A DNA stretch of 64,000 bases, from the NCBI RefSeq assembly GCF_025854375.1, contig NZ_CP107575.1:2480001-2544000 (forward strand). The letters are read 5' to 3'. The notes beneath the pieces were generated by a model. That model was not told the DNA's origin. It ran no database searches and was given only the letters and a program-made list of their open reading frames with translations. The stretch's first letter is position 1, and every line of letters begins with the position of its first letter. Of this stretch, positions 1 through 64,000 are shown in pieces. Origin of the DNA: Glutamicibacter sp. JL.03c (GTDB lineage: Bacteria; Actinomycetota; Actinomycetes; Actinomycetales; Micrococcaceae). The position numbers and the translations under genes were made by a program.

Positions 1-794
1 CGCGAACCGAAAGGGTTGGCGATCATCAAGTGCGAGCTGTTGACCAGCTTCTGGTCGCTGGAGGCCAGCGGCGCCTGGGAGATCCCGGATTCGAGCTTGC
101 GCAGCGCGCTGGCCAAGGCCAACGGATCGTTGGTCAGCTTGGCGCCATCTTCGTCGGCATCGTATTCGCGGGTGCGGCTCACGGCCATCTGGATAATGGA
201 GGCGGCCAGCGGAGCCAGCAAGGACAGGGCGATCAAAGCGATCGGATTGACGTTGCGGTTCTCATTGCTGCCACCGCCACCGAAGAACATCAGGAACTGG
301 GCGATAGAGGTGATCACTCCCGCGATGGCCGCAGCCACCGAAGAGGTGAGGATGTCGCGGTTATAAACATGCATCAGCTCATGGCCCAGCACTCCGCGCA
401 ATTCGCGCTCGTTGAGCAGCTGCAAGATGCCCTCCGTGCAGCACACGGCCGCGTTCTGCGGGTTGCGTCCGGTAGCAAAGGCATTGGGCGATGAAGTAGG
501 CGAAATGTAGAGCCGCGGCATCGGCTGCTGGGCGTTCATCGACAATTCGCGCACAATGCGGTACATCATCGGGTTCTCGGCTTCGCTCACCGGGTAGGCA
601 TGCATGGAACGCAGCGCAAGCTTGTCGCTGTTCCAGTAGCCGTACGCCGTGGTGCCCAGGCCGATCAGCGCGAAAACCCAGATGAACATCGAGCTGCCGG
701 TCCCGGCAGAAATGAGCGAACCGATAGCTAAGAGCAAGGCGAACATTCCGCCAAGCAGCAATGCTGTTTTCAGTCCGTTGTTATGTCCATGCAC
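1..794 (-). CDS. htpX: Membrane zinc metalloprotease HtpX (C-terminus cut by window edge)
   Basis: Membrane-embedded M48 protease that degrades misfolded membrane proteins during envelope stress. About 264 codons are visible; the family is usually near 290, so only the last part is missing beyond base 1. Visible features are two N-terminal hydrophobic segments, the zinc-binding motif HELMH (GHELMH near residue 137), a second hydrophobic pair after it, and the downstream SRTREYDAD segment that supplies the third zinc ligand region. The GTG start at 794 is chosen because AGGGGAG lies about nine bases upstream and the protein then begins MHGHNNG. It is divergent from the RarD-type gene. Family assignment is firm. 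Confidence 0.95.
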
Positions 795-1052
795 CTTAAC
801 GCACTCCCCTAAATGACAAAGACCAAGATGGTGATTCCTAGTCTAGTCAACGGATGGAAGCCTGTGCTGGTTCCGGCTTTTGAACATCTGCTGAATCGTG
901 CGATGCATGGAACTCGATTGAGCGTGCAGATGACGCTCAGCGGGGAATAAAGCTGGCCCTGCGACGTTGTAGCTTAGTAGTTGAGAAGTGAAATTTTTGC
1001 ACGTGAGATCCGCCTAATCTGAATCACATTAGCTCGAAAGCGTACATCCTGA

Positions 1053-1991
1053 ATGTCATCAAGCACCACCACACCCGTCCGCTCTGAACACAGCTACGGG
1101 CTGATCCAAGGCACTTCGGCCTACCTCATTTGGGGACTGCTCCCCGCGTACTTCCTGTTGCTCCCGCAGATCTCCGCGGTGGAGTTCGTGGCGGTACGTG
1201 TTCTGTTCTCACTGATCTTCTGTTTCATCCTGCTGGCCGCGACTTCTCAGATCCGCCAATTCGCTACGATGTTCCGCGACACCAAGACCATGGGGCAGTT
1301 GGCTCTCGCGAGTGTCCTGATCGCAGCCAACTGGGTGCTTTACGCTCTCGCGGTGCTCACCGGGCATGTGCTGGAGGCGTCGCTGGGCTACTTTATCAAT
1401 CCGATCGTCGCGATCTTGCTCGGAGTCATTGTGCTCAAGGAGAAGCTGCGCCCGCTGCAGTGGGCCGCGGTTGGCCTGGCCACCGTCGCGGTGATCGTCC
1501 TGACCGTAGGCCTGGGGCGCGTGCCATGGATCTCCCTGGGACTGGCCTTCTCCTTCGGCTTCTACGGCTTGGTCAAGAACAAGGTGGGCACCAAGGGCAG
1601 CGCCCTGGGAGCGCTGAGCATCGAAACCCTGTGGCTGACCCCGCTGTCGATCATCTACGTCATCTGGCTTTCCCAGACATCCGGTTCCACCTTGCTGGAC
1701 AGCAATTGGGCCAGCGTCCTGCTACTGGCCTCCAGCGGCATCATCACCGCGGTCCCGCTGCTGCTCTTCGGTGGCGCGGCCCGCCGCCTTCCACTGAGCA
1801 CGGTGGGTTCCTTGCAGTTCATCGCTCCCCTGCTCCAGTTCATCCTCGGTGTCCTGGTCTTCGGAGAGCATATGCCCGTTGAGCGCTGGATGGGCTTCAT
1901 CCTGGTGTGGATCGCGGTCATCTTCGTCCTGATCGATATGCTTCGCGCGCCGAGGGCAGGCCGCCTGCCAGAGCCCAAGAAAATCAACTAG
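1053..1991 (+). CDS. rarD: EamA-family permease, RarD type
   Basis: Drug/metabolite-transporter superfamily protein of 312 residues with about ten hydrophobic segments in two EamA repeats. The early stretch with IWGLLPAYF and the EASLGYFINP motif in the middle are typical of the RarD subgroup (named from chloramphenicol-sensitivity proteins). The substrate of this subgroup is not established and cannot be read here. It stands alone, divergent from htpX, and ends just before a strong hairpin. A short inverted repeat CTAAT/ATTAG lies about 25 bases upstream of the ATG and may be part of its promoter. Confidence 0.88.
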   Translation: MSSSTTTPVRSEHSYGLIQGTSAYLIWGLLPAYFLLLPQISAVEFVAVRVLFSLIFCFILLAATSQIRQFATMFRDTKTMGQLALASVLIAANWVLYALAVLTGHVLEASLGYFINPIVAILLGVIVLKEKLRPLQWAAVGLATVAVIVLTVGLGRVPWISLGLAFSFGFYGLVKNKVGTKGSALGALSIETLWLTPLSIIYVIWLSQTSGSTLLDSNWASVLLLASSGIITAVPLLLFGGAARRLPLSTVGSLQFIAPLLQFILGVLVFGEHMPVERWMGFILVWIAVIFVLIDMLRAPRAGRLPEPKKIN

Positions 1992-2020
1992 GCACCACCG
2001 CCTGTCGGGCCGTTAACGAA

Positions 2021-2060
2021 CTCGGGCTTCGGTTTCCCTCCTGGGAGACCGAAGCCCGAG
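2021..2060. terminator. Bidirectional terminator between rarD and gabT
   Basis: Perfect 12-bp stem CTCGGGCTTCGG (2021-2032) with its complement at 2049-2060, between two convergent genes. T-rich flank on the + side only; likely serves both. Confidence 0.85.
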
Positions 2061-2083
2061 TTCTTGTGATTGGAACCGAGATA

Positions 2084-3427
2084 CTAGGCGGCCAACTTGC
2101 GGATCGCCGATTCCAGAACGTCGAATGCGTCATTGAGCAGTTCGTCGCCGATGACCAGCGGTGGCAGCAGGCGAACAACGTTGCCGTAGGTGCCGCAGGT
2201 CAGGATGACAACACCCTGGGCCAGGCACTCGGCTGCGATGGCTTTGGTCAGATCAGCATCTGGCTCCTTGCCGCCAGCCTTGACGAACTCTAGGGCGATC
2301 ATGGCACCGCGGCCGCGAACTTCACCGATCGATGGGAAGGCGGACTGCAAGGCGGTGAAGCGGGCGAAGAACTTCTCTTCGATCTCGCGGGCACGAGCTG
2401 GCAGGTCCTGCTCTTCCATGAACTTGATGGTCTCCAGCGCTGCGGCAACAGCTACGGGGTTGCCACCGTAGGTGCCGCCCAGGCCGCCACCGTGGACCGA
2501 GTCCAGCAGGTCGGCGCGGCCGACGATGCCCGACAGCGGCATGCCGCCGGCGATGCCCTTGGCAACGGTGATGATGTCCGGTTCGATCTGCTCGATGTCC
2601 GAAGCGAACCATGCGCCGGAACGGGCGAAGCCAGCCTGGACTTCGTCAGCGATGAAGACGATGCCGTTCTCCTTGGCCCATTCGGCAACGCGTGGCAGGA
2701 AGCCGGTGGCAGGAACGATGAAGCCGCCCTCGCCCTGGATTGGCTCGATGATGATCGCAGCGATCTGGTCGCCGCCGATCTGCTTCTCCATGGCCAGGAT
2801 GGCGCGCTCTGCGGCTTCCTTGCCGGAGATGTTCGGGTTCTCTTCGCGGAATGGGTAGCTCATTGGCATGCGGTAGATCTCCGGCGCCAGGGGGCCGAAG
2901 CCGCGCTTGTATGGGGCTGCCTTGGCCGTCAGGCCCATGGTCAGGTTGGTGCGGCCGTGGTAGGCGTGGTCGAAGGCGACAACTGCCTGGCGGCCGGTGG
3001 CGATGCGGGCTACCTTGATGGCATTCTCGACTGCTTCGGAACCGGAGTTGAAGAAGACAGCGCGCTTCTCGAAGTCACCCGGGGTGATCGAAGCGAGCTT
3101 CTCAGCCAGCGCGACGTAGTTTTCGTACGGAGCGACCATGAAGCAGGTGTGGGTGAAGCGCTGGGCCTGCTCTGCCACAGCCTGGGCCACAGCTGGGTTG
3201 GAAGCGCCCACGGTGGTCACGGCGATGCCCGAGCCCAGGTCGATCAGCTGGTTGCCGTCGACATCAACGATGATGCCGCCGTCAACGTCTGCCGCGTAGA
3301 CCGGCAGGCTGGAAGCTACGCCGGCGGCAACTGCCTTGGCGCGGCGTGCGGCGAGTTCTTCCGACTTTGGGCCGGGGAATGGCCCGTTGATCTTGCGCTT
3401 CTGTTCAATGCGGTAGCTAACGTCCAC
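2084..3427 (-). CDS. gabT: 4-aminobutyrate--2-oxoglutarate transaminase
   Basis: PLP-dependent class-III aminotransferase of 447 residues that converts GABA plus 2-oxoglutarate to succinic semialdehyde plus glutamate. The PLP lysine sits in the motif ITVAKGIAGGMP, the phosphate-binding NSGSEAVENA segment is at about residues 127-136, and IADEVQAGFARSG holds the cofactor aspartate. The GTG start at 3427 has AAAGGA seven bases upstream. It lies downstream of and parallel to an NSS symporter/small-subunit pair that is divergent from a PucR regulator, suggesting a GABA or related amino-acid utilisation module. No gabD is present in the window. Related omega-aminotransferases acting on beta-alanine or 5-aminovalerate cannot be excluded. 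Confidence 0.92.
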   Translation of the reverse strand: MDVSYRIEQKRKINGPFPGPKSEELAARRAKAVAAGVASSLPVYAADVDGGIIVDVDGNQLIDLGSGIAVTTVGASNPAVAQAVAEQAQRFTHTCFMVAPYENYVALAEKLASITPGDFEKRAVFFNSGSEAVENAIKVARIATGRQAVVAFDHAYHGRTNLTMGLTAKAAPYKRGFGPLAPEIYRMPMSYPFREENPNISGKEAAERAILAMEKQIGGDQIAAIIIEPIQGEGGFIVPATGFLPRVAEWAKENGIVFIADEVQAGFARSGAWFASDIEQIEPDIITVAKGIAGGMPLSGIVGRADLLDSVHGGGLGGTYGGNPVAVAAALETIKFMEEQDLPARAREIEEKFFARFTALQSAFPSIGEVRGRGAMIALEFVKAGGKEPDADLTKAIAAECLAQGVVILTCGTYGNVVRLLPPLVIGDELLNDAFDVLESAIRKLAA

Positions 3428-3562
3428 CTGCTTGTCCTTTCACTATGGTTTTACGAGCGCGTGGCTCGACGTGTTCTTACAAGAAGAATATTCTCCGTGG
3501 CCCTTTGCGACCACCAGAATTGGCACAACCAGCTCCGGGATCAATAGTGCATCTGCACAGAA

Positions 3563-3607
3563 AAATACCTCCCCGTGCCAAGTGATGCTCGACACGAGGA
3601 GGTATTT
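3563..3607. terminator. Terminator downstream of the NSS symporter/small subunit pair
   Basis: Stem AAATACCTCC (3563-3572) pairs perfectly with 3598-3607 and extends inward with CGTG/CACG. It follows the small-subunit stop on the minus strand, separating it from gabT, whose own promoter must then lie in 3428-3562. Confidence 0.8.
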
Positions 3608-3624
3608 GCTGCTGGGTCATGGAA

Positions 3625-3777
3625 TTACAGGTTGTTGCTTCCTGCGGTTCCAGCGGTTTCAATCACATCGTCGTCGTCCTTTTCGGGGTGGCGCGAGAGG
3701 TTGATCAAAGCCAGGGCCAGGCCGCCCCAGATGGTCAGCATGGAAATAATCATGAAGACAATAGCGATGCCGCTCAT
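3625..3777 (-). CDS. NSS transporter small subunit, MetS-like (50 aa)
   Basis: A 50-codon gene: one hydrophobic helix (residues 4-25, containing MIISMLTIWGG) followed by LINLSRHPE and an acidic DDDD tail. This is the pattern of the small partner subunits of bacterial methionine/alanine NSS transporters (MetPS of Corynebacterium). It starts two bases after the stop of the large transporter gene, and a GAAAGGA Shine-Dalgarno lies inside the end of that gene, so the two are almost certainly co-translated. Short genes of this kind are often missed. Confidence 0.85.
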   Translation of the reverse strand: MSGIAIVFMIISMLTIWGGLALALINLSRHPEKDDDDVIETAGTAGSNNL

Positions 3778-3779
3778 GG

Positions 3780-5387
3780 CTAGTATTCCTTTCCGGCTGT
3801 TTCCGAGAGTTCCTCGGCCTCAACGTTTCGCTGATGCTGCTCGAACTCGGGGTCATTGATCTTGGAGTTCTTGCTCCACGGAACCAGGGACAGGACCAGG
3901 GCGCCGACGATCAGCAGACCTGCCATGCCCCAGCCAAACACTCCGTTGAACCACAGCGGGTAGCCGGAGTAGGACTCGTTGATCTTGGCTTGAACCTCGT
4001 TGATCAGCATGTAGCCCAGGGCCGCTGGACCGATGCCGCCCACCAGGACCTTCCATCCGGTGCTCAGCTTGATGGAGCTGTGGCGGTTCATGTGCTTGGC
4101 CAGCTTTGGCAGCATGCCAAGTCCGGCGCCGAAGACGATGACCAAGACCAGGGCGCAGGCGAGAATGCCAAACTGGTTCACGAAAGCGTCCATGGTATCC
4201 AGCAGGTACAGGCCCGTGGTGGTCGGGAAGAGCAGCATCGAAATCACGGCCACTGGTAGGACAACAACCAAGGTGGCCGGAGTGCGCTTCCAGCCCAGCT
4301 TGTCCTGGAAGGCCGCGACGATCACTTCGAGGATCGAGATCAGCGAGGTCAGGCCTGCGAAGACCAGCGAGCCGAAGAACAGCACGCCGATCAGCGAACC
4401 CAGCGGAGCCTGCGAGACGATGGTCGGGAAGGCAATGAATGCCAGGCCGATGCCGCTGGTTGCCACATCGTCAACGCTGGAGCCGGCGTTATGCGCCATG
4501 AAGCCCAAGGCTGCGAAAACCCCGATACCGGCGAGCAGTTCGAAGCCAGAGTTGGCGAAAGCCACCACATAGCCCGAACCGGTCAAATCGCTCTTGCGCT
4601 TCATGTAGGACGAGTAGGTCACCATGATGCCGAAGGCAACGGACAGCGAGAAGAAGATATGGCCAAAGGCCGCCGCCCAGACTGCGGGGTCCTGCAGCGC
4701 TTCGAAGTTCGGGGTGAAGAAGGCGTTCAGGCCGTCGATTGCACCGGGCAGGAAGACCGACTGGACCACGAGGATCACGAACATGACGATCAGCAGCGGC
4801 ATGAAGATGCCGTTAGCGCGCGAGATGCCCTTGTTCACGCCGGCGACCATGATCACGATGGCGATCAGCCAGACGAACAGCATCGGCGTGAAGATATTTC
4901 CGACAAAGTCAAAGGAGATGCCCACGGTATCCGAGACTTGCAGGAAGTCATTCATGAAGAAGCCTTCGGCTCCGTCGGGGTTCTTCTCCCAAGCCTTGGT
5001 AATCGAGAACCAGCAGAACATGGCAGCCCACGCGATGATGGCGGCGTAGTAGATGGCGATGATGAAGCAGATCAGTACCTGCCACCAACCGAGCATTTCG
5101 GTTTTGCGATTGGCCCGTCGGTAAGCCAGCGGGGCCGAACCGCGATAGCGGTGCCCGATCGAATAGTCGAGGAAGAGCAGTGGAATACCTGCGCAGAGGA
5201 TAGCTACGAGGTAGGGGATCAGGAATGCACCGCCACCGTTCTCGTAGGCGACGTATGGGAAACGCCAAATATTTCCCAGACCAACGGCCGAACCAACCGC
5301 GGAAAGAATGAAGAGCTTTCGTGAACTGAAAGTCTCACGCTTTTCCGATGCGAGTGGAGCGCCCTGTTTCGAAGATGGAGAGCTCAT
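3780..5387 (-). CDS. Sodium-dependent NSS-family amino-acid symporter
   Basis: Neurotransmitter:sodium symporter family protein of 535 residues with about 11-12 hydrophobic segments. The first helix carries the family signature GLGNIWRFPY followed by ENGGGAFL, which forms the sodium and substrate site. The C-terminal tail is charged and cytoplasmic. With the adjacent small subunit it resembles MetPS-type methionine/alanine importers; the neighbouring gabT and PucR regulator suggest GABA or a related amino acid as an alternative substrate. The substrate cannot be settled from sequence. It is divergent from pucR with about 114 bases between them. Confidence 0.9.
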   Translation of the reverse strand: MSSPSSKQGAPLASEKRETFSSRKLFILSAVGSAVGLGNIWRFPYVAYENGGGAFLIPYLVAILCAGIPLLFLDYSIGHRYRGSAPLAYRRANRKTEMLGWWQVLICFIIAIYYAAIIAWAAMFCWFSITKAWEKNPDGAEGFFMNDFLQVSDTVGISFDFVGNIFTPMLFVWLIAIVIMVAGVNKGISRANGIFMPLLIVMFVILVVQSVFLPGAIDGLNAFFTPNFEALQDPAVWAAAFGHIFFSLSVAFGIMVTYSSYMKRKSDLTGSGYVVAFANSGFELLAGIGVFAALGFMAHNAGSSVDDVATSGIGLAFIAFPTIVSQAPLGSLIGVLFFGSLVFAGLTSLISILEVIVAAFQDKLGWKRTPATLVVVLPVAVISMLLFPTTTGLYLLDTMDAFVNQFGILACALVLVIVFGAGLGMLPKLAKHMNRHSSIKLSTGWKVLVGGIGPAALGYMLINEVQAKINESYSGYPLWFNGVFGWGMAGLLIVGALVLSLVPWSKNSKINDPEFEQHQRNVEAEELSETAGKEY

Positions 5388-5489
5388 GTGTCTAAGCTAC
5401 TGCAAAAAGTTCACATTCTGGTCAATTTTGGATAACGTGTGTCCATTATTTGAGCATTTTGCTGAAATGGGAACTTTCTGTCTGCCAAC

Positions 5490-5495
5490 TAGAAT
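5490..5495 (+). promoter_or_regulatory. -10 element giving a leaderless pucR transcript
   Basis: TAGAAT ends six bases before the ATG at 5502, so transcription would begin at the start codon itself. No Shine-Dalgarno precedes the ATG. Leaderless mRNAs are common in actinobacteria. Confidence 0.5.
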
Positions 5496-5501
5496 GGCTC
5501 C

Positions 5502-6905
5502 ATGGCAATTAGTTTACGCGGACTTCTGGAGCATGACGAGCTCGATCTCCGCCCGATGACCGAACACACCCACCGTGATGACATGGTCATCACCTGGTCA
5601 GCCATCACCGAGTTGCTCGATCCCTCGAAATTCCTCACCGGACGCGAAATCGTCTTGACCACCGGTGTGCGCCAGAAAACGAAGGCCGCCCAGCGTGAGT
5701 TCGTGCGCGTGTTGGCCGCCAATGATGCGGTAGCCCTCGGATTCGGCACCGGCTTGGAACACGCTACGGTCCCCGAAGCCACGATCATCGCCGCCCGCGA
5801 AGTAGGGCTTCCGGTATTCGAAGTCCCCTACCAGGTTCCTTTCGCTGCCATTACCCGGCTGATCGCCGAAGCCATGAACGCCGATCACCTCAAGCGCGTG
5901 GAGAACCTGCTCAAATCCCACCAGAAGCTGGCCCGGTCCCTGCTCTCCTCCGACCTCGACAGCATGCTCGATGAACTTTCCCGGATGCTCGGCACCGAGG
6001 TGGCACTGAGCCTTCACGGCGAAGTGATCAGCGGCGACTACGACCCGGAGCGCAGCTGGCACGAGCTGCCGGTAGCCACCGGCCTGCGCGATAAGTGCAT
6101 CCTGCACCTGGCTGAACCCTATGTCCATGACCCTGTGGTGGATTATGCCCAATCCCTCATCGGCTTGGAGATGGCCAATAAATCCCGGCTGCGCGCCTCG
6201 CAGCGCCAGGCCAACGGGCAGGTCCTGGCCGACCTCGCTGCCGGGACGCTTGTGGGCGCCGATGCCGCCGGACGCCTTGGCGCCTTGGGCCTGAACCCGC
6301 AGCGCGAGCACTCGGTGATCCTGGTGCAGGCCTCCTCCCAGGCCGATCGGCTGCAGACTCTGCCCTTGCCTGCGGATCTTTCCTCGCAGGTCTCGGCAAT
6401 GATGGAAGGCCGTTTGGCGGTCATTGTCGCGCATAGCAAGGTGCAGTTGTCCATCAAGCACCTCGATGAGTATCTGGAAGCCGCCGGGATCCCGGCCCGG
6501 GTGGGCTACGGTGGCCGCTACTCGAATACCACGGGAATCCGCTGGAGCTACTTTGAGGCCCTTGAATCCCTGCGCCATGGCGAACGGATCAATGTCCCCA
6601 CCAAGCTCTCCCTCACGTCGCTGCTCTTGGCGGCACGCGATGTGCCGCTGCAAGACCTTGCAGCCGAGGCCCTGGGCCCGCTTCAGGATTTCGATGCCAC
6701 TCACGATTCCGACCTTCTGCTGACCCTGCGCGAATACCTCAATCGCGACGGATCAGTCGGCACCGTGGCCGAAGCGCTGGGCTTGCACCGCAATACCGTG
6801 CGCTATCGCATGCAGCAGATTTCGGAGCTTTCGGGCTACGACCCGAATGTGACAAGCGACCGAGTCCAGCTGTGGATCGCGTTGAGCGCACTTGAGCTTG
6901 GCTAA
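5502..6905 (+). CDS. PucR-family transcriptional regulator
   Basis: 467-residue regulator with the N-terminal PucR ligand-sensing domain (about residues 8-120), a central GGDEF-like region, and a C-terminal helix-turn-helix of the CdaR/PucR type containing VAEALGLHRNTVRYR. Regulators of this family in actinobacteria are often encoded next to the GABA, purine or amino-acid catabolic genes they control. Here it is divergent from the NSS symporter and near gabT, so these are the probable targets. It begins a run with the SMI1-like gene 19 bases downstream. The inducer is unknown. Confidence 0.88.
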   Translation: MAISLRGLLEHDELDLRPMTEHTHRDDMVITWSAITELLDPSKFLTGREIVLTTGVRQKTKAAQREFVRVLAANDAVALGFGTGLEHATVPEATIIAAREVGLPVFEVPYQVPFAAITRLIAEAMNADHLKRVENLLKSHQKLARSLLSSDLDSMLDELSRMLGTEVALSLHGEVISGDYDPERSWHELPVATGLRDKCILHLAEPYVHDPVVDYAQSLIGLEMANKSRLRASQRQANGQVLADLAAGTLVGADAAGRLGALGLNPQREHSVILVQASSQADRLQTLPLPADLSSQVSAMMEGRLAVIVAHSKVQLSIKHLDEYLEAAGIPARVGYGGRYSNTTGIRWSYFEALESLRHGERINVPTKLSLTSLLLAARDVPLQDLAAEALGPLQDFDATHDSDLLLTLREYLNRDGSVGTVAEALGLHRNTVRYRMQQISELSGYDPNVTSDRVQLWIALSALELG

Positions 6906-6924
6906 TCTCGAATAGGATTAACAC

Positions 6925-7359
6925 ATGGCTGACATGTTTCTAGAGAAGTTCCGCTCCCTGGTCCCCAAATATCTGGATGACCAGTGGGATGAAGCCGACG
7001 GGCTGAGCAGTGAAGAACTGCGAGAAGCCCTAGCCCAGTCCAAGGTCTCCATCCCGTTTGTGCTCGAGGAGTTCTACCTCGCACTAGGCAACAATGAAGA
7101 TTTCATGGAGGCCTACCATTACTTCTTCGACCCCGAAGAACTGGAAATCGAAGACGGACATCTGCTGTTCCTCGAAGACGAAGAGGAAAAGTTCGTCTGG
7201 GCATTCAAAGCCTCGCAACTCGATGTCCCCGATCCCATTGTCTACCGCCGCAACAATGCCAAGGGCACCTGGACCAGCGAGGAAGGCACGTTCAGCGAAT
7301 TCACTCTGGACATGTTCGCATGGGTCTTTGACGAGTTGGCTGCCGAGCTGGAGGACTAG
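6925..7359 (+). CDS. SMI1/KNR4 (SUKH)-like protein of unknown function
   Basis: Acidic, soluble protein of 144 residues with no signal peptide. Its pattern (IPFVLEEFYLALGNN, then PEELEIEDGHLLFLEDEEEKFVWAF, then DPIVYRR and a C-terminal FTLDMFAWVF) resembles the SUKH superfamily, which contains Knr4/Smi1 proteins and many immunity proteins of bacterial toxin systems. No toxin gene is visible nearby, so a housekeeping role is as likely as immunity. The stop codon TAG overlaps the GTG start of the HIT gene by one base, indicating translational coupling. The family call is tentative. Confidence 0.6.
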   Translation: MADMFLEKFRSLVPKYLDDQWDEADGLSSEELREALAQSKVSIPFVLEEFYLALGNNEDFMEAYHYFFDPEELEIEDGHLLFLEDEEEKFVWAFKASQLDVPDPIVYRRNNAKGTWTSEEGTFSEFTLDMFAWVFDELAAELED

Positions 7360-7871
7360 TGCTCCACCGATCCCATCAACCGGCCGGCTACCAGTGCCCG
7401 TTCTGCGAATTGGTACAGGACCTGCCCTATAGCCAGGACAATCTCTGCGCGCCTACCGATCTGATCTATCAGACCGAATTGGTGGCAGCGATCATGGCCT
7501 GTGATGGGTTCGGAAATTACGGTGGGCATGCCATGATCATCCCCACCAGGCATCTGGAAGCGCTCTACGATCTGGATGATGCCACCGGAGCGGCCATCAT
7601 GAAGGAAACCAGGCGCGTGGCCCTGGCCATGAAACTGGCCTGGGATCCGGAAGGCACCAGCACCCGGCAGCACAACGAGCCGGCCGGGAACCAGCACGTG
7701 TGGCATTATCACCAGCATGTGTTCCCCCGTTATCACGATGACCAACTGTACCGGCAGCTGCGCCACCGGGTCTCGGTGCAGGACCGGGCGGTGAAGGCTG
7801 CGCAACTGCGTCAGGCGTTGTTCTCCCCAGAGCATCCCGAACCACTGCAGGCTTCACAGATCATCCGCTGA
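7359..7871 (+). CDS. HIT-family nucleotide hydrolase/transferase
   Basis: 170-residue histidine-triad protein. The catalytic triad motif is HVWHYHQHVFPR (H-x-H-x-H, about residues 119-125), and an N-terminal CPFC pair may bind zinc as in some family members. HIT proteins hydrolyse or transfer nucleoside monophosphates such as AMP-lysine, adenosine 5'-phosphosulfate or dinucleotide polyphosphates; the substrate is not deducible. The GTG start overlaps the preceding stop. Its co-translation with an SMI1-like protein has no explanation I recognise. Confidence 0.88.
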   Translation: MLHRSHQPAGYQCPFCELVQDLPYSQDNLCAPTDLIYQTELVAAIMACDGFGNYGGHAMIIPTRHLEALYDLDDATGAAIMKETRRVALAMKLAWDPEGTSTRQHNEPAGNQHVWHYHQHVFPRYHDDQLYRQLRHRVSVQDRAVKAAQLRQALFSPEHPEPLQASQIIR

Positions 7872-7887
7872 TTTTCCAAGACGAAAA

Positions 7888-7933
7888 AGAAGAGCGGCTC
7901 ATGAAGATTTTGATCTTCATGAGCCGCTCTTCT
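7888..7933. terminator. Strong bidirectional terminator
   Basis: Perfect 20-bp stem (7888-7907 with 7914-7933) and a six-base loop TTTTGA between the convergent HIT and polyprenyl synthase genes; A-rich before and T-rich after. Confidence 0.93.
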
Positions 7934-7952
7934 CTTTGGTTCCTATTTCCGC

Positions 7953-9050
7953 CTAGGCCTCGCGGGTCACCACGGCATCGGCAAAGGAAATCAGCGCCTG
8001 CTTGACGGTGCCCTCGGGCAGCGGAGCCAGCGATGCGATCGCGTCATCGGCCCACTGGCGCGCGGCCTTCCACGCGTCGTGCACGGCCGAGTGGGCGCGC
8101 ACTGCTTCCACGGCCTTGGCCAGCGCCTCGTCGGTGGACAGGTCGGCATCAACCAGTGAGATGGCCTGTGCCGCCTGTTCGTCCCCGTCCGCCGCGGCCT
8201 GGCGCAGCAGCAGGATCGGCAGGGTTGGAACGCCCTCGCGCAGGTCGGTGCCCGGGGTCTTGCCCGAGTCGACCTTGTCCGAGGCGAGGTCGATGACGTC
8301 ATCGGCAACCTGGAAGGCAACGCCTATCTTTTCGCCGTATTCGCGCAATACCTCGATGAATTGCGGCGCGCCACCGAAGCGGGCTCCGAAAGCGCCCGAG
8401 GTGGAGAGCAAGGAAGCGGTCTTGTCGCTGATGACCTGCAGGTGGTGCTCGATTTCATCATCGCCATCACGCGGTCCGATGGATTCGTGCAGCTGGCCCA
8501 GGCACAGGCGCTCGAAGGTCCGCGACTGCCACATGACAGCCTCGGGGCCCAGGTCTGCGCCGAAGACCGACGCGCGGGCGAAGATCAGGTCGCCAGCAAG
8601 AATGGCCACGGAGTTGCCCCAGACCTCATGGGCGGTGGGGGCACCGCGGCGCAGTGGAGCCGAATCCATCACGTCATCGTGGTACAGGGTTGCCAGGTGG
8701 GTCAATTCCACCACGGCGGCGGCCTTGATCACTTCGTCGGTCACACCGTGGCCGAGCAAGGAGGTGAGCAGCACCAGCAACGGGCGTACCCGCTTGCCGC
8801 CGGCTTCAACCAAGTGCCTGCTGGAGGCATCGATCAATGGATCGGAATTGGCCAGCGCATCGCGCAGCAGCTTTTCAACCTTCGCCATGCCCATGGAAAT
8901 CGCCGGCCCGAAGTCCGGGTCCTCGGCAAGCATCGCAAAGCCCGAGGGAAGATTGATCGCCGCAGCTAATGCAGCGGTTTCAGGATTCAGCTCAATCGAG
9001 TCCGACACTTCATGTCCGGCTGCGGTCCAGTTGCTCTTCGAATCAGTCAC
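7953..9050 (-). CDS. Long-chain trans-polyprenyl diphosphate synthase
   Basis: 365-residue prenyltransferase with both aspartate-rich motifs: HDDVMD (first, about residues 123-128) and QVADDVIDLASD (second). It condenses isopentenyl diphosphate units to make the side chain of menaquinone, probably C35-C45. Its place beside menF and among men genes supports the quinone role over carotenoid or undecaprenyl synthesis. The GTG at 9050 is used as start; the N-terminal 40 residues are poorly conserved, so an internal start is possible. menG and a geranylgeranyl reductase, common neighbours elsewhere, are absent here. Confidence 0.9.
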   Translation of the reverse strand: MTDSKSNWTAAGHEVSDSIELNPETAALAAAINLPSGFAMLAEDPDFGPAISMGMAKVEKLLRDALANSDPLIDASSRHLVEAGGKRVRPLLVLLTSLLGHGVTDEVIKAAAVVELTHLATLYHDDVMDSAPLRRGAPTAHEVWGNSVAILAGDLIFARASVFGADLGPEAVMWQSRTFERLCLGQLHESIGPRDGDDEIEHHLQVISDKTASLLSTSGAFGARFGGAPQFIEVLREYGEKIGVAFQVADDVIDLASDKVDSGKTPGTDLREGVPTLPILLLRQAAADGDEQAAQAISLVDADLSTDEALAKAVEAVRAHSAVHDAWKAARQWADDAIASLAPLPEGTVKQALISFADAVVTREA

Positions 9051-9324
9051 TGTTCTACGGCTTACTTATCTTTCATCGGGGTGGCCATCGCGGTATGCGA
9101 AGACTTTACTGCCTGCATCATGCAGACAAACATCTCTTCACTCTAGCCGATGCTGTCCGCCACTGGTTGCTGGCACGGTCGCAACGCGCACGTGCAGGCG
9201 GGCCAGCGACCTAGCAGTTCGCTCTAGAGTTTACCGGCTGAAGCCAGCAGTTATCACCAGACCCGCCATATCTCACAGTCGTGACTGGGGACACCTGCAC
9301 GGCATTTTCCCCGGCATTGCGCGG

Positions 9325-9330
9325 TAGGCT
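9325..9330 (+). promoter_or_regulatory. -10 element for menF, near-leaderless
   Basis: TAGGCT ends ten bases before the ATG at 9341, predicting a leader of about three or four bases, and no Shine-Dalgarno is seen. The rest of the 290-base gap 9051-9340 holds the promoter of the polyprenyl synthase and nothing else I recognise. Confidence 0.4.
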
Positions 9331-9340
9331 TAGCCTTATC

Positions 9341-10678
9341 ATGTCTGCAGATTCGCCCGTCCTCAGCGCCAGCGCCCATCAGCTCTCGGCTCCTAGCCTC
9401 ACCAGTGTCACCTTTGAATATGTTGATGCTCCCCCGAGCTTGCTTGACGACTCATTGCGTCACCGAAGCCTCGTCTGGACCCGCAACGGGCATGGCCTAG
9501 TTGGATTCGGCACGGCCGCGCGCCTGCACACCCACGGCGAGGAACGCTTCGCCCGTGCCCGCGCCTGGTTTGCACAGGTCATCGAGAACGCCGCGATCAC
9601 GGATCCGCTCCATCGCCCTGGCACCGGGTTGGTCAGCTTCGGCTCCTTTGCTTTCTCCTTCACCAGCGTCTTCGAATCGCGCATGATCATTCCGCAGCTG
9701 GTCATCGGCCGCGATGAGCACACCGCCTGGATAACGCTCACCGGCACCGCCGAAGAACTCGAAGGCGCCACCTTCGAGCAGGCCCTCGCCCGCGCGAACG
9801 CCGCCATGGACGATGCCGCTATCACCGAGAGCGGTGCGGGAAGCATCAAGCTCACCAGCGGTCAGCTGACCGCGGGCTCCTACGTCCAGGCGGTCCACAA
9901 GGCCCTGGGCCATTTCGAAGAGCGCGGCATTTCGAAACTGGTGCTGGCCCGCGATGTGCTCGCCCACAGCAGCACGCCGATCGATCTATCCAAGGTCGTC
10001 CACGCGCTGACCGAACGCTATGGCAATTGCTGGACCTACAGCGTTGACGGGCTGGTCGGCGCTACCCCGGAGATGCTGGTGCGTGTCACCGATGGCCTGG
10101 CCGAAGCCCGCGTTTTGGCCGGCACCTTGGACCGCGCTGCGGCCGGGGCGGATGAGCCGGGCTTCGCCCAGCATCATCTTTTCGAAGACCCCAAGCAGCG
10201 CAACGAGCATCAGCTGGCCATTGATTCGCTGACCGACTCGCTGAATCCGATTTCCCATGGCATGAGCGCTCCGGAAGAGCCGTTCATCTTGCAGCTGCCC
10301 AATGTGTGGCATCTGGCCAGCGACGTGCGAGCCCAGCTGCGGGCCGATGCCTCCGGAGCATTGCCTTCCGCGCTGGATGTCGCCGAGATCTTCCACCCAA
10401 CGGCAGCCGTCTGCGGCACTCCGACGAAAAAAGCTGGAGTCCTGCTGCGGGAGCTGGAAGGCATGGATCGCGGCCCCTACGCCGGGCCGGTGGGCTGGGT
10501 TGATAGCCGCGGCGACGGCGAATTCGGTATTGCCTTGCGTGGCGGAATCCTGGAAGACGAAAAACTGATGCGCCTGTATGCAGGGTGCGGCATCGTGCCC
10601 GGTTCTGTTCCGGAGGATGAGCTGGCCGAGTCATGGGCGAAAATGCGACCCATGCGCCAAGCGCTGGGCGCCGAATAG
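9341..10678 (+). CDS. menF: Isochorismate synthase (menaquinone)
   Basis: 445-residue chorismate-binding enzyme converting chorismate to isochorismate, the first menaquinone step. The conserved C-terminal half shows SKLVLARDV, the FHPTAAVCGTP catalytic segment, GPYAGPVGWVD, and the final YAGCGIVPGS plus E-x2-E region typical of MenF/EntC. The ATG at 9341 is preferred over an in-frame GTG at 9281 because a -10 box sits just upstream and the extra 20 residues are not family-like. A siderophore role (EntC/DhbC) is less likely because menD, menC, menB, menE and menA are all in the window and no siderophore genes are. Confidence 0.88.
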   Translation: MSADSPVLSASAHQLSAPSLTSVTFEYVDAPPSLLDDSLRHRSLVWTRNGHGLVGFGTAARLHTHGEERFARARAWFAQVIENAAITDPLHRPGTGLVSFGSFAFSFTSVFESRMIIPQLVIGRDEHTAWITLTGTAEELEGATFEQALARANAAMDDAAITESGAGSIKLTSGQLTAGSYVQAVHKALGHFEERGISKLVLARDVLAHSSTPIDLSKVVHALTERYGNCWTYSVDGLVGATPEMLVRVTDGLAEARVLAGTLDRAAAGADEPGFAQHHLFEDPKQRNEHQLAIDSLTDSLNPISHGMSAPEEPFILQLPNVWHLASDVRAQLRADASGALPSALDVAEIFHPTAAVCGTPTKKAGVLLRELEGMDRGPYAGPVGWVDSRGDGEFGIALRGGILEDEKLMRLYAGCGIVPGSVPEDELAESWAKMRPMRQALGAE

Positions 10679-10850
10679 TTCCTTGCCGAGTAGGGCAAAG
10701 CCAGATGTCGGGCGAATATTTCATTAGCGTAAATTTTCCTTGCTCTCAATGACACGTATGTGAAGTGCGTCTCGTGCTGGTGTAAGCGCGGTTATGATTG
10801 GGGCATCGCAGTGATCCACTCGCAATGACCCGAAAGTAGGTTTTGATCCT

Positions 10851-11639
10851 ATGCGTAGCCCCAAGAAAAAATTCGCCGCTTCCATCGCGCTCAGCTCCGT
10901 AGCAGTTCTTGCCATGACCGCCTGCGGTTCCAGCAGCGGCTCCAGCTCAGAGTCCGAAGGCGCTTCCTTCCCGCTCAACGAGGGCAAGCTGACCATCTGC
11001 TCGGACATCCCTTATGAGCCCTTCGAATTCGTCAAGGACGGCGAGAACGTAGGCTTCGACATGGACGTCGCTGCAGAAATCGCCAAGGACGCCAAGCTGG
11101 ATCTGAACGTCATCGATGCCAGCTTCGACTCCATCGAATCGGGACTGTTCAGCACCCAGTGCGACATCGCCATCTCTTCGATCTCCATCACCGATGCACG
11201 CAAGGAGAAGATGGACTTCTCCACCCCTTACATGGATGATGACCTGGTTCTGATTGCGAAGAACGGTTCGGGCATCACCGATCTTGAATCCGCCAAGGAC
11301 AAGAAGGTCGGCGTCCAGCAGGCCACCACCGGTGAAAAGTACGGCAAGGAAAACGGCTTGGAGAACCTGGTCGGTTTCGAAGATGCCGGTCTGCAGACCC
11401 AGGCCCTGCTGGCCAACCAGGTTGAAGCAGTTTTGGGCAACCAGTCGGTGCTCGGCTACGCGGTGAAGGACAAGTCAGACTACAAGGCTGTCGCTAACTT
11501 CAAGACCGGCGAGCAGCTCGGTGTTGCCGTGCCCAAGGACCAGGCTGACACCTTGGAATTGGTCAATGGCACCCTCAAGCGCCTGACCGATGCCGGCACC
11601 ATGGAAGAGCTGACCGTGAAGTGGTTCGGCGAGAAGTAA
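10851..11639 (+). CDS. Amino-acid ABC transporter substrate-binding lipoprotein
   Basis: 262-residue family-3 periplasmic-type binding protein. A lipoprotein signal peptide ends at Cys25 (VLAMTAC), followed by a serine-rich linker. The mature part shows CSDIPYEPFEF, GFDMDVAAEIA and ISSISITDARKEKMDFSTPY, all hallmarks of polar amino-acid binding proteins. It is the first gene of a three-gene transporter with permease and ATPase downstream, separated from them by an unusual hairpin at 11669-11727. The ligand is probably a polar amino acid but is not determined. Confidence 0.93.
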   Translation: MRSPKKKFAASIALSSVAVLAMTACGSSSGSSSESEGASFPLNEGKLTICSDIPYEPFEFVKDGENVGFDMDVAAEIAKDAKLDLNVIDASFDSIESGLFSTQCDIAISSISITDARKEKMDFSTPYMDDDLVLIAKNGSGITDLESAKDKKVGVQQATTGEKYGKENGLENLVGFEDAGLQTQALLANQVEAVLGNQSVLGYAVKDKSDYKAVANFKTGEQLGVAVPKDQADTLELVNGTLKRLTDAGTMEELTVKWFGEK

Positions 11640-11668
11640 TTCTCCTCTGAACACGGATTGATCTACCG

Positions 11669-11727
11669 AGCGGGGGTTCGCCACGCAAATCATGCCCATC
11701 GGCATACTTGCTGCCCGAACCCCCGCT
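11669..11727 (+). terminator. Intra-operon hairpin between binding-protein and permease genes
   Basis: Perfect 12-bp stem (11669-11680 with 11716-11727, core CGGGGGTTCG) around a 35-base loop that itself holds a small ATGCC/GGCAT hairpin. It has no T-run and precedes the permease Shine-Dalgarno. It probably protects the upstream message from 3' decay or partly terminates, so that binding protein exceeds permease and ATPase. Confidence 0.7.
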
Positions 11728-11750
11728 ACCTTTACGAGAGGTACAAACCA

Positions 11751-12542
11751 ATGGCAATGACTACAAGTCAGCGCGCCCGGATGAGCAAAACCATTCAGAT
11801 TGTGCTCTTCTTTGTCATCATCATCGCTCTCGCCGCGCTTGTGGACTGGAAGAAAGCGTCCTACGCGTTCTTCTCATTCGACAAGCTCGGTCCGATGTTC
11901 CCGGACATGATCCTGGTGGGCCTGAAGAATACGATCTTCTACACCATCATTTCCTTCGCCTTCGGTCTAGCGCTGGGTTTGATCCTGGCCCTGATGAAGA
12001 TGGCCAGCTTCGCCCCCTACCGCTGGTTCGCCACTGCATTCATCGAATTCTTCCGCGGCATTCCAGCCATCCTGGTATTGCTGGCCTTTGGCTTGGGTTT
12101 GCCACAGGCATTCGGCACCCAGTGGCCACAGTCGATCAACGTCATGTGCGCCTTGGGTCTGGTCTCGGCCGCCTACATCGCAGAAACCCTGCGCGCGGGC
12201 CTGCAGGCTGTTCCGAAGGGACAGACAGAGGCAGCCCGTTCTCTGGGCATGCCAGCCTGGCGTGCCATGGTCACCATTGTGATTCCACAGGCGTTCAAGA
12301 TCGTCCTTCCTCCAATGACCAACGAGATCATCCTGCTCACCAAGGACACCTCGTTGGCTTTCATTCTTGGTGCAACGATCTCCCAGTATGAAATGACCAA
12401 ATTTGGTCGCGACGGCATTACGCAGTTGGACGCTGGTATCACACCGCTAGTTGTTGCGGGTCTGTTTTACCTGGTGATTACCATTCCGTTGAGTTTGGTG
12501 GCCCGTAAATTCGAATCCCGCACGGCAAAGACCAAGCGCTAG
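11751..12542 (+). CDS. Amino-acid ABC transporter permease
   Basis: 263-residue integral membrane protein with about five hydrophobic segments. It carries the His/Glu/Gln permease motif [28 protein letters not shown], the EAA loop that docks to the ATPase, plus EFFRGIPAI early on. The ATG at 11751 has GAGAGG upstream; the frame is open further back but without a ribosome site. It lies between the binding-protein and ATPase genes, and its stop is 14 bases before the ATPase ATG. Confidence 0.93.
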
Positions 12543-12556
12543 AAAGGCAGTGGAAA

Positions 12557-13339
<783 letters not shown>

Positions 13340-13353
13340 GCAGAGTAGTGAAA

Positions 13354-13403
13354 GCTCATCCCCTGCACTGGGTCCCTTTTGGCACCCGGTGCAGGGGATG
13401 AGC
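13354..13403. terminator. Terminator shared by the ABC operon and menD
   Basis: Perfect 15-bp stem GCTCATCCCCTGCAC (13354-13368) with 13389-13403, lying between convergent genes. Confidence 0.88.
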
Positions 13404-13424
13404 CGCTTAAGGCTGGTCATCTGG

Positions 13425-15122
13425 TCATTGCCCAGGCCAGCTCAGCTGTCCGATCTTCTCATTCAGCGACTGGTTCTCCGCCCGCAGATGATCCCTCGAC
13501 GCGCAGATTTCTATCAAACGCAGTGCTGCTCCCCCGCGGCGACCCAGCAGGCTGCCCAGTTCTTCCTTTGCATCCACGCGCTCGTACTCCCAGCCGTAGG
13601 CCTTGGCCAGTGCCTCGATGTCGAAGTCCTGCGGTGTGGAGAACAGCCGTTCCACCGCATTGGCATACCGTCCCGAGTCGGCCACGGCTCCATGCTCCAA
13701 GGTGGAGAAGATGGCGCCGCCGCCGTCGTTGTACACGACAACGTCCAGTTCAGGCTTCAACTCCCCTGGTGTCCACGACAGTGAACTAGCATCATGGGCG
13801 AAGGTGATGTCCCCCATCACCGCTATCGTGCACCTCCGGCTTCCCACAGCCAATCCGAGCGCCGTCGAAATGGTGCCGTCTATGCCGGCCAAGCCGCGAT
13901 TGGCGTACACGGCGATGCCATCGCTGGGGCGGGCCGCGAGGTCGAAATCGCGAACGATATTCGAGGATCCCAGGAGCAGGACCTCGGGCTGGTGCTCCCA
14001 GATCGCTTCGGCAACCAACAGGCCGTTGATGCTGGTCTTGCGCGAGATGTCGTTGCGAAGCCCGAGGGCCTGGGCATCGAGTTCTTGCCAGGCGGCCAGC
14101 CAGCCTGCAGGCGCGCTGCCGGCGAACTCCTGTAATTCCTGCCAGTTGCCGATAGGCGATTCACGGCGGCGTCCGGCTTCGTACCAGGCCGCCGGGGCAG
14201 GCTGCCAGATGGCTGAGGAAATCGACGCGTCAGCCAGGAGTCTTGCCACCGGTCGGCTGAGGGTGGGGCGCCCGAAGAGCACTACACGTTCAATGTGTTC
14301 TATCCCCACGGATATCAGCGGCCGGTAGTGGGTGATGGCATGATCCGAGAATCGGGCGTTGGAAGAAGGCTCGGCAAAGAGCGGCAGGCCCAGCTGGTGC
14401 GCGAATTCCTGGGCCTGCGGTCCCGCGTCGTGTCCGGCCACCACCACAGTTCTGCGCATGGCCAGCCCTTCGCGCACTTGCGCCGGTACTGCCGGCTGCG
14501 AGTCTCGTGTTACCGGCCAAGTACCCGGCGTGATACTTGCCCAGTAGGGATTGCTGATGCTTTCGTTGCCTGCTGGAGTCAGCGGATCCCTGAATTGCAG
14601 ATTCAGTTGAACTGGGCCGCCAGGAAGATGCGCATCTCCTTGCAACGCCCGCAGTGCATGTTCAAGGCACGTCGCCGGTTGCTGCCCGGCTGCCACATTG
14701 AGGGCGAGTCGGACGTGGTCACCGAAAAGGCTCTTCTGCTTGGTGCTCTGGCTGGCGCCGGTTCCGTGCAGTTCATCGGGGCGATCCGCGGATAGAACCA
14801 GCAGCGGAGTAGCGGTGTGGTTGGCTTCCATGACTGCCGGGAGCATCTGGCCAATAGCGGTACCGCTGGTAGCGGCCACGGCAACCGGCGTTCGGGTGCT
14901 TTGACCCAGGCCAAGTGCCATGAAGGCTGCTGAGCGTTCATCGATGCGCACGTGGATCTTCAGCAATCCGGCATGCTCGGCTTCGGCTGCCGCATAGGCC
15001 AGGGGCGCGCTGCGCGAGCCGGGTGAAATAACCAGATCTCGGATGCCAGCTTGAATCAGTGTGCCGAGCACCGTTCGGGCCGTGGTGATGGCTAATTGCT
15101 GATCTGGTTGCGGCGATCCCAC
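13425..15122 (-). CDS. menD: SEPHCHC synthase (menaquinone)
   Basis: ThDP-dependent enzyme of 565 residues that joins isochorismate and 2-oxoglutarate to give 2-succinyl-5-enolpyruvyl-6-hydroxy-3-cyclohexene-1-carboxylate. Typical features are VISPGSRSAPLA near the N-terminus, the RIDERSAAFMALGLG glutamate that activates ThDP, and GDITFAHDASSL, the ThDP pyrophosphate/metal motif, followed by YNDGGGAIF. The GTG start at 15122 has AAGGAG nine bases upstream. It is a single-gene unit, convergent with the ABC operon and parallel to phoX. Confidence 0.94.
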   Translation of the reverse strand: MGSPQPDQQLAITTARTVLGTLIQAGIRDLVISPGSRSAPLAYAAAEAEHAGLLKIHVRIDERSAAFMALGLGQSTRTPVAVAATSGTAIGQMLPAVMEANHTATPLLVLSADRPDELHGTGASQSTKQKSLFGDHVRLALNVAAGQQPATCLEHALRALQGDAHLPGGPVQLNLQFRDPLTPAGNESISNPYWASITPGTWPVTRDSQPAVPAQVREGLAMRRTVVVAGHDAGPQAQEFAHQLGLPLFAEPSSNARFSDHAITHYRPLISVGIEHIERVVLFGRPTLSRPVARLLADASISSAIWQPAPAAWYEAGRRRESPIGNWQELQEFAGSAPAGWLAAWQELDAQALGLRNDISRKTSINGLLVAEAIWEHQPEVLLLGSSNIVRDFDLAARPSDGIAVYANRGLAGIDGTISTALGLAVGSRRCTIAVMGDITFAHDASSLSWTPGELKPELDVVVYNDGGGAIFSTLEHGAVADSGRYANAVERLFSTPQDFDIEALAKAYGWEYERVDAKEELGSLLGRRGGAALRLIEICASRDHLRAENQSLNEKIGQLSWPGQ

Positions 15123-15207
15123 GCGGTGCGGCTCCTTCGATTCCTGAACTAAGGCAGTGCTCCCAGTCTATGCCTTGATCCGTGCTCACCATGTATGGGG
15201 ATGCGCG

Positions 15208-15249
15208 AAGGCGCCGGGGCAATCAGCGTGCTGATCACTCCGGCGCCTT
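15208..15249 (-). terminator. Terminator after phoX
   Basis: Stem AAGGCGCCGG (15208-15217) with 15240-15249, containing an inner ATCAGC/GCTGAT stem. It lies 21 bases past the phoX stop; no strong T-run follows. Confidence 0.7.
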
Positions 15250-15269
15250 GATGCACGGATGGCTACAGG

Positions 15270-17375
15270 CTATTTGTTCTTGCCATTGCCCTTGCCCTTG
15301 CCTGGGTTGGGGTCTTCCTTGAAGACCTGCACCACGCTGGGACGCGGGCCGTAGAACTGGCCGGCGCCCGAGACAGCGGAGCTGTTCAGGAAGTCGGGGA
15401 ACAGCGAAGTCGGTGCTGCGAAGGTGCCGCCTTCACCTGGGTGCTGGACCGAGACGAAGACCGAGTTGTCCTTGTCGTGGATCAACGGGCCACAGGTCTC
15501 AGCACCGGTTGGCACGGCCAGGAACTGCTCGACACGGCCACGGTCTTTGCCGGTCAACGTGACCTTGTGCAGCGCATCCGAGTAGCCGATAGTGCTTGGC
15601 GCGCCGTCGGTGGAGATCCACAGGTTGCCCTTGGAATCGAAAGCCAGGTTATCCGGGCAGGAGATCGGCGAAACCTTGTCGGTGGGGTATCCGGAGAAGT
15701 AGGTGGAGCCGTTGACCTTGGGATCACCGGCTACCAGCAGGATATTCCACGTGAACTTGGTGCTCGTTGCGTCATTGCCAGCTTCGGTGAGCTCGATGAT
15801 GTGGCCATCGCGGTTGGAGATCCGTGGGTTTGGCTCGGTGGCGCCTTCCTTGCCAGCCTTGCCACGGTCCGAGTTGTTGGTCAGGGCCACGTAGAGCTTG
15901 CCGGAGATCGGGCTTGGCTCGACGTCCTCCGGACGGTCCATTTTGGTGGCGCCGATCTTGTCAGCTGCCAAGCGGGTGTACACCAGGACTTCTTCAACGC
16001 TCATGCCATCGACCATGGAAGCACCACCCTTGACCAGTGGCAGCCAGGTGCCGGTGCCGTCGAAGGCGCCATCGGATGGGACCTGGCCGCTGCCGTCGAA
16101 GTCGCCCGCTGGCGAGTTCCCGGTGAACTGAGCGACGTACAGGTCGCCCTCGGAAAGCAGGGACATGTTCGCCTTGCGGTCGTGCTTGGAGTAGGTGCCC
16201 TTGGAGACGAACTTGTACAGGTATTCGAAGCGCGAGTCATCACCCGAGTAGGCCACGGCCTTGCCGTTCTTGGCAATGCGCACATTGGCGCCCTCGTGCT
16301 TGAAGCGTCCCAGGTTGGTGTGCTTGACCGGGGTGGACTTTGGATCCTGCGGATCGATCTCGATGACCCAGCCGAAGCGGTTTGCTTCGTTTTCGTAGCC
16401 TTCGTTGGCCAGGCCGAAGCGTGGCTCGGTGTCTTCCCAGCCGCGTTCGGTGGCGCCGGTGCCGATGCCGTAGCGTGCTTCTTCGGCGGTGCCCTTGCCG
16501 CTGAAGTACTGGTCGATGTTCTCTTCACCGGAGAGGATGGTGCCCCATGGGGTGGTGCCGCCGGAGCAGTTGTTCAAGGTGCCAAGGACCTTGGTGCCGG
16601 TTGGGTCGGCAACGGTCTTGAGCAGGTCGCTACCTGCTGCCGGGCCGTCGATGCTGAATTCGGTCTGCGCGGTGATGCGGCGGTTGCGTTCGCCGCCCTG
16701 GACGTAGGTCCACTTCTTGTCTTTCTTCTTGCGCTTGACCTCGACCACGCTGAAGCCGTGGGCGTTCATGGCGATGTGGCGGGCCTCGTCCTTGTTCGCT
16801 TCGAACCAGGCGGCGTCAAACATCATGTCCTCGTTGGTGTATTCGTGGTTTGCCACCAGCACGCCGGTGCGGCCCGAATACTTGTCAACAATGATGTCGA
16901 GGTAGTCGCAGTTGTAGCCGAATTGTTCAGCCTGCTTGCGTGCGCTCTGGCTGGTGGCATCAAACTGCGCGGTGTTCTTGAATAGCGGGTCGCCCCAACG
17001 GATGATGGCGTTCCAGTCATAGCCTTCTGGCACGCTGACGTTATCGACTGAACGCGACACCGGCTCAATAGCGTCGAAGGACAGGTGGCCACCGGCGTTG
17101 TTTCCGTTCTTCAGCGGCACCAATGGTGCTGCCACGGCGTCCTGCGCGCCAAAGAACTGTGGCCCAACGACCAGGGCGGAGGCGCCTACAGCGCCCAAGC
17201 CGAGCATGCTGCGGCGGGACAGGGACTTGTCGGCAATGTCCTTGAAATAGCTGTTGGTCGAGGTGTTGCAATCCGGCTTAACGCAGGCATCTCCACATTT
17301 AAAGTGGCAAGTAGCTGCGGAACGTCCGCCGCGGGTATGGCCTAGCATTGGCAAAAGGGTACGGGTCGGATTCAT
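15270..17375 (-). CDS. phoX: PhoX-family alkaline phosphatase (Tat-exported)
   Basis: 701-residue phosphatase of the PhoX type (DUF839), a calcium/iron enzyme that releases phosphate from organic phosphomonoesters outside the membrane. The long N-terminus has a cysteine cluster (CHFKCGDACVKPDC) typical of actinobacterial members, then the twin-arginine motif SRRSMLGLG and a hydrophobic stretch ending in AVAA. The mature part contains NNCSGGTTPWGTILSGEEN and RFGWVIEIDP motifs, and late SPISCPDNLAFD. The tail is lysine-rich. It is monocistronic, lying between menD and menC. A Pho regulon link is expected for the family, but I could not identify a convincing box. Confidence 0.9.
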   Translation of the reverse strand: MNPTRTLLPMLGHTRGGRSAATCHFKCGDACVKPDCNTSTNSYFKDIADKSLSRRSMLGLGAVGASALVVGPQFFGAQDAVAAPLVPLKNGNNAGGHLSFDAIEPVSRSVDNVSVPEGYDWNAIIRWGDPLFKNTAQFDATSQSARKQAEQFGYNCDYLDIIVDKYSGRTGVLVANHEYTNEDMMFDAAWFEANKDEARHIAMNAHGFSVVEVKRKKKDKKWTYVQGGERNRRITAQTEFSIDGPAAGSDLLKTVADPTGTKVLGTLNNCSGGTTPWGTILSGEENIDQYFSGKGTAEEARYGIGTGATERGWEDTEPRFGLANEGYENEANRFGWVIEIDPQDPKSTPVKHTNLGRFKHEGANVRIAKNGKAVAYSGDDSRFEYLYKFVSKGTYSKHDRKANMSLLSEGDLYVAQFTGNSPAGDFDGSGQVPSDGAFDGTGTWLPLVKGGASMVDGMSVEEVLVYTRLAADKIGATKMDRPEDVEPSPISGKLYVALTNNSDRGKAGKEGATEPNPRISNRDGHIIELTEAGNDATSTKFTWNILLVAGDPKVNGSTYFSGYPTDKVSPISCPDNLAFDSKGNLWISTDGAPSTIGYSDALHKVTLTGKDRGRVEQFLAVPTGAETCGPLIHDKDNSVFVSVQHPGEGGTFAAPTSLFPDFLNSSAVSGAGQFYGPRPSVVQVFKEDPNPGKGKGNGKNK

Positions 17376-17498
17376 GATCCATCACTTCCTCAGTTAGGGC
17401 TCGCTGTCAGGGGAACGACGCGATATGAGGTTTTCACCCGGAAGTGTGCAAAATGCAACGCCTAAGTTAACTGCGGGGAAATAGATGAGTACCGAGAA

Positions 17499-18494
17499 TC
17501 AGGCATTGGCTAGCTGTTCGTAGCATTGCTCGACTCTGCGTAACCACCAGTCAACCCGCTGCTGATCCGGACGAAGCCGCTTGAGTTTTTCGCTATCCGG
17601 ATGAACCCGCCTCACCGAAAGATACCCGGCAGTAGCCAGCAGCGGTTCACTGCAGACATCATCGGAGAAAAGGGTCCCGGTGGATAGTCCGCAGGCATAG
17701 GGCAGTTCTGGCAGGGCGCTGGCCAAAGCCGCGGCTTGGGCCAGGCCCACCGAGGTATCCAAGGCGCTGGAAACGACAACATCAAGTTCCGCTTGCTGGG
17801 CAATGTCAAGGACCGCTGTGATCCCGCCCAGCGGCTGGGCTTTGATGACCATCAGATCTGCCGCACCCAGTCGTGAGACTTCCAATGGGTCGGTGTGCTT
17901 GCGCACGGCCTCATCGGCAGCGATTTTCAAAGTGATCCCGTCGTTGCGCAACTGCTCTCGCACCTGTGCCAAGCCGGTGATGCCTGGCACGGGCTGTTCA
18001 GCATATTGCAGCTCGTAGTCGCTGAGGGCTTTCAGTGCGTGGACCGCTTGGCCAATATTCCAGCCCATATTCGCATCGACGCGCAATGCCGCCTGCGGAT
18101 ACAAACGACGCGCTTCTGCCACTCGGGCGAGGTCATCCTGAAGGCCCTGGCCTTTTTCCGCGACTTTGATTTTGATGGTGTGCGGTGCGTCGTACTTTTC
18201 CAGTACCGTTCCGACTTCACTGGCCGCTACCGCTGGCAGGGTTGCGTTGACCGGAATGGTGGCGCGCAGAGGTTCCGGGAATGGCTTGTAGGCCGATTCG
18301 ATGCCGGCAGCCAGCCAGCGCGAGGCCTCGGCTGGAGCGTATTCGACGAAGGCCGAGAATTCTCCCCAGCCTGCGGGACCTTTGATGAGCAGTGCTTCGC
18401 GCTGGGTGATCCCCCGGAATTTGACTCGCATGGGAAGGCGGACTACATGGCTGTTGGCCAGCACTTCAGCCAGCGGTGGAAGTTCATTGCTCAT
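17499..18494 (-). CDS. menC: o-Succinylbenzoate synthase (menaquinone)
   Basis: Enolase-superfamily dehydratase of 331 residues making o-succinylbenzoate from SHCHC. Catalytic KIKV lysine, metal ligands in RVDANMGW, YAEQP and IAADEAV, and the second lysine in VIKAQPLGG are all in place and in family order. It is in the actinobacterial short MenC style. The gene stands alone, divergent from the PAP2 phosphatase. menH, which supplies SHCHC, is not in the window. Confidence 0.92.
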   Translation of the reverse strand: MSNELPPLAEVLANSHVVRLPMRVKFRGITQREALLIKGPAGWGEFSAFVEYAPAEASRWLAAGIESAYKPFPEPLRATIPVNATLPAVAASEVGTVLEKYDAPHTIKIKVAEKGQGLQDDLARVAEARRLYPQAALRVDANMGWNIGQAVHALKALSDYELQYAEQPVPGITGLAQVREQLRNDGITLKIAADEAVRKHTDPLEVSRLGAADLMVIKAQPLGGITAVLDIAQQAELDVVVSSALDTSVGLAQAAALASALPELPYACGLSTGTLFSDDVCSEPLLATAGYLSVRRVHPDSEKLKRLRPDQQRVDWWLRRVEQCYEQLANA

Positions 18495-18574
18495 GATCTA
18501 AGCCTAGCGAGCGTGGGCATGGTTACACTGCCATCGGCTGACATTTACCCGGCAAGTTGTGCAAGGCTAGAGAT

Positions 18575-19438
18575 ATGCCTCGACATACAGCACCTGCACG
18601 TCCACACCATCTTCGGTGGTGGTTGGCTCTGCTGCTGTTGGTTGCCTTTTTCTGCGTGGAGTATTTCTTCTTCGTGCACTTGCGCCCCGGGCAGTGGGCA
18701 GATCAGGCTGGCTTCGTGGCATGGTCCCAGTGGTGGCCGCGTACTGAACTGCTGGATCCAGTCCGTCAATTCCTGGACCTGTTGCCGGTAATTTGTGGTG
18801 CGATTGCCGCGGTCTTCCTATTGTACCGGGTGATCAGGGATAGGCGATTCTTGCGTGCCACGGTGGCGCTTCTGGCTTGCGCTGCGGCGCTGGCCAGTAC
18901 CCAGCTGCTGAAGCACGGCGTTTTGATCCGACCGGATTTCAACTTCGGTACGACGGGCAATTCTTTCCCCTCGGGTCACACCACGGCGGCCGCGGCCGCG
19001 ATGGGGTTGATGTTCGTCATTGCTCCGCCGAAGTTGCGTCCCGCGGTGCAACCTATTGCCTGGCTGTTCGCTACAGTTACCGGTGTCGCCACCTTGGTGT
19101 GCGGTTGGCACCGTCCCAGTGACATTGCCGCTGGTTTTCTGGTGGCTGCCTTCTGGATGGTGCTGGCTAGTGCGGTTTTGCAGCGGATTCAGCCTTTGAG
19201 CCACGAGGTGCCTAATACCGGGTGGTCCCGTGGGATCGGGACCGCCAGCATTATCGTGTGGGCCATTGTTGTTGTCTTGTCGTTCATCCTGCCGCACCCG
19301 CACATTCAGAGGATCCCCGATAGCTTGCAACTGGCGTACGCAGTGCTGGGAATCCTTCACGTGATCGCGGCATCATTGATCTCATCGCTGGCTTTGCGCT
19401 CTGTCGTGATCGGACCGATGCGGACGTTCCAGAAGTAG
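18575..19438 (+). CDS. PAP2-family membrane phosphatase
   Basis: 287-residue integral membrane protein with about six hydrophobic segments. The three acid-phosphatase motifs are present: K113 to R119-P120 (KHGVLIRP), PSGH at 132-135, and GWHRPSD at 179-184 with catalytic histidine and aspartate. Such enzymes dephosphorylate lipid phosphates such as undecaprenyl pyrophosphate or phosphatidate; which one is unknown. The ATG at 18575 is preferred to an in-frame TTG six codons earlier. It ends eight bases from a convergent gene with no terminator between. Confidence 0.87.
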   Translation: MPRHTAPARPHHLRWWLALLLLVAFFCVEYFFFVHLRPGQWADQAGFVAWSQWWPRTELLDPVRQFLDLLPVICGAIAAVFLLYRVIRDRRFLRATVALLACAAALASTQLLKHGVLIRPDFNFGTTGNSFPSGHTTAAAAAMGLMFVIAPPKLRPAVQPIAWLFATVTGVATLVCGWHRPSDIAAGFLVAAFWMVLASAVLQRIQPLSHEVPNTGWSRGIGTASIIVWAIVVVLSFILPHPHIQRIPDSLQLAYAVLGILHVIAASLISSLALRSVVIGPMRTFQK

Positions 19439-19446
19439 AAGCGCTG

Positions 19447-20466
19447 TCAAGATCCGTTCTTCCGCATGATCGCGTTCAGCTGCTCCGCGCCCTCATGGGA
19501 ATTGGGAATGGTCACGGCAAATCTCGACGAATTCTTCAGCTCGAACGCCAACCCTTCATACCGCCGAAGAACCACCGCTGACCCGCCCGGGAAAAAGCGC
19601 CATCCCCAGCCGCCCCAGGCCATCGGGTCGATTTCAGTGCTGGTGACCGATTCGATCTCCTCGGGTTTGATGGTCCGCAAGGGGAAGCCAAAAAGCGCCG
19701 AGGTCACCTTGGTGCGCTGTTCGGTAATGCTCACGCGGATCCGGCACAGTCCCAGCACCAAGGGGCAGACAATCAGGCAGACAACTAGGCTGATGATCGT
19801 CGCGGTCCAATTGGCCTGTCCAGACCTGTTGTAGCTATCGATCAGTGCGAAAATGCCGATGCCGGCAACAACGAGCCCGAGCATCCACAGCCACCAGGGA
19901 GCCTTCATGGTTTCACTGAATTCGACGTTCTCCGGCAGTCCAGTGCCCTGCGGCACTAGAGCGGTATTTCCCTGGGCCTCGCTCATGCGTGCTTGACGTT
20001 GTGCTTGTTGCTGCTTCGAATATGACTGGTAGACGCCGCTGATCCAGAGCGGGCTGAGTGCTAGCAGGGTGCAGGCAGCCATCGGAAGCATCCAGATGCC
20101 GATGACTGCTGTCTGGGGAGTTTCCGCCAGTGCTGTCGGAATCACCGAGCCGATGAAGACTCCTGCGGTGGTCCACGACAACAGCGAACCTACAAACAGG
20201 AGCGTTAGCAGTAGGGCCGGCCGCCTCGTTTGAGCCAACGAGCTCAAGCCGATGAGGCTCCCCACGATACTCAGGCCAATTACCATGGGGACGAAAATCT
20301 CGGTCCGGGTAAATTCGTCGGGATAGGTTGATGACCAGTGGGTCGCTATGAGTTCTGGAAGCCGGCTGGCCAGCGGAAGATAGATTCCGAGCACGATGAT
20401 GACGGGGAGAATCAGCACGACGTACAGCCACGGACGATTCTTCACTGTATGCATAGCCACTTTCAT
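19447..20466 (-). CDS. Membrane protein with DUF1648-like N-terminus
   Basis: 339 residues of uncertain function. The first 60 residues (hydrophobic helix, then RLPELIATHWSS and a following helix) resemble DUF1648 proteins such as immunity/SdpI-like membrane proteins. Four or more further hydrophobic segments follow, a Q/R-rich cytoplasmic loop at about 150-165, and the last 100 residues (RVSITEQRTKVTSALFGFPL and the GGWGWRFFPGG segment) look like a bacterial PH-like soluble domain. It lies alone between PAP2 (convergent) and the bkd terminator. Confidence 0.65.
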   Translation of the reverse strand: MKVAMHTVKNRPWLYVVLILPVIIVLGIYLPLASRLPELIATHWSSTYPDEFTRTEIFVPMVIGLSIVGSLIGLSSLAQTRRPALLLTLLFVGSLLSWTTAGVFIGSVIPTALAETPQTAVIGIWMLPMAACTLLALSPLWISGVYQSYSKQQQAQRQARMSEAQGNTALVPQGTGLPENVEFSETMKAPWWLWMLGLVVAGIGIFALIDSYNRSGQANWTATIISLVVCLIVCPLVLGLCRIRVSITEQRTKVTSALFGFPLRTIKPEEIESVTSTEIDPMAWGGWGWRFFPGGSAVVLRRYEGLAFELKNSSRFAVTIPNSHEGAEQLNAIMRKNGS

Positions 20467-20620
20467 CTCATCCTCTACCCCAACTGAATGGCTCCTTGGC
20501 TAGCGGAACCCCACACTTCTACATTGGCTCCGATCAAGGAACTATGTGCCTAGTTATAAACAAAACTCTATCTTGACATGCTGGTAAATGATCGACCGAG
20601 ACTCAAATATCAGCAAAAAG

Positions 20621-20661
20621 GATGATGCCCGCCGAACCGCGAAGGTTCGGCGGGCATCATC
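20621..20661. terminator. Terminator of the bkd operon
   Basis: Perfect 18-bp stem (20621-20638 with 20644-20661) and a five-base loop GCGAA. It follows the bkdC stop on the minus strand; the A-rich run before it reads as a T-run on that strand. Confidence 0.92.
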
Positions 20662-20696
20662 CAGGCTTCACACTAGCCAAGCTCCTAGCCATGGAT

Positions 20697-22139
20697 CTAC
20701 AGCGTCGCGAGGGCTCGTTTCGGGTCGGTCATCGCATCGGCGACGTATCGCAGGAATCCTGCTGCCGTCCCGCCATCACAGACCCGGTGATCAAAGCTCA
20801 ACGTCAATTCGCAGATCGAACGGACCTTGAGCTTTCCATTGACCACCCATGGCTTTTCAATGATGCGGCCCAGTCCGAGAATCGCGGCCTCCGGGTAGTT
20901 GATGATCGCAGCTGAGCCATCAACGTTGAAGACGCCATAGTTATTGATGGTGAAGGTGCTGCCCGAGAGGTCAGCCACCCCGGCCTTGCCTTCGCGGGCC
21001 ACGGATGCCAGGCGAGCGAATTCGGCTGAGAGTTCGCGGGCGTTGAGCTTGTGGGCATCGCGCACATTCGGGACCACCAGACCGCGGTCGGTCTGCGCGG
21101 CGAAACCCAGGTTCACACCGTCAAAGAGAGTGTGGCGAAGGGATCCGTTGGCCTCGACGTCAATCCGGCTATTGAGTTCCGGGAAGCGCTGGAGTCCGGC
21201 CACTGCGAACCGTGAAACCAGTGCCATGATGCTCGGTGCTTGGCCTTCTGCCGCCTTGATCTTGGAACGCAGCTTCAGCAGCTTGGTGACATCCACGTCG
21301 ACCCAGACGGTAGCTTCAGGGATTTCCCTGCGCGAGGTGCTCATGGCGTTCGCGATGGTCTTGCGGACGCCGGCGAGAACCTGCGAAGAGGCAACTGGCA
21401 GACCAGTTCGCGAGTCCTTCTCGCCGCCAACTGCCACCGGCCCTGGTATTGCCCCAGCTGCCTGTGCGGCCTGCATCGTCTCTTGAATCGCAGGAACGCT
21501 CGCTGGCTGCTCCGAGGCAGGTCGCGCCAGCGCGGCTTCAACATCAGCGCGAAGGATCAATCCCTGAGGGCCGCTGCCCTTGACTGAATTAATGTCCAGG
21601 GCATTTTCCCGCGCCAGCTTGCGCACCAGCGGGTTGATGACCCGCACCGCTTCGCTGGATTCCTGGACCGCGAGCGCAGCGCCAGCGCCCATGCCACGTG
21701 GCTTCCGCCGGCGACTAGCCTTGCGCTGGGCAGAACCAGTGCCGTAACCGATCAGCACATTGCCGCTGCCTTCATCCGCATCGGACTCGACCTCGGCTTC
21801 GGCTTCGCTCGACGGCTCCCGGGTTCCCGCCAGTTCCTCTTCACGATAGGACTGCGCACGCTCAATCTCAGGCGCCGCTGGCGATGCATCCTCGTTCCCG
21901 CCGGTATTCACGGAAATAAAAGGTTCATCCACCAGCATCATCTGGCCGGCTTCACCATGCAGGGTCGAAACAACACCCTCAAAGGGGCAAGGGATCTCCA
22001 CCAGGGATTTGGCTGTTTCAACTTCTGCAATCGGCTGATCCACCGCCACTTCGTCCCCGGCAGCAACCATCCATCGGACAAGTTCCGCCTCGGTCAGTCC
22101 CTCGCCAAGGTCTGGCAGCAAAAAAGTCTTGACGGTCAT
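20697..22139 (-). CDS. bkdC: Branched-chain 2-oxoacid dehydrogenase E2 (dihydrolipoyl acyltransferase)
   Basis: 480-residue E2 core. Domain order: lipoyl domain (1-78, lipoyl lysine K44 in ETAKSLVEI), a long acidic linker and basic RKASRRRKPRG patch, a peripheral-subunit-binding domain (about 167-205), a second flexible linker, and the acyltransferase domain ending with the catalytic FDHRVCDG. It transfers the acyl group from lipoamide to CoA in valine, leucine and isoleucine catabolism. Its ATG directly follows the E1-beta stop codon. No E3 gene is in the operon, so dihydrolipoamide dehydrogenase must come from elsewhere. Confidence 0.92.
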   Translation of the reverse strand: MTVKTFLLPDLGEGLTEAELVRWMVAAGDEVAVDQPIAEVETAKSLVEIPCPFEGVVSTLHGEAGQMMLVDEPFISVNTGGNEDASPAAPEIERAQSYREEELAGTREPSSEAEAEVESDADEGSGNVLIGYGTGSAQRKASRRRKPRGMGAGAALAVQESSEAVRVINPLVRKLARENALDINSVKGSGPQGLILRADVEAALARPASEQPASVPAIQETMQAAQAAGAIPGPVAVGGEKDSRTGLPVASSQVLAGVRKTIANAMSTSRREIPEATVWVDVDVTKLLKLRSKIKAAEGQAPSIMALVSRFAVAGLQRFPELNSRIDVEANGSLRHTLFDGVNLGFAAQTDRGLVVPNVRDAHKLNARELSAEFARLASVAREGKAGVADLSGSTFTINNYGVFNVDGSAAIINYPEAAILGLGRIIEKPWVVNGKLKVRSICELTLSFDHRVCDGGTAAGFLRYVADAMTDPKRALATL

Positions 22140-23222
22140 TTATGCCTCCCACTGAAGTTGATCAACAGCATCCAGAATGCGTTCGGCGCTGGGCAGGTGG
22201 TACTTTTCCAAGGTCGGGGCAGGATAAGGAATATCAAAACCGGTGACCCTCAGCACCGGAGCCGCCAGGGAGTGGAAGCAGCGTTCCTGCACCCGGGCAA
22301 CGATTTCACTGGCGACCGAGGCAAAGCCCTGGGCTTCGGCCACTACGATGGCACGTCCCGTTTTGCGCACCGACGCGCACACGGTCTCATCGTCAAAGGG
22401 AACGATGCTGCGCACATCGACGACCTCTAGATTGATGCCTTCCTCGGCAGCCACCTTGGCTGCTTCCAAAGCCGTCGAAACGCTCGGGCCATAGGCGATC
22501 AGCGTGGCGTCGCTCCCGGCGCGGGCAATACGCGCGCTTCCTTCTGTTGGCGCGCTCTTCTTCGCTTCGTAATCACGTGCCAGCTGTTCGAGATCCACCT
22601 GCTCTTTGGACCAATACAGCTTCTTGGGCTCGAAGAAGACCACCGGATCATCAGAGTCAATGGCTTCACGCAGCATCAGGTAGGCATCCTCCACGCAGGA
22701 AGGAGTGAAGACCTTCAACCCCGGGGTATGCGCATAGTAGCCTTCGGAGGAATCGCAGTGGTGCTCCACGCCGCCCACACCGCCGGCATAGGGAATGCGG
22801 ATCACCAGTGGCAAGGACAGCTTGCCCTGGGTGCGATTGCGCATCTTGGCCACATGCGAAGCGACCTGTTCGAAAGCCGGGTAGGCGAATGCGTCAAACT
22901 GCATTTCGATAACCGGGCGCATGCCATTGATGGCCATGCCAACGGCCATGCCCACGATGCCGGATTCGGCCAGCGGGGTGTCAAAACAGCGCTGGGCCCC
23001 AAAGCGCGCCGTCAGCCCGTCGGTAATGCGGAAGACGCCGCCAAGGGTTCCTACGTCCTCGCCGAAAATAACGACCGAGTCATCGGCCAGCAGCCCGTCG
23101 GCAAGCGCCGTATTCAGCGCCTTTCCGAAGGTCACCGGCTGGTTTTCATTGGCAGCCTTGGCGGCCGCACGCGCGGTAGCTGCGCTCACATTAGGGTTCA
23201 CGCGCGATGTCGTGGCAGTCAT
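22140..23222 (-). CDS. bkdB: Branched-chain 2-oxoacid dehydrogenase E1 beta
   Basis: 360-residue E1 beta subunit with the transketolase pyrimidine-binding and C-terminal domains. Visible signatures are IFGEDVGTLGGVFRIT, FDTPLAESGIVGMAVG and QFDAFAYPAFEQ early on, and VVDVRSIVPFDDETV plus VVAEAQGF in the C-terminal half. It pairs with E1 alpha for ThDP-dependent decarboxylation. The gene sits one base after the E1-alpha stop and directly abuts bkdC, so the three are co-translated. A pyruvate dehydrogenase role is less likely because of the divergent Lrp-type bkdR and the actinobacterial Bkd-like lengths. Confidence 0.92.
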   Translation of the reverse strand: MTATTSRVNPNVSAATARAAAKAANENQPVTFGKALNTALADGLLADDSVVIFGEDVGTLGGVFRITDGLTARFGAQRCFDTPLAESGIVGMAVGMAINGMRPVIEMQFDAFAYPAFEQVASHVAKMRNRTQGKLSLPLVIRIPYAGGVGGVEHHCDSSEGYYAHTPGLKVFTPSCVEDAYLMLREAIDSDDPVVFFEPKKLYWSKEQVDLEQLARDYEAKKSAPTEGSARIARAGSDATLIAYGPSVSTALEAAKVAAEEGINLEVVDVRSIVPFDDETVCASVRKTGRAIVVAEAQGFASVASEIVARVQERCFHSLAAPVLRVTGFDIPYPAPTLEKYHLPSAERILDAVDQLQWEA

Positions 23223-23223
23223 C

Positions 23224-24387
23224 CTAGGCCTCCTCGCGGTCTAGTTCGTCAACAAGCAGGGCCTGCTGCTCGGCGAGCTGGGTGCTCTTGGTGGAATAAA
23301 CATGTTCAAAAAGTTCACGAGGATCCGTGTTGGCATCCTGGTTCATGCCATCTCGCAGGGCCTTAGCCACAACTTCAGCGTCCTGGGCGATCTTCGCGGC
23401 GGCGGCATCGGTCAGCAGTCCGGCGTCTTCGAGATAGGCCTTCATGCGAGTCACCGGGTCCTTGGCGATCCAGGCCTGGACCTCGGAATCCTCGCGGTAG
23501 CGCTTGTCGTCGTCCGCGTTGGTGTGCGCCTGCATGCGGTAGGTGTGGGCTTCAATCAGCAGCGGGCCATTGCCCTCACGTGCCATGCGTACGGCCCGGG
23601 TCATGATGGCCATCAATGCCATCAGGTCATTTCCGTCAACGCGCTCGCCGGCCATGCCATAGCCCACAGCCTTGTGCGCCAGCGACGGTGCCGCGCTCTG
23701 GTGCGAAAGCGGTACGGAGATGGCGTACTTGTTGTTCTGCACGAAGAAGATCACCGGAAGGTTGAACACCGCAGCGAAGTTCAGGGCTTCATGGAAGTCG
23801 CCCTCGCTAGTGGCACCGTCGCCGCACATGGCTACAACGACAGTATTTTCTCCGCGAAGCTTCGCCGCGTGGGCTACGCCGACGGCGTGCAGCAACTGGG
23901 TGGTCAGCGGCGTGGACATCGGCGCGCACTTGTAGGCCTTGGGGTCGTACCCGCAGTGCCATTCGCCGCGGAAGCTGGTCATGACTTCCATCGGGGCTAC
24001 GCCCTTGGTGAGCACTGCAACGGTGTCACGGTAGGTAGGGAAAAGCCAGTCGTTCTCTTCCAGGCACAAGGCCGCGGCGATCTGGCAGGCTTCCTGGCCG
24101 TGGCTTGAGGGGTAAACGGCCATGCGGCCCTGGCGAACCAGGGCGGAGTTCTGGTCGTTGACGCGACGGCCGGTGACCAGGGACGCGTAGGCTTCCATGA
24201 GTCGGGCCGGGCTAGGCAGCGGGTACTCGTGTCCCGGTTCGGTCCCCTGCTCATTTTCCGGACGAAGTGTTCCATCCGGGTTGAGCAAGTTGATCATGTG
24301 CCGTGCTGGCAGCATGTAATCTTCTGGGCTGATGCCGAACTTTTTGCTGACTTCGGACATGCGATCCGAGGTTGTTTCTGCGCTCAT
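23224..24387 (-). CDS. bkdA: Branched-chain 2-oxoacid dehydrogenase E1 alpha
   Basis: 387-residue ThDP-dependent subunit. The ThDP motif runs from CGDGATSEGDFHEALNFA to NNKYAIS, and the phosphorylation-loop-like region (AHTNADDDKRYR) is retained. The ATG at 24387 is selected because AAAGGTGG lies about eight bases upstream; the frame stays open 14 codons further without a ribosome site. It is the first gene of the operon. A short GC hairpin GGGCG/CGCCC (24422-24433) lies in its leader, and the upstream region shared with bkdR carries two inverted repeats. Confidence 0.92.
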   Translation of the reverse strand: MSAETTSDRMSEVSKKFGISPEDYMLPARHMINLLNPDGTLRPENEQGTEPGHEYPLPSPARLMEAYASLVTGRRVNDQNSALVRQGRMAVYPSSHGQEACQIAAALCLEENDWLFPTYRDTVAVLTKGVAPMEVMTSFRGEWHCGYDPKAYKCAPMSTPLTTQLLHAVGVAHAAKLRGENTVVVAMCGDGATSEGDFHEALNFAAVFNLPVIFFVQNNKYAISVPLSHQSAAPSLAHKAVGYGMAGERVDGNDLMALMAIMTRAVRMAREGNGPLLIEAHTYRMQAHTNADDDKRYREDSEVQAWIAKDPVTRMKAYLEDAGLLTDAAAAKIAQDAEVVAKALRDGMNQDANTDPRELFEHVYSTKSTQLAEQQALLVDELDREEA

Positions 24388-24461
24388 GTTCCCCACCTTT
24401 CGTACTTTGGGCTCAGTCCATGGGCGCACGCCCCTGTGACTCAGTTCACCTAAACATCATT

Positions 24462-24488
24462 TGCAATCAATTATGCGTAGTGATTGCA
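24462..24488. promoter_or_regulatory. Inverted repeat in the bkdA-bkdR promoter region
   Basis: TGCAATCA (24462-24469) is mirrored exactly by TGATTGCA (24481-24488) with an AT-rich 11-base spacer. It sits midway between divergent bkdA and bkdR, in the place expected for an Lrp/AsnC operator. Confidence 0.55.
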
Positions 24489-24566
24489 TTCTGTATCCAC
24501 TCGGCCTGAGAATTGTGGAAAGTTGCGAATGAGATACGTATACTTGTGGACGAAATGTTTCAATAA

Positions 24567-24598
24567 AATGTGTTTGACGTTGCGACGTCAGACACATT
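24567..24598. promoter_or_regulatory. Large palindrome in the bkdR leader
   Basis: Arms of 14 bases, AATGTGTTTGACGT (24567-24580) and ACGTCAGACACATT (24585-24598), match at 13 of 14 positions around TGCG. It ends just before the bkdR Shine-Dalgarno AAAGGA, so it could be an autoregulatory operator or an mRNA hairpin. Confidence 0.65.
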
Positions 24599-24611
24599 GA
24601 AAAGGAGAATC

Positions 24612-25064
24612 ATGGCCGCGGAAGCGGAGCTGAAACTTGACGAGGTTGACCGCGCGATCTTGGCGGAGCTGACCCAGGATGGACGGCAGTCGGTAACTAC
24701 AGTTGCCCAGAAAGTCCACGTGTCCCGTGCCCACGCCTACTCGCGCATTGCCAAGCTGCAAGATGCCGGGGTGATCACACGATACACGGCGGTCATCGAC
24801 CCGGTGAAGGCAGGGCTCAAGGCCAGCGCCTATGTCACGCTGAAACTTCGCCAGCACTCCTGGCGCGAGCTGCGCGACCATCTTGCCTCCATCCCCGAGG
24901 TCCAGCACATCGGCTTGGTGGGCGGGAACTTCGACGTGATTCTTCTGGTGCGTGCCAAGGACAATCTGGATTTGCGACGGGTCGTATTCGAAGAACTCCA
25001 GGCCCTGCCCACGGTGCTTGATACGCAGACCCACCTGATCTTCGAGGACACCGACACCCGCTAA
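24612..25064 (+). CDS. bkdR: Lrp/AsnC-family regulator of the bkd operon
   Basis: 150-residue regulator with an N-terminal helix-turn-helix (residues 9-55; VTTVAQKVHVSRAHAYSRI) and a C-terminal RAM/AsnC effector domain (about 70-145; EVQHIGLVGGNFDVILLV). It is divergent from the bkd operon, the usual arrangement for BkdR, which in other bacteria responds to branched-chain amino acids or keto acids. The ATG at 24612 has AAAGGAGA upstream; an in-frame earlier GTG at 24570 falls inside the palindrome and is rejected. Function by context is likely, effector unknown. Confidence 0.9.
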   Translation: MAAEAELKLDEVDRAILAELTQDGRQSVTTVAQKVHVSRAHAYSRIAKLQDAGVITRYTAVIDPVKAGLKASAYVTLKLRQHSWRELRDHLASIPEVQHIGLVGGNFDVILLVRAKDNLDLRRVVFEELQALPTVLDTQTHLIFEDTDTR

Positions 25065-25110
25065 GCCCCACCGCAGCGCGCTGCGGCAACGCTGGCTTGA
25101 CGACAAAACA

Positions 25111-25166
25111 AAAGCTGCACCCTAGCTGCAGGTTCATTCCGAACCGGCGGCCAAGGGAGCAGCTTT
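25111..25166. terminator. Terminator between bkdR and paaG
   Basis: Stem AAAGCTGC (25111-25118) with GCAGCTTT (25159-25166), preceded by an A-rich run and followed by TGTGTTTTT. Lies between convergent genes. Confidence 0.7.
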
Positions 25167-25197
25167 GTGTTTTTGCGAGTTATTGGGTTCTTCGGGA

Positions 25198-25983
25198 TTA
25201 CTTCTTTCCGGTGAACACCGGCGGGCGCTTTTCCTGGAAGGACTGGAACCCTTCGGCATAATCCGCGGTATCGCACAATGCCGCTTGGGCCAGGTTTTCG
25301 TTCTTCATCGATGCCCACAGTCCAGCCCGCTGATTGCGGATTTCCTGGACCAGCGCCTTGGACGCGACGAAGGCTTGAGTTGCTCCCTGCGCGACCCTTC
25401 CAATCAGCGCTTCACTGCGGGGAACTAGTTCCCCTGCCGGGAAAGCGCGGGAGAACAGCCCCGAGCGCACGGCCTCCGCACCTGAAATCAATTCAGCCGT
25501 GTAGATCATGTCCAGGGTCCGATGGGCGCCAAGACGCTCTGTGAATAGCCAATGGCCACCAGAGTCCAACGTTGCCCCGAGGTTGGCGAAAGGAGAACCG
25601 ATCTTCGCGTTCTCCGCTACGTAAACGACATCGGTGGCGATCGCCAAGCCCAGTCCCACGCCAAGGCAGGCACCCTGCACCAGGGCGAAGGTAGGCGCCG
25701 GGAAATTGGACATCTTTTCCAGCAACGGCTGGACCTTGCCTTCGAGGTAGCCGATCACATCGTCATCGGCAGGATTCACTCCTGAGATATCCCGTCCCGC
25801 GCAAAAGCCCCGGCCTTCGCCGGTGAGCACCAAGGCTCGAACGCTGCCATCAGCCGCCCCGGCGGCCGCCGTATCATAGGCTTCGGAGAGCTCAGCCAAG
25901 GCCGCCTCATCCAAGGAGTTCATCTTTTGCGGAGCGTTGAGCACCACCCGGGCTATCGAATCGGCAATGGTCAGTTCGATCAT
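25198..25983 (-). CDS. paaG: 1,2-epoxyphenylacetyl-CoA isomerase (PaaG-like crotonase)
   Basis: 261-residue crotonase-fold protein. The oxyanion-hole segments are GFCAGRDISG and QGACLGVGLGLA; the catalytic acid lies in the NLGATLDSGGHWLF stretch, whose D-x-G-G pattern is typical of PaaG-type isomerases rather than of hydratases. PaaG turns ring-1,2-epoxyphenylacetyl-CoA into the seven-membered oxepin-CoA. It is the last gene of the paaABCDE-G run, 19 bases after paaE, and convergent with bkdR. In many genomes paaG sits with paaF; here it is joined to the epoxidase genes. Confidence 0.85.
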   Translation of the reverse strand: MIELTIADSIARVVLNAPQKMNSLDEAALAELSEAYDTAAAGAADGSVRALVLTGEGRGFCAGRDISGVNPADDDVIGYLEGKVQPLLEKMSNFPAPTFALVQGACLGVGLGLAIATDVVYVAENAKIGSPFANLGATLDSGGHWLFTERLGAHRTLDMIYTAELISGAEAVRSGLFSRAFPAGELVPRSEALIGRVAQGATQAFVASKALVQEIRNQRAGLWASMKNENLAQAALCDTADYAEGFQSFQEKRPPVFTGKK

Positions 25984-26002
25984 GATTATTCGCCGGCCTT
26001 TC

Positions 26003-27163
26003 CTATGCGTCGAAATCGACGGTGAGCTTGTCGCTGGTCGGGTGCGACTGACAGGTCAGCACATAGCCGGCATCCACTTCTTCGGGTTCCAACGCATAGT
26101 TCTCAGCCATGGTTACCGATCCGCGGGTCACCTTGGCACGGCAGGTGCCGCACACGCCGCCAGCGCAGGCGAATGGCACATCCGGGCGCACGCGCAAGGC
26201 GGCGTTCAATACCGTTTCGTTGGCACGTACCGGGGACTTGACTTCGCCCTTGAGGCCGTCAAGGTTGAAGCTGATCTCATAGCTTGCCTCATTCTCATCC
26301 ACGATGACCGGACGCCCGATATGGCCTTGCGGCTTATTCGGCTCACCGGTGCTGAATAGCTCGAAGCGCACCTTGTCCGCTGGAACTTCAAGCTCAGTGA
26401 GCTGGTCGCGCACCAGCTGCACCAATTCGAACGGACCGCACAAGAACCATTCATCCACCGATGGCGCTTGGACGACATTGGTCAACAGCACGGTCAGCTT
26501 CTGGGCATCGATGCGGCCGGAAAGCAGCGGTGAAATCCGTTGTTCCCGGCTGAGCACGTGGTGCAGGGCCAGCCGCGCCGGGTAGCGGTCTTTGAGGTCT
26601 GCCAGCTCTTCAAGGAACATCACGTCCATGGCGGCCTTGTTGGCGTAGATCAGATCAAAGCGGCTATGGTCATTGGCTTCAAGAATTGTGCGGGCAATGG
26701 CCAGCACCGGTGTAATCCCCGAGCCGGCAGCGACCGCGACAAACCGGTCCTGGCTGGTGGTATTGATTTGCGATGGATCATTGATTTCGGTGATCCGGTG
26801 CTTGGAGATGAAAGCGCCGGCGGGGCTCATCACGTCGATTTGATCTCCCGCGGTCAGCTCTTCATTGGCCCAGGTGGAGAACAGCCCACCGAGGTCCCGC
26901 TTGATCGCCACCTTGATTTCGTCACCAGTCGGGGCTGCGCAGATCGAGTAGGAGCGTCGCAGCTCGACGAGCTCTCCCTCGGTGTTGGGCAGTTCTTTGC
27001 GCAACGCCACGTACTGTCCAGCCACGTAGTCGTACTCATCGCGCAGTTCCTCGGGAATGGCGAAAGTGACTTCGATGGAATCCTTGGTCAGCCGTCGCAC
27101 GTTGGAGACATTTAGCCGGTGGAATGAAGCCCTGCGGCGGGTGGAGGTTTGTTGTTCGGTCAT
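26003..27163 (-). CDS. paaE: Phenylacetyl-CoA epoxidase reductase subunit
   Basis: 386-residue electron-transfer subunit. Domain order: FAD-binding ferredoxin-reductase domain, NAD(P)-binding domain (AVAAGSGITPVLAIARTIL), and C-terminal plant-type 2Fe-2S ferredoxin with cysteines in CAGGVCGTC and a final C in LTCQSHP. It passes electrons from NADPH to the PaaABC diiron oxygenase. The ATG at 27163 overlaps the paaD stop by four bases (ATGA), so the longer open frame upstream is rejected. Confidence 0.95.
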   Translation of the reverse strand: MTEQQTSTRRRASFHRLNVSNVRRLTKDSIEVTFAIPEELRDEYDYVAGQYVALRKELPNTEGELVELRRSYSICAAPTGDEIKVAIKRDLGGLFSTWANEELTAGDQIDVMSPAGAFISKHRITEINDPSQINTTSQDRFVAVAAGSGITPVLAIARTILEANDHSRFDLIYANKAAMDVMFLEELADLKDRYPARLALHHVLSREQRISPLLSGRIDAQKLTVLLTNVVQAPSVDEWFLCGPFELVQLVRDQLTELEVPADKVRFELFSTGEPNKPQGHIGRPVIVDENEASYEISFNLDGLKGEVKSPVRANETVLNAALRVRPDVPFACAGGVCGTCRAKVTRGSVTMAENYALEPEEVDAGYVLTCQSHPTSDKLTVDFDA

Positions 27164-27657
27164 GAGAGTACCTTGAAGTAGTCGAAGGGTTCCAAGCAGT
27201 CTTTGCAGGTGTAGAGCGCCTTGCATGAAGTCGAAGCGAATCGTGACAATTCACGAGTGTTCAGCGAGTGGCAGCGAGGGCATTTCACGCTCATCCCCAG
27301 GGTGACGCGCCCTGCATGTCCGCGCCCGGTCGGCGCAGCGATGCCGTATTCCTCTAGCTTCTTCTTGCCTTCATCGCTCATCCAGTCGGTGGACCAGGCC
27401 GGTGTGAGCACCAGCTTGATATCCACCTTCTCGTATCCGGCTTGAGTGAATGCCTGGTAGAGATCTTCGCTGATCACATCCATGGCAGGACAACCGGAGT
27501 ACGTTGGCGTGATCAGCACTTGCACTGTTCCATCATCATCGAGGTTGACCTCGCGCAGAATCCCGAGGTCCGCAATGGACAGCACCGGGATTTCCGGGTC
27601 ATTGACCTTCGCTGCGATGGCGAACAGCTCGGTCGTGCCGGCGATCGTCTTACTCAT
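27160..27657 (-). CDS. paaD: Phenylacetyl-CoA epoxidase assembly factor PaaD
   Basis: 165-residue protein with an N-terminal MIP18/DUF59 fold (VNDPEIPVLSIADLGIL, then TPTYSGCPAMD with the conserved cysteine) and a C-terminal zinc-ribbon-like part with CPRC and CKDC. It is thought to help build iron-sulfur or iron centres of the epoxidase. A clear Shine-Dalgarno (GAGGGGGAG) precedes the ATG. It lies between paaC and paaE, overlapping paaE by four bases. Confidence 0.94.
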   Translation of the reverse strand: MSKTIAGTTELFAIAAKVNDPEIPVLSIADLGILREVNLDDDGTVQVLITPTYSGCPAMDVISEDLYQAFTQAGYEKVDIKLVLTPAWSTDWMSDEGKKKLEEYGIAAPTGRGHAGRVTLGMSVKCPRCHSLNTRELSRFASTSCKALYTCKDCLEPFDYFKVLS

Positions 27658-27688
27658 GACTGCTCCCCCTCTCGGGCCTGATGAATGG

Positions 27689-28549
27689 TTACCAGCTTGC
27701 GCCGGGGTGTTTACGGGCCAGTACCTGCATTTCCGCGAGAAGGTAGCCCAGATGTTCGGAATGCTCCCCGCGTCGGCCGAAGGCCATGGCTTGGCCCGTG
27801 GCTGGAATCTGCAAGCCTGCTTGTGCCAGCACTGCGGAAATTTCTTCCTGCCAGGCTTCGCGCAAGGTCGAGGGGCGCACGGCTATCGAGTCCAGGTTCT
27901 GGTGCACCGCTTCGTCGCGGAACATTTCGTCAACGTAAGGCCAGAGGATTTCGAGGGCATGGCGCATCTTTTCCGCCGATTCCTCGGTCCCTTGCCCCAA
28001 GCGGATGGTCCACTGGATGGCATGGTCGCGGTGGTAGTCCACTTCCTTGACGGCCTTGGCCGCGATGGCCGCCAGGGTTTCGTCCTGGGACGTAGTCAAC
28101 TGCTGGTAGATCAGGTGCTGGAATACGGAGACGATGAGCTGCCGGATGATCGTGACACCGAAGTGCCCATTGGGTTGCTCCACGATCCACAACGAGGTGA
28201 ATTCTTCTTCCTCGCGCCAGTACGCCAAATCGTCTTCGGTCTTGCCCCATGCCAGACCGGCGTAGGTGAGGAATGAGCGGGCATGGCCCAGGATATCCAA
28301 GGCGATATTGCCCAGGGCAACATCCTCTTCCAATTCCGGAGCGCGCGAGATCCAGTGCGCCAGGCGCTGGGCCAGAATCAGCGCGTCATCACCCAGGGTC
28401 AGCGCGTACTGGGCGACTTCTTCGCTTGGTGCCACGCCATCGACGGCGATGTCCTCCGGTCGCAATGCGTTGCCTGGCGTGACGCGGGTAGCCGAGGCCA
28501 AGGCGTCGCCGAAGCTGTCCAGTGCGGCATCCAGTTCGTCGTGCTTCAC
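27689..28549 (-). CDS. paaC: Phenylacetyl-CoA epoxidase structural subunit
   Basis: 286-residue ferritin-like protein, the non-catalytic partner of PaaA. Typical PaaC pieces are YALTLGDDALILAQRLAHW, EEDVALGNIALDILGHAR and the later KEVDYHRDHAIQWTIRLGQGTEES. The GTG start at 28549 overlaps the paaB stop as GTGA, implying translational coupling; the open frame continues upstream through paaB but is not used. An N-terminal extension of about 40 residues precedes the conserved core. Confidence 0.93.
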   Translation of the reverse strand: MKHDELDAALDSFGDALASATRVTPGNALRPEDIAVDGVAPSEEVAQYALTLGDDALILAQRLAHWISRAPELEEDVALGNIALDILGHARSFLTYAGLAWGKTEDDLAYWREEEEFTSLWIVEQPNGHFGVTIIRQLIVSVFQHLIYQQLTTSQDETLAAIAAKAVKEVDYHRDHAIQWTIRLGQGTEESAEKMRHALEILWPYVDEMFRDEAVHQNLDSIAVRPSTLREAWQEEISAVLAQAGLQIPATGQAMAFGRRGEHSEHLGYLLAEMQVLARKHPGASW

Positions 28550-28836
28550 AGGTGCTTCACTCCCTCGCTGGCCTTGTAGTAGGTGGCGTGGCGGTAGTCC
28601 TTGCCCTGGGGAGATTCGAAGAATGAATCCTTCTCGTCGGGATCGGAGCTGATGATGTCCGTGGACTTGACGACCCAAAGGGATACGCCTTCGTTACGGC
28701 GGGTGTAGAGATCGCGCGCGTTGCGCACGGCCATCTCATGGTCCGGCGCGTGCAGGGACCCCGCGTGCACATGCGAGAGTCCTCGGGAGGAACGGACAAA
28801 AACTTCCCACAGGGGCCAATTGCTCTGCTGGCTCAT
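28546..28836 (-). CDS. paaB: Phenylacetyl-CoA epoxidase subunit PaaB
   Basis: 96-residue subunit with the family opening WPLWEVFVRSSRGLSHVHAGSLHA and NARDLYTRR. It is required for the PaaABCE complex and is thought to bridge PaaA/PaaC dimers. It begins one base after the paaA stop and overlaps paaC by four. Confidence 0.95.
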   Translation of the reverse strand: MSQQSNWPLWEVFVRSSRGLSHVHAGSLHAPDHEMAVRNARDLYTRRNEGVSLWVVKSTDIISSDPDEKDSFFESPQGKDYRHATYYKASEGVKHL

Positions 28837-28837
28837 G

Positions 28838-29824
28838 CTAGGCGACCTCGCTCTGTACTTGTTTTGCGGCGTATGCCGATGCTGCTTCTCGTACCCATGC
28901 GCCCTCGCGATGCGCCTCGCGGCGGCGTTCCAGGCGTTGGGAGTTGACTGGGCCGTTGCCCTTGATCACTGCCATGAATTCATCCCAGTTCAAATCCTTG
29001 TGAATCCACTGCTTCTTGTCTTCGTCATAGTGCAGCTCTGGGTCCGGCAGGGACATTCCCAGTACCTTGACTTGTTCTGCGATCATTCCAACGAAGCGCT
29101 GGCGCAGTTCGTCGTTGGAGAATCTCTTGATCTTCCATGCCATGGACTGCTGGGAGTTGGGCGACTGGTCATCGGGTGGGCCGAACATCATCAGCGATGG
29201 CTCGTAGAACCGGTTGATCGCGTCCTGGGCCATCTTCTTCTGTGCGTCGGTGCCGCGGGACAGCGCAAGCAGGATCTCGAAGCCTTGACGCTGATGGAAG
29301 GATTCTTCCTTGCAGATGCGGACCATCGCGCGGCCATAGGGACCATAGGATGCACGGCATAACGGGACCTGGTTGGCGATGGCGGCGCCGTCGACCAGCC
29401 AGCCGATGGCACCCATGTCGGCCCATGAGCGGGCGGGGTAATTGAAGATCGAAGAGTACTTGGCACGACCGGTCAGCAGCTGGTCGTTGAGCTCGTCGCG
29501 GCTAGTCCCCAGGGTTTCAGCGGCCGAGTAAAGGTACAATCCGTGGCCTGCTTCGTCCTGAACCTTAGCCATCAAAATGGACTTGCGCTTCAATGATGGA
29601 GCGCGGGTGATCCAGTTGGCTTCGGGCTGCATGCCGATGATTTCGGAGTGGGCATGCTGGGATACCTGGCGGGTCAAGGTCTTGCGGTAGGGCTCAGGCA
29701 TCCAGTCGCGTGGTTCCACGCGGGAGTCCTGGTCAATCAAGACATCAAAGCGAGCTTGCGATTGCTCTTCTTCGTAGCTCGGAACGGCACTTAGTCCCGG
29801 TTCCTGCGGTGTTCTCTCAGCCAT
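28838..29824 (-). CDS. paaA: Phenylacetyl-CoA epoxidase catalytic subunit
   Basis: 328-residue diiron oxygenase subunit that epoxidises the ring of phenylacetyl-CoA. Iron-ligand motifs of the ferritin-like fold are visible: [20 protein letters not shown] (E-x2-H) and [14 protein letters not shown] (E-x2-H). It starts the paaABCDE-G unit and is preceded by the best PaaR-like operator in the window, which overlaps a candidate promoter (TTGACG at 29893-29898, CATACT at 29869-29874, minus strand). Confidence 0.96.
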
Positions 29825-29853
29825 GGGTTCACCTCATCGATTACAAATTACAT

Positions 29854-29875
29854 ACTGACCGTTCGTTCAGTATGT
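29854..29875. promoter_or_regulatory. PaaR-like operator at paaA
   Basis: ACTGACCG at 29854-29861 followed by a central TTCGTT and CAGTATGT; it lies within a 26-bp palindrome (29850-29875, nine-base arms ACATACTGA/TCAGTATGT exact). By hand it matches 14 of 16 fixed positions of the corynebacterial PaaR motif as I recall it (ACTNACCG ... CGGTNAGT around a central CG). It overlaps the candidate -10 box. Confidence 0.75.
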
Positions 29876-29923
29876 CAGAGTGCGCTCCATCACGTCAACA
29901 TGAGTTCCCGGGATACGACAAAA

Positions 29924-29945
29924 CCCCAAGGATGATTCCTTGGGG
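29924..29945 (-). terminator. Terminator after doxX
   Basis: Perfect nine-bp stem CCCCAAGGA/TCCTTGGGG with a TGAT loop; on the minus strand it is followed by TTTTG, 21 bases past the doxX stop. Confidence 0.85.
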
Positions 29946-29965
29946 CTGGTCGCAAACGCTTGGTT

Positions 29966-30415
29966 CTAGGCGTTGACCGATTCGCGCCGAGCGCTCTTTC
30001 GGCCAGCAAACAAGCGATCCAGAGCCCAGCTTCCTGGACCCATCAAAGCAAGGGCGGCCGCGCCAGCGCCGAGAGCCAGCACCAGTTCAAACCCGCCATC
30101 AGCAACGAATACGCCGGCTTGCGCGTGGGCCATCACGATGGCTCCGACCATATCCAGCGCCAGCAGCGCGCCGAAGATTCGCGTTGCGAGGCCGAAGATC
30201 AATGCGATGCCACCCACAAGCTCCAAGGTCGCGATGACCGGTGCGACTATGCTGGCAGCCGGGACGCCCATCTGGGTGAAGCTGGCAGCAGTGCCCTCGA
30301 GGGTGAATTGCGAGAATTTCTGCCAGCCGTGGGCAGCGAAGAGAAAACCGATCGCGAAGCGCAAGACGATTTGCGCCGAGGCGAGCAAGCGGGGGTTGTT
30401 TTCCAGTGCGGTCAT
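29966..30415 (-). CDS. DoxX-family membrane protein
   Basis: 149-residue protein with four hydrophobic segments; the early FAIGFLFAAHGWQKF and the middle PVIATLELVGGIALIFGLATR are the DoxX hallmarks. Members have been linked to redox stress and thiosulfate or quinone chemistry, but no reaction can be assigned. It lies just upstream of paaA in the same direction but has its own terminator in between, so it is not part of the PAA operon. A 12-bp perfect palindrome lies about 80 bases upstream. Confidence 0.88.
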   Translation of the reverse strand: MTALENNPRLLASAQIVLRFAIGFLFAAHGWQKFSQFTLEGTAASFTQMGVPAASIVAPVIATLELVGGIALIFGLATRIFGALLALDMVGAIVMAHAQAGVFVADGGFELVLALGAGAAALALMGPGSWALDRLFAGRKSARRESVNA

Positions 30416-30492
30416 TATCCAGCTCCTAGGTAAGGACTTCCGGCCAGGGGGTCTTCCTGCTCGATTTCCTACTCCACACTATGTGCCATAAG

Positions 30493-30504
30493 TTGAAGCT
30501 TCAA
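30493..30504. promoter_or_regulatory. Perfect palindrome upstream of doxX
   Basis: TTGAAGCTTCAA, flanked by ATGTGC (30481-30486) and GCACAT (30505-30510). About 80 bases upstream of the doxX ATG; a plausible dimeric-regulator site. Confidence 0.4.
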
Positions 30505-30547
30505 GCACATTGACGTTTCAAGCCAGTAAGCTTCATCACGCAAAATA

Positions 30548-30592
30548 GCCGTGCCGTCCGTTGCCAGCCAAAGCTGGAACGGACGGCACGGC
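30548..30592 (-). terminator. Terminator of the fused binding-protein/permease ABC operon
   Basis: Arms of 15 bases (30548-30562 with 30578-30592) enclose a second stem CCAGC/GCTGG with loop CAAA, giving a 20-bp hairpin with one bulged G. It lies 25 bases past the ATPase stop. Confidence 0.88.
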
Positions 30593-30616
30593 TTGATCGC
30601 TGCCGCGGGCCGGACC

Positions 30617-31372
30617 CTAGAGGACCTTGGAGAGGAAGTCGCGGGTGCGTTCCTGCTGCGGGTTGCCGAAGAGCTGTTCCGGCTCGCCCTGTTCGCAGAC
30701 CACGCCATCAGCCATGAAGACCACGCGGTCCCCCACTTCGCGGGCAAAGCCCATTTCGTGGGTCACCAGCACCATGGTCATGCCGGACTCAGCCAGCTCC
30801 TTGATGACCTGCAGCACCTCGCCCACCATCTCCGGGTCCAGCGCGCTGGTGGCCTCATCAAAGAGCATGATGCCTGGAGCCATGGCCAGTGCGCGGGCAA
30901 TGGCAACACGCTGCTTCTGGCCGCCGGAAAGCGAAGCCGGACGGGCATCGGCCTTGTCCCTCAGGCCCACGCGTTCCAGCAGTTCCAGTGCCCGCTCGCG
31001 AGCCTGCGCCTTGTTCATCTTCTTCAGCTCAACCGGCGCGAGCATGATGTTCTCGGCCACCGACATGTGCGGGAAGAGATTGAAGTGCTGGAAGACCATG
31101 CCCACGTGGCGGCGGACTTCATTGATATCCACCTTGGGATCGGTCACGTCGAAACCGTCAACGACGACCTTGCCGGAGGTGATGTCCTCAAGCTTGTTCA
31201 GGCAGCGCAGCAAGGTGGACTTGCCGGAACCAGAAGGCCCGATCACGCACACGACCTCGCCTTCACGGATATCAAGGTCAATGCCCTTGAGCACATTGTT
31301 GGAGCCGAAAGACTTATGCAGGTCCTTGACCTGAATCTTCACTTGGGAGCTTTGCTCGGTTACCGCGCTCAC
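30617..31372 (-). CDS. Amino-acid ABC transporter ATP-binding protein
   Basis: 251-residue ATPase, GlnQ-like. Walker [11 protein letters not shown]-loop in [14 protein letters not shown], signature LSGGQKQR, Walker [15 protein letters not shown] and switch LVTHEMGFA. Walker B reads DEATSALD rather than the DEPTSALD seen in the other ABC ATPase of this window; this variant is frequent in the family. The ATG overlaps the stop of the fused binding-protein/permease gene by four bases, so the two are made together. Confidence 0.94.
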
Positions 31373-32835
31373 TTGTTGAACCTCCGATCGGCGTAGTTAG
31401 CCAGCTTGGTCAGGGCCATGATGGCAATGAAGTAGATTACACCTACGATGAGCAGGGTCTCGGTCACGCGGAAGTTCGCTGCGTAGATCTGCTGGCCCTG
31501 GTAGAGCAGTTCGGCGAAGCCGATGGCCAACAGCAGCGAGGAGTCCTTCAAGCTGATGATCAGCTGGTTGATCAACGATGGCGTCATCATCTTGAAAGCC
31601 TGGGGAACCACGACCTTCTGCATGGACTTGCCATAGCCCAAGCCCAGCGAGCGCGATGCTTCGAGCTGCCCTGGATCCACCGACTGGATGCCACCGCGAA
31701 CGATTTCCGCGACATAGGCACCGGCGTTCAGCGACAAGGTCAGTACGCCAGCGGTCCAGACCGAGATTTCCCAACCGGTCAACTGCGGCAGGCCGAAGTA
31801 GAACATGAAGGCCCAAAGCAGCAGCGGAGTGCCGCGGAAAATGTTCACGAAGGTCGTTGCGATGCCGCGCAGGACGATGTTGTGCGAGATCTTCAGGAAG
31901 CCGAAGACCAGACCCAGCACCATGGCGATAGCGAAGGAAATGGCGGTGACCAGCAGGGTGTGCCACAAACCGGTCATCAAGGCCGGGAATGACTTGGCCA
32001 CCAGATCAAAGAAGTTGCTTGGCACCGCGGCGCTGGGGTCAGCAAGGTACTCGTCCAAGATCTTCTGGTATTCGCCATTGGCCTTCAACTCGGCCAGGCC
32101 GTCATTGAAGGCCGCCAGCAGGGCAGTATTTTCGCCCTTGTTCACGGCGAAACCGTAGGAGCCGCCGGGAACTTTGTCGGTGACGGTCTTCAGGCCATTG
32201 CCCTGGGCGATGCCGTATGCCAGCACCGGATAATCATCGAATACCGCCACCGCCGAACCGGACTTCACCGACTCGTACATGGTTGCCGACTGATCCAGCG
32301 ACTTGACCTTGAACCCGTATTCCTTGGAAATGGACTTGGCGTAGGCCTCGCCTTCTGAACCGGTCTTGGCTACTACGGTTTTGCCGTCCAGATCCTCATA
32401 GCCCTTGATGTCCTCGTCTTTTTGGGACACGGCCATCTGGACGCCGGACTCGAAGTAAGGCTCGGAGAAATCATAGATTTCCTTGCGCTCATCGGTGATC
32501 GACATACCCGCAATCACGCCATCGACCTGATTAGCCGACAGGGCCGCCAGCGCGGCGCTAAAACCGAGGGAGCGGACCTCGACCTTGAATCCCTGGTCTT
32601 CGGCAATCGCCTGCAGGATATCCATGTCGATGCCGGTCAGTTCGCCATCCTTGCGGAATTCGAAGGGGGCGAAGGTTGTATCGGTGCCGATGACGAAGGT
32701 TTTCCCTTCGACGCTGTCGCTGCCTTGGGCCATAGCCGACGGCGCTCCGATGACCAGGGCCATCAGGCCGATGGCTGCGGCGGCAACCCACCGCCTCAGG
32801 CGCCCGGCGCGGGCTGCTCTTTGTTTCTTTTCCAC
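31369..32835 (-). CDS. Fused amino-acid binding protein and permease
   Basis: 488-residue two-domain protein. After a basic N-terminus and a cleavable signal-like segment ending APSAMAQ, a family-3 binding domain follows (about 25-260: [33 protein letters not shown]), then a permease domain with EAA loop ([24 protein letters not shown]). Fusing sensor and channel is known in lactobacilli and some actinobacteria and ties one binding domain to each permease half. There is no lipobox cysteine, so the permease helices themselves anchor it. The GTG at 32835 gives a normal signal sequence; an in-frame TTG 13 codons upstream is possible. Confidence 0.88.
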
Positions 32836-33036
32836 TGATGATCGCTTTCTCGTGCTGAAGGGCGAATGGCCCAAGCTGCAGATAAATTCCTATTCCAGCA
32901 AGCCTAAGCGCAATAAAGTCTAGCCGGTACCCTTGGCTCCTCGTTACCGCAGGTTTCCGTCGCTGGACTAGGCCGTTCTGTCCGCGCTGAGCATAGCTTG
33001 CGCCCATAGTGCCCGGAGGTGAGATTGAATAGGGAT

Positions 33037-35190
33037 ATGACTGATCCATCGTTGACCGCCAATCCCCCGCAGGCCGCACAGCGTCCGACCACCCGCAGCT
33101 TCCACGGTGATGATTTCATCGACAACTATGAGTGGCTCCGCGAGAAGTCCAGCCGCGAGGTGCTCGAGCATCTCAAGGCCGAGAATGAATACACTGACGC
33201 AGTCACTGCCGGACAGCAGCCCTTGCGCGACGACCTCTTCAATGAGATCAAAGCCCGCACCGTGGAGACCGACTTGTCGGTTCCCGTGCGCCGACGCGGC
33301 TGGTGGTATTTCACCCGCTCCGCCGAGGGCAAGCCGTACACCGTGCAGTGCCGGGTCAAGGCCACCGATTCCCCGGACCAGGTCGCTGATTGGACTCCCC
33401 CCGTGATCGATCCAGAACACAGCCTGCCGGCCGAAGAGGTATTGCTCGATGGCAACGCGTTGGCCGAGGGCAAGCCATTCTTCTCCCTTGGCGGCATGGC
33501 GCTGAACGAAGAGGGCAACCTGCTGGCCTACTGCGTTGATAATGCCGGCGACGAGCGTTTCACCCTGTACATCAAGGATCTGTCCACTGGGCAGCTGCTG
33601 CCCGATGTCATTGAAGGCATCTTCTACGGCTTGGCGTTCTCCCCCGACTCCTCGACCGTTTTCTACACTGTGGTGGACGAGACGTGGCGCCCGAACCAGG
33701 TTCGCGCGCACCGCCTTGGCACCGACGCGGCCCAGGATCAGCTGGTCTTCGAAGAGAACGATCCAGGGATGTGGCTCGGATTCGATCTGAGCCCGGATCG
33801 CAAGACCCTGATGATTTCCAGCGGCAACTCCGAATACTCTGAGACCAGCATGCTGGATCTGGCCACGGACCAGGCCGAGGTGACCCTGCTGGTTCCCCGC
33901 GAATTGCGACTGCTCCATGGCATCGATCTGATGCCAGGCACAGGCCAAGCCCTGATCACCCACGACTTCCAAGCACCGAATAACATGGTCTCGCTTGCTG
34001 ATGTGGAACAGCTGGGCCAGGGTACCAAGCCAGAACAGTGGCAGACCGTGGTGGCCCACGAAGATACGGTCAAGGTGGAAGGCACGGCCTTGACCGGATC
34101 GCACGTGATCCTTTCAGTGCGCCGCGACACCTGCGAACGAGTCCAGCTGCTTCCGCTTCAGGGCTTGGGCACCGCGGCGCAAGGTCCAGCCATCGAGCCC
34201 GGGTTCGAGGATGAGCTGTTCACCGCTTCCCTGGCCTATGCCGAACTTGATGCGCCGCTGATCCGCATCAGCTACACCGCTGACTTCACGCCGGCCCGCG
34301 TCTACGACCTCTGGCTTGATGGCCAGACGCTGGACCTGCGCAAACAGACCCCGGTCAACAACTACGACGCTTCCAAGTACCTCTCCACCCGCGATTGGGC
34401 CACCGCTGCGGATGGAACCAGGATTCCGCTGACCATCATGCGCCGCGCTGATCTTGATGTCTCCGTGCCGCAGCCGGTGCTGGTCTATGGCTACGGTTCC
34501 TACGAAGCATCGATGGACCCGGGCTTTGGCATCCCGCGCTTGAGCGTGCTGGACCGCGGCGTTATCTTTGTCATTGCCCACGTTCGTGGCGGTGGCGAGC
34601 TGGGTCGCGACTGGTACCTGAACGGCAAGAAGCTCCATAAGAAGAACACCTTTACCGACTTCATCGATTCCACAAGGCACCTCATCGAGGCGGGCATTGC
34701 CGATCCCCAGCGGATCGTCGCCCTGGGCGGATCGGCCGGCGGCCTGCTCATGGGCGCCATCGCGAATATGGCTCCGCAGCTGTACACCGCAATCATCGCC
34801 CAGGTTCCCTTCGTGGATGCGCTGACATCCATCCTGGATCCGGATCTTCCGCTTTCTGCTTTGGAATGGGAAGAGTGGGGGAATCCTATTGAGAGCAAAG
34901 AAGTCTATGACTACATGAAGTCGTACTCTCCTTATGAAAACGTCACGGCTCAGGCCTACCCGAAGATCGCGGCGGTCACTTCGCTGAACGACACCCGCGT
35001 ACTGTACGTCGAGCCGGCCAAGTGGGTCGCCAAGCTGCGTGAAGTGGGCACCGGTGAAGAGCCAATCGTGCTCAAGACGGAGATGGACGGTGGCCACGGC
35101 GGGGCCTCGGGCCGTTATGAATCCTGGAAATCACGGGCTTGGGACTATGCTTTCGCCCTGGATGCCCTGGGCTGCATCAAGCTCATCTAA
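33037..35190 (+). CDS. Oligopeptidase B-like S9 peptidase
   Basis: 717-residue prolyl-oligopeptidase-family serine peptidase of the PtrB type, cutting short peptides after basic residues. An N-terminal propeller (about 1-410) precedes the alpha/beta-hydrolase domain. Catalytic serine is in GGSAGG (about 566), aspartate in LNDTRV (about 651) and histidine in DGGHGGASGRYE (about 687). No signal peptide, so cytoplasmic. The start is uncertain: the ATG at 33037 is used, while a TTG at 33025 has a better-spaced GGAGG. The downstream GNAT-GrpB gene begins 20 bases after its stop. Confidence 0.9.
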   Translation: MTDPSLTANPPQAAQRPTTRSFHGDDFIDNYEWLREKSSREVLEHLKAENEYTDAVTAGQQPLRDDLFNEIKARTVETDLSVPVRRRGWWYFTRSAEGKPYTVQCRVKATDSPDQVADWTPPVIDPEHSLPAEEVLLDGNALAEGKPFFSLGGMALNEEGNLLAYCVDNAGDERFTLYIKDLSTGQLLPDVIEGIFYGLAFSPDSSTVFYTVVDETWRPNQVRAHRLGTDAAQDQLVFEENDPGMWLGFDLSPDRKTLMISSGNSEYSETSMLDLATDQAEVTLLVPRELRLLHGIDLMPGTGQALITHDFQAPNNMVSLADVEQLGQGTKPEQWQTVVAHEDTVKVEGTALTGSHVILSVRRDTCERVQLLPLQGLGTAAQGPAIEPGFEDELFTASLAYAELDAPLIRISYTADFTPARVYDLWLDGQTLDLRKQTPVNNYDASKYLSTRDWATAADGTRIPLTIMRRADLDVSVPQPVLVYGYGSYEASMDPGFGIPRLSVLDRGVIFVIAHVRGGGELGRDWYLNGKKLHKKNTFTDFIDSTRHLIEAGIADPQRIVALGGSAGGLLMGAIANMAPQLYTAIIAQVPFVDALTSILDPDLPLSALEWEEWGNPIESKEVYDYMKSYSPYENVTAQAYPKIAAVTSLNDTRVLYVEPAKWVAKLREVGTGEEPIVLKTEMDGGHGGASGRYESWKSRAWDYAFALDALGCIKLI

Positions 35191-35210
35191 CTCGCGTCAG
35201 GAAGGCGGCC

Positions 35211-36224
35211 ATGCGCCACATCAAGATCAAGAACCATCGTGACGATTCGTCGGTTCGCCGGTTATTGGTGCTGGCCGCCGATCCCGCAGGCGAACAAGGC
35301 CTGGAAGATCTGCTCGATGAGTGCCAGGAGCTGAAGGTTCTGGCGCATAGCGCCGAGGACGGGACCATCGATGCGTTGGCGGCCTATCGGCACAGCGATC
35401 AGTACTCGCTGTGCTTGGAATATCTTGCGGTGCTGCCCGAATTCCAGCAACGTGGATTAGGCCGGGCCCTGATTGAGGAACTGCGCTTGATTCACCGCAA
35501 GAATGTCTGGGCCACGACACATGATGATGCCGTCGATTTCTACCGGGCAATGGGCTGCGTCATTTCCAATTCCGCCGAGGATCCCCGGTGGCCTGGTGTC
35601 GCGCGGTACTTGTGCACCGCGCCATATCTTCCTTTGCTGCACAGCCAGCCGGCGGAAGACCCGGAGTACGAGGCGGTCAATGGCCAGCTGACCCGGGGCA
35701 ATATTCGCATTGACGAGCCCTCGCCGAGCTGGCCGAGGGACTTCGAGGAGCTAGCACAGCGGATCGCTGGCGCCTTGGGGCCGCAGGCCCTGGCCATTGA
35801 ACATACTGGCTCCACGTCGGTTCCGGGGCTTCCGGCGAAACCGATTATTGACATCTGCTTGCTGGTCCCCGACGCCAATGACGAGCCCAGCTACGCTCCG
35901 GTGTTGGAGGGCATTGGCTTGGTGTTCTGGCATCGCGAGCCTGGCTGGTACGCACACCGCATGTTCAAGCCGGCTGCCGATAGCAGTCGCGTCGATGCCA
36001 ACGTCCATGTGTTTTCCGCCGGCAGCCCGGAGTACGTGCGCATGGTTCTTTTCCGTGAGCATCTCAAGGGCAATGCTGCTGACCGCCAGGCTTACGCGAG
36101 GGTCAAGCGAAAGGCCGCGGCCCAGCTGCTGGCCGAGCAGGGCGAGAATGGGTTAGTCATGGATTACAACCGGATCAAGGAGCCGTTCATCGTGGCCTTG
36201 CATCACAAGCTGTTCGCCTCGTAG
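35211..36224 (+). CDS. GNAT acetyltransferase fused to a GrpB (UPF0157) domain
   Basis: 337-residue two-domain protein. Residues 1 to about 150 are a GNAT acetyltransferase with the acetyl-CoA loop LPEFQQRGLGRALIEEL; the C-terminal part (about 165-337) is a GrpB/UPF0157 domain of the nucleotidyltransferase superfamily, with EHTGSTSVPGLPAKPIIDI carrying the G-S and first aspartate, then HVFSAGSPE and FREHLKGN. GrpB domains are better known alone or fused to dephospho-CoA kinase. The ATG at 35211 has AGGAAGG upstream. Both substrates are unknown. Confidence 0.87.
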   Translation: MRHIKIKNHRDDSSVRRLLVLAADPAGEQGLEDLLDECQELKVLAHSAEDGTIDALAAYRHSDQYSLCLEYLAVLPEFQQRGLGRALIEELRLIHRKNVWATTHDDAVDFYRAMGCVISNSAEDPRWPGVARYLCTAPYLPLLHSQPAEDPEYEAVNGQLTRGNIRIDEPSPSWPRDFEELAQRIAGALGPQALAIEHTGSTSVPGLPAKPIIDICLLVPDANDEPSYAPVLEGIGLVFWHREPGWYAHRMFKPAADSSRVDANVHVFSAGSPEYVRMVLFREHLKGNAADRQAYARVKRKAAAQLLAEQGENGLVMDYNRIKEPFIVALHHKLFAS

Positions 36225-36297
36225 CTTCCGGTATTGCGCTTCGCAACAGATCCTTGCTTACCGCTACGCAACTTGACTTAGCTCACATTTTGTTATT

Positions 36298-36319
36298 ACC
36301 TAATGATCGTTCGGTAAAT
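36298..36319. promoter_or_regulatory. PaaR-like operator at paaI
   Basis: Left half ACCTAATG is weak, right half CGTTCGGTAAAT is good; 12 of 16 fixed positions match by hand. It ends 19 bases before the paaI ATG used here. Confidence 0.6.
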
Positions 36320-36338
36320 AAATCGGCGAAGGACAATG

Positions 36339-36779
36339 ATGACAAATACCCAGGTAGAAGAACCCATGCCCCACGCCATTCTCCGCAATGACTATGCGAC
36401 TCAATGGATGGGCATCAACGTCGTCGAAGTTCGCGAAGGGCATGCGGTCATCACCATGGAACTGCGCCCCGAAATGCTCAACGGTTTTGGAATCGGCCAC
36501 GGCGGAATGATCTTCGCTTTGGCAGACACCGCCTTTGCCTTGAGCTGCAACCCCGTAGAAGGCTCCGATGAGAACATCACCGTCGCCGCCGGAGCGGATA
36601 TCAATTTCCTTCGGCCTGCCATTCCCGGAAGAACGCTTACCGCCACCGGCCAACGGGTCTCGCAACAAGGACGTAGCGGGGTCTATGACATCACGGTGAC
36701 CCAGGAATCCAGCGACGGGGGCAGCGAAGTCGTAGCCGAATTCCGCGGACGTTCCCGCACTGTGCCCAAGCCACGCTAA
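36339..36779 (+). CDS. paaI: Phenylacetate-pathway hot-dog thioesterase
   Basis: 146-residue hot-dog-fold thioesterase. The family core LNGFGIGHGGMIFALADTAFALSCN contains the catalytic aspartate and the glycine-rich turn. PaaI hydrolyses stalled ring-hydroxylated or other dead-end CoA thioesters and so protects the CoA pool. The second of two adjacent ATGs (36339) is chosen because GAAGGA is then five bases away. It opens the paaI-paaK-paaR unit behind a PaaR-like operator. Confidence 0.92.
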   Translation: MTNTQVEEPMPHAILRNDYATQWMGINVVEVREGHAVITMELRPEMLNGFGIGHGGMIFALADTAFALSCNPVEGSDENITVAAGADINFLRPAIPGRTLTATGQRVSQQGRSGVYDITVTQESSDGGSEVVAEFRGRSRTVPKPR

Positions 36780-36816
36780 GGCCGCCCTTCAGTCCACTCG
36801 ACACGAAAGTTTCAAC

Positions 36817-38136
36817 ATGTCTCAGACTTCCAACCGCGACGCTCTTCCCAATCCCCTGGATCCGGAAGAGACCATGAGCCGCGATCAAATTGAAGCCATC
36901 CAGCTTGAACGGCTGAAGGAAACCCTTCACCATGCCTACACCAACGTCCCGCACTACAAAGAGAAATACGATGCGGCAGGAGTCCACCCCGAGGATCTCA
37001 AGGAACTGGGCGACCTCGCGCTGTTCCCCTTCACGGACAAAGAGGATTTGCGCAAGACCTATCCCTTTGGCATGTTCGCCGTGCCGCAGCACGAGGTCTC
37101 CCGAATCCATGCGTCCTCGGGCACGACCGGAAAGCCAACGGTTGTCGGCTACACCCAGCAGGACCTGGCTGATTGGGCCAAGCTCGGCGCACGATGCCTG
37201 CGGCTATCCGGCGTGAAGCCGGGCTGGAAGGTGCACAACGCCTACGGCTATGGCTTGTTCACCGGCGGGCTGGGAGCACACGCCGCTGCGGAGCAGCTTG
37301 GCGCAACGGTCATCCCCATGTCCGGAGGGCAAACCGATAAGCAGATTTCGCTGATCCAGGACTTCGCCCCCGACGCGATTCTGTGCACCCCGACCTACCT
37401 GCTGACCATCGGCGATGCCATGCAGCGCAAGGGCCTCGATCCGCGCAGCACCTCGCTGAAGGTCGCGGTTCTCGGCGCCGAGCCATGGACCGAAGAAATG
37501 CGCCATGAACTCGAAGAGATGTTCAATATCGATGCTTGCGATATCTACGGACTCTCCGAGGTCATGGGCCCAGGCGTTGCTGGCGAATCCAATGAACGCA
37601 AGGACGGCAGCCACATCTGGGAAGACCATTTCCGCCCCGAAATCATCGATGCCTTCGATTCGAGCAAGGTCCTGGGTGATGGAGAACATGGCGAGCTGGT
37701 TTTCACCTCGCTGACCAAGCAAGCCCTGCCGATCATCCGCTACCGGACCCATGACCTCACGCGCCTGCTACCTGGCAGCGTCCGCCCCGGGCACCGTCGA
37801 ATGGGCCGTATCACCGGGCGCAGTGATGACATGATCATTCTGCGTGGAGTAAATCTCTTCCCCAGCCAGATCGAAGAGCTGATCCTCAAGGTGCCAGGCC
37901 TCTCCCCTCACTTCCAGCTCATCCTTACGCGCCCCGACCGCATGGATCAACTAGCAGTGAAAGTCGAACGCCGCATGGATGCGACGGCCGAGCAGGCTGA
38001 GCATGCAGGGAAGGAACTGGCCAAGCTCATCAAGATCCACATCGGCTCGTCCTGCGCCATCGATGTCGTTGAGCCGGAGTCGCTGGAGCGATCAATGGGC
38101 AAGCTCAAGCGAATCTATGATCAGCGTAATCAGTAA
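36817..38136 (+). CDS. paaK: Phenylacetate--CoA ligase
   Basis: 439-residue adenylate-forming ligase that activates phenylacetate with ATP and CoA, the pathway entry step. The P-loop is SSGTTGKPT (about 100-108), the AMP-binding YGLSEVMGPGVAGE follows, then RTHDLTRL and the hinge GRSDDMIILRGVNLFPSQIEE. Length is normal for PaaK. It lies 37 bases after paaI and 32 before paaR. Confidence 0.96.
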   Translation: MSQTSNRDALPNPLDPEETMSRDQIEAIQLERLKETLHHAYTNVPHYKEKYDAAGVHPEDLKELGDLALFPFTDKEDLRKTYPFGMFAVPQHEVSRIHASSGTTGKPTVVGYTQQDLADWAKLGARCLRLSGVKPGWKVHNAYGYGLFTGGLGAHAAAEQLGATVIPMSGGQTDKQISLIQDFAPDAILCTPTYLLTIGDAMQRKGLDPRSTSLKVAVLGAEPWTEEMRHELEEMFNIDACDIYGLSEVMGPGVAGESNERKDGSHIWEDHFRPEIIDAFDSSKVLGDGEHGELVFTSLTKQALPIIRYRTHDLTRLLPGSVRPGHRRMGRITGRSDDMIILRGVNLFPSQIEELILKVPGLSPHFQLILTRPDRMDQLAVKVERRMDATAEQAEHAGKELAKLIKIHIGSSCAIDVVEPESLERSMGKLKRIYDQRNQ

Positions 38137-38168
38137 TATGCGCAGGGACATGGAATAATCGACTCATC

Positions 38169-38786
38169 ATGGACACAACCGACACTGCCAGCCACCCGGT
38201 GAAACGCGGGCGCCCCGGATACGACCAGGAAACCGTACTGAGAATTGCCGTCGAGGCATTCAACGAATACGGCTACGACGCGACCTCCATGGGCAGGCTT
38301 GCCGACCGCTTGGGGATCAGCAAGTCCGCGATTTACCATCACGTTCCTTCCAAAGAAGACTTGTTGCGCCTCGCCTTGGACGAAGCGCTCTTCCCCTTGG
38401 AAGCGGTCATCACCGAGGTGCGCACACACGAGGGCAGTGCCGACGAGCGTTTGGAATTCTTCTTGCGCTCAACCATCCGCATCCTGATCGAAAAGCGTCC
38501 CTATGTGACCTTGCTGCTGCGTCTGCGTGGCAACACCGAGTTGGAGCGCCAAGCACTGGATCGCCGCCGTGCCATGGACCGCCAGCTCGCTGAGTTGGTC
38601 ACGGCCGCGCAAAGCGACGGGAAGCTTCGAGATGACTTGGAGCCACGCGCCACGGCCCGACTCTTGTTCGGCATGATCAACTCGGTAGTGGATTGGTACC
38701 GGGTAGATGGCCCGCTGGAGGCTTCGGCTCTGGAAGAACAAGCGGTGTCATTGCTCTTCCACGGCCTGCACACCGTAGTGGAGTAG
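38169..38786 (+). CDS. paaR: TetR-family regulator of phenylacetate genes
   Basis: 205-residue TetR regulator with an N-terminal helix-turn-helix (about 24-65; MGRLADRLGISKSAIYHHVPSKEDLL) and a helical effector domain. It ends the paaI-paaK unit, so it would be autoregulated through the operator before paaI. In corynebacteria PaaR represses PAA genes and is released by phenylacetyl-CoA; the presence of matching operators at four promoters here supports the same role. The effector is inferred from the family. Confidence 0.88.
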   Translation: MDTTDTASHPVKRGRPGYDQETVLRIAVEAFNEYGYDATSMGRLADRLGISKSAIYHHVPSKEDLLRLALDEALFPLEAVITEVRTHEGSADERLEFFLRSTIRILIEKRPYVTLLLRLRGNTELERQALDRRRAMDRQLAELVTAAQSDGKLRDDLEPRATARLLFGMINSVVDWYRVDGPLEASALEEQAVSLLFHGLHTVVE

Positions 38787-38802
38787 GAGCACTCAGTTCT
38801 CA

Positions 38803-38843
38803 TCATTGAGGCTCCTTGCTTTTTGGGCAGGGAGCCTCAATGA
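38803..38843 (+). terminator. Terminator of paaI-paaK-paaR
   Basis: Perfect 13-bp stem TCATTGAGGCTCC (38803-38815) with 38831-38843, 17 bases after the paaR stop; a T-run lies in its loop. Confidence 0.85.
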
Positions 38844-38939
38844 GTTGATGCGGATTCTGCGCTTGATCGCTGTGGCGTATCCAACCTATGGGAATTTACG
38901 GACTCACAGGAATCACCGTTAGCATCTAAGGGGTGCCTT

Positions 38940-39719
38940 GTGCACCTGTCGTTGCCAATCGATCGAGTGAAGAGCACCGTGGATTCCTTCTTAGAAACCC
39001 TGTTCATGGCTACTGCAGACAGCGGTAGTTCCTACGTCCAGATCCTGCTGTCAGCCGCTAGCATGCTGCTAGTTTTCGTCTCCGCAATCCTTCTTGCGCA
39101 CCGCAATGATTTGGGTTGGTGGACGCTGATCCTCTCGGTATTTGTTGGCCCCATGATCTCGGCCTTGCAGTATGACCTGCTGGGTCTGATCTACGCGATC
39201 CCGCTGCTGCTCCTGCCGATTTTCGGCCTATGGCGTTTTTCGCAATTCAAGCTCCACGGCAAGTTCACTCGTGAAGTGACCAAAACCCCGGTTACCCCCT
39301 GGTCTGCCGTAGGCATGGTTGTCGGCCTGATCCTACTAGTGGCCTTGCGCTTTGGCCCATTCCTCTTCAACTCCGGCTTCTTGACCGCCACCCCGGAAGT
39401 CTGGGTGATGTACTTCGCTGACGCCGCTATTTTCGCTTCCTTCGTCATGATTGCTCGCGGCGTGCGCGAAGGCTGGTTGTTGCTGGCTGTAGCCGCTATC
39501 GCAGACCTGGTGGTGTACTTCTTGATTTCGCCAATGCTGGGCATGCTCGGCCTCTACGTCTTCATCGCCCTGGCCGCAGCGTACGGCTACTTCCTGTGGC
39601 GCAGCCTTCCTGCCCAGGCTGCCGGTCCGGTGCAGGACGAGCTGGACGAGGAAGAGCTGGCCTTGCAAAAAGCCAAGCAGGCAACCTTGGACAAGCTGAA
39701 TGCCAAGACCGAAAAATAG
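38940..39719 (+). CDS. Multi-pass membrane protein of unknown function
   Basis: 259 residues with about seven hydrophobic segments and a charged, lysine/glutamate-rich C-terminal tail (about 215-259). The arrangement of aromatic residues in LLLLPIFGLWRFSQF faintly recalls PnuC-type nucleoside transporters, but not enough to assign it. The GTG at 38940 has AAGGGG six bases upstream; an internal ATG at 39006 lacks a ribosome site. It stands alone between two terminators. Confidence 0.7.
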   Translation: MHLSLPIDRVKSTVDSFLETLFMATADSGSSYVQILLSAASMLLVFVSAILLAHRNDLGWWTLILSVFVGPMISALQYDLLGLIYAIPLLLLPIFGLWRFSQFKLHGKFTREVTKTPVTPWSAVGMVVGLILLVALRFGPFLFNSGFLTATPEVWVMYFADAAIFASFVMIARGVREGWLLLAVAAIADLVVYFLISPMLGMLGLYVFIALAAAYGYFLWRSLPAQAAGPVQDELDEEELALQKAKQATLDKLNAKTEK

Positions 39720-39732
39720 CTGAACCTAGAGT

Positions 39733-39764
39733 GATCCCGTCCCAGTGTGAACTGGGGCGGGATC
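39733..39764. terminator. Shared terminator of the membrane-protein gene and amylase
   Basis: Fourteen-base arms GATCCCGTCCCAGT (39733-39746) and 39751-39764, 13 pairs plus one G-T, followed by ATTCTT. Lies between convergent genes. Confidence 0.85.
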
Positions 39765-39774
39765 ATTCTTATGG

Positions 39775-41550
39775 CTAATTGCGCCAGCTGTCGTCAAGGT
39801 TCAGGGAACCGTCCGCATTCACGGTTGCGGTGCGATTAGCCCCTGATTCCCACGTGGCATTGCCGCTCTGGTCGTACGTGACGTACTTGTACTCGAACCG
39901 CGTTTCTGCCGGAAGGTTCACCGTTCCGGTCCAGCTCGGGTAGTTGACAGCGGATAGCTGAGGCGCCTTGGCCGGATCCCAGCTGCCTAGTTCCGGCTGG
40001 TCGCCGACCATGCGGATGTTCTGCCCCATGACGGTTTGGGCTGTGATAGCGACACTGACGTCAGCGGTGTCCTCGACCGGCTCCGGGGTTCCCGATCCTG
40101 CATCAGATACGGCGCCGACGTGCAGGGCCATGGCGCCGTAGGCAGGCAGTGTAGTGGTGAACTTACCGTCGTCACCTACCGTGATGGTCCTTGAGCAATC
40201 ACCTCCGGCCACCACATCGCAATAGGTGCCGGCGGCCAGCGTGCTGGTGTATTCGCGGGTGGTTGCTGCCGAGGTGTTGTTGATGGCTACGAACCCCTTG
40301 TTGCCTCGGCCGTACGCGATCTGGTTGCCGCCGTCGTCCCACCAATTGCTGACAGCCGCGTCGCCGACGACGTTGTTGAAGCCCACCATTCCGGTGATTT
40401 CATCTTGCCGCTGCTCGCAAGTCCAGGCGGAGGAGTCGCAGCTGGCATTGGGGACCGATGCGTCGCTGGCGCCGGGAGCGCCTGCTTCCTTGTCGGTGAA
40501 GGCGAATCCGGAGTACACGGTGGGCGATCCGTAAGGCCAGGAGAGCATGAAGACATTGGCCAGCAGGTACTTCGCTCCCCACTTGTAGTTCATGGATTCG
40601 CCATTGCGTTCGGTGTCGTGGTTGGTGACAAAAACACCGGCCCGGTCGCTGGTCAGCTTGCCGTCGCCGATGAAGCGCAAGTTGGCGATTTGCGCGTCGA
40701 AGTCATGCTTGAGCTGTCGCGAGTAGTCGAATTCGTGCGAGTCTCCACTGCCGAGGTATTCGCTTTCCTGGATCGGTTCACCCGACGCCCCGATCACCTC
40801 GTGGACCCAGTACACTCCGGGGTTCTTCATCTTGGATTTGATGCCTTCGAGGTCCGTTGCGGGAATGTGTTTCGAGGCATCGATGCGGAATCCGGATACG
40901 CCAAGCGATACGAGATCATCAAGATAGTCAGCGATGTTTTGCTGGACGTAGCTGCTGGAGGTTTTCAGATCCTGCAAGCCCACGAGGCGGCAGTGCTGCA
41001 CTTGCCAGCGGTCGGCATAGTTGGTGATGTTGGTGCGGCAATCGTTGAAGTCCTGAGCGGAGTACTCCGGGAAGTTGTCGTCGGAGTAAGCCGAGCCTGC
41101 GGTTCCAGTACCGGTCTGCCCGGCTCCGGTCATGTGGTTGACCACGGCATCTGCGATCACTTTGACGCCTGCGTCATTGCAGCTTTTGACCATGGCGGAG
41201 AATTCTTCGCGGTGGCCCAGTTTCGAGTCCACCTTGTAGCTCACCGGCTGGTAGGAGGTCCACCATGCCGTGCCGCGCAAATGCTCGGCGGGAGGTGAGA
41301 CCTGGACGTAGCCATATCCTGCTGGGGCGATGCTGGACTTGCATTCCTGGGCCACCGAATTCCAGTTCCACTGGAACAAGTTGAGGATGACATCCTTGCC
41401 GTCATTGGATGGGGTGGCGGCTTGGGCGGGCGTTGCGAACAACGGTGCGGCGAGCAGGGCCAGCGAGGCGCCGAGTGCCGCGACTGGCTTCACCGTCCTG
41501 GCGCGGCGCCGGCGTCGTGTTGATTTGGCGCTTGATGGCAAAAGTCCCAC
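39775..41550 (-). CDS. Secreted alpha-amylase (GH13) with CBM20
   Basis: 591-residue extracellular starch-degrading enzyme. A basic, arginine-rich N-terminus and a hydrophobic segment ending TPAQAA form the signal peptide. The GH13 domain has the nucleophile in GFRIDASKH (about 222), the acid/base glutamate in WVHEV (about 250) and the transition-state aspartate in VTNHDTER (about 310); the layout resembles Streptomyces-type amylases. The last 95 residues are a starch-binding CBM20 domain (VMGQNIRMVGDQPELGSW). The GTG at 41550 has AAGGAG upstream. Promoter with LacI-type operators lies at 41650-41784. Codon use and GC are like the neighbours. Confidence 0.93.
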   Translation of the reverse strand: MGLLPSSAKSTRRRRRARTVKPVAALGASLALLAAPLFATPAQAATPSNDGKDVILNLFQWNWNSVAQECKSSIAPAGYGYVQVSPPAEHLRGTAWWTSYQPVSYKVDSKLGHREEFSAMVKSCNDAGVKVIADAVVNHMTGAGQTGTGTAGSAYSDDNFPEYSAQDFNDCRTNITNYADRWQVQHCRLVGLQDLKTSSSYVQQNIADYLDDLVSLGVSGFRIDASKHIPATDLEGIKSKMKNPGVYWVHEVIGASGEPIQESEYLGSGDSHEFDYSRQLKHDFDAQIANLRFIGDGKLTSDRAGVFVTNHDTERNGESMNYKWGAKYLLANVFMLSWPYGSPTVYSGFAFTDKEAGAPGASDASVPNASCDSSAWTCEQRQDEITGMVGFNNVVGDAAVSNWWDDGGNQIAYGRGNKGFVAINNTSAATTREYTSTLAAGTYCDVVAGGDCSRTITVGDDGKFTTTLPAYGAMALHVGAVSDAGSGTPEPVEDTADVSVAITAQTVMGQNIRMVGDQPELGSWDPAKAPQLSAVNYPSWTGTVNLPAETRFEYKYVTYDQSGNATWESGANRTATVNADGSLNLDDSWRN

Positions 41551-41649
41551 AGATAACTCCTTTGTTGTGATGATCTGGCTGCGATTGGCCGACGCGGGGT
41601 CGGGATCGCTCAACCACACGCCCCCCATCAACGCGTGACCTGCGACACA

Positions 41650-41678
41650 ACTGTAAGCGTTTTCTAAGCTCTCTCCAA
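41650..41678 (-). promoter_or_regulatory. Candidate amylase promoter
   Basis: Minus strand: -35 TTGGAG (41678-41673), 17-base spacer, -10 TACAGT (41655-41650). It would give a leader of about 90 bases. The first LacI-type operator sits on the -10 and spacer. The 323-base gap 41551-41873 holds this promoter, two operators and the paaZ terminator, and no gene. Confidence 0.55.
41652..41665. promoter_or_regulatory. LacI/CRE-type operator 1 at amylase
   Basis: TGTAAGCGTTTTCT, with the AARCGYTT core of LacI/GalR-family sites, overlapping the candidate -10 box. Confidence 0.65.
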
Positions 41679-41770
41679 TAAGTAAATTTTTGTAAATACC
41701 TTAAATCCGCGCAAATGCCCACTTGGATTGCCAAAAAAAATTTTCATCCTGCGCCAGGCATTGCCATAGT

Positions 41771-41784
41771 TGGAAACGTTTACA
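41771..41784. promoter_or_regulatory. LacI/CRE-type operator 2 upstream of amylase
   Basis: TGGAAACGTTTACA, nearly a perfect palindrome with the AAACGTTT core, centred about 119 bases upstream of operator 1. The spacing would allow looping. Confidence 0.65.
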
Positions 41785-41824
41785 CTGCTATCCGGCAATT
41801 CCGCCCCAACTCCGAGCATGCAAA

Positions 41825-41859
41825 AAGGGCGGATGCCGCGGTTGACGGCATCCACCCTT
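41825..41859 (-). terminator. Terminator of paaZ
   Basis: Fourteen-base arms (41825-41838 with 41846-41859, 13 matched), followed on the minus strand by TTTTT, 15 bases past the paaZ stop. Confidence 0.9.
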
Positions 41860-41873
41860 GCTGGAGTTGCGTT

Positions 41874-44003
41874 TTAGCTACCGAAGTTGGCGTAGGTGAG
41901 GTCTTCTTTCTCCACCAGGGTCAAGACATCGTAGGTCGCGACAATCTCATCATTCTGATTGTGCAAGATCGCGTCCCACGCGACCTCGCCATATTCATCG
42001 GTGACTCGCGACGTGATTTTCTTGGCCGTAAGGGTCACGCGAATCGAATCGCCGGCTGCGACCGGGGTGATGAAGCGCAAGGATTCCAGTCCGTAGTTGG
42101 CTAGCACAGGCCCCGGAGCTGGCTCTACGAAGAGGCCGGCAGCCCACGACACGAGCAGGTACCCGTGGGCGACAATCCCAGGGAAGAACGGGTTCGCTTC
42201 GGCAGCTTTTGCATCGGTGTGCGCGTAGAAGGTGTCGCCGGTTTTCTCGGCGAATTCGCTGATTTCTTCAAGATTCACTACACGCAGATCAGAGGCGAAG
42301 CCATCGCCCACTTGCAGCTCGGCCAGCGATTTGCGGAACGGGTGGGTGTATTGCGCTTGGCCACCGAACTTTTCGCATCCGGCCAGGCGCTGTTCAGCGC
42401 CGCTATGCCACACGCCGCTGAGCGCAGTGAGCATATTCGGCGAGCCCTGAACGGCAGTGCGCTGCATATGGTGCTTCACCGATCGGATTCCTCCCAGCTC
42501 CTCGCCACCACCGGCGCGTCCCGGACCTCCATGGACCAGGTGAGGAACTGGTGAACCGTGGCCGGTCGTTGATCGCGCGGTTTCCCGGTTCAGGATGTGT
42601 ACGCGACCATGGTGGGCCGCGATCCCCAGGGCCAGTGAACGCACGGCGTCGGCGTCGTTGCTGCACACGGTGGCCACCAGCGAGCCTGCACCCATGGCGG
42701 CCAGCTGCACGGCTTCGTCCAGGTTCTCATAACCAATGACGGAGCTGACCGGGCCAAAAGCCTCGCGGGAGTGCACCAGTGGATTGCGGGCATCGGCCCA
42801 ACGTAGAACCACAGGAGACATGAAGGCACCGGATTCGGCCACGGCGTCGCGTTCTGGCGCCACGCGTACGGCCGGGGCATCCAGGCGGCCATAGGCTAGC
42901 TCACCTCCGGCATCAATCATGTCCTGCACTGCGGCACGGACATCAGCCAGCTGCTCCATGGAAGCCAGGGCGCCCATGGTCACGCCCTCGACGCGGGGGT
43001 CGCCAATGACGACCCGCTGGTCGATTCGCCGGCCGATGGCGGCAATGACCGGATCAACCAGGCGGGAAGGCACGATGTTGCGGCGGATCGCGGTGCACTT
43101 CTGGCCAGCCTTGGAGGTCATCTCAGTGACGACAACCTTGATGAAGGCCTCGAACTCCGCTGTTCCTTCTTCCGCGTCAGGACCGAGGATGGCCGCGTTG
43201 AGGGAGTCGGTTTCTGCCGCGAAGCGCACTCCCCCGTCGATGACATTTGGATGGGACTTCAACTTGCTGGCCGTGGCGGCCGAGCCGGTGAAGGCGAACA
43301 TGTCACGGTAGTCGAGGTGGTCCATCAGGTCGCGGGCTGATCCCGAGAGAAGCTGCAGGGAACCCTCGGGAAGGATGCCTGATTCCAGCATTAGCCTCAC
43401 AGCCGCTTCGGTGAGGTAGCCCGTTGGAGTCGCTGGCTTGACGATGGTGGGAACACCGGCAATAAACGCCGGGGCAAACTTCTCGAGCATGCCCCATACC
43501 GGGAAGTTGAACGCGTTGACCTGCACCACGACACCACTCATTGCGGTGTAGACATGCGTGCCGATAAAAGAGCCGTCCTTGCTCAGCGGTTCTGTTGGCC
43601 CGTCCAGGATGACATTGCTATTGGGAAGCTCGCGGCGGCCCTTGGAAGAGAACGTGAACAGAACGCCGATTCCTCCATCGATATCCACCATGGAATCGGT
43701 CTTGGTGGCGCCAGTCTTGAAGGATATCTCGTAAAGGTCTTTGCGTCGCTCGTTTAGATACAGCGCAAGTTCCTTGAGCTTGAGCGCGCGCTCATGCAAG
43801 GAAAGCTTGGCCAGCTCCTGATGCCCGGTGCCACGGCCGTAGTCCACGGCCGCTGCAACATCCAGCTTGTCGTTAGTGACGGTGGTTAGAAGTTCTCCGG
43901 TGTTGGCGTCGCGGACTTCTGTTCCGCCCTCGGATTGCGGGGTCCGCCATTCTCCGGCGATAAAGCTGGGTACCACGCTGATCTTTTTTGTCGACATTGA
44001 CAC
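41874..44003 (-). CDS. paaZ: Bifunctional oxepin-CoA hydrolase / 3-oxo-5,6-dehydrosuberyl-CoA semialdehyde dehydrogenase
   Basis: 709-residue fusion that opens the oxepin ring and oxidises the resulting aldehyde. The aldehyde dehydrogenase part (about 1-520) has [30 protein letters not shown] and the catalytic cysteine in GQKCTAIRR (about 301). The C-terminal MaoC hydratase (about 545-700) contains [28 protein letters not shown]. Both parts are intact with no frameshift. The GTG at 44003 is five bases from AGGAGG; an ATG two codons later (43997) is an equal candidate. It is a single-gene unit with its own PaaR-like operator over the ribosome site. Confidence 0.95.
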
Positions 44004-44007
44004 AATT

Positions 44008-44029
44008 CCCTCCTGAACGGTCGGTCAGT
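44008..44029. promoter_or_regulatory. PaaR-like operator at paaZ
   Basis: On the minus strand a perfect left half ACTGACCG, central CG and TTC, then a poor right half; 12 of 16 fixed positions. It overlaps the AGGAGGG ribosome-binding site. Confidence 0.6.
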
Positions 44030-44112
44030 ATTAGACTTAACCTTATCAGCAAGAGCGTGACCGGGGACACCTCAAATTGCCCTCCGCGCGAATTCTTCGC
44101 CCCTCCCGCCAC

Positions 44113-44835
44113 TCAGGAATTCCGCGCCAGAGCACTCAATCGCTCCAGGCTCTTCTCGCTCACGCCCTGGGCCAGCAAATAGGAGCGGGCCGAACCAAGC
44201 CATGCACAGAATTCCGATAGGGCTGCGGCTCTGCCTCGAATGATTTCCCGCAGTTCCCCTTCACTCTGATAGCTCTCATAGGGATGCTTCCTGGGCGAGA
44301 CGCGATGCCATTCGTTGATGCCGCGCACCGCCAGCTCATCATGGGCGAGAATCTGATCCCGGGAGCCTGCGAGATCCAGCAGCATGGTGGCGATCAAGCC
44401 AGAGCGGTCGCGGCCTGCCGAACAGTGGATCACGGTTGAGCCTTGGGAATCCGCCAAATTCTCGAAGACTGCGCGCAGCTGGTCGCCGAATTCTTCGCAC
44501 ACCAATCGGTACATGCCGGTGTGATTCATATATGGCACGGCGATGGATTCGAATCTCGTATTGCCGGGCGTCTCCAGTGGAAGGTTCACCAGTTCAATGC
44601 CGGAGAACGTTGCTTGGGGCACCGCGGGGTCATGCTCGCGTCGGTGGATCTCATCGGGGTTGCGCAGGTCCACGACCTTGCCGATGCCGTCCTCGTGCAT
44701 TTGCTGCCAACCTTGGACGCTAAGCCACTCGTGGCGGCCCATTCGATAAAAGGCTCCGCAAATGTGCCGCGCATTCACGGATCCTTCCCATTCCAGATCT
44801 CCGCTTTGCTTTTGATAGTTCAGGCCCTGGCTCAT
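44113..44835 (-). CDS. Protein-tyrosine/serine phosphatase
   Basis: 240-residue phosphatase of the bacterial PTP (Y-phosphatase3-like) family. The P-loop VIHCSAGRDRSG (C-x5-R) is at about 135-146, preceded by an early VVDLRNPDEI segment. No signal peptide. It is divergent from the RIO1-like kinase gene across 140 bases containing a perfect 20-bp palindrome, so phosphatase and kinase may be co-controlled, but that they act on the same protein is only a guess. Spacing to paaZ leaves no visible terminator. Confidence 0.87.
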   Translation of the reverse strand: MSQGLNYQKQSGDLEWEGSVNARHICGAFYRMGRHEWLSVQGWQQMHEDGIGKVVDLRNPDEIHRREHDPAVPQATFSGIELVNLPLETPGNTRFESIAVPYMNHTGMYRLVCEEFGDQLRAVFENLADSQGSTVIHCSAGRDRSGLIATMLLDLAGSRDQILAHDELAVRGINEWHRVSPRKHPYESYQSEGELREIIRGRAAALSEFCAWLGSARSYLLAQGVSEKSLERLSALARNS

Positions 44836-44877
44836 TTACCCATTGCAACATACTGATTGACTGTTGTAGAGTTCTAG

Positions 44878-44897
44878 TCATTGGCAATTGCCAATGA
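44878..44897. promoter_or_regulatory. Perfect 20-bp palindrome between phosphatase and kinase genes
   Basis: Arm TCATTGGCAA is exactly mirrored around AATT. It lies just downstream of a possible + strand promoter (TTGCAA 44843-44848, 18 bases, TAGAGT 44867-44872), near the expected start of transcription. Candidate operator of an unknown dimeric regulator. Confidence 0.65.
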
Positions 44898-44919
44898 GTC
44901 TATTGAAGGAGGGGTAACG

Positions 44920-45018
44920 ATGATTGCTTACCGCCATTCCCGGTCATTGATCTCTTTCTCTAAGGACTTATCCCAATGCATTTTCCTGCTGGAAAACCAA
45001 CCACCAGCTCGCAGGTAA
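44920..45018 (+). CDS. Possible 32-codon leader ORF overlapping the RIO1-like gene
   Basis: ATG at 44920 is preceded by GAAGGAGGGG at ideal distance, one of the strongest ribosome sites in the window. The frame (MIAYRHSRSLISF ...) runs 32 codons and ends inside the kinase gene in another frame. It could be a translational-coupling leader peptide. No family is recognised; the evidence is the ribosome site only. Confidence 0.4.
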   Translation: MIAYRHSRSLISFSKDLSQCIFLLENQPPARR

Positions 45019-45878
45019 TCTCGTCCAACTTCACTGACGCTGATACCAAACTCAAATTCCGCAGGCACAAGCCCGTGTGGAACGAATCATCCTCAGATGA
45101 GCCATCGGCTGGCCAGCGCTACTCCACCTGGCCGTTTATCGAAAAGGGCATGCGCGGGCCGCAGCCATACCCGCTGTGGCTGATTGAGGACGCCGCTGCC
45201 ATGGACACCGAATTGGGCATCCTCAAAACCGGCAAAGAAGGCGACGTCTTCCTGCTGGAACGAGCAACGGAGGAGCGCTCAAGCCTGTTGGCCGCCAAAC
45301 GCTATCGCTCCCGCGACCACCTGCAATTCAGCCGTTCGCAAGCTTATAGCGATGGCAGGTCTGCCCGGCGGTCGCGCGATAAGCGAGCCATCAGCAACAA
45401 TTCCGCCTACGGCCGGGACATCGCCGCTTTGCAGTGGGCCAACGCGGAATGGACCTATCTCTTGCGCTGTTACGAAGCCGGCATTCCCGTGCCATATCCG
45501 GTGCAGATTGACGGCACCGAGATCCTCATGGAATTTATTGCCGACCCGGACAATCCGCTGGCGGCAGCACCCCGTTTGCAACAGCTTGCGCGCTTTGATC
45601 CGCGGCTTCCCGCTTTATGGGATCAACTCACTGACGCCCTGGAGAAGTTCGCCGGAATGGGGATTGCCCATGGCGACTTGTCCGCATACAACCTCCTGGT
45701 TTCCGGCGAGCGCCTGGTGGTCATCGATGTTCCGCAGTGCGTGGATCTGGCGGGAAATCCGCAAGGCATGGACTTCTTGCACCGCGACTGCGTCAATCTG
45801 TGCGAGTGGTTTGATTCCAAGGGCCTGCCGCAAGACCCAGATGAGCTCTTTGCTTCACTGCTAGGACATCTCTTCTAG
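44976..45878 (+). CDS. RIO1-like atypical protein kinase
   Basis: 300-residue kinase-fold protein. ATP-loop equivalent LKTGKEGDVFLLE (about 85-97), a lysine in AAKRYR, catalytic loop HGDLSAYNLL (about 231-240) and the metal-binding VIDVPQ (about 248-253) all fit the RIO family, whose archaeal and eukaryotic members act in ribosome maturation. Bacterial members are poorly understood. Upstream stop codons in this frame at 44961 fix the start near 44976, which has a weak AAGGA nine bases away; translation may depend on the overlapping leader frame. Confidence 0.85.
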   Translation: MHFPAGKPTTSSQVISSNFTDADTKLKFRRHKPVWNESSSDEPSAGQRYSTWPFIEKGMRGPQPYPLWLIEDAAAMDTELGILKTGKEGDVFLLERATEERSSLLAAKRYRSRDHLQFSRSQAYSDGRSARRSRDKRAISNNSAYGRDIAALQWANAEWTYLLRCYEAGIPVPYPVQIDGTEILMEFIADPDNPLAAAPRLQQLARFDPRLPALWDQLTDALEKFAGMGIAHGDLSAYNLLVSGERLVVIDVPQCVDLAGNPQGMDFLHRDCVNLCEWFDSKGLPQDPDELFASLLGHLF

Positions 45879-45894
45879 GCTCCTGAAGCACGAC

Positions 45895-45928
45895 GGCCTC
45901 CGCCGGTCATTGCTGACTGGCGGAGGCC
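45895..45928. terminator. Shared terminator of kinase gene and paaH
   Basis: Stem GGCCTCCGCC (45895-45904) with 45919-45928, between convergent genes. Confidence 0.85.
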
Positions 45929-45958
45929 CTCGTCGCTGAAGCTTGCATGGCGGGTTTC

Positions 45959-46831
45959 CTACCAGCTGTAGAAGCCCCGGCCGCTCTTGCGGCCCAGCTT
46001 TCCCTCAGCCACCATGTCCTTGAGGATCTGCGGCGGAGCAAATCGCTCCCCCAGGGTCTCATGGAGGTACTCGGCGATTCCCAGACGCACATCCAAGCCG
46101 ACAATGTCGGTGGTTTTCAGCGGGCCGGTCGGGTGCTTGTAACCCAGGACCATGGCATTGTCGATGTCTTCGGCGCTGGCCACGCCTTCTTCCACCATGC
46201 GCATGGCTTCCAGGGCGATGGCAACGCCCAGGCGCGAGGAAGCGAAGCCCGGAGCGTCATTGACCACCACGGCGGTCTTGCCCAGCGCCTGCACCCAGCC
46301 GCGCGATGCATCAACCAGGTTCTTCTCAGTCTGCTCGCCGATGACCACTTCGATGAGCGTCGAGGCTGGCACCGGGTTGAAGAAATGAAGCCCGAGGAAC
46401 TTGCCAGGCCGGGCCAATTCCTTGGCCAGCCCGTTGACCGATAGGGAGGAAGTATTCGAGGCCAGCACTGCCTCCGGAGCCAGCACCTGCTCTACGGCCT
46501 GCAGCGAGGAGACCTTCAGGTCCCAGATCTCCGGAACGGCCTCGATCACCAGTTGAGCGGTGGCGAATTGCTGGTAGTCCGTGCTCACCGAGAAACGCTG
46601 CATGAGCTCGTCTTTGGATTCGCGCACGACCCCGCGGGCGATGGACTTGTCGACGGACTCGGTGACCCGCTCATAGGCAGCCTGCGCGGAGGCCTCGTCG
46701 CGCTCGACGACAACCACCGTGCTGCCGCTGATCAGCAGGGCGTGGGCGATGCCTGCGCCCATGCGGCCGCCTCCGAGCACGCCGCTGTCCTGGGGTAGCT
46801 GGCCCGTCAAAAAGTTATTGGTTGCGCTCAT
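45959..46831 (-). CDS. paaH: 3-Hydroxyadipyl-CoA dehydrogenase
   Basis: 290-residue NAD-dependent 3-hydroxyacyl-CoA dehydrogenase oxidising 3-hydroxyadipyl-CoA to 3-oxoadipyl-CoA. The NAD loop is GVLGGGRMGAGIA (G-x-G-x2-G, about 18-28), followed by SNTSSLSVNGLA, the catalytic histidine in GLHFFNPVPAS and the VNDAPGFASSRLG segment. It is the last gene of the paaJ-paaF-paaH unit, two bases after paaF. The substrate is inferred from context; butyryl-CoA-type dehydrogenases share the sequence. Confidence 0.92.
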   Translation of the reverse strand: MSATNNFLTGQLPQDSGVLGGGRMGAGIAHALLISGSTVVVVERDEASAQAAYERVTESVDKSIARGVVRESKDELMQRFSVSTDYQQFATAQLVIEAVPEIWDLKVSSLQAVEQVLAPEAVLASNTSSLSVNGLAKELARPGKFLGLHFFNPVPASTLIEVVIGEQTEKNLVDASRGWVQALGKTAVVVNDAPGFASSRLGVAIALEAMRMVEEGVASAEDIDNAMVLGYKHPTGPLKTTDIVGLDVRLGIAEYLHETLGERFAPPQILKDMVAEGKLGRKSGRGFYSW

Positions 46832-46833
46832 GG

Positions 46834-47628
46834 TTACTTCTTCTTTCGATCGAGGAATGCCTGCATGCGATCAAACTTGGCTTGGGATTCGAAAAGCATT
46901 CCCTGGGCCAAGGTGTCGATGACCGGATGGGCTTCACGTGGAGCGTGGAATACCGACTTGGTGATCCGCACAGCCAAAGGATCCTGGGCCGCAATGCGAT
47001 CAGCCAGTGCCTCAGCCGCCGCGTCCAGTTCGCTGGCCGGGTGCAGTTCAGTGATCAGCCCTGCTTCCAGGCACTGCTGGCCGGTGAGCACCTTGCCAGC
47101 CAGGAGGATCTCCTTGGCCAGGGGTTCGCCCACCAGCTCCTTGAGCCGCCAGGTCGCCCCGGCCGCGGCCATGATGCCAAGGTTGGTTTCGGGGTTGCCC
47201 ATGCGCAGCTCTTCGGTGCCGATGCGGAAATCCGCGGCGTAGGCCAGCTCGGCTCCCCCGCCCAGGGCAAATCCGTCAAGTGCGGCGATCACGGGCATCG
47301 GCAATTTGGCGACACGATCGAAGATCCCGGAGTTGATCCCAGCGAGCGCGTCATCACGGCGGCGTTCTCGCAATTGCGAGATGTCGGCACCGGATGCAAA
47401 GATCCCCTTGCTTCCCTTGGGATTCGCATCGCTGGGCGCCTGGCTGGCTGTGCCTGCCAGGATCAGGATTTTGGGATTCCTTTCCAGGTCATCGCAGACG
47501 ACATGCAGCTCATCGACCATCGTCTGGTCGATCGCATTGCGCACCTCGGGCCGGTGGAGCCGGACCCACAGCCGGTCATCGGTTTCGTTCAGCTTGAGAG
47601 TCTGGAATCCGTTATCGAGGCTTCCCAC
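46834..47628 (-). CDS. paaF: 2,3-Dehydroadipyl-CoA hydratase
   Basis: 264-residue crotonase hydratase. Oxyanion-hole segments are FASGADISQL and LDGFALGGGAELA; the catalytic glutamate region is NPETNLGIMAAAGATWRL. It adds water to 2,3-dehydroadipyl-CoA. The GTG at 47628 has GGAAGGAG seven to eight bases upstream, within the end of paaJ; the frame is open 20 codons earlier inside paaJ but is not used. It sits one base after the thiolase stop. Confidence 0.9.
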   Translation of the reverse strand: MGSLDNGFQTLKLNETDDRLWVRLHRPEVRNAIDQTMVDELHVVCDDLERNPKILILAGTASQAPSDANPKGSKGIFASGADISQLRERRRDDALAGINSGIFDRVAKLPMPVIAALDGFALGGGAELAYAADFRIGTEELRMGNPETNLGIMAAAGATWRLKELVGEPLAKEILLAGKVLTGQQCLEAGLITELHPASELDAAAEALADRIAAQDPLAVRITKSVFHAPREAHPVIDTLAQGMLFESQAKFDRMQAFLDRKKK

Positions 47629-47629
47629 T

Positions 47630-48853
47630 TTAGGCTCCTTCCAGCAAGATGGCCGATCCTTGCCCCACGCCGACGCACATGGTGGCAACCGCCAGCTTGC
47701 GCTGCGCTGTCGCGAGCTCTCGTTCCATGCGGCCCAGCAAGGTGATCACGATGCGCGATCCGCTGGATCCCAGCGGATGGCCCAATGCAATGGCGCCCCC
47801 GTCGCGGTTCACGATCTGCGGGTCCACGCCGAGCTCGCGCATGCTGGCCAGGGATTGGCTGGCAAAGGCCTCGTTGATTTCCATGGCGCCGAGCTCCCCG
47901 ATCGACAGCCCTGCGCGGTCGAGCACCTTGCGGGTTGCCGGCACCGGTCCCATGCCCATGATCTCCGGTTCCAGGCCGGCGGCCTGCCCGTCGATGATGC
48001 GGGCACGCGCAGTCAGCGAATACTTTTCCAGGGCGCGTTCTGAAACCACCAGGATGGCCGAGGCGCCATCGTTCAGCGAGGAGGCATTCCCAGCGGTCAC
48101 CACCTCGCCGCCGCTCACGACCGGGCGCAGGCCGGAGAGCACTTCCATGCTCGTTCCCGGGCGCGGGCCCTCATCGGTATCCACGATGGTTTCCCCCTTG
48201 CGGTGCTTGACCGCCACCGGCACGATTTCGTCGCGGAAGTGGCCGGCCTTTATGGCGGCCATGGCCTTGGCGTGGGAATCAACAGCGAACTGATCGCAGT
48301 CCTCGCGGGAGATTCCGTAGACGCGGGCCACTTCTTCTGCGGTCTCCGGCATGGAGTAGGTCGCCTTGCCATCTCGTGACAGCTGCCCGGAAAGGAATTG
48401 CGGGTTGGTGAAGCGCCAGCCGATGGACGTGTCGAAGACTGCACCGGGCTTGGCGAAAGGCTTATCGGGTTTCTCCATGACCCATGGGGCGCGGGACATT
48501 GATTCCACGCCGCCGGCGATCACCACGTCGGCGGCTCCGGCCTTGATCATGTGGCTGGCCATGGTGATGGCGCTCATTCCCGACGCGCAAAGGCGGTTGA
48601 CGGTGATGCCAGGAACACTTACCGGCAATCCCGCCAGCAGCGATGCCATGCGCGCAACATTGCGGTTCTCTTCACCGGCGCCGTTGGCGTTGCCGAGAAT
48701 CACTTCATCAACCGCTGCCGGGTCGATTCCGGAGTCCTGGATGAGATCGCGGATCGCCAGTGCGGCAAGATCATCGGGGCGCACTGAGCTCAAGGCTCCC
48801 CCATAGCGCCCTACCGGGGTGCGGCTCCCGCCGACGAGAAATGCTTCAGTCAT
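47630..48853 (-). CDS. paaJ: 3-Oxoadipyl-CoA thiolase
   Basis: 407-residue thiolase that splits 3-oxoadipyl-CoA to succinyl-CoA and acetyl-CoA and may also act upstream on 3-oxo-5,6-dehydrosuberyl-CoA. The acyl-enzyme cysteine is in NRLCASGMSAI (about 90), with later INEAFASQ, GGAIALGHPLGSSG and the second cysteine in CVGVGQGSA. The ATG at 48853 follows AAGGAGTACAC. It leads the paaJ-paaF-paaH unit behind a PaaR-like operator and is divergent from menB. Confidence 0.93.
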   Translation of the reverse strand: MTEAFLVGGSRTPVGRYGGALSSVRPDDLAALAIRDLIQDSGIDPAAVDEVILGNANGAGEENRNVARMASLLAGLPVSVPGITVNRLCASGMSAITMASHMIKAGAADVVIAGGVESMSRAPWVMEKPDKPFAKPGAVFDTSIGWRFTNPQFLSGQLSRDGKATYSMPETAEEVARVYGISREDCDQFAVDSHAKAMAAIKAGHFRDEIVPVAVKHRKGETIVDTDEGPRPGTSMEVLSGLRPVVSGGEVVTAGNASSLNDGASAILVVSERALEKYSLTARARIIDGQAAGLEPEIMGMGPVPATRKVLDRAGLSIGELGAMEINEAFASQSLASMRELGVDPQIVNRDGGAIALGHPLGSSGSRIVITLLGRMERELATAQRKLAVATMCVGVGQGSAILLEGA

Positions 48854-48898
48854 GTGTACTCCTTGGGCCAAAATTGCTTGGTGATCCTCAACACCTAA

Positions 48899-48920
48899 AC
48901 TTACCGACCATTCGTTCAAT
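48899..48920. promoter_or_regulatory. PaaR-like operator at paaJ
   Basis: Left half ACTTACCG (48899-48906) exact, right half degenerate; 13 of 16 fixed positions match. It overlaps a candidate minus-strand paaJ promoter (TTGAAC 48919-48914, 16 bases, TAGGTG 48897-48892). Confidence 0.7.
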
Positions 48921-48976
48921 AATAAAGTCATGGGCTTCAGCTATTTCAGATTCTTAGAGATCGGAGGGAAACCGAC

Positions 48977-48982
48977 TAGCAT
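48977..48982 (+). promoter_or_regulatory. -10 element giving a leaderless menB transcript
   Basis: TAGCAT lies seven bases before the GTG at 48990, so the message should start at or one base before the start codon. A weak TTAGAG 17 bases upstream may be the -35 box. Confidence 0.5.
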
Positions 48983-48989
48983 TCATAGG

Positions 48990-49952
48990 GTGAGTAGCCA
49001 GAATAATTCAGCATTGCCCCAGAAGGTTTCCGACGTCTTTGATCCCACTCGTTGGCGAGTGATCGAAGGCTTCGATTTCACCGACATTACCTACCACCGC
49101 CAAGTGGAACGCGATGACCGGGGCACCATCGTGCGAGACCTCCCGACGGTGCGCATCGCCTTCGACCGCCCCGAGGTGCGCAATGCCTTCCGCCCCCATA
49201 CCGTGGACGAGCTCTACCGCGCCATGGATCACGCGCGGATGACCAGCAATGTGGCCACGGTGCTGCTCACCGGCAACGGCCCGTCCCCCAAGGACGGCGG
49301 ACACGCCTTCTGCTCGGGTGGAGACCAGCGCATTCGCGGCCGCGACGGATACCGCTATGCAGAGGGCGAAACCCGCGAATCGATCGACCCAGCCCGCGCC
49401 GGACGACTGCACATCCTTGAGGTGCAAAGGCTCATGCGCACCATGCCCAAGGTGGTGCTCTGCGTGGTCAACGGATGGGCCGCCGGCGGCGGGCATTCCC
49501 TGCACGTGGTCTCGGACCTGACCATCGCCTCCAAGGAAAACGGCAAGTTCAAGCAGACCGATGCCACCGTGGGCTCCTTCGACGCCGGCTATGGCTCTGC
49601 CCTGCTGGCCCGCCAGGTTGGCCAGAAGACCGCCCGCGAAATTTTCTTCCTCGCCCGCGAATACTCCGCCGACGATATGGTACGCATGGGCGCAGTGAAT
49701 GAATCTGTGGAGCACGAGCGCCTGGAAGAGGTCGCTTTGGAATACGCTGCGGATATCGCCAAGCAGTCGCCCCAGGCAATCCGCATGCTGAAGTTCGCCT
49801 TCAACCTGGCCGATGACGGCCTGGCGGGCCAGCAGGTCTTCGCCGGCGAAGCGACCCGCATGGCCTACATGACCGACGAGGCAGTAGAAGGACGCGACGC
49901 GTTCCTGGGCAAGCGCGACCCCGACTGGTCTGGCTACCCGTACTACTTCTAA
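48990..49952 (+). CDS. menB: 1,4-Dihydroxy-2-naphthoyl-CoA synthase
   Basis: 320-residue crotonase-fold enzyme closing the second ring of menaquinone. Signature regions are AFCSGGDQRIRGRDGY, NGWAAGGGHSLHVVSDLT, the SFDAGYGSALLAR catalytic aspartate region and the C-terminal RDPDWSGYPYYF tail that completes the neighbouring active site. The GTG at 48990 is preferred over an ATG 20 codons upstream because a -10 box lies directly before it and the extra residues do not look like MenB. First gene of menB-menE-menA. Confidence 0.93.
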   Translation: MSSQNNSALPQKVSDVFDPTRWRVIEGFDFTDITYHRQVERDDRGTIVRDLPTVRIAFDRPEVRNAFRPHTVDELYRAMDHARMTSNVATVLLTGNGPSPKDGGHAFCSGGDQRIRGRDGYRYAEGETRESIDPARAGRLHILEVQRLMRTMPKVVLCVVNGWAAGGGHSLHVVSDLTIASKENGKFKQTDATVGSFDAGYGSALLARQVGQKTAREIFFLAREYSADDMVRMGAVNESVEHERLEEVALEYAADIAKQSPQAIRMLKFAFNLADDGLAGQQVFAGEATRMAYMTDEAVEGRDAFLGKRDPDWSGYPYYF

Positions 49953-49980
49953 GCGTCAGCACCGGCACAAGGACAACTAC

Positions 49981-51108
49981 ATGGACGCACTGCACCAAGA
50001 ATTGCTCGCCGCCTTGGCTAGCGCCGCCAACGACAACGGGCCAGCGGTGGAAGTCATCATCGATGACTCCACCGAGGCCGGCTGGCGCATCGAGTACCTG
50101 AGCCAGGAGGATCTGCCCGGCTTCGAGCAGCCCATGGCCGTGGTCCGGACTTCGGGTTCCACCGGCCGGGCCAAGCGCACGGTGCTCAGCGTCGAAGCCT
50201 TGGCTTCCAGCGCGCAGGCTACCGCCGAATTCCTGGGCTTCGAGGGCCAATGGCTGCTGGCTCTTCCCGTGCACTACGTCGCCGGGCTCAGCGTGCTCAC
50301 CCGCTCGCTCTTCGCCGGAACCAAGCCCGTGATCATGGACCTGGACGGAAGCTTTTCGGCTACCGCTTTCACCCAGGCCGCCGACCAGATGGTCGAAACC
50401 CGCCGGCTGACCTCGCTGGTGCCAACCCAGTTGGCTCGGCTGCTCGATAACCCGGCCCCGGCCACCTTGCAGGCTCTGAAGCGTTTTGACGCCATCTTGC
50501 TGGGCGGGGCACGGGCCAGCAAGGATCTGATGGTCAGCGCACGACATCATGGGCTGAAGATCTTCCAGACCTATGGCTCTTCGGAAACCTCCGGTGGACT
50601 GGCCTACAACGGCACCGCGCTTCCCGGCGTACAGCTGGCCGAGCATGATTCGCGCATTTGGGTTTCCGGCCCGATGCTGGCCGATGGCTACGCCAATGCT
50701 CCGGAGGCCACCGCCGAGCACTTCGTGGAACATGACGGCCGGCGCTGGTATGTCACCGACGATCTGGGCACCGTGCAGGGGTCGCGCTTGAGCATCGTGG
50801 GCCGCATTGACGATGTCATCAATACCGGCGGCATCAAGCTGTCAGCGTCGAAAATCGAGGGGCTCCTGGAAGAGTTCTTCACCCAGGCCCTGGTGGTCTC
50901 CGTGCCAGACCCCCAATGGGGCCAAAGCGTTGGCCTGGCCTATTCCGGCCCCACCAAGACCGAAGATGCTTTCGATGCGGTGCGCCGCACCTTGGGCAAG
51001 GAAGCGGTGCCCAAGCACGTGCGCCACTACCCGCAGGGCCTGCCACTGCTGCCCAACGGCAAGTTCAATCGCCGCCTGATCATTGATGAATTAGCGGTCC
51101 GGGATTAG
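49981..51108 (+). CDS. menE: o-Succinylbenzoate--CoA ligase
   Basis: 375-residue adenylate-forming ligase, shorter than usual acyl-CoA ligases, as is normal for actinobacterial MenE. The P-loop is TSGSTGRAKRTVLS, then QTYGSSETSGGL and VTDDLG, with the hinge GRIDDVINTGGIKLSASKIE and a C-terminal lysine in LLPNGKFNRR. It makes OSB-CoA for MenB. ATG at 49981 follows AAGGACAACTAC; the gene lies 28 bases after menB and 75 before menA. Confidence 0.93.
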   Translation: MDALHQELLAALASAANDNGPAVEVIIDDSTEAGWRIEYLSQEDLPGFEQPMAVVRTSGSTGRAKRTVLSVEALASSAQATAEFLGFEGQWLLALPVHYVAGLSVLTRSLFAGTKPVIMDLDGSFSATAFTQAADQMVETRRLTSLVPTQLARLLDNPAPATLQALKRFDAILLGGARASKDLMVSARHHGLKIFQTYGSSETSGGLAYNGTALPGVQLAEHDSRIWVSGPMLADGYANAPEATAEHFVEHDGRRWYVTDDLGTVQGSRLSIVGRIDDVINTGGIKLSASKIEGLLEEFFTQALVVSVPDPQWGQSVGLAYSGPTKTEDAFDAVRRTLGKEAVPKHVRHYPQGLPLLPNGKFNRRLIIDELAVRD

Positions 51109-51183
51109 CCTCGATTCGCCTTGCCCGCCTAATCGCGGGAAACTAGAGGGTACGAGTTTTCTTTTGCCCTGAAAGGACTGAAA

Positions 51184-52068
51184 GTGGCCACACTTTCCCA
51201 ATGGGTTTCGGGTGCCCGCCTGCGCACCTTGCCTATCGTCATTGCCCCGGTAGTCATCGGCACCGCGGCCGCCCTGGGCGAGACCGGAACCATTCATTGG
51301 ATCCGCTGTGTTCTCGCGTTGCTGGTCGGCCTGCTGCTGCAGATCGGAGTGAACTACTCCAACGACTACTCAGACGGCATCCGGGGCACCGACGATGAGC
51401 GAGTGGGGCCGCTGCGCTTGACCGGCTCCAAGCTCACCGATCCGAAGAACGTGCGCAATGTCGCCTTCGCGTGCTTCAGCCTGGCAGCGGCCTGCGGACT
51501 GGCCCTGGTGATCATCTCATCATCGTGGCCCCTGCTGTTGGTGGGCGTCGCCGCGATCTTCGCGGCCTGGGGATACACCGGAGGCAAGAATCCTTACGGC
51601 TACCGCGGTTTAGGCGATATCTACGTCTTCATCTTCTTCGGACTCGTCGCGACTTTGGGTACTACCTTCACCCAGATCAATGAACTGACCCTCACCTCGT
51701 TGTGGGGCGCCATCGGCACCGGCCTGATCGGTTGTGCACTGCTCATGGCCAATAACGTGCGAGATATCCCCACCGATAAAGAGGTCGGGAAAATTACCCT
51801 CGCAGTCCGCTTGGGCGAAAGCAATGCCCGGCTCAGCTATGTCCTGATGCTCGCGGTGGCCATCTTGCTGCCATTGCTTTCAACCGGCACTTTCCCCTGG
51901 CTCTGGCTGATCTTGGTTACCTTCATTCCCGCGATCTCCCCGTCCATGTTGATGCTGCGTGAACATGAGCTCCCCAAGCTGGTGCAGGTGCTGAAGCAAA
52001 CGGGCGTGCTGAACATGGTCTACGCCGTTCTCTTCGCATTGGCGATCGTCCTCGACGTGTACTTCTAA
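51184..52068 (+). CDS. menA: 1,4-Dihydroxy-2-naphthoate polyprenyltransferase
   Basis: 294-residue UbiA-family membrane prenyltransferase with about eight hydrophobic segments. The first aspartate-rich motif is NYSNDYSDGIRGTDDERVGP and the second lies in NNVRDIPTDKEVGKITLAVRLG. It attaches the polyprenyl tail, probably supplied by the enzyme at 7953-9050, to DHNA. The GTG at 51184 has AAAGGA six bases upstream. It ends the late menaquinone run; the final methyltransferase menG is not in the window. Confidence 0.95.
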   Translation: MATLSQWVSGARLRTLPIVIAPVVIGTAAALGETGTIHWIRCVLALLVGLLLQIGVNYSNDYSDGIRGTDDERVGPLRLTGSKLTDPKNVRNVAFACFSLAAACGLALVIISSSWPLLLVGVAAIFAAWGYTGGKNPYGYRGLGDIYVFIFFGLVATLGTTFTQINELTLTSLWGAIGTGLIGCALLMANNVRDIPTDKEVGKITLAVRLGESNARLSYVLMLAVAILLPLLSTGTFPWLWLILVTFIPAISPSMLMLREHELPKLVQVLKQTGVLNMVYAVLFALAIVLDVYF

Positions 52069-52094
52069 GTCGCTTCGGATCCTCCCGAGCAGCA

Positions 52095-52147
52095 AAAAGC
52101 CTTGGCTTGTCAGTCCATTGAATTGGTACTGGCAAGCCAAGGCTTTT
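52095..52147. terminator. Shared terminator of menA and the DUF4229 gene
   Basis: Perfect 15-bp stem AAAAGCCTTGGCTTG (52095-52109) with 52133-52147, extended by inner CAGT/ACTG, ending in TTTTC. Confidence 0.92.
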
Positions 52148-52179
52148 CTCGTTGTGTGCCAAGGCTGGCGGCAAAATCT

Positions 52180-52467
52180 CTAGGCAGGCGGCTGCGTCTT
52201 GCGCTGGGACTCGTCAAATTCGTCTTCGATGGCTTCCTCCTCCAGCTGCTTGCTGGTCTTATTCGCGGAGGTCTTATTGAACGCCCTGCGCACATCCTCG
52301 TTCGCCTTGAGCCGAAGCTTGTTGAAGAACAAGTAGGAAATGGCGAAGGCGAAAATCAATCCAATGATTCCGGCAACAAAAATTGGCCAGTTCAAGCCAA
52401 GCCACAGGCCCAGGAATACCGCGCAGAAAATGCCCAGGCGAAGAACTGTATATTTCAGAAACTGCAT
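52180..52467 (-). CDS. DUF4229 family small membrane protein
   Basis: 95 residues: two hydrophobic helices (about 5-22 and 28-48), LFFNKLR, then a charged cytoplasmic tail rich in lysine and glutamate. This matches the actinobacterial DUF4229 family, frequently encoded near menaquinone or cytochrome-c genes but without known function. Divergent from the PLDc_N gene. Confidence 0.8.
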   Translation of the reverse strand: MQFLKYTVLRLGIFCAVFLGLWLGLNWPIFVAGIIGLIFAFAISYLFFNKLRLKANEDVRRAFNKTSANKTSKQLEEEAIEDEFDESQRKTQPPA

Positions 52468-52520
52468 AGCTTCAAGTTTACCGATGAAGCTGTGTACCGG
52501 ATTATCACTAGAATGGAATC

Positions 52521-52964
52521 ATGGTCCGCATTCTCATATTCGCAGCAGTAGTTTCGGTCGCTTTGATGATTTACACGTTGATCGAATGCAGCCGTGCGCC
52601 GAAGCATCTCGTGCGCTCGCTGCCGAAGTCGGCATGGGCCGTGGTGATCATCATCCTGCCACTGGTCGGCGCTGTATTGTGGTTCATTTTGGGTCGGCCC
52701 GTCAACGAGCGCAACCAGCAGGCAACGCAGCAAACCGCGCCGGATGACGACGAGGATTTCCTTCGACAGCTCGAAGTCTGGCGCCGCCAGCAGCAGCGGG
52801 AAGCCGATGCAAAAGCCCGTGAGCAAGAACTCAAATCCCAGGCCAAGGATTCCAAGGAAAACGATTCCACCGCGAAGCCCAAGCCTGACGACTCAACCGG
52901 TTCTAAGAAGCCTTCACCCAAGCCGGAGGACACCGACAGCGACACTCCCGACGCCAAGGCCTAG
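52521..52964 (+). CDS. PLDc_N-domain membrane protein
   Basis: 147 residues: two hydrophobic helices with IECSRAPKHLVRSLPKSAWAVVII between them, the arrangement of the phospholipase-D/nuclease N-terminal (PLDc_N) module, then a coiled-coil-like QQQREADAKAREQ stretch and a low-complexity Lys/Pro/Asp tail. There is no HKD catalytic domain, so it is not itself a phospholipase. Such stand-alone proteins occur next to men and ccs genes in actinobacteria. Confidence 0.82.
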   Translation: MVRILIFAAVVSVALMIYTLIECSRAPKHLVRSLPKSAWAVVIIILPLVGAVLWFILGRPVNERNQQATQQTAPDDDEDFLRQLEVWRRQQQREADAKAREQELKSQAKDSKENDSTAKPKPDDSTGSKKPSPKPEDTDSDTPDAKA

Positions 52965-53050
52965 AACCCCGTTCCACTGCTTGCGCAGGGCAACCTGAGC
53001 CGACAGCCCAGCCCTAGGCCCGTTCAAGGCCTGGCGCCCAATTCTGCTTA

Positions 53051-53092
53051 AAGCAATGAGCGATACCCCATCAGGGGTATCGCTCATTGCTT
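53051..53092. terminator. Strong terminator between PLDc_N gene and ccsB
   Basis: Perfect 19-bp stem (53051-53069 with 53074-53092), loop ATCA, followed by ATTTACTG. Serves both convergent units. Confidence 0.94.
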
Positions 53093-53111
53093 ATTTACTG
53101 GGTTCTAAAAC

Positions 53112-54176
53112 CTAGACTCCGGCGTAGGAGTGCAGGCCGTCGAAGAAGATGTTCACGATGGTGAAGTTGAAGATCACGCACAGGAAGCCGACAATCGACA
53201 GCCATGCCGAACGTGGTCCAGTCCAGCCGCCTGTGGCGCGTGCGTGCAGGTAGCCTGCGTACACAACCCAGATCACGAAGGACCATACTTCCTTTGGATC
53301 CCAGCCCCAGTAGCGTCCCCACGCGGCTTCGGCCCAGATGGCTCCGGCCATCACGGTGAAGGTCCACATGACGAAGGCGATGGTGTTGATGCGATAGGCG
53401 AAGTTCTCCAGCGCGCCAGCACCAGGTACGACGCGCATGAATGGCAGCTTGTCGCTCTGGCCTGCCGCCAAGCGGTGCATGCGGGAGTGCTGCAGAAGCT
53501 GGAGCACGTTCATGGCGAAGCTGATGGCAAACAGCGAGGAGGCCAGCACAGCGATGGACACGTGGATCACGATCCATGGCGACTGCAAGGCGGGAACCAG
53601 GTGGCCAACTGGCGTTGGGAAGCCGATGGTCGCGGCGCAGAGCATCAGGGTGACGAGCCCCGAAATGAAGGACCCCATGAATCGCAGGTCCTTGACGATG
53701 AGCACCACCACGTACACCAGGGCAACTACGAACGCGCCGGTAGTCAAGAACTCGTACATGTTGCCCCATGGCACGCGGTGTGCAGCCAAGGCGCGAGAGA
53801 CCACGGCAAAGCCATGCAGGGCCACTGCCAGCCACATCAGGACCACGGCGATTCGAGCCATCGGACGCTTGGAAGAGAACTCGGTATAGTTCATCTTGTC
53901 GGTCACGATATCGTCGCTGATGTGATCCGCGCGCTCGGATTCGCCGCGGCGCTTGCGTCCGCTTCCGGTGACCGCGCCGTTGGCGCCAACCAGCATTTCC
54001 TCGTCGCGCTTGAGCGCTGCAGAGTCCATTTCCGAGATCGACTTGTTGGTCTTGGCCAAGTCCAAGGCGAAGATGATGAAGACTACTCCGTAGACCATGG
54101 CTGCCAGCAGCATGAACAGCTGGCTGTATTCACCCAACGATTCATTGATCGGTGCTAATGCCCCAGCGTTACCCAT
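53112..54176 (-). CDS. ccsB: Cytochrome c biogenesis protein CcsB/ResC
   Basis: 354-residue membrane protein of the system-II cytochrome-c synthase. About eight hydrophobic segments and the tryptophan-rich haem-handling motif WGRYWGWDPKEVWSFV in the C-terminal half, plus conserved histidines (ALHGF, VIHVSIA). With ResB it carries haem across the membrane and links it to apocytochrome c. Last gene of the operon; its ATG overlaps the resB end by eight bases. Confidence 0.94.
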   Translation of the reverse strand: MGNAGALAPINESLGEYSQLFMLLAAMVYGVVFIIFALDLAKTNKSISEMDSAALKRDEEMLVGANGAVTGSGRKRRGESERADHISDDIVTDKMNYTEFSSKRPMARIAVVLMWLAVALHGFAVVSRALAAHRVPWGNMYEFLTTGAFVVALVYVVVLIVKDLRFMGSFISGLVTLMLCAATIGFPTPVGHLVPALQSPWIVIHVSIAVLASSLFAISFAMNVLQLLQHSRMHRLAAGQSDKLPFMRVVPGAGALENFAYRINTIAFVMWTFTVMAGAIWAEAAWGRYWGWDPKEVWSFVIWVVYAGYLHARATGGWTGPRSAWLSIVGFLCVIFNFTIVNIFFDGLHSYAGV

Positions 54177-55797
54177 TTACTGCTCCTTGGTTTTGCTCCT
54201 GGCTCGCCAATGGCCAAGCCTTGTCAAAGATCTTCTGTAGTTCTGCCGCTTCGCGTTCAAGCCGTGGATCCTCGCCACGGGCCAACAACGCATATTCGAT
54301 AGTACGCTTGCCATTTTCGTGCTTCAGCTTGACCCAGACGCGGCGACGTGGAGTGAACAATGAAACTCCCAGGCCGAGCAGGGCCAACGCTGCGAAGATG
54401 CCGATCGGAAGCTTGCCCGGATCATAGTTCACATCCAGGGCGACATAGCGCTTGAGGTCATCGAAGCTGATGCTGCCCTTGCCGTCTGGCAGCTGGTAGG
54501 TCTGGCCGGCTTCGAGGATGATGCCACCGGCATCCAGCTCGCGGCTATTGAGCTTCTTCATCTTCTCGGTGTCCAGGACGAAGACGTTCTGCGGATTGCC
54601 GTCATCCAGTCCCAGGTCCCCGTAGAACGAGTTCAGGTGCAGCTGCGGGTTGATCGCATTGGGGTCACCGGAAATGCCGAAGCCATTTTCATCGACCAGA
54701 GCGGTAGGAAGCAGGAAGCCCTGGAAACCGAGCTGATCGGGCTTGGCATCGGGAACTTTCAAAACGAACATCGAGGTGTAGACCGAGTCCTGCGGAACCG
54801 AAACCGCGGGGCCCGAATAGGAGACGTTGCCCTTGCCATCGCGCACGGTGATGACCGGAGCGTAGCCGTTGCCGACCAGGTAGACATCGGCGCCGTTGAT
54901 GCGCAGCGGGTGGTTGACCTTCAGTTCCTGCTTGACCGGATCTGACTGGGCAGTTTTGCGCACCTGCACATGGGCGGTGAAGTCCAGTGGCTGGCCGAAG
55001 TGCGACTCGGATTCACGGTCGAAGACAATATCGAACTTGTCCAGCTTCACCGAGTAGCCCGGGAGCTTATCGGCATTAAAGGTGGTACCCGGGGTGAACG
55101 AATCATAAGCCACCAGCGAGTTGACGAAGGTCTCCCCTTCCACCAGCACGCGCTGCCCGGTGTAGCCGAAGGCACCGCCGATCGCTGCCGAGATCAGTAC
55201 CCCGATCAGCGAAATGTGGAAGACCAGGTTGCCGATCTCACGGGTGTAGCCGCGTTCGGCCGACACGGACCGGCCGCTGGCATCTTCGCGGCGTTCCACG
55301 CGGTAACCGCGCTTTTTCAGAATCTTGTATGAGTCCTCGATGACCTGGTCATCATCCGGAGTATCCGATTCGCCTTCGAGGATTTCATGCGATGCATACT
55401 GCGGCAGGCGATCGAGCCGCGCCGGGGTGCGCGGTGGCGGGGTGCGCAGCGCCTGGGCGTGCTTCTTTACACGCGGGACGATGCAGCCCACCAGGGAGAC
55501 GAACAGCAAGATGTAGATGGCGGAGAACCAGACCGAGGAATACACCTCGAACATCTGGAAACGGTCAAGCCATGGACCAGCAACAGGGTGCTGGTCCAGA
55601 TACTGCACGACCGTTTCGGGATTGGATGCCCGCTGCGGGAAAATGGAACCCGGAACTGCCGCAACGGCCAGCAGCAAAAGCAAAAACAATGCTGTTGGCA
55701 TGGACGTCAGCTGGGTCCAGATCCACCGCATGAACCCTACGAATCCCAACGCCGGAGCGTCCTGGGAGCCTTTGAGTTTCCGTTGTTGTTTCGCCAT
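54169..55797 (-). CDS. resB: Cytochrome c biogenesis protein ResB
   Basis: 542-residue partner of CcsB. Three N-terminal hydrophobic segments, including LTSMPTALFLLLLLAVAAVPGS, and a large extracytoplasmic domain, then a last helix (LPIGIFAALALLGLGVSLF) and a basic tail. GNLVFHISLIGVL contains the conserved helix histidine. The ATG overlaps the ccdA stop by one base (TAATG). Confidence 0.92.
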   Translation of the reverse strand: MAKQQRKLKGSQDAPALGFVGFMRWIWTQLTSMPTALFLLLLLAVAAVPGSIFPQRASNPETVVQYLDQHPVAGPWLDRFQMFEVYSSVWFSAIYILLFVSLVGCIVPRVKKHAQALRTPPPRTPARLDRLPQYASHEILEGESDTPDDDQVIEDSYKILKKRGYRVERREDASGRSVSAERGYTREIGNLVFHISLIGVLISAAIGGAFGYTGQRVLVEGETFVNSLVAYDSFTPGTTFNADKLPGYSVKLDKFDIVFDRESESHFGQPLDFTAHVQVRKTAQSDPVKQELKVNHPLRINGADVYLVGNGYAPVITVRDGKGNVSYSGPAVSVPQDSVYTSMFVLKVPDAKPDQLGFQGFLLPTALVDENGFGISGDPNAINPQLHLNSFYGDLGLDDGNPQNVFVLDTEKMKKLNSRELDAGGIILEAGQTYQLPDGKGSISFDDLKRYVALDVNYDPGKLPIGIFAALALLGLGVSLFTPRRRVWVKLKHENGKRTIEYALLARGEDPRLEREAAELQKIFDKAWPLASQEQNQGAVNG

Positions 55798-56564
55798 TAA
55801 ATTGGCAACCTCACTTCATTGGCAAACCAGTTTTGCAGTTCTGAAACCCACGTGCCCCACAGGCCGGTCACCATGACCAGGCCAAGGGCAATGAGCAGGG
55901 CGCCGCCAAAACGCATGATGAACAACTGATGCTTCCGGAAAAACGCCAGTGCCTGCATTCCCCGCTGCAATCCCAAGGCAATCAGGATGAAAGGCAATCC
56001 AAGTCCGAGGCAATAGAACACCGTCAGCAGGGTTCCCCGGGCCACATTCGCATCGGTTCCGGTGGACATGATCAGCACGGCGCTCAGAGTCGGGCCGATG
56101 CATGGGGCCCAGCCCAGGCCGAAGGTCAGCCCCAGCACCGGTGCGCCCCACAAGCCTGCAGGCGGCTTCTTGTGGATCTTGCGGTCACGCTGCATCCAGG
56201 AGAATCCGCCCATGAACACCACGCCCATGAACACCACGACGAGTCCCAGGACCTGGGTGACCCACGAACCGTTAAATCTCAGCCACGCCGTCGCCTGGCT
56301 GAAGAGCACGCCGGCGGCAATGAAGACGACAGAGAATCCCAAGACGAAGAGCAGGATCCCCAGGATCACCCGCCCGCGACGGTGTTCCTTCAAGTCCGCC
56401 CCGGTCAGCCCGGTGACATAACCGAGGTATCCCGGGACGAGGGGAAGAACGCAGGGAGAAAGGAAAGAAACCAATCCCGCCAACATGGCCACGGGCGCGG
56501 CAAGTACGAGCGACCCGTCCAGGACGATGTCAGCAAATGGATTAGAACTCACCGCAGGGATCAC
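55797..56564 (-). CDS. ccdA: CcdA-type thiol-disulfide electron carrier
   Basis: 255-residue DsbD-transmembrane-family protein with six hydrophobic segments. The two redox cysteines are in LSPCVLPLVPGYLGY and GWAPCIGPTLSA. It passes reducing power from cytoplasmic thioredoxin to the TlpA-like protein upstream, keeping apocytochrome cysteines reduced. GTG start overlaps the tlpA-like stop by four bases (GTGA). Confidence 0.94.
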   Translation of the reverse strand: MIPAVSSNPFADIVLDGSLVLAAPVAMLAGLVSFLSPCVLPLVPGYLGYVTGLTGADLKEHRRGRVILGILLFVLGFSVVFIAAGVLFSQATAWLRFNGSWVTQVLGLVVVFMGVVFMGGFSWMQRDRKIHKKPPAGLWGAPVLGLTFGLGWAPCIGPTLSAVLIMSTGTDANVARGTLLTVFYCLGLGLPFILIALGLQRGMQALAFFRKHQLFIMRFGGALLIALGLVMVTGLWGTWVSELQNWFANEVRLPI

Positions 56565-57184
56565 AACTTTTCGGTCAGAGCTGTATCGATCAGCGACTTC
56601 AACGTGCCCGGATCCACAGCGCCGATAACGCGCGCGCGGACCCGTCCCTTGCGGTCGAGAACCAGCGTGGAAGGCACGGCCTGCAGCGGCACGTACTTGG
56701 TCATGGCCAGCTGGACATCGCCATTGGTGTCCTGGATGGACTCGTAGGGAAGGTCGAAGGTGCGCTCGAAGGCCTTGGCCGCTTCGGCTTCATCACGGAC
56801 GTTAATGCCGATGAATTCGACCTTGTCGCCGTAGTTGTCGGCGATCTTCTTCAGATCCGGCGCTTCAATGCGGCATGGCGCGCAGGCGGCGTACCAGAAG
56901 TTCATGACCACTGGCTTGCCTTCCCACTGGCTGAAGTCGACATCGGTGCCGTGGTAGGTCTTCGACTTGAGATCCACAGGATCGGTCCGCTGGGCGACAT
57001 CGTATTCTTCGACGGCGCCATCGCCGGCGATGTAGTTTTTCCCGTCACCGCTGTTGGCTTGCGCCGTCAAGGAATCTTCCTTGCCGCTGCAGGCAGCCAG
57101 CGGAACAATGGCGGCTGCCACCATCAGCGAGCGCAACATCGTGCGTCGGCTCAGATTGCGGGGATTAGTCACAGGATCAGTCAT
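56561..57184 (-). CDS. ResA/TlpA-like thioredoxin lipoprotein
   Basis: 207-residue extracytoplasmic thioredoxin. The N-terminus has a twin-arginine-like LSRRTMLRSLM followed by lipobox LAAC (Cys32), so it may be a Tat-exported lipoprotein. The redox motif is ACAPC (CxxC) in the AlkyC/TlpA fold. It reduces apocytochrome c for haem attachment, fed by CcdA. The ATG at 57184 follows AAGGAC, four bases after the phosphoglycerate-mutase-like stop. Confidence 0.9.
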   Translation of the reverse strand: MTDPVTNPRNLSRRTMLRSLMVAAAIVPLAACSGKEDSLTAQANSGDGKNYIAGDGAVEEYDVAQRTDPVDLKSKTYHGTDVDFSQWEGKPVVMNFWYAACAPCRIEAPDLKKIADNYGDKVEFIGINVRDEAEAAKAFERTFDLPYESIQDTNGDVQLAMTKYVPLQAVPSTLVLDRKGRVRARVIGAVDPGTLKSLIDTALTEKL

Positions 57185-57188
57185 GTCC

Positions 57189-57851
57189 TTAGGCTCCTGG
57201 AATATTCGCGGCACCGGCCAATAGCTCGGGGCTTGGTTCGGTGTAACGCACGGAGACCAACTCGTCCCCTTCGAAATCAAAGCTGGTCACGGATGCTAGG
57301 GTGCATTCGCGCTGGCGCGGGTCATGCCACAGCGGCTTCTTTTCGGCCGCCCGCCGGGTTACCCAGATCGGCAGCTGGTGGCTCACGATGATGACCTCGG
57401 AGCCTTCGCCATGCTCTGCCACAGCGGCACGACGGTGCTCGTCCATGGCTTCGCGCATGCGCTGCACCTGCTGCGCATATGGCTCACCCCATGACGGCTT
57501 GAGCGGGTTGACCAGTAACGGCCAGTACTTCGGCTGGCGCAAGTGCTCGGCCACCTTCGACAGGCCCTGCAGCTTATTTCCTGCCTCGATGACGCGATCG
57601 TCAGAGTAAATGGGCAAGTCGAGCAGGCGGCTGGTGGGCGCCGCGGTTTGCTGCGCGCGGATCAACGGCGAAGCAACCAGGCGAACCACGTTGGCCCCTT
57701 CGCCTTGGCGTTGTGCGAAGAACTCGCCGGCGGCATCAGCCATCTTGAAACCGAGCTCCGAAAGCCCGAAGCCGGGGATCCGTCCGTAGAGGATACGGTC
57801 GGGGTTCAAAACTTCCCCGTGGCGCAACAAATGGACGGTCGTTAAAGGCAT
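57189..57851 (-). CDS. Histidine-phosphatase-family protein (phosphoglycerate-mutase-like)
   Basis: 220-residue protein with the LLRHGEVLNPD catalytic histidine motif and VASPLIRAQQTA, plus the second histidine in VSHQLPIW. It leads the cytochrome-c maturation operon, which is a common actinobacterial arrangement, but its substrate is unknown; it is not a glycolytic mutase by length. Four bases separate it from the TlpA-like gene. Confidence 0.87.
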   Translation of the reverse strand: MPLTTVHLLRHGEVLNPDRILYGRIPGFGLSELGFKMADAAGEFFAQRQGEGANVVRLVASPLIRAQQTAAPTSRLLDLPIYSDDRVIEAGNKLQGLSKVAEHLRQPKYWPLLVNPLKPSWGEPYAQQVQRMREAMDEHRRAAVAEHGEGSEVIIVSHQLPIWVTRRAAEKKPLWHDPRQRECTLASVTSFDFEGDELVSVRYTEPSPELLAGAANIPGA

Positions 57852-58027
57852 GCTTCCAGTGTCTCAAATATTCGGTGCGAAATAGACATATTGTGTCCAC
57901 CATCAACTATTCACAGCGCATGCATGGGATTCCCATATGGAAAAACCATCCTTTCGGAGGGCTTGCTCACAAAGCCATGCCACTACTCTTAGTTATAAAG
58001 GCAATTTGACCTAAAGGATGATGAAAC

Positions 58028-58786
58028 ATGAGCAACTACGATCCGAATCAACCGGGCCAACCCTACAATCCGGACTCTGCGGGTCAGAACCAGCATCCGA
58101 ACCCGTATGGGGAGAACCCCTACGCGCAACAGCCGTCCCCGTACGGCCAGAATCCCTACGGGCAGTCCCCTGTGGCACCAGGCTTCAATGAGTACCCGAA
58201 CCAGGGCGGCTACGCAGCCGTGCAGCCGCCTGCGGAACGCCCCAAGACCCTGCAGATCGCTTTCCTGCTGATCCTGCTTTCGGGCATTGTCGGAGCGATT
58301 GCCAGCTGGATGATCTCCACCTCGAACATGTTCGGGAACATGGTGTCCTCGCAGTGGGCCCTGGTCGAGCAGGAACTGCAGAACCAGATGCAGTCGACAC
58401 CTGAGATGGCTCAGGATCCGACCTTGCAGCAGATGATGAGCAGCCCCGAAGCATTCATCTCCCAAGCAAACACCATGATGACCAGCTTCGCCTTGGTCGG
58501 TGCCGTGATCTCCGTGATCTTGTACTTCCTGGTCGGCTTCTTCGTGGGCCGCGGCATAGGTGCCATGCGTATCATCGCCACTATCCTGGCGGTGCTCTCG
58601 CTCTTGGGCCTGTTCTCCACGGTTCCAATGATCAGCATGTTTGCCGACACCCAGGCTGGCGCGTTGAACGCCGTATACGTCATCGGCGTCCTGCTCGGTG
58701 TGGCAGGCGTGGTCTTCTCGTGGTTGCGTCCTTCCTCGGACTACATCGCCCAGCGTCGCATGGCTCGTCGCGCCGGCTACCGGTAA
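58028..58786 (+). CDS. Pro/Tyr/Gln-rich membrane protein of unknown function
   Basis: 252 residues. The first 70 are low-complexity with repeated NPYxQ-like units (PYGENPYAQ, PYGQNPYGQ), then four hydrophobic segments. A region around 110-140 rich in Q and M may be extracytoplasmic. Comparable proteins occur widely in actinobacteria without assigned function. AAAGGATGATGAAAC precedes the ATG. Convergent with rex. Confidence 0.75.
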   Translation: MSNYDPNQPGQPYNPDSAGQNQHPNPYGENPYAQQPSPYGQNPYGQSPVAPGFNEYPNQGGYAAVQPPAERPKTLQIAFLLILLSGIVGAIASWMISTSNMFGNMVSSQWALVEQELQNQMQSTPEMAQDPTLQQMMSSPEAFISQANTMMTSFALVGAVISVILYFLVGFFVGRGIGAMRIIATILAVLSLLGLFSTVPMISMFADTQAGALNAVYVIGVLLGVAGVVFSWLRPSSDYIAQRRMARRAGYR

Positions 58787-58815
58787 AGACAGGTCCTAAA
58801 GGTCCTCAAGGCAAG

Positions 58816-58865
58816 AAAAGGCGTTGTTGTCTTCGTCAATCACGACGGAGACAACAACGCCTTTT
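58816..58865. terminator. Shared terminator of the Pro-rich protein gene and rex
   Basis: Perfect 16-bp stem AAAAGGCGTTGTTGTC (58816-58831) with 58850-58865. Confidence 0.92.
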
Positions 58866-58880
58866 GCGTATCGGGACGAT

Positions 58881-59516
58881 CTAGCCCTGCACTGCCAAGT
58901 ACGCCAAAATCTGCAATTCGGTCGACAGGTCGACCCGCCGCAAATTCATGCCAGCCGGTACCTTCAACGGCTTGGGCGCGAATGAGAGCACCGAACGCAC
59001 CGAAAGATCCGCGAGCGAATCAACCAGGTCCTGGGCTGCGTCGCCGGGCACGGCAAGCACGGCAATATTGATCTCTTCGCGGGCAACCACCGTGGCAAGA
59101 TCGCTGATCGATTCCACGCGCAAGTCGCCGACAGATTCGCCGATCAGGTTCGGGTCAACATCCAAGATGGCTTTGACGTTGAATCCGCGCGAGGTGAATC
59201 CGGCGTAGCCGCTCAAGGCACGGCCGAGGTTACCGGCGCCGACAATGGCGACTTTCCAGTCCTGGTTCAAACCCAGGGTCCGGCTGATGTGCTCGGCTAG
59301 TTCGCGAACCACGTAGCCGACCCCGCGGGTTCCATAGGATCCCAGCCAGGACAGGTCCTTGCGCAGAATTGAAGGGTTCACACCGGCTTCCTTGGCTAGC
59401 ACTCCGGAGCTGGTCCGTTCCAACCCCTGGGCTTCCAGGGCGTTGAGCGCACGCAGGTATTGGGTAAGTCGAGCCAACGTTGCTTCAGGCAGGACACGAG
59501 CTTCAAGCTCAGACAT
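58881..59516 (-). CDS. rex: Redox-sensing repressor Rex
   Basis: 211-residue NADH/NAD+ sensor that represses respiratory and fermentative genes when NADH is low. N-terminal winged helix (about 10-75; SSGVLAKEAGVNPSILRKDLSWLGSYGTRGVGY), then Rossmann domain with VAIVGAGNLGRALSGY (G-x-G-x2-G) and a C-terminal swap helix. It lies downstream of a small glutaredoxin-like gene. Here it is not followed by hemA, a frequent neighbour elsewhere. I saw no good Rex site in its own upstream region. Confidence 0.94.
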   Translation of the reverse strand: MSELEARVLPEATLARLTQYLRALNALEAQGLERTSSGVLAKEAGVNPSILRKDLSWLGSYGTRGVGYVVRELAEHISRTLGLNQDWKVAIVGAGNLGRALSGYAGFTSRGFNVKAILDVDPNLIGESVGDLRVESISDLATVVAREEINIAVLAVPGDAAQDLVDSLADLSVRSVLSFAPKPLKVPAGMNLRRVDLSTELQILAYLAVQG

Positions 59517-59553
59517 CTTGATTCTCCTGCTCTTTCCATTGGGCTATTCGAGC

Positions 59554-59568
59554 ATGACGCGTCGTCAT
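59554..59568. promoter_or_regulatory. Inverted repeat upstream of rex
   Basis: ATGACG (59554-59559), spacer CGT, CGTCAT (59563-59568), 38 bases before the rex start. It does not match the usual Rex motif and could be a weak hairpin. Confidence 0.35.
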
Positions 59569-59582
59569 TCTCATGGCTGCGA

Positions 59583-59828
59583 CTAGTTGCTGAGCAGTCT
59601 TTCCAGGCGTTGCGGGTCGATAGTCCAGAAATCCCGGACTTGTCCGTCGATGAACAGCACCGGCACTTCTTCGTGGTGCTTGGCCAGAAGGTCCGGATGC
59701 TCGTCGATATCGAGTTCGGAGAATTCCATATTCAATCGGCTCGTTACCTCAGCAACTGTTGCCCGTGCTGCATGGCATAGATGGCAGTCTTTTCGAACCA
59801 ACAGCTGGATCTGATGCAATGTACTCAC
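59583..59828 (-). CDS. Glutaredoxin-like protein
   Basis: 81 residues with a thioredoxin fold and CHLC redox motif (about 15-18), EVPVLFIDG cis-proline region. Typical of the DUF836/glutaredoxin family encoded next to rex or haem genes in actinobacteria. Probably co-transcribed with rex 66 bases downstream. Confidence 0.88.
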   Translation of the reverse strand: MSTLHQIQLLVRKDCHLCHAARATVAEVTSRLNMEFSELDIDEHPDLLAKHHEEVPVLFIDGQVRDFWTIDPQRLERLLSN

Positions 59829-59833
59829 CTGAC

Positions 59834-59839
59834 TATAAT
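59834..59839 (+). promoter_or_regulatory. -10 element for the HAD hydrolase gene
   Basis: Consensus TATAAT, 51 bases before the ATG at 59891. The same stretch read on the minus strand contains TATAGT (59837-59832), but that is too close to the glutaredoxin start to be assigned with certainty. Confidence 0.45.
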
Positions 59840-59890
59840 CTCACGAGCCGTAACCGCGCTTGAACTTTACGATGAAATAAACTGGGTCAA

Positions 59891-60697
59891 ATGCCTTCCA
59901 CCGATAACACCACCGCTCAACCGGCCGCCCCGGCACCCGGAAAAGTTGCCGCCTTCTTCGATGTGGACAACACCTTGGTTCGCGGGGCCTCGCTGTATTT
60001 GCTGGCGCGCAAGCTGCGTGAGCACCGCTTCTTCCGTTTCCGGGAAATCCTCTGGTTCGCGTTGAAGCAGCTGCGTTTCGCTGCCCGCGGCGAGCATCTG
60101 GGAGATATCCATCAGATCCGTGACCGTGCGTTGATGATGGTGCGCGGTATTCCGGTGGCTGAGATCGAGCAAATCGGCAATGAGATCTATGACGAGTACA
60201 TCGAGCCGAAATTGTGGTCGGGCACTGTGGCCATTGCCCGCCAGCATTTACGTGTCGGCCGCGAGGTATGGCTGGTGACTGCCACTCCCCTGGAAGTGGC
60301 GAATGTCATTTCACATCGCCTCGAACTTTCGGGCGCATTGGGCACGGTGGTGGAAAGCCGCGATGGTTTATACACCGGTGCGTTGGCCAGCCCGATCCTG
60401 CACGCGGCGGAAAAAGCCCAGGCTGTCAGGACCCTGGCGAAGGCTCGCGGGATCTCGCTGTCGCGTTCCTGGGCGTACTCGGATTCGTATAACGATGTTC
60501 CGCTGCTCGAAGCTGTCGGCCATCCGGTCTGCATTAATCCAGATGCCCGCTTGCGCGCCTACGCCAAGCGCCGCGGCTGGCAGGTCTATGACTTCCGAAC
60601 GGGCCAGCGGGCCGCCAAGTTCGGCTTGCGTGCCGCTGGCGTGCTCGGGGCACTGTGGGCTGCACGGCGCTCAATCCTGCGCCGTTCCGGCTCTTAG
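59891..60697 (+). CDS. HAD-IB family phosphatase (SerB-like)
   Basis: 268-residue haloacid-dehalogenase hydrolase, subfamily IB. Motif I FFDVDNTLVRG (nucleophile D about 22), motif II TATPLEV, motif III lysine in EKAQAV and motif IV YSDSYNDVPLL. C-terminal basic segment with a hydrophobic stretch. In mycobacteria the related serB1 lies in the same neighbourhood as bldC-like and bS22 genes, matching the synteny here. Substrate unknown; phosphoserine phosphatase is possible. Confidence 0.88.
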   Translation: MPSTDNTTAQPAAPAPGKVAAFFDVDNTLVRGASLYLLARKLREHRFFRFREILWFALKQLRFAARGEHLGDIHQIRDRALMMVRGIPVAEIEQIGNEIYDEYIEPKLWSGTVAIARQHLRVGREVWLVTATPLEVANVISHRLELSGALGTVVESRDGLYTGALASPILHAAEKAQAVRTLAKARGISLSRSWAYSDSYNDVPLLEAVGHPVCINPDARLRAYAKRRGWQVYDFRTGQRAAKFGLRAAGVLGALWAARRSILRRSGS

Positions 60698-60726
60698 CGG
60701 GCCACCGGCAGGCTTCGGATAAAGCA

Positions 60727-60766
60727 ATCGCCACCGTTTGCAGTTGAACTGCTAATCGGTGGCGAT
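60727..60766. terminator. Shared terminator of HAD gene and bS22
   Basis: Ten-bp stem ATCGCCACCG (60727-60736) with 60757-60766, enclosing a second stem GCAGT/ACTGC. Confidence 0.85.
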
Positions 60767-60798
60767 GATTGCCTGGCGGCAAAGTGCTCGAAGTAGAT

Positions 60799-60897
60799 TT
60801 ACTTCTTGTTGCGACGCTGGTGGCGAGTCTTACGAAGCAATTTGCGGTGCTTCTTCTTGGACATACGCTTGCGGCGCTTCTTGATAACAGAGCCCAT
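60799..60897 (-). CDS. Small ribosomal protein bS22 (AURKAIP1/COX24 domain)
   Basis: 32-codon gene encoding an almost wholly basic peptide starting [19 protein letters not shown] and ending RRNKK. This matches the actinobacterial bS22 protein found in mycobacterial 30S subunits (for instance the Rv0500B product). It is too short for many annotation thresholds. It lies downstream of the bldC-like gene in the same direction, as in mycobacteria. Confidence 0.92.
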
Positions 60898-61036
60898 AAT
60901 GGTTCCTCACAAACTAATTAAATGCGCCAACCCAAAGTACCTGCTTGCACGCAAGCAAAAGGACAAGGTTGACCGGACGTTAAACGTTCCTTAATAGATT
61001 ACCCGCTTTTCGGCCATGCTCTGACCATCGCGCGGA

Positions 61037-61261
61037 CTATCGGCCGTACGAACCGGTACCGTGCTGCGGATCAATAGCCGCAGCGCTGAGGTAGGATTCC
61101 ACAGCGTTCTCTGGAACGCGATAGGAGCGGCCGAACTGAACGGCAGGCAGATCGCCTGCGTGAATCAGCCGATAAACCGTCATTTTGGAAACACGCATCA
61201 TGTCAGCCACTTCGGCCACCGTCATGAAACGGGCTCCTGCAAAATTCTGTTTATCCGTCAT
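61037..61261 (-). CDS. BldC-like MerR-type helix-turn-helix protein
   Basis: 74-residue DNA-binding protein, little more than a winged helix: FMTVAEVADMMRVSKMTVYRLIHAGDLPAVQFGRSYRVPE. It matches BldC of Streptomyces (a developmental regulator binding as head-to-tail oligomers) and its mycobacterial counterpart Rv0500A. Role in a non-sporulating relative is unclear. A long leader with an inverted repeat (61306-61363) precedes it; a TATAGT -10 candidate lies at 61387-61382. Confidence 0.9.
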   Translation of the reverse strand: MTDKQNFAGARFMTVAEVADMMRVSKMTVYRLIHAGDLPAVQFGRSYRVPENAVESYLSAAAIDPQHGTGSYGR

Positions 61262-61305
61262 GCGGGATATTCTCCTGACGCTGATCTCTATTTCGTCGCG
61301 TTACT

Positions 61306-61363
61306 AGCGAAGGTGAACTTACACGACTTTGGATCAACATCGGCGATCTGGTTCACGTTCGCT
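61306..61363. promoter_or_regulatory. Inverted repeat in the bldC-like leader
   Basis: AGCGAAGGTGAAC (61306-61318) and GTTCACGTTCGCT (61351-61363) are complementary at 12 of 13 positions, with a 32-base loop. It lies between the candidate promoter and the start codon, so it may fold in the mRNA. Confidence 0.5.
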
Positions 61364-61454
61364 TTGTCCTAGTCTAATCGCACTATAGTAACTTTTGCAT
61401 CACGAAACACTTCAGGTCTCTTCAGAATCAATATTTTGTTGCTGAAACGAGACA

Positions 61455-61498
61455 ATCCGCACGGCAAGCCCCAGATCAACTAGGGGTGCCGTGCGGAT
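61455..61498 (-). terminator. Terminator of gdhA
   Basis: Perfect 12-bp stem ATCCGCACGGCA (61455-61466) with 61487-61498, with an inner CCCC/GGGG stem, 17 bases past the gdhA stop. Confidence 0.85.
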
Positions 61499-61515
61499 CA
61501 TTGCAGCAAAATTTC

Positions 61516-62970
<1,455 letters not shown>

Positions 62971-63048
62971 TTATAAATCAGAAACACGGCCGTAACGTGA
63001 TTCATTGGCCATTCTGATCGGAGGTGCCCGAGAGGATAGGGCATTCAG

Positions 63049-63492
63049 CTAGCGGCGGCGCCCAAAACGGGGAAGCCGCTCCAGGAACTCCTGGGCTCGG
63101 CCGGTCACTTGCTCCAGTCCGCGTCCGACGCTGCGGCTGATTTGCTGGGCGGTCGGGTTGGCTCCGGCAGAAAGCTGCGTACTCGAATTCGGCTGCTGCT
63201 CGTCGACCGACGCTTCAGATTCTGGCACTGGAACCAGATCGGCACACCAATGCACCAGGTCTTCGAGCGCAGAGGTGTCAATGCTGTAGATGCGGCGCTG
63301 GCCAGCAGCCGCCATGCTCACCAGCTGAGCCTCGCGTAATACCTTCAGATGCTTGGAAACCGTAGGCTGCGAGATCTCCAATTCGGTGACCAGGGTACCT
63401 ACGGCTTTTGGCTCGGTCTTGAGCGCTTCAATAATCTTGCGACGGGTTGGCTCTGCCAACGCCGAAAATACTTCATCAATTGCCACATACAT
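63049..63492 (-). CDS. ArsR-family regulator with C-terminal extension
   Basis: 147 residues. The first 85 are a winged helix (VFSALAEPTRRKIIEAL, then LEISQPTVSKHLKVLREAQLV and AGQRRIYSID). The rest is a polar Ser/Gln-rich linker and a terminal amphipathic basic helix (RAQEFLERLPRFGRRR), unusual for ArsR proteins. No metal-binding cysteine motif CVC is seen, so metal sensing is unlikely. The start at 63492 (MYVAIDE) is more family-like than a codon ten earlier. Divergence from its likely target is not visible. Confidence 0.82.
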   Translation of the reverse strand: MYVAIDEVFSALAEPTRRKIIEALKTEPKAVGTLVTELEISQPTVSKHLKVLREAQLVSMAAAGQRRIYSIDTSALEDLVHWCADLVPVPESEASVDEQQPNSSTQLSAGANPTAQQISRSVGRGLEQVTGRAQEFLERLPRFGRRR

Positions 63493-63588
63493 AACCCTAA
63501 CGGCATATGAGCACGGGGCCATTGATTTAGCGGCTGGTTCCGGAAGGAAATTCCAACCTCGAATGATTTCGGCGTAATTATCCCGGAT

Positions 63589-64000
63589 TCAGTCAAACCA
63601 AGGATCGAGGCCGAAGAGCGGGAAGACTTCCTTGCGTGTGGCAATGATCGTGCGGTCCACCGGATCAGCAGGGTCGTATCCAACTTCCCAGTTCCGCCAC
63701 CATAGCTGTGCGTCATCGCCCATCAGGTACGGCATCGCGCGACCATATCGTTCCAGAACATAGCGGCGGAACGTCTCCGGAACATAGGTGCGCAGCGGCA
63801 CCGGCTTGCCGGCAACGATTGCCGTCAAATGGGTCCAGGTTCGAGGCACTACGGCAGTGACGTTGTATCCGCCGCCACCGGTGGCAAGCCAACGCCCCTC
63901 GCAGACGTCATCGGCCAGTTGGGAAATATCCAGCGCTGCCTGGCGCTGCGCATCGACTGACAACTTCAAATTGGTCATGTCATCATCCCGGTGGGCATCG
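63589..64000 (-). CDS. AcuC-like deacetylase, C-terminal part (runs off window)
   Basis: The last 137 codons of a histone-deacetylase-family protein such as AcuC (acetoin utilisation, deacetylates acetyl-CoA synthetase). Seen are the HRDDDMTNLKLSVDA segment, the substrate-tunnel GGGGYNVTAVVPRTW motif with the active-site tyrosine, and the C-terminal FPLFGLDPWFD. The frame is open to base 64000, so the start lies beyond the window and the internal ATG at 63978 is not the true start. Confidence 0.88.
   Translation of the reverse strand, partial: DAHRDDDMTNLKLSVDAQRQAALDISQLADDVCEGRWLATGGGGYNVTAVVPRTWTHLTAIVAGKPVPLRTYVPETFRRYVLERYGRAMPYLMGDDAQLWWRNWEVGYDPADPVDRTIIATRKEVFPLFGLDPWFD

Follow-up and report, generated by a model that had tools for sequence, protein, structure and literature searches.

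A predicted PaaR regulon of dispersed phenylacetate units and a remote transporter gene in Glutamicibacter sp. JL.03c

The window, by which is meant the whole stretch of 64,000 nucleotides analysed, carries the phenylacetate (paa) genes in four separate units, namely paaABCDE, paaI-paaK-paaR, paaZ and paaJ-paaF-paaH, with unrelated genes between them (Table 1). The family match of the paaC frame starts at residue 95, so the gene start is probably near 28396. The listed paaJ frame extends to 48931, and its family matches start at residue 27-29. The paaH-like protein also matches the PaaH model (1.4e-56). The third gene of paaI-paaK-paaR encodes a protein of 205 aa (P0001), in which a TetR N-terminal HTH is joined to a TetR-type ligand domain. 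Against the NCBIfam models, no match of this product reached a cut-off, and its next-best match within the genome stood at only 3.8e-8. A PaaR match was present in all 18 genomes of the genus and, at E<=1e-30, in 184 of 197 genomes of the family. The order paaI, paaK, paaR was recovered in 32 of 33 loci from other genera; in one locus (L050), paaI and paaK were not recovered.

Table 1. Genes, predicted operators and candidate promoter in the window
Feature	Coordinates	Strand	Basis
paaE, ORF as listed	26003..27226	-	TIGR02160 4.1e-143; family match from residue 35
paaD	27160..27657	-	TIGR02159 4.2e-58
paaC, ORF as listed	27689..28678	-	TIGR02158 7.3e-88
paaB	28546..28836	-	TIGR02157 3.7e-38
paaA	28838..29824	-	TIGR02156 1.1e-146
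Weaker operator copy, paaA side	29850..29867	.	PWM 16.9 bits; one-sided simulated P 0.008
Predicted PaaR operator of paaABCDE	29854..29871	.	0 mismatches to ACYGAMCGNNCGKTCRGT; PWM 32.4 bits
Candidate paaA promoter, TTGACG-18-CATACT	29869..29898	-	promoter scan, 1 found vs 0.1 expected
Predicted PaaR operator of paaI-paaK-paaR	36298..36315	.	2 mismatches, strong AT flanks; PWM 35.0 bits, window best
Weaker operator copy, paaI side	36302..36319	.	PWM 15.6 bits; simulated P 0.012
paaI, thioesterase	36336..36779	+	TIGR02286 2e-35
paaK, phenylacetate-CoA ligase	36817..38136	+	TIGR02155 4.5e-190, 631.6 bits (cut-off 646.3)
paaR, TetR-family regulator	38169..38786	+	PF00440 1.6e-14; PF17932 8.9e-23
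paaZ	41874..44003	-	TIGR02278 5.1e-302
Weaker operator copy, paaZ side	44008..44025	.	PWM 14.9 bits; simulated P 0.015
Predicted PaaR operator of paaZ	44012..44029	.	1 mismatch; PWM 21.4 bits
paaH-like 3-hydroxyacyl-CoA dehydrogenase	45959..46831	-	NCBIfam 3-hydroxyacyl-CoA dehydrogenase models, best 2.4e-79, below cut-offs
paaF-like enoyl-CoA hydratase	46834..47688	-	best NCBIfam match PaaF PRK09674, 9e-42, below cut-off
paaJ, thiolase	47630..48853	-	TIGR02430 3.8e-155, below cut-off
Weaker operator copy, paaJ side	48899..48916	.	PWM 16.7 bits; simulated P 0.008
Predicted PaaR operator of paaJ-paaF-paaH	48903..48920	.	2 mismatches; PWM 27.3 bits

In front of each unit lies one of four related sites. 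Corynebacterium glutamicum possesses a TetR-type PaaR of the paa genes, reportedly described by Chen et al. in 2012, with a 22-mer box symmetric about a central CG. A first-pass annotation had read the sites as this box, and its matches of 14, 12, 12 and 13 of 16 to ACTNACCGNNCGNNCGGTNAGT were reproduced exactly at the positions it gave. The relatedness of the sites was borne out, but the 22-mer register was wrong. Judged by its letters, the shared element is an 18-bp palindrome, ACYGAMCG-NN-CGKTCRGT, with a 2-bp spacer and AT-rich flanks, centred 2 bp away. Its consensus, ACYGAMCGNNCGKTCRGT, was drawn post hoc, after the window, genus and family sites had been seen. With up to 2 mismatches, it occurs in the window at these four places only, where 0.26 are expected, and none of 100 shuffles reached four.

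The register is best judged by symmetry. Across 84 sites from other genera, a mean of 7.8 of 12 pairs were complementary about the 18-mer centre, against 5.9 about the 22-mer centre. The paaA, paaI and paaZ sites likewise favour the 18-mer centre, whereas paaJ is equally symmetric about both (6 and 6 of 12). The sites carry inverted MCG half-sites around a 2-bp spacer, of the type known from Thermus and Burkholderia, and do not conform to ACTNACCGNNCGNNCGGTNAGT with its symmetry about the central CG. That box has no exact copy anywhere in this genome, and it also scores 12/16 at 38574 inside paaR and 13/16 at 29850. At up to 3 mismatches it gave 3 matches in the window, two of them overlapping at paaA (0.25 expected; one of 100 shuffles reached 3), a count that the paaI and paaZ 22-mers, with 4 mismatches each, do not enter. 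A true 22-bp box therefore appears unlikely, even though an exact 22-mer stands directly upstream of paaA, with paaR nearby, in a class-mate genome (G573, locus L133), symmetric about its own centre in 10 of 12 pairs, and the paaJ site matches a putative Streptomyces site, AACGA-N4-TCGGT (PMC10933834). As the defining motif, the 22-mer was rejected for its loose matches in the window, its lack of an exact genomic copy and the family symmetry centre 2 bp off.

The 18-mer sites are conserved, lying 8 to 49 bp upstream of annotated start codons. The comparison covered 18 genomes of the genus, including that of the window, and 33 loci from 27 other genera, hand-chosen for genus spread from the family's 184 genomes with a PaaR match. 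In other genera in which paaA and paaI diverge and lie close together, a single site was counted for both. At 13/16 or better, the operator was found in the genus at paaA, paaI and paaZ in 18/18 genomes each and at paaJ in all 13 readable promoters. Outside the genus the readable promoters gave 14/14 for paaA, 31/32 for paaI (18/32 at 14/16), 27/28 for paaZ and 11/13 for paaJ, which leaves a single promoter each for paaI and paaZ, and two for paaJ, under the cut. The core columns within the genus have an invariant fraction of 0.89-1.0, against 0.03-0.36 just upstream. Control upstream regions outside the genus scored in 3/15 (opB), 1/2 (RIO), 4/33 (paaR) and 1/32 (paaK) cases. The 1/1 for menB in the genus arises because menB shares the paaJ region; the paaJ operator lies within the intergenic region common to this divergent gene. 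It had been claimed that no site stands before the interleaved genes, and indeed none was found in 126 upstream regions (eight genes, 18 genus genomes). At paaZ, the gene-proximal end of the operator merges with a ribosome-binding-like AGGAGG.

A PWM was built from 82 sites of other genera only, the sites having been chosen with the post hoc consensus. In the window it ranked the four operators first (35.0, 32.4, 27.3 and 21.4 bits), followed by their own images shifted by 4 bp (14.9-16.9), while the next unrelated place reached 2.9.

An overlap with promoter boxes had been proposed for paaA and paaJ. At paaA it was upheld, as the -10 box of the candidate promoter overlaps the operator and GTTGACGTGA is invariant there in the 18 genus genomes; sigma-70-like promoter scans recognised none at paaI, paaZ or paaJ. 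The same overlap bears on whether the palindromes are RNA hairpins or terminators in 5' leaders, since transcription would not cover the whole of an element that reaches into the predicted -10 box. The paaA site was flagged as terminator-like, but it alone among the four scanned regions, and it is the half-site letters that are conserved rather than pairing only, so that the hairpin reading is most improbable.

Specificity was assessed over the 3.59-Mb genome by pattern searches with up to 3 mismatches. The extended motif occurs at six places, against 3 for the reversed control, and five of the six are conserved. Equal-scoring sites at unrelated promoters, which had been named as a possible refutation, are therefore not common for the corrected, extended motif. 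The fifth conserved site lies 1.17 Mb away, outside the window and 24 bp before a gene for an MHS-type transporter, and a site was found at 39 of 43 homologous loci (18 of the 43 from the genus). In seven genomes the transporter gene is close to paaR, and of these only G043 showed a site in front of the transporter. The sixth place (G000:C1:1761792), before a DeoR/SorC-type regulator, was rejected as a regulon member because it is not conserved; of the 18 genomes, four, this one among them, give it a PWM score of 13.1 and two a score of 12.9, and the remaining 12 give at most 2.0.

The 18-mer alone, at up to 2 mismatches, occurs at 18 genomic places against 23 for the reversed control, so the core is not specific when taken apart from its flanks and conservation. 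Fifteen of these were scored (3008769, 3189379 and 3442344 were left out). The four paa operators and the one at the transporter gene reached 21.0-35.0 bits and the other 10 at most 13.2, a score at which they were rejected as members; eight of the 10 lie within longer open frames and one is the sixth place. The last, the L088 place (2.2 bits), is intergenic. At up to 1 mismatch, 41 places were counted in 13 PaaR-bearing genomes (reversed control 10) and 5 in 13 PaaR-less ones (control 5); since a genome without PaaR may be without the paa genes as well, this co-occurrence cannot separate the regulator from its targets. Three of the 5 places come from one 82%-complete genome.

One regulon of the four units, paaR included, as had been proposed, is strongly supported by the conservation of the sites, their specificity across the genome and their occurrence alongside PaaR, although at least one predicted member lies far outside the window. 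We infer that the four sites are very probably operators of the TetR-family repressor PaaR, in one predicted regulon of five units with the remote transporter. Many TetR proteins bind palindromes of such size, and another TetR-type regulator with control over paa might do so here; this seems very unlikely, as paaR is the conserved TetR gene of the cluster, is in an operon with the best-scoring site and has only a distant next-best match in the genome. PaaR would bind the palindrome as a dimer and block initiation, with the operator overlapping the -10 box at paaA. PaaK would convert incoming phenylacetate into phenylacetyl-CoA, which presumably frees the DNA of PaaR, by analogy with the Thermus and Burkholderia proteins (PMC9493321). 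With such release, paaABCDE, paaIKR, paaZ and paaJFH would be induced together despite the unrelated genes between them, and paaR, being the third gene of paaIKR, would be autoregulated. The MHS-type permease, as the predicted fifth member, may be a phenylacetate importer.

Each paa operator is accompanied by a weaker overlapping copy 4 bp nearer to the gene (Table 1), which explains the earlier 22-bp matches. These copies may represent paired PaaR dimers. QacR and CprB are known to bind as a dimer-of-dimers (PMC4150764), and it is possible, if tentative, that the operator is a composite of a strong 18-bp site and a weaker gene-side one taking two PaaR dimers in the same way, with the corynebacterial 22-mer as a symmetric version of that composite. 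This would refine the PaaR reading and is compatible with it. All four secondary sites in the window are gene-side, each with a low P in a simulation that takes the columns as independent, and the gene side is favoured by 29/29 distinct genus sites, which stem from four promoters and are not independent, and by 57/83 other-genus sites. Outside the genus, however, the signal is weak (median +4 score 2.0; >=14.9 in 9/83 against 2/83 on the other side), paaZ there has no side preference (13/27), the transporter operator has no second copy (score 3.8), and the asymmetry could stem from promoter constraints. A still bolder picture, in which PaaR runs five dispersed units with the MHS permease as dedicated importer, the paa operators are two-dimer composites and the 22-bp box is their fully symmetric form, is doubtful. 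If true, PaaR operators for a single dimer and for two dimers would mark the extremes of a common evolutionary series.

Among the matches listed, no title or abstract announced a printed Glutamicibacter or Arthrobacter PaaR operator or a PaaR-controlled transporter; the PaaR motif may well be in print, since a comparative analysis of PaaR is among the published work that RegPrecise 3.0 cites (PMC3840689). From a motif first read by hand, the present work derives a matrix that can serve for PaaR across a family of actinobacteria, and it names a candidate phenylacetate importer to which genomic position alone would not have pointed. It also corrects a register error with which gel-shift probes and matrices would take the wrong centre.

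The PaaR of C. glutamicum is likewise an actinobacterial TetR-type regulator of paa with compatible half-site bases, but its 22-mer has a central CG as its point of symmetry, whereas the present sites are symmetric about NN 2 bp away. For C. glutamicum R, a putative phenylacetate transporter is noted within the paa cluster (PMC8796525), unlike the candidate here, which is far from paa. The PaaR of Streptomyces pristinaespiralis is also of the TetR type and acts on paa genes, and its AACGA-N4-TCGGT is found within the paaJ site; its half-site spacing, 6 bp from AACG to CGGT, is that of the 22-mer type, not of the symmetric 2-bp spacer (PMC10933834). The operators of QacR and CprB similarly hold overlapping half-sites able to take two dimers, a mode of binding known for those proteins (PMC4150764) and possible for PaaR. 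The closest likeness in geometry is with Thermus thermophilus and Burkholderia cenocepacia, where, according to the account in PMC9493321, a TetR-family PaaR of the paa genes binds inverted repeats with a 2-bp spacer (CNAACGNNCGTTNG; ACCGACCGGTCGGTT) and is released by phenylacetyl-CoA. The CG-NN-CG geometry is thus identical in other phyla, and in Burkholderia, too, one repressor serves several separate units (PMC9493321). The present system differs from both in its outer positions (ACYG/CRGT), its AT-rich flanks, its five predicted units and the weaker overlapping copy at each paa site.

The four phenylacetate units of the window very probably belong to an ordinary, well-conserved PaaR regulon, in which the operator register is corrected here and one remote predicted member is added. 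Genes were assigned through NCBIfam and Pfam matches, those of PaaK, PaaJ, PaaF and PaaH lying below the curated model cut-offs; the paaR product is a TetR protein of 205 aa. Interleaved with the units are genes for a DoxX/HvfX-like protein, an amino-acid ABC transporter, oligopeptidase B, a GNAT-GrpB protein, a PnuC-like protein, an amylase-like enzyme, a tyrosine phosphatase and a RIO-type kinase. Among these neighbours, a single ORF (31369-32874) carries both GlnH (substrate-binding protein) and GlnP (permease) matches as a fused amino-acid ABC transporter protein, and at 35139-36224 a GrpB domain is fused to a GNAT acetyltransferase domain. After paaE, on the same strand, 20697-25983 holds matches to E1-alpha, E1-beta and E2 of a pyruvate-dehydrogenase-type complex and to an enoyl-CoA hydratase.

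Table. Phenylacetate units, predicted PaaR operators and the remote transporter
Feature	Coordinates	Strand	Remarks
paaABCDE	26003-29824	minus	NCBIfam/Pfam matches
paaA operator (predicted)	29854-29871		0 mismatches to ACYGAMCGNNCGKTCRGT
paaI operator (predicted)	36298-36315		2 mismatches to ACYGAMCGNNCGKTCRGT
paaI-paaK-paaR	36336-38786	plus	NCBIfam/Pfam matches
paaZ	41874-44003	minus	NCBIfam/Pfam matches
paaZ operator (predicted)	44012-44029		1 mismatch to ACYGAMCGNNCGKTCRGT
paaJ-paaF-paaH	45959-48853	minus	NCBIfam/Pfam matches
paaJ operator (predicted)	48903-48920		2 mismatches to ACYGAMCGNNCGKTCRGT
Operator (predicted) and MHS-type transporter	G000:C1:1339986-1341368		outside the window (L076); adjoins divergent IclR-type regulator

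The first-pass annotation had united these units through a corynebacterial PaaR box, a 22-mer with 16 fixed positions. Its four sites were recovered in place, with scores of 14, 12, 12 and 13 of 16, and at ≤3 mismatches the window has 3 matches against 0.25 expected (1 of 100 shuffles reaches 3). The finding was real, but the 22-mer does not serve as evidence for it, as it also scores 12 inside paaR (38574) and 13 at 29850 in the 64-kb window.

When the regions were fetched from the 17 other Glutamicibacter genomes and from 33 family genomes (27 other genera) and the promoters were read, the common element was attACYGAMCG-NN-CGKTCRGTaat. Its 18-bp core, searched as ACYGAMCGNNCGKTCRGT, occurs at ≤2 mismatches only at the four operator places of the window (0.26 expected; none of 100 shuffles reaches four). 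With a site defined as ≥13/16 within 300 bp upstream, the genus, window included, has one at paaA, paaI and paaZ in 18/18 genomes each and at paaJ in 13/13, the other five not being readable in the fetched stretch; in other genera the counts are 14/14 for paaA, 31/32 for paaI, 27/28 for paaZ and 11/13 for paaJ. No site was found in the genus in 71 upstream regions of paaK, paaR, paaF and paaH, or in five of paaB. The interleaved genes, earlier said to lack sites, indeed had none in 126 upstream regions of eight such genes (genus, 13/16 cut). Control regions outside the genus scored in 3/15 cases for opB, 1/2 for RIO, 4/33 for paaR and 1/32 for paaK. menB (1,4-dihydroxy-2-naphthoyl-CoA synthase) scored in 1/1 in the genus, this being the shared paaJ region; in the window, 48853-48990, with the paaJ operator, is common to the divergent paaJ and menB, and PaaR could affect menB expression through it. 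A symmetric 26-column matrix was built from 82 sites, all outside the genus, and is thus independent of the genus, though not of the motif idea, since the consensus was used to pick its sites. It gives 35.0 at paaI, 32.4 at paaA, 27.3 at paaJ and 21.4 at paaZ, followed in the window by 4-bp-shifted images of the same sites (14.9-16.9) and then 2.9.

Over 84 other-genus sites, complementary pairs average 7.8/12 about the 18-mer centre, 5.9/12 two bases gene-ward and 4.5/12 two bases away from the gene. The 18-mer centre is also the best for paaA (10 pairs), paaI (9) and paaZ (7) of the window, while paaJ ties, with 6 pairs at both the 18-mer and 22-mer centres. Among 394 genomes of the class, four have the exact 22-mer, and only in G573 did paa queries match paa genes beside it: in that genome it immediately precedes paaA, not far from paaR, and has 10/12 complementary pairs about its own centre. 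Set against the 18-mer symmetry elsewhere, this makes it appear, from sequence, that the class contains both operator forms. In G484, the sole match near the exact 22-mer is a short paaR-like (TetR-type) stretch. At locus L132 (1501-1522), the exact 22-mer ACTTACCGACCGATCGGTAAGT adjoins a short TetR-type match, no other paa query having matched, and another regulator may use ACTTACCGACCGATCGGTAAGT there.

The 22-mer looked plausible because a weaker copy of the 18-mer sits 4 bp gene-ward. This second match is present in all four window operators (16.9, 15.6, 14.9 and 16.7 bits; simulated P 0.008-0.015 each), with no copy of comparable strength on the opposite side (0.6 to -18.8). The gene side is preferred in 29/29 distinct sites of the genus and weakly in other genera (57/83); paaZ outside the genus has no such preference (13/27). 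Its presence in all four operators would suit a composite operator binding two overlapping PaaR dimers per site, for which QacR and CprB are precedents (excerpt of PMC4150764). We regard this as possible but rather doubtful, as four promoters are few cases and promoter constraint is an alternative cause of gene-side copies.

Across the 3.59-Mb genome, 18 places match the 18-mer without flanks at ≤2 mismatches, versus 23 for the reversed control; the flanks contribute much to specificity. The extended form TTACYGAMCGNNCGKTCRGTAA at ≤3 mismatches finds six (control 3), of which four are the paa operators. Of the two further places, the one before a DeoR/SorC-type regulator was rejected as a regulon member, the site decaying in relatives. 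Upstream of this gene in the genus (L222-L239), there is a different conserved-looking leader, AGT.T.GT...GGTCAAA, and one stop is reported inside the match in 5/18 genomes.

PaaR matches occur in 18/18 genus genomes and, at E≤1e-30, in 184/197 family genomes, genus members included. With ≤1 mismatch allowed, 41 places turn up in 13 PaaR-bearing family genomes, against 10 for the reversed control, and 5 places in 13 genomes that lack PaaR, where the control also gives 5. Three of the 5 motif places lie in G082, an 82%-complete genome whose sites resemble those of its PaaR-bearing congeners. As PaaR-less genomes may lack the pathway, this co-occurrence alone does not identify the binding protein. 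L193 (NZ_JADHDY010000002.1), titled Sporosarcina beigongshangi, encodes a protein that shares 58% identity with the actinobacterial PaaR of the window, through contamination, mislabelling or transfer.

A fifth predicted operator (G000:C1:1339986-1340003, in the genome containing the window) is found at a distance of 1.17 Mb from paaA. The gene that starts 24 bp beyond it encodes a 446-aa MFS transporter of the metabolite/H+ symporter (MHS) type, whose TIGR00883 match (5.8e-117) falls short of the model cut-off. A gene-side copy was not seen at this operator (3.8). Close homologues occur in 18/18 genus genomes, every one of them preceded by a site scoring 14-15 of 16, and 39 of 43 transporter loci (18 genus, 25 other genera) have one, all 39 at ≥17.9 bits by the paa-derived matrix; L120, L127, L128 and L130 have none. 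Among the matches listed, at least seven genomes from five genera (G022, G038, G043, G050, G052, G083 and G097) have a homologue ≤15 kb from paaR, and in G043 a 1-mismatch site stands ~140 bp before this homologue. The conserved site and this proximity to paaR are good evidence for predicted membership of the transporter in the regulon. This makes it a candidate importer, with phenylacetate as the suggested substrate; C. glutamicum R offers a precedent, its paa cluster containing a putative phenylacetate transporter (excerpt of PMC8796525).

The first-pass annotation had operators overlapping candidate promoter boxes at paaA and paaJ. In the scan, the paaA operator does overlap a -10 box, that of the candidate promoter TTGACG-18-CATACT, the -35 region of which is invariant in the genus; no sigma-70 match passed at paaJ, nor at paaI or paaZ. 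The paaZ operator ends in ribosome-binding-like sequence, and its single mismatch may be due to this overlap. With gaps of only 37 and 32 bp within paaI-paaK-paaR, paaR would be autoregulated, provided the paaI site is used. By analogy, PaaR would repress the paa units and be released by phenylacetyl-CoA, as described for TetR-type PaaR elsewhere (excerpt of PMC9493321). Its best solved relative by sequence is SCO3833 (2iai; 2.5e-49), and the aryl-CoA regulator MbdR (4uds; 5.6e-13) is another.

The earlier interpretation of one PaaR regulon over the paa units was correct in outline. PaaR control of paa in actinomycetes is already reported, PaaR being their prevalent paa regulator, with Arthrobacter among the genera named (excerpt of PMC13186573). 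The PaaR sites of Thermus and Burkholderia have a 2-bp spacer (excerpt of PMC9493321), and the 18-bp form of the window has the same. For QacR and CprB, overlapping dimers are known (PMC4150764, in part), whereas here weaker overlapping copies are read from the sequence.
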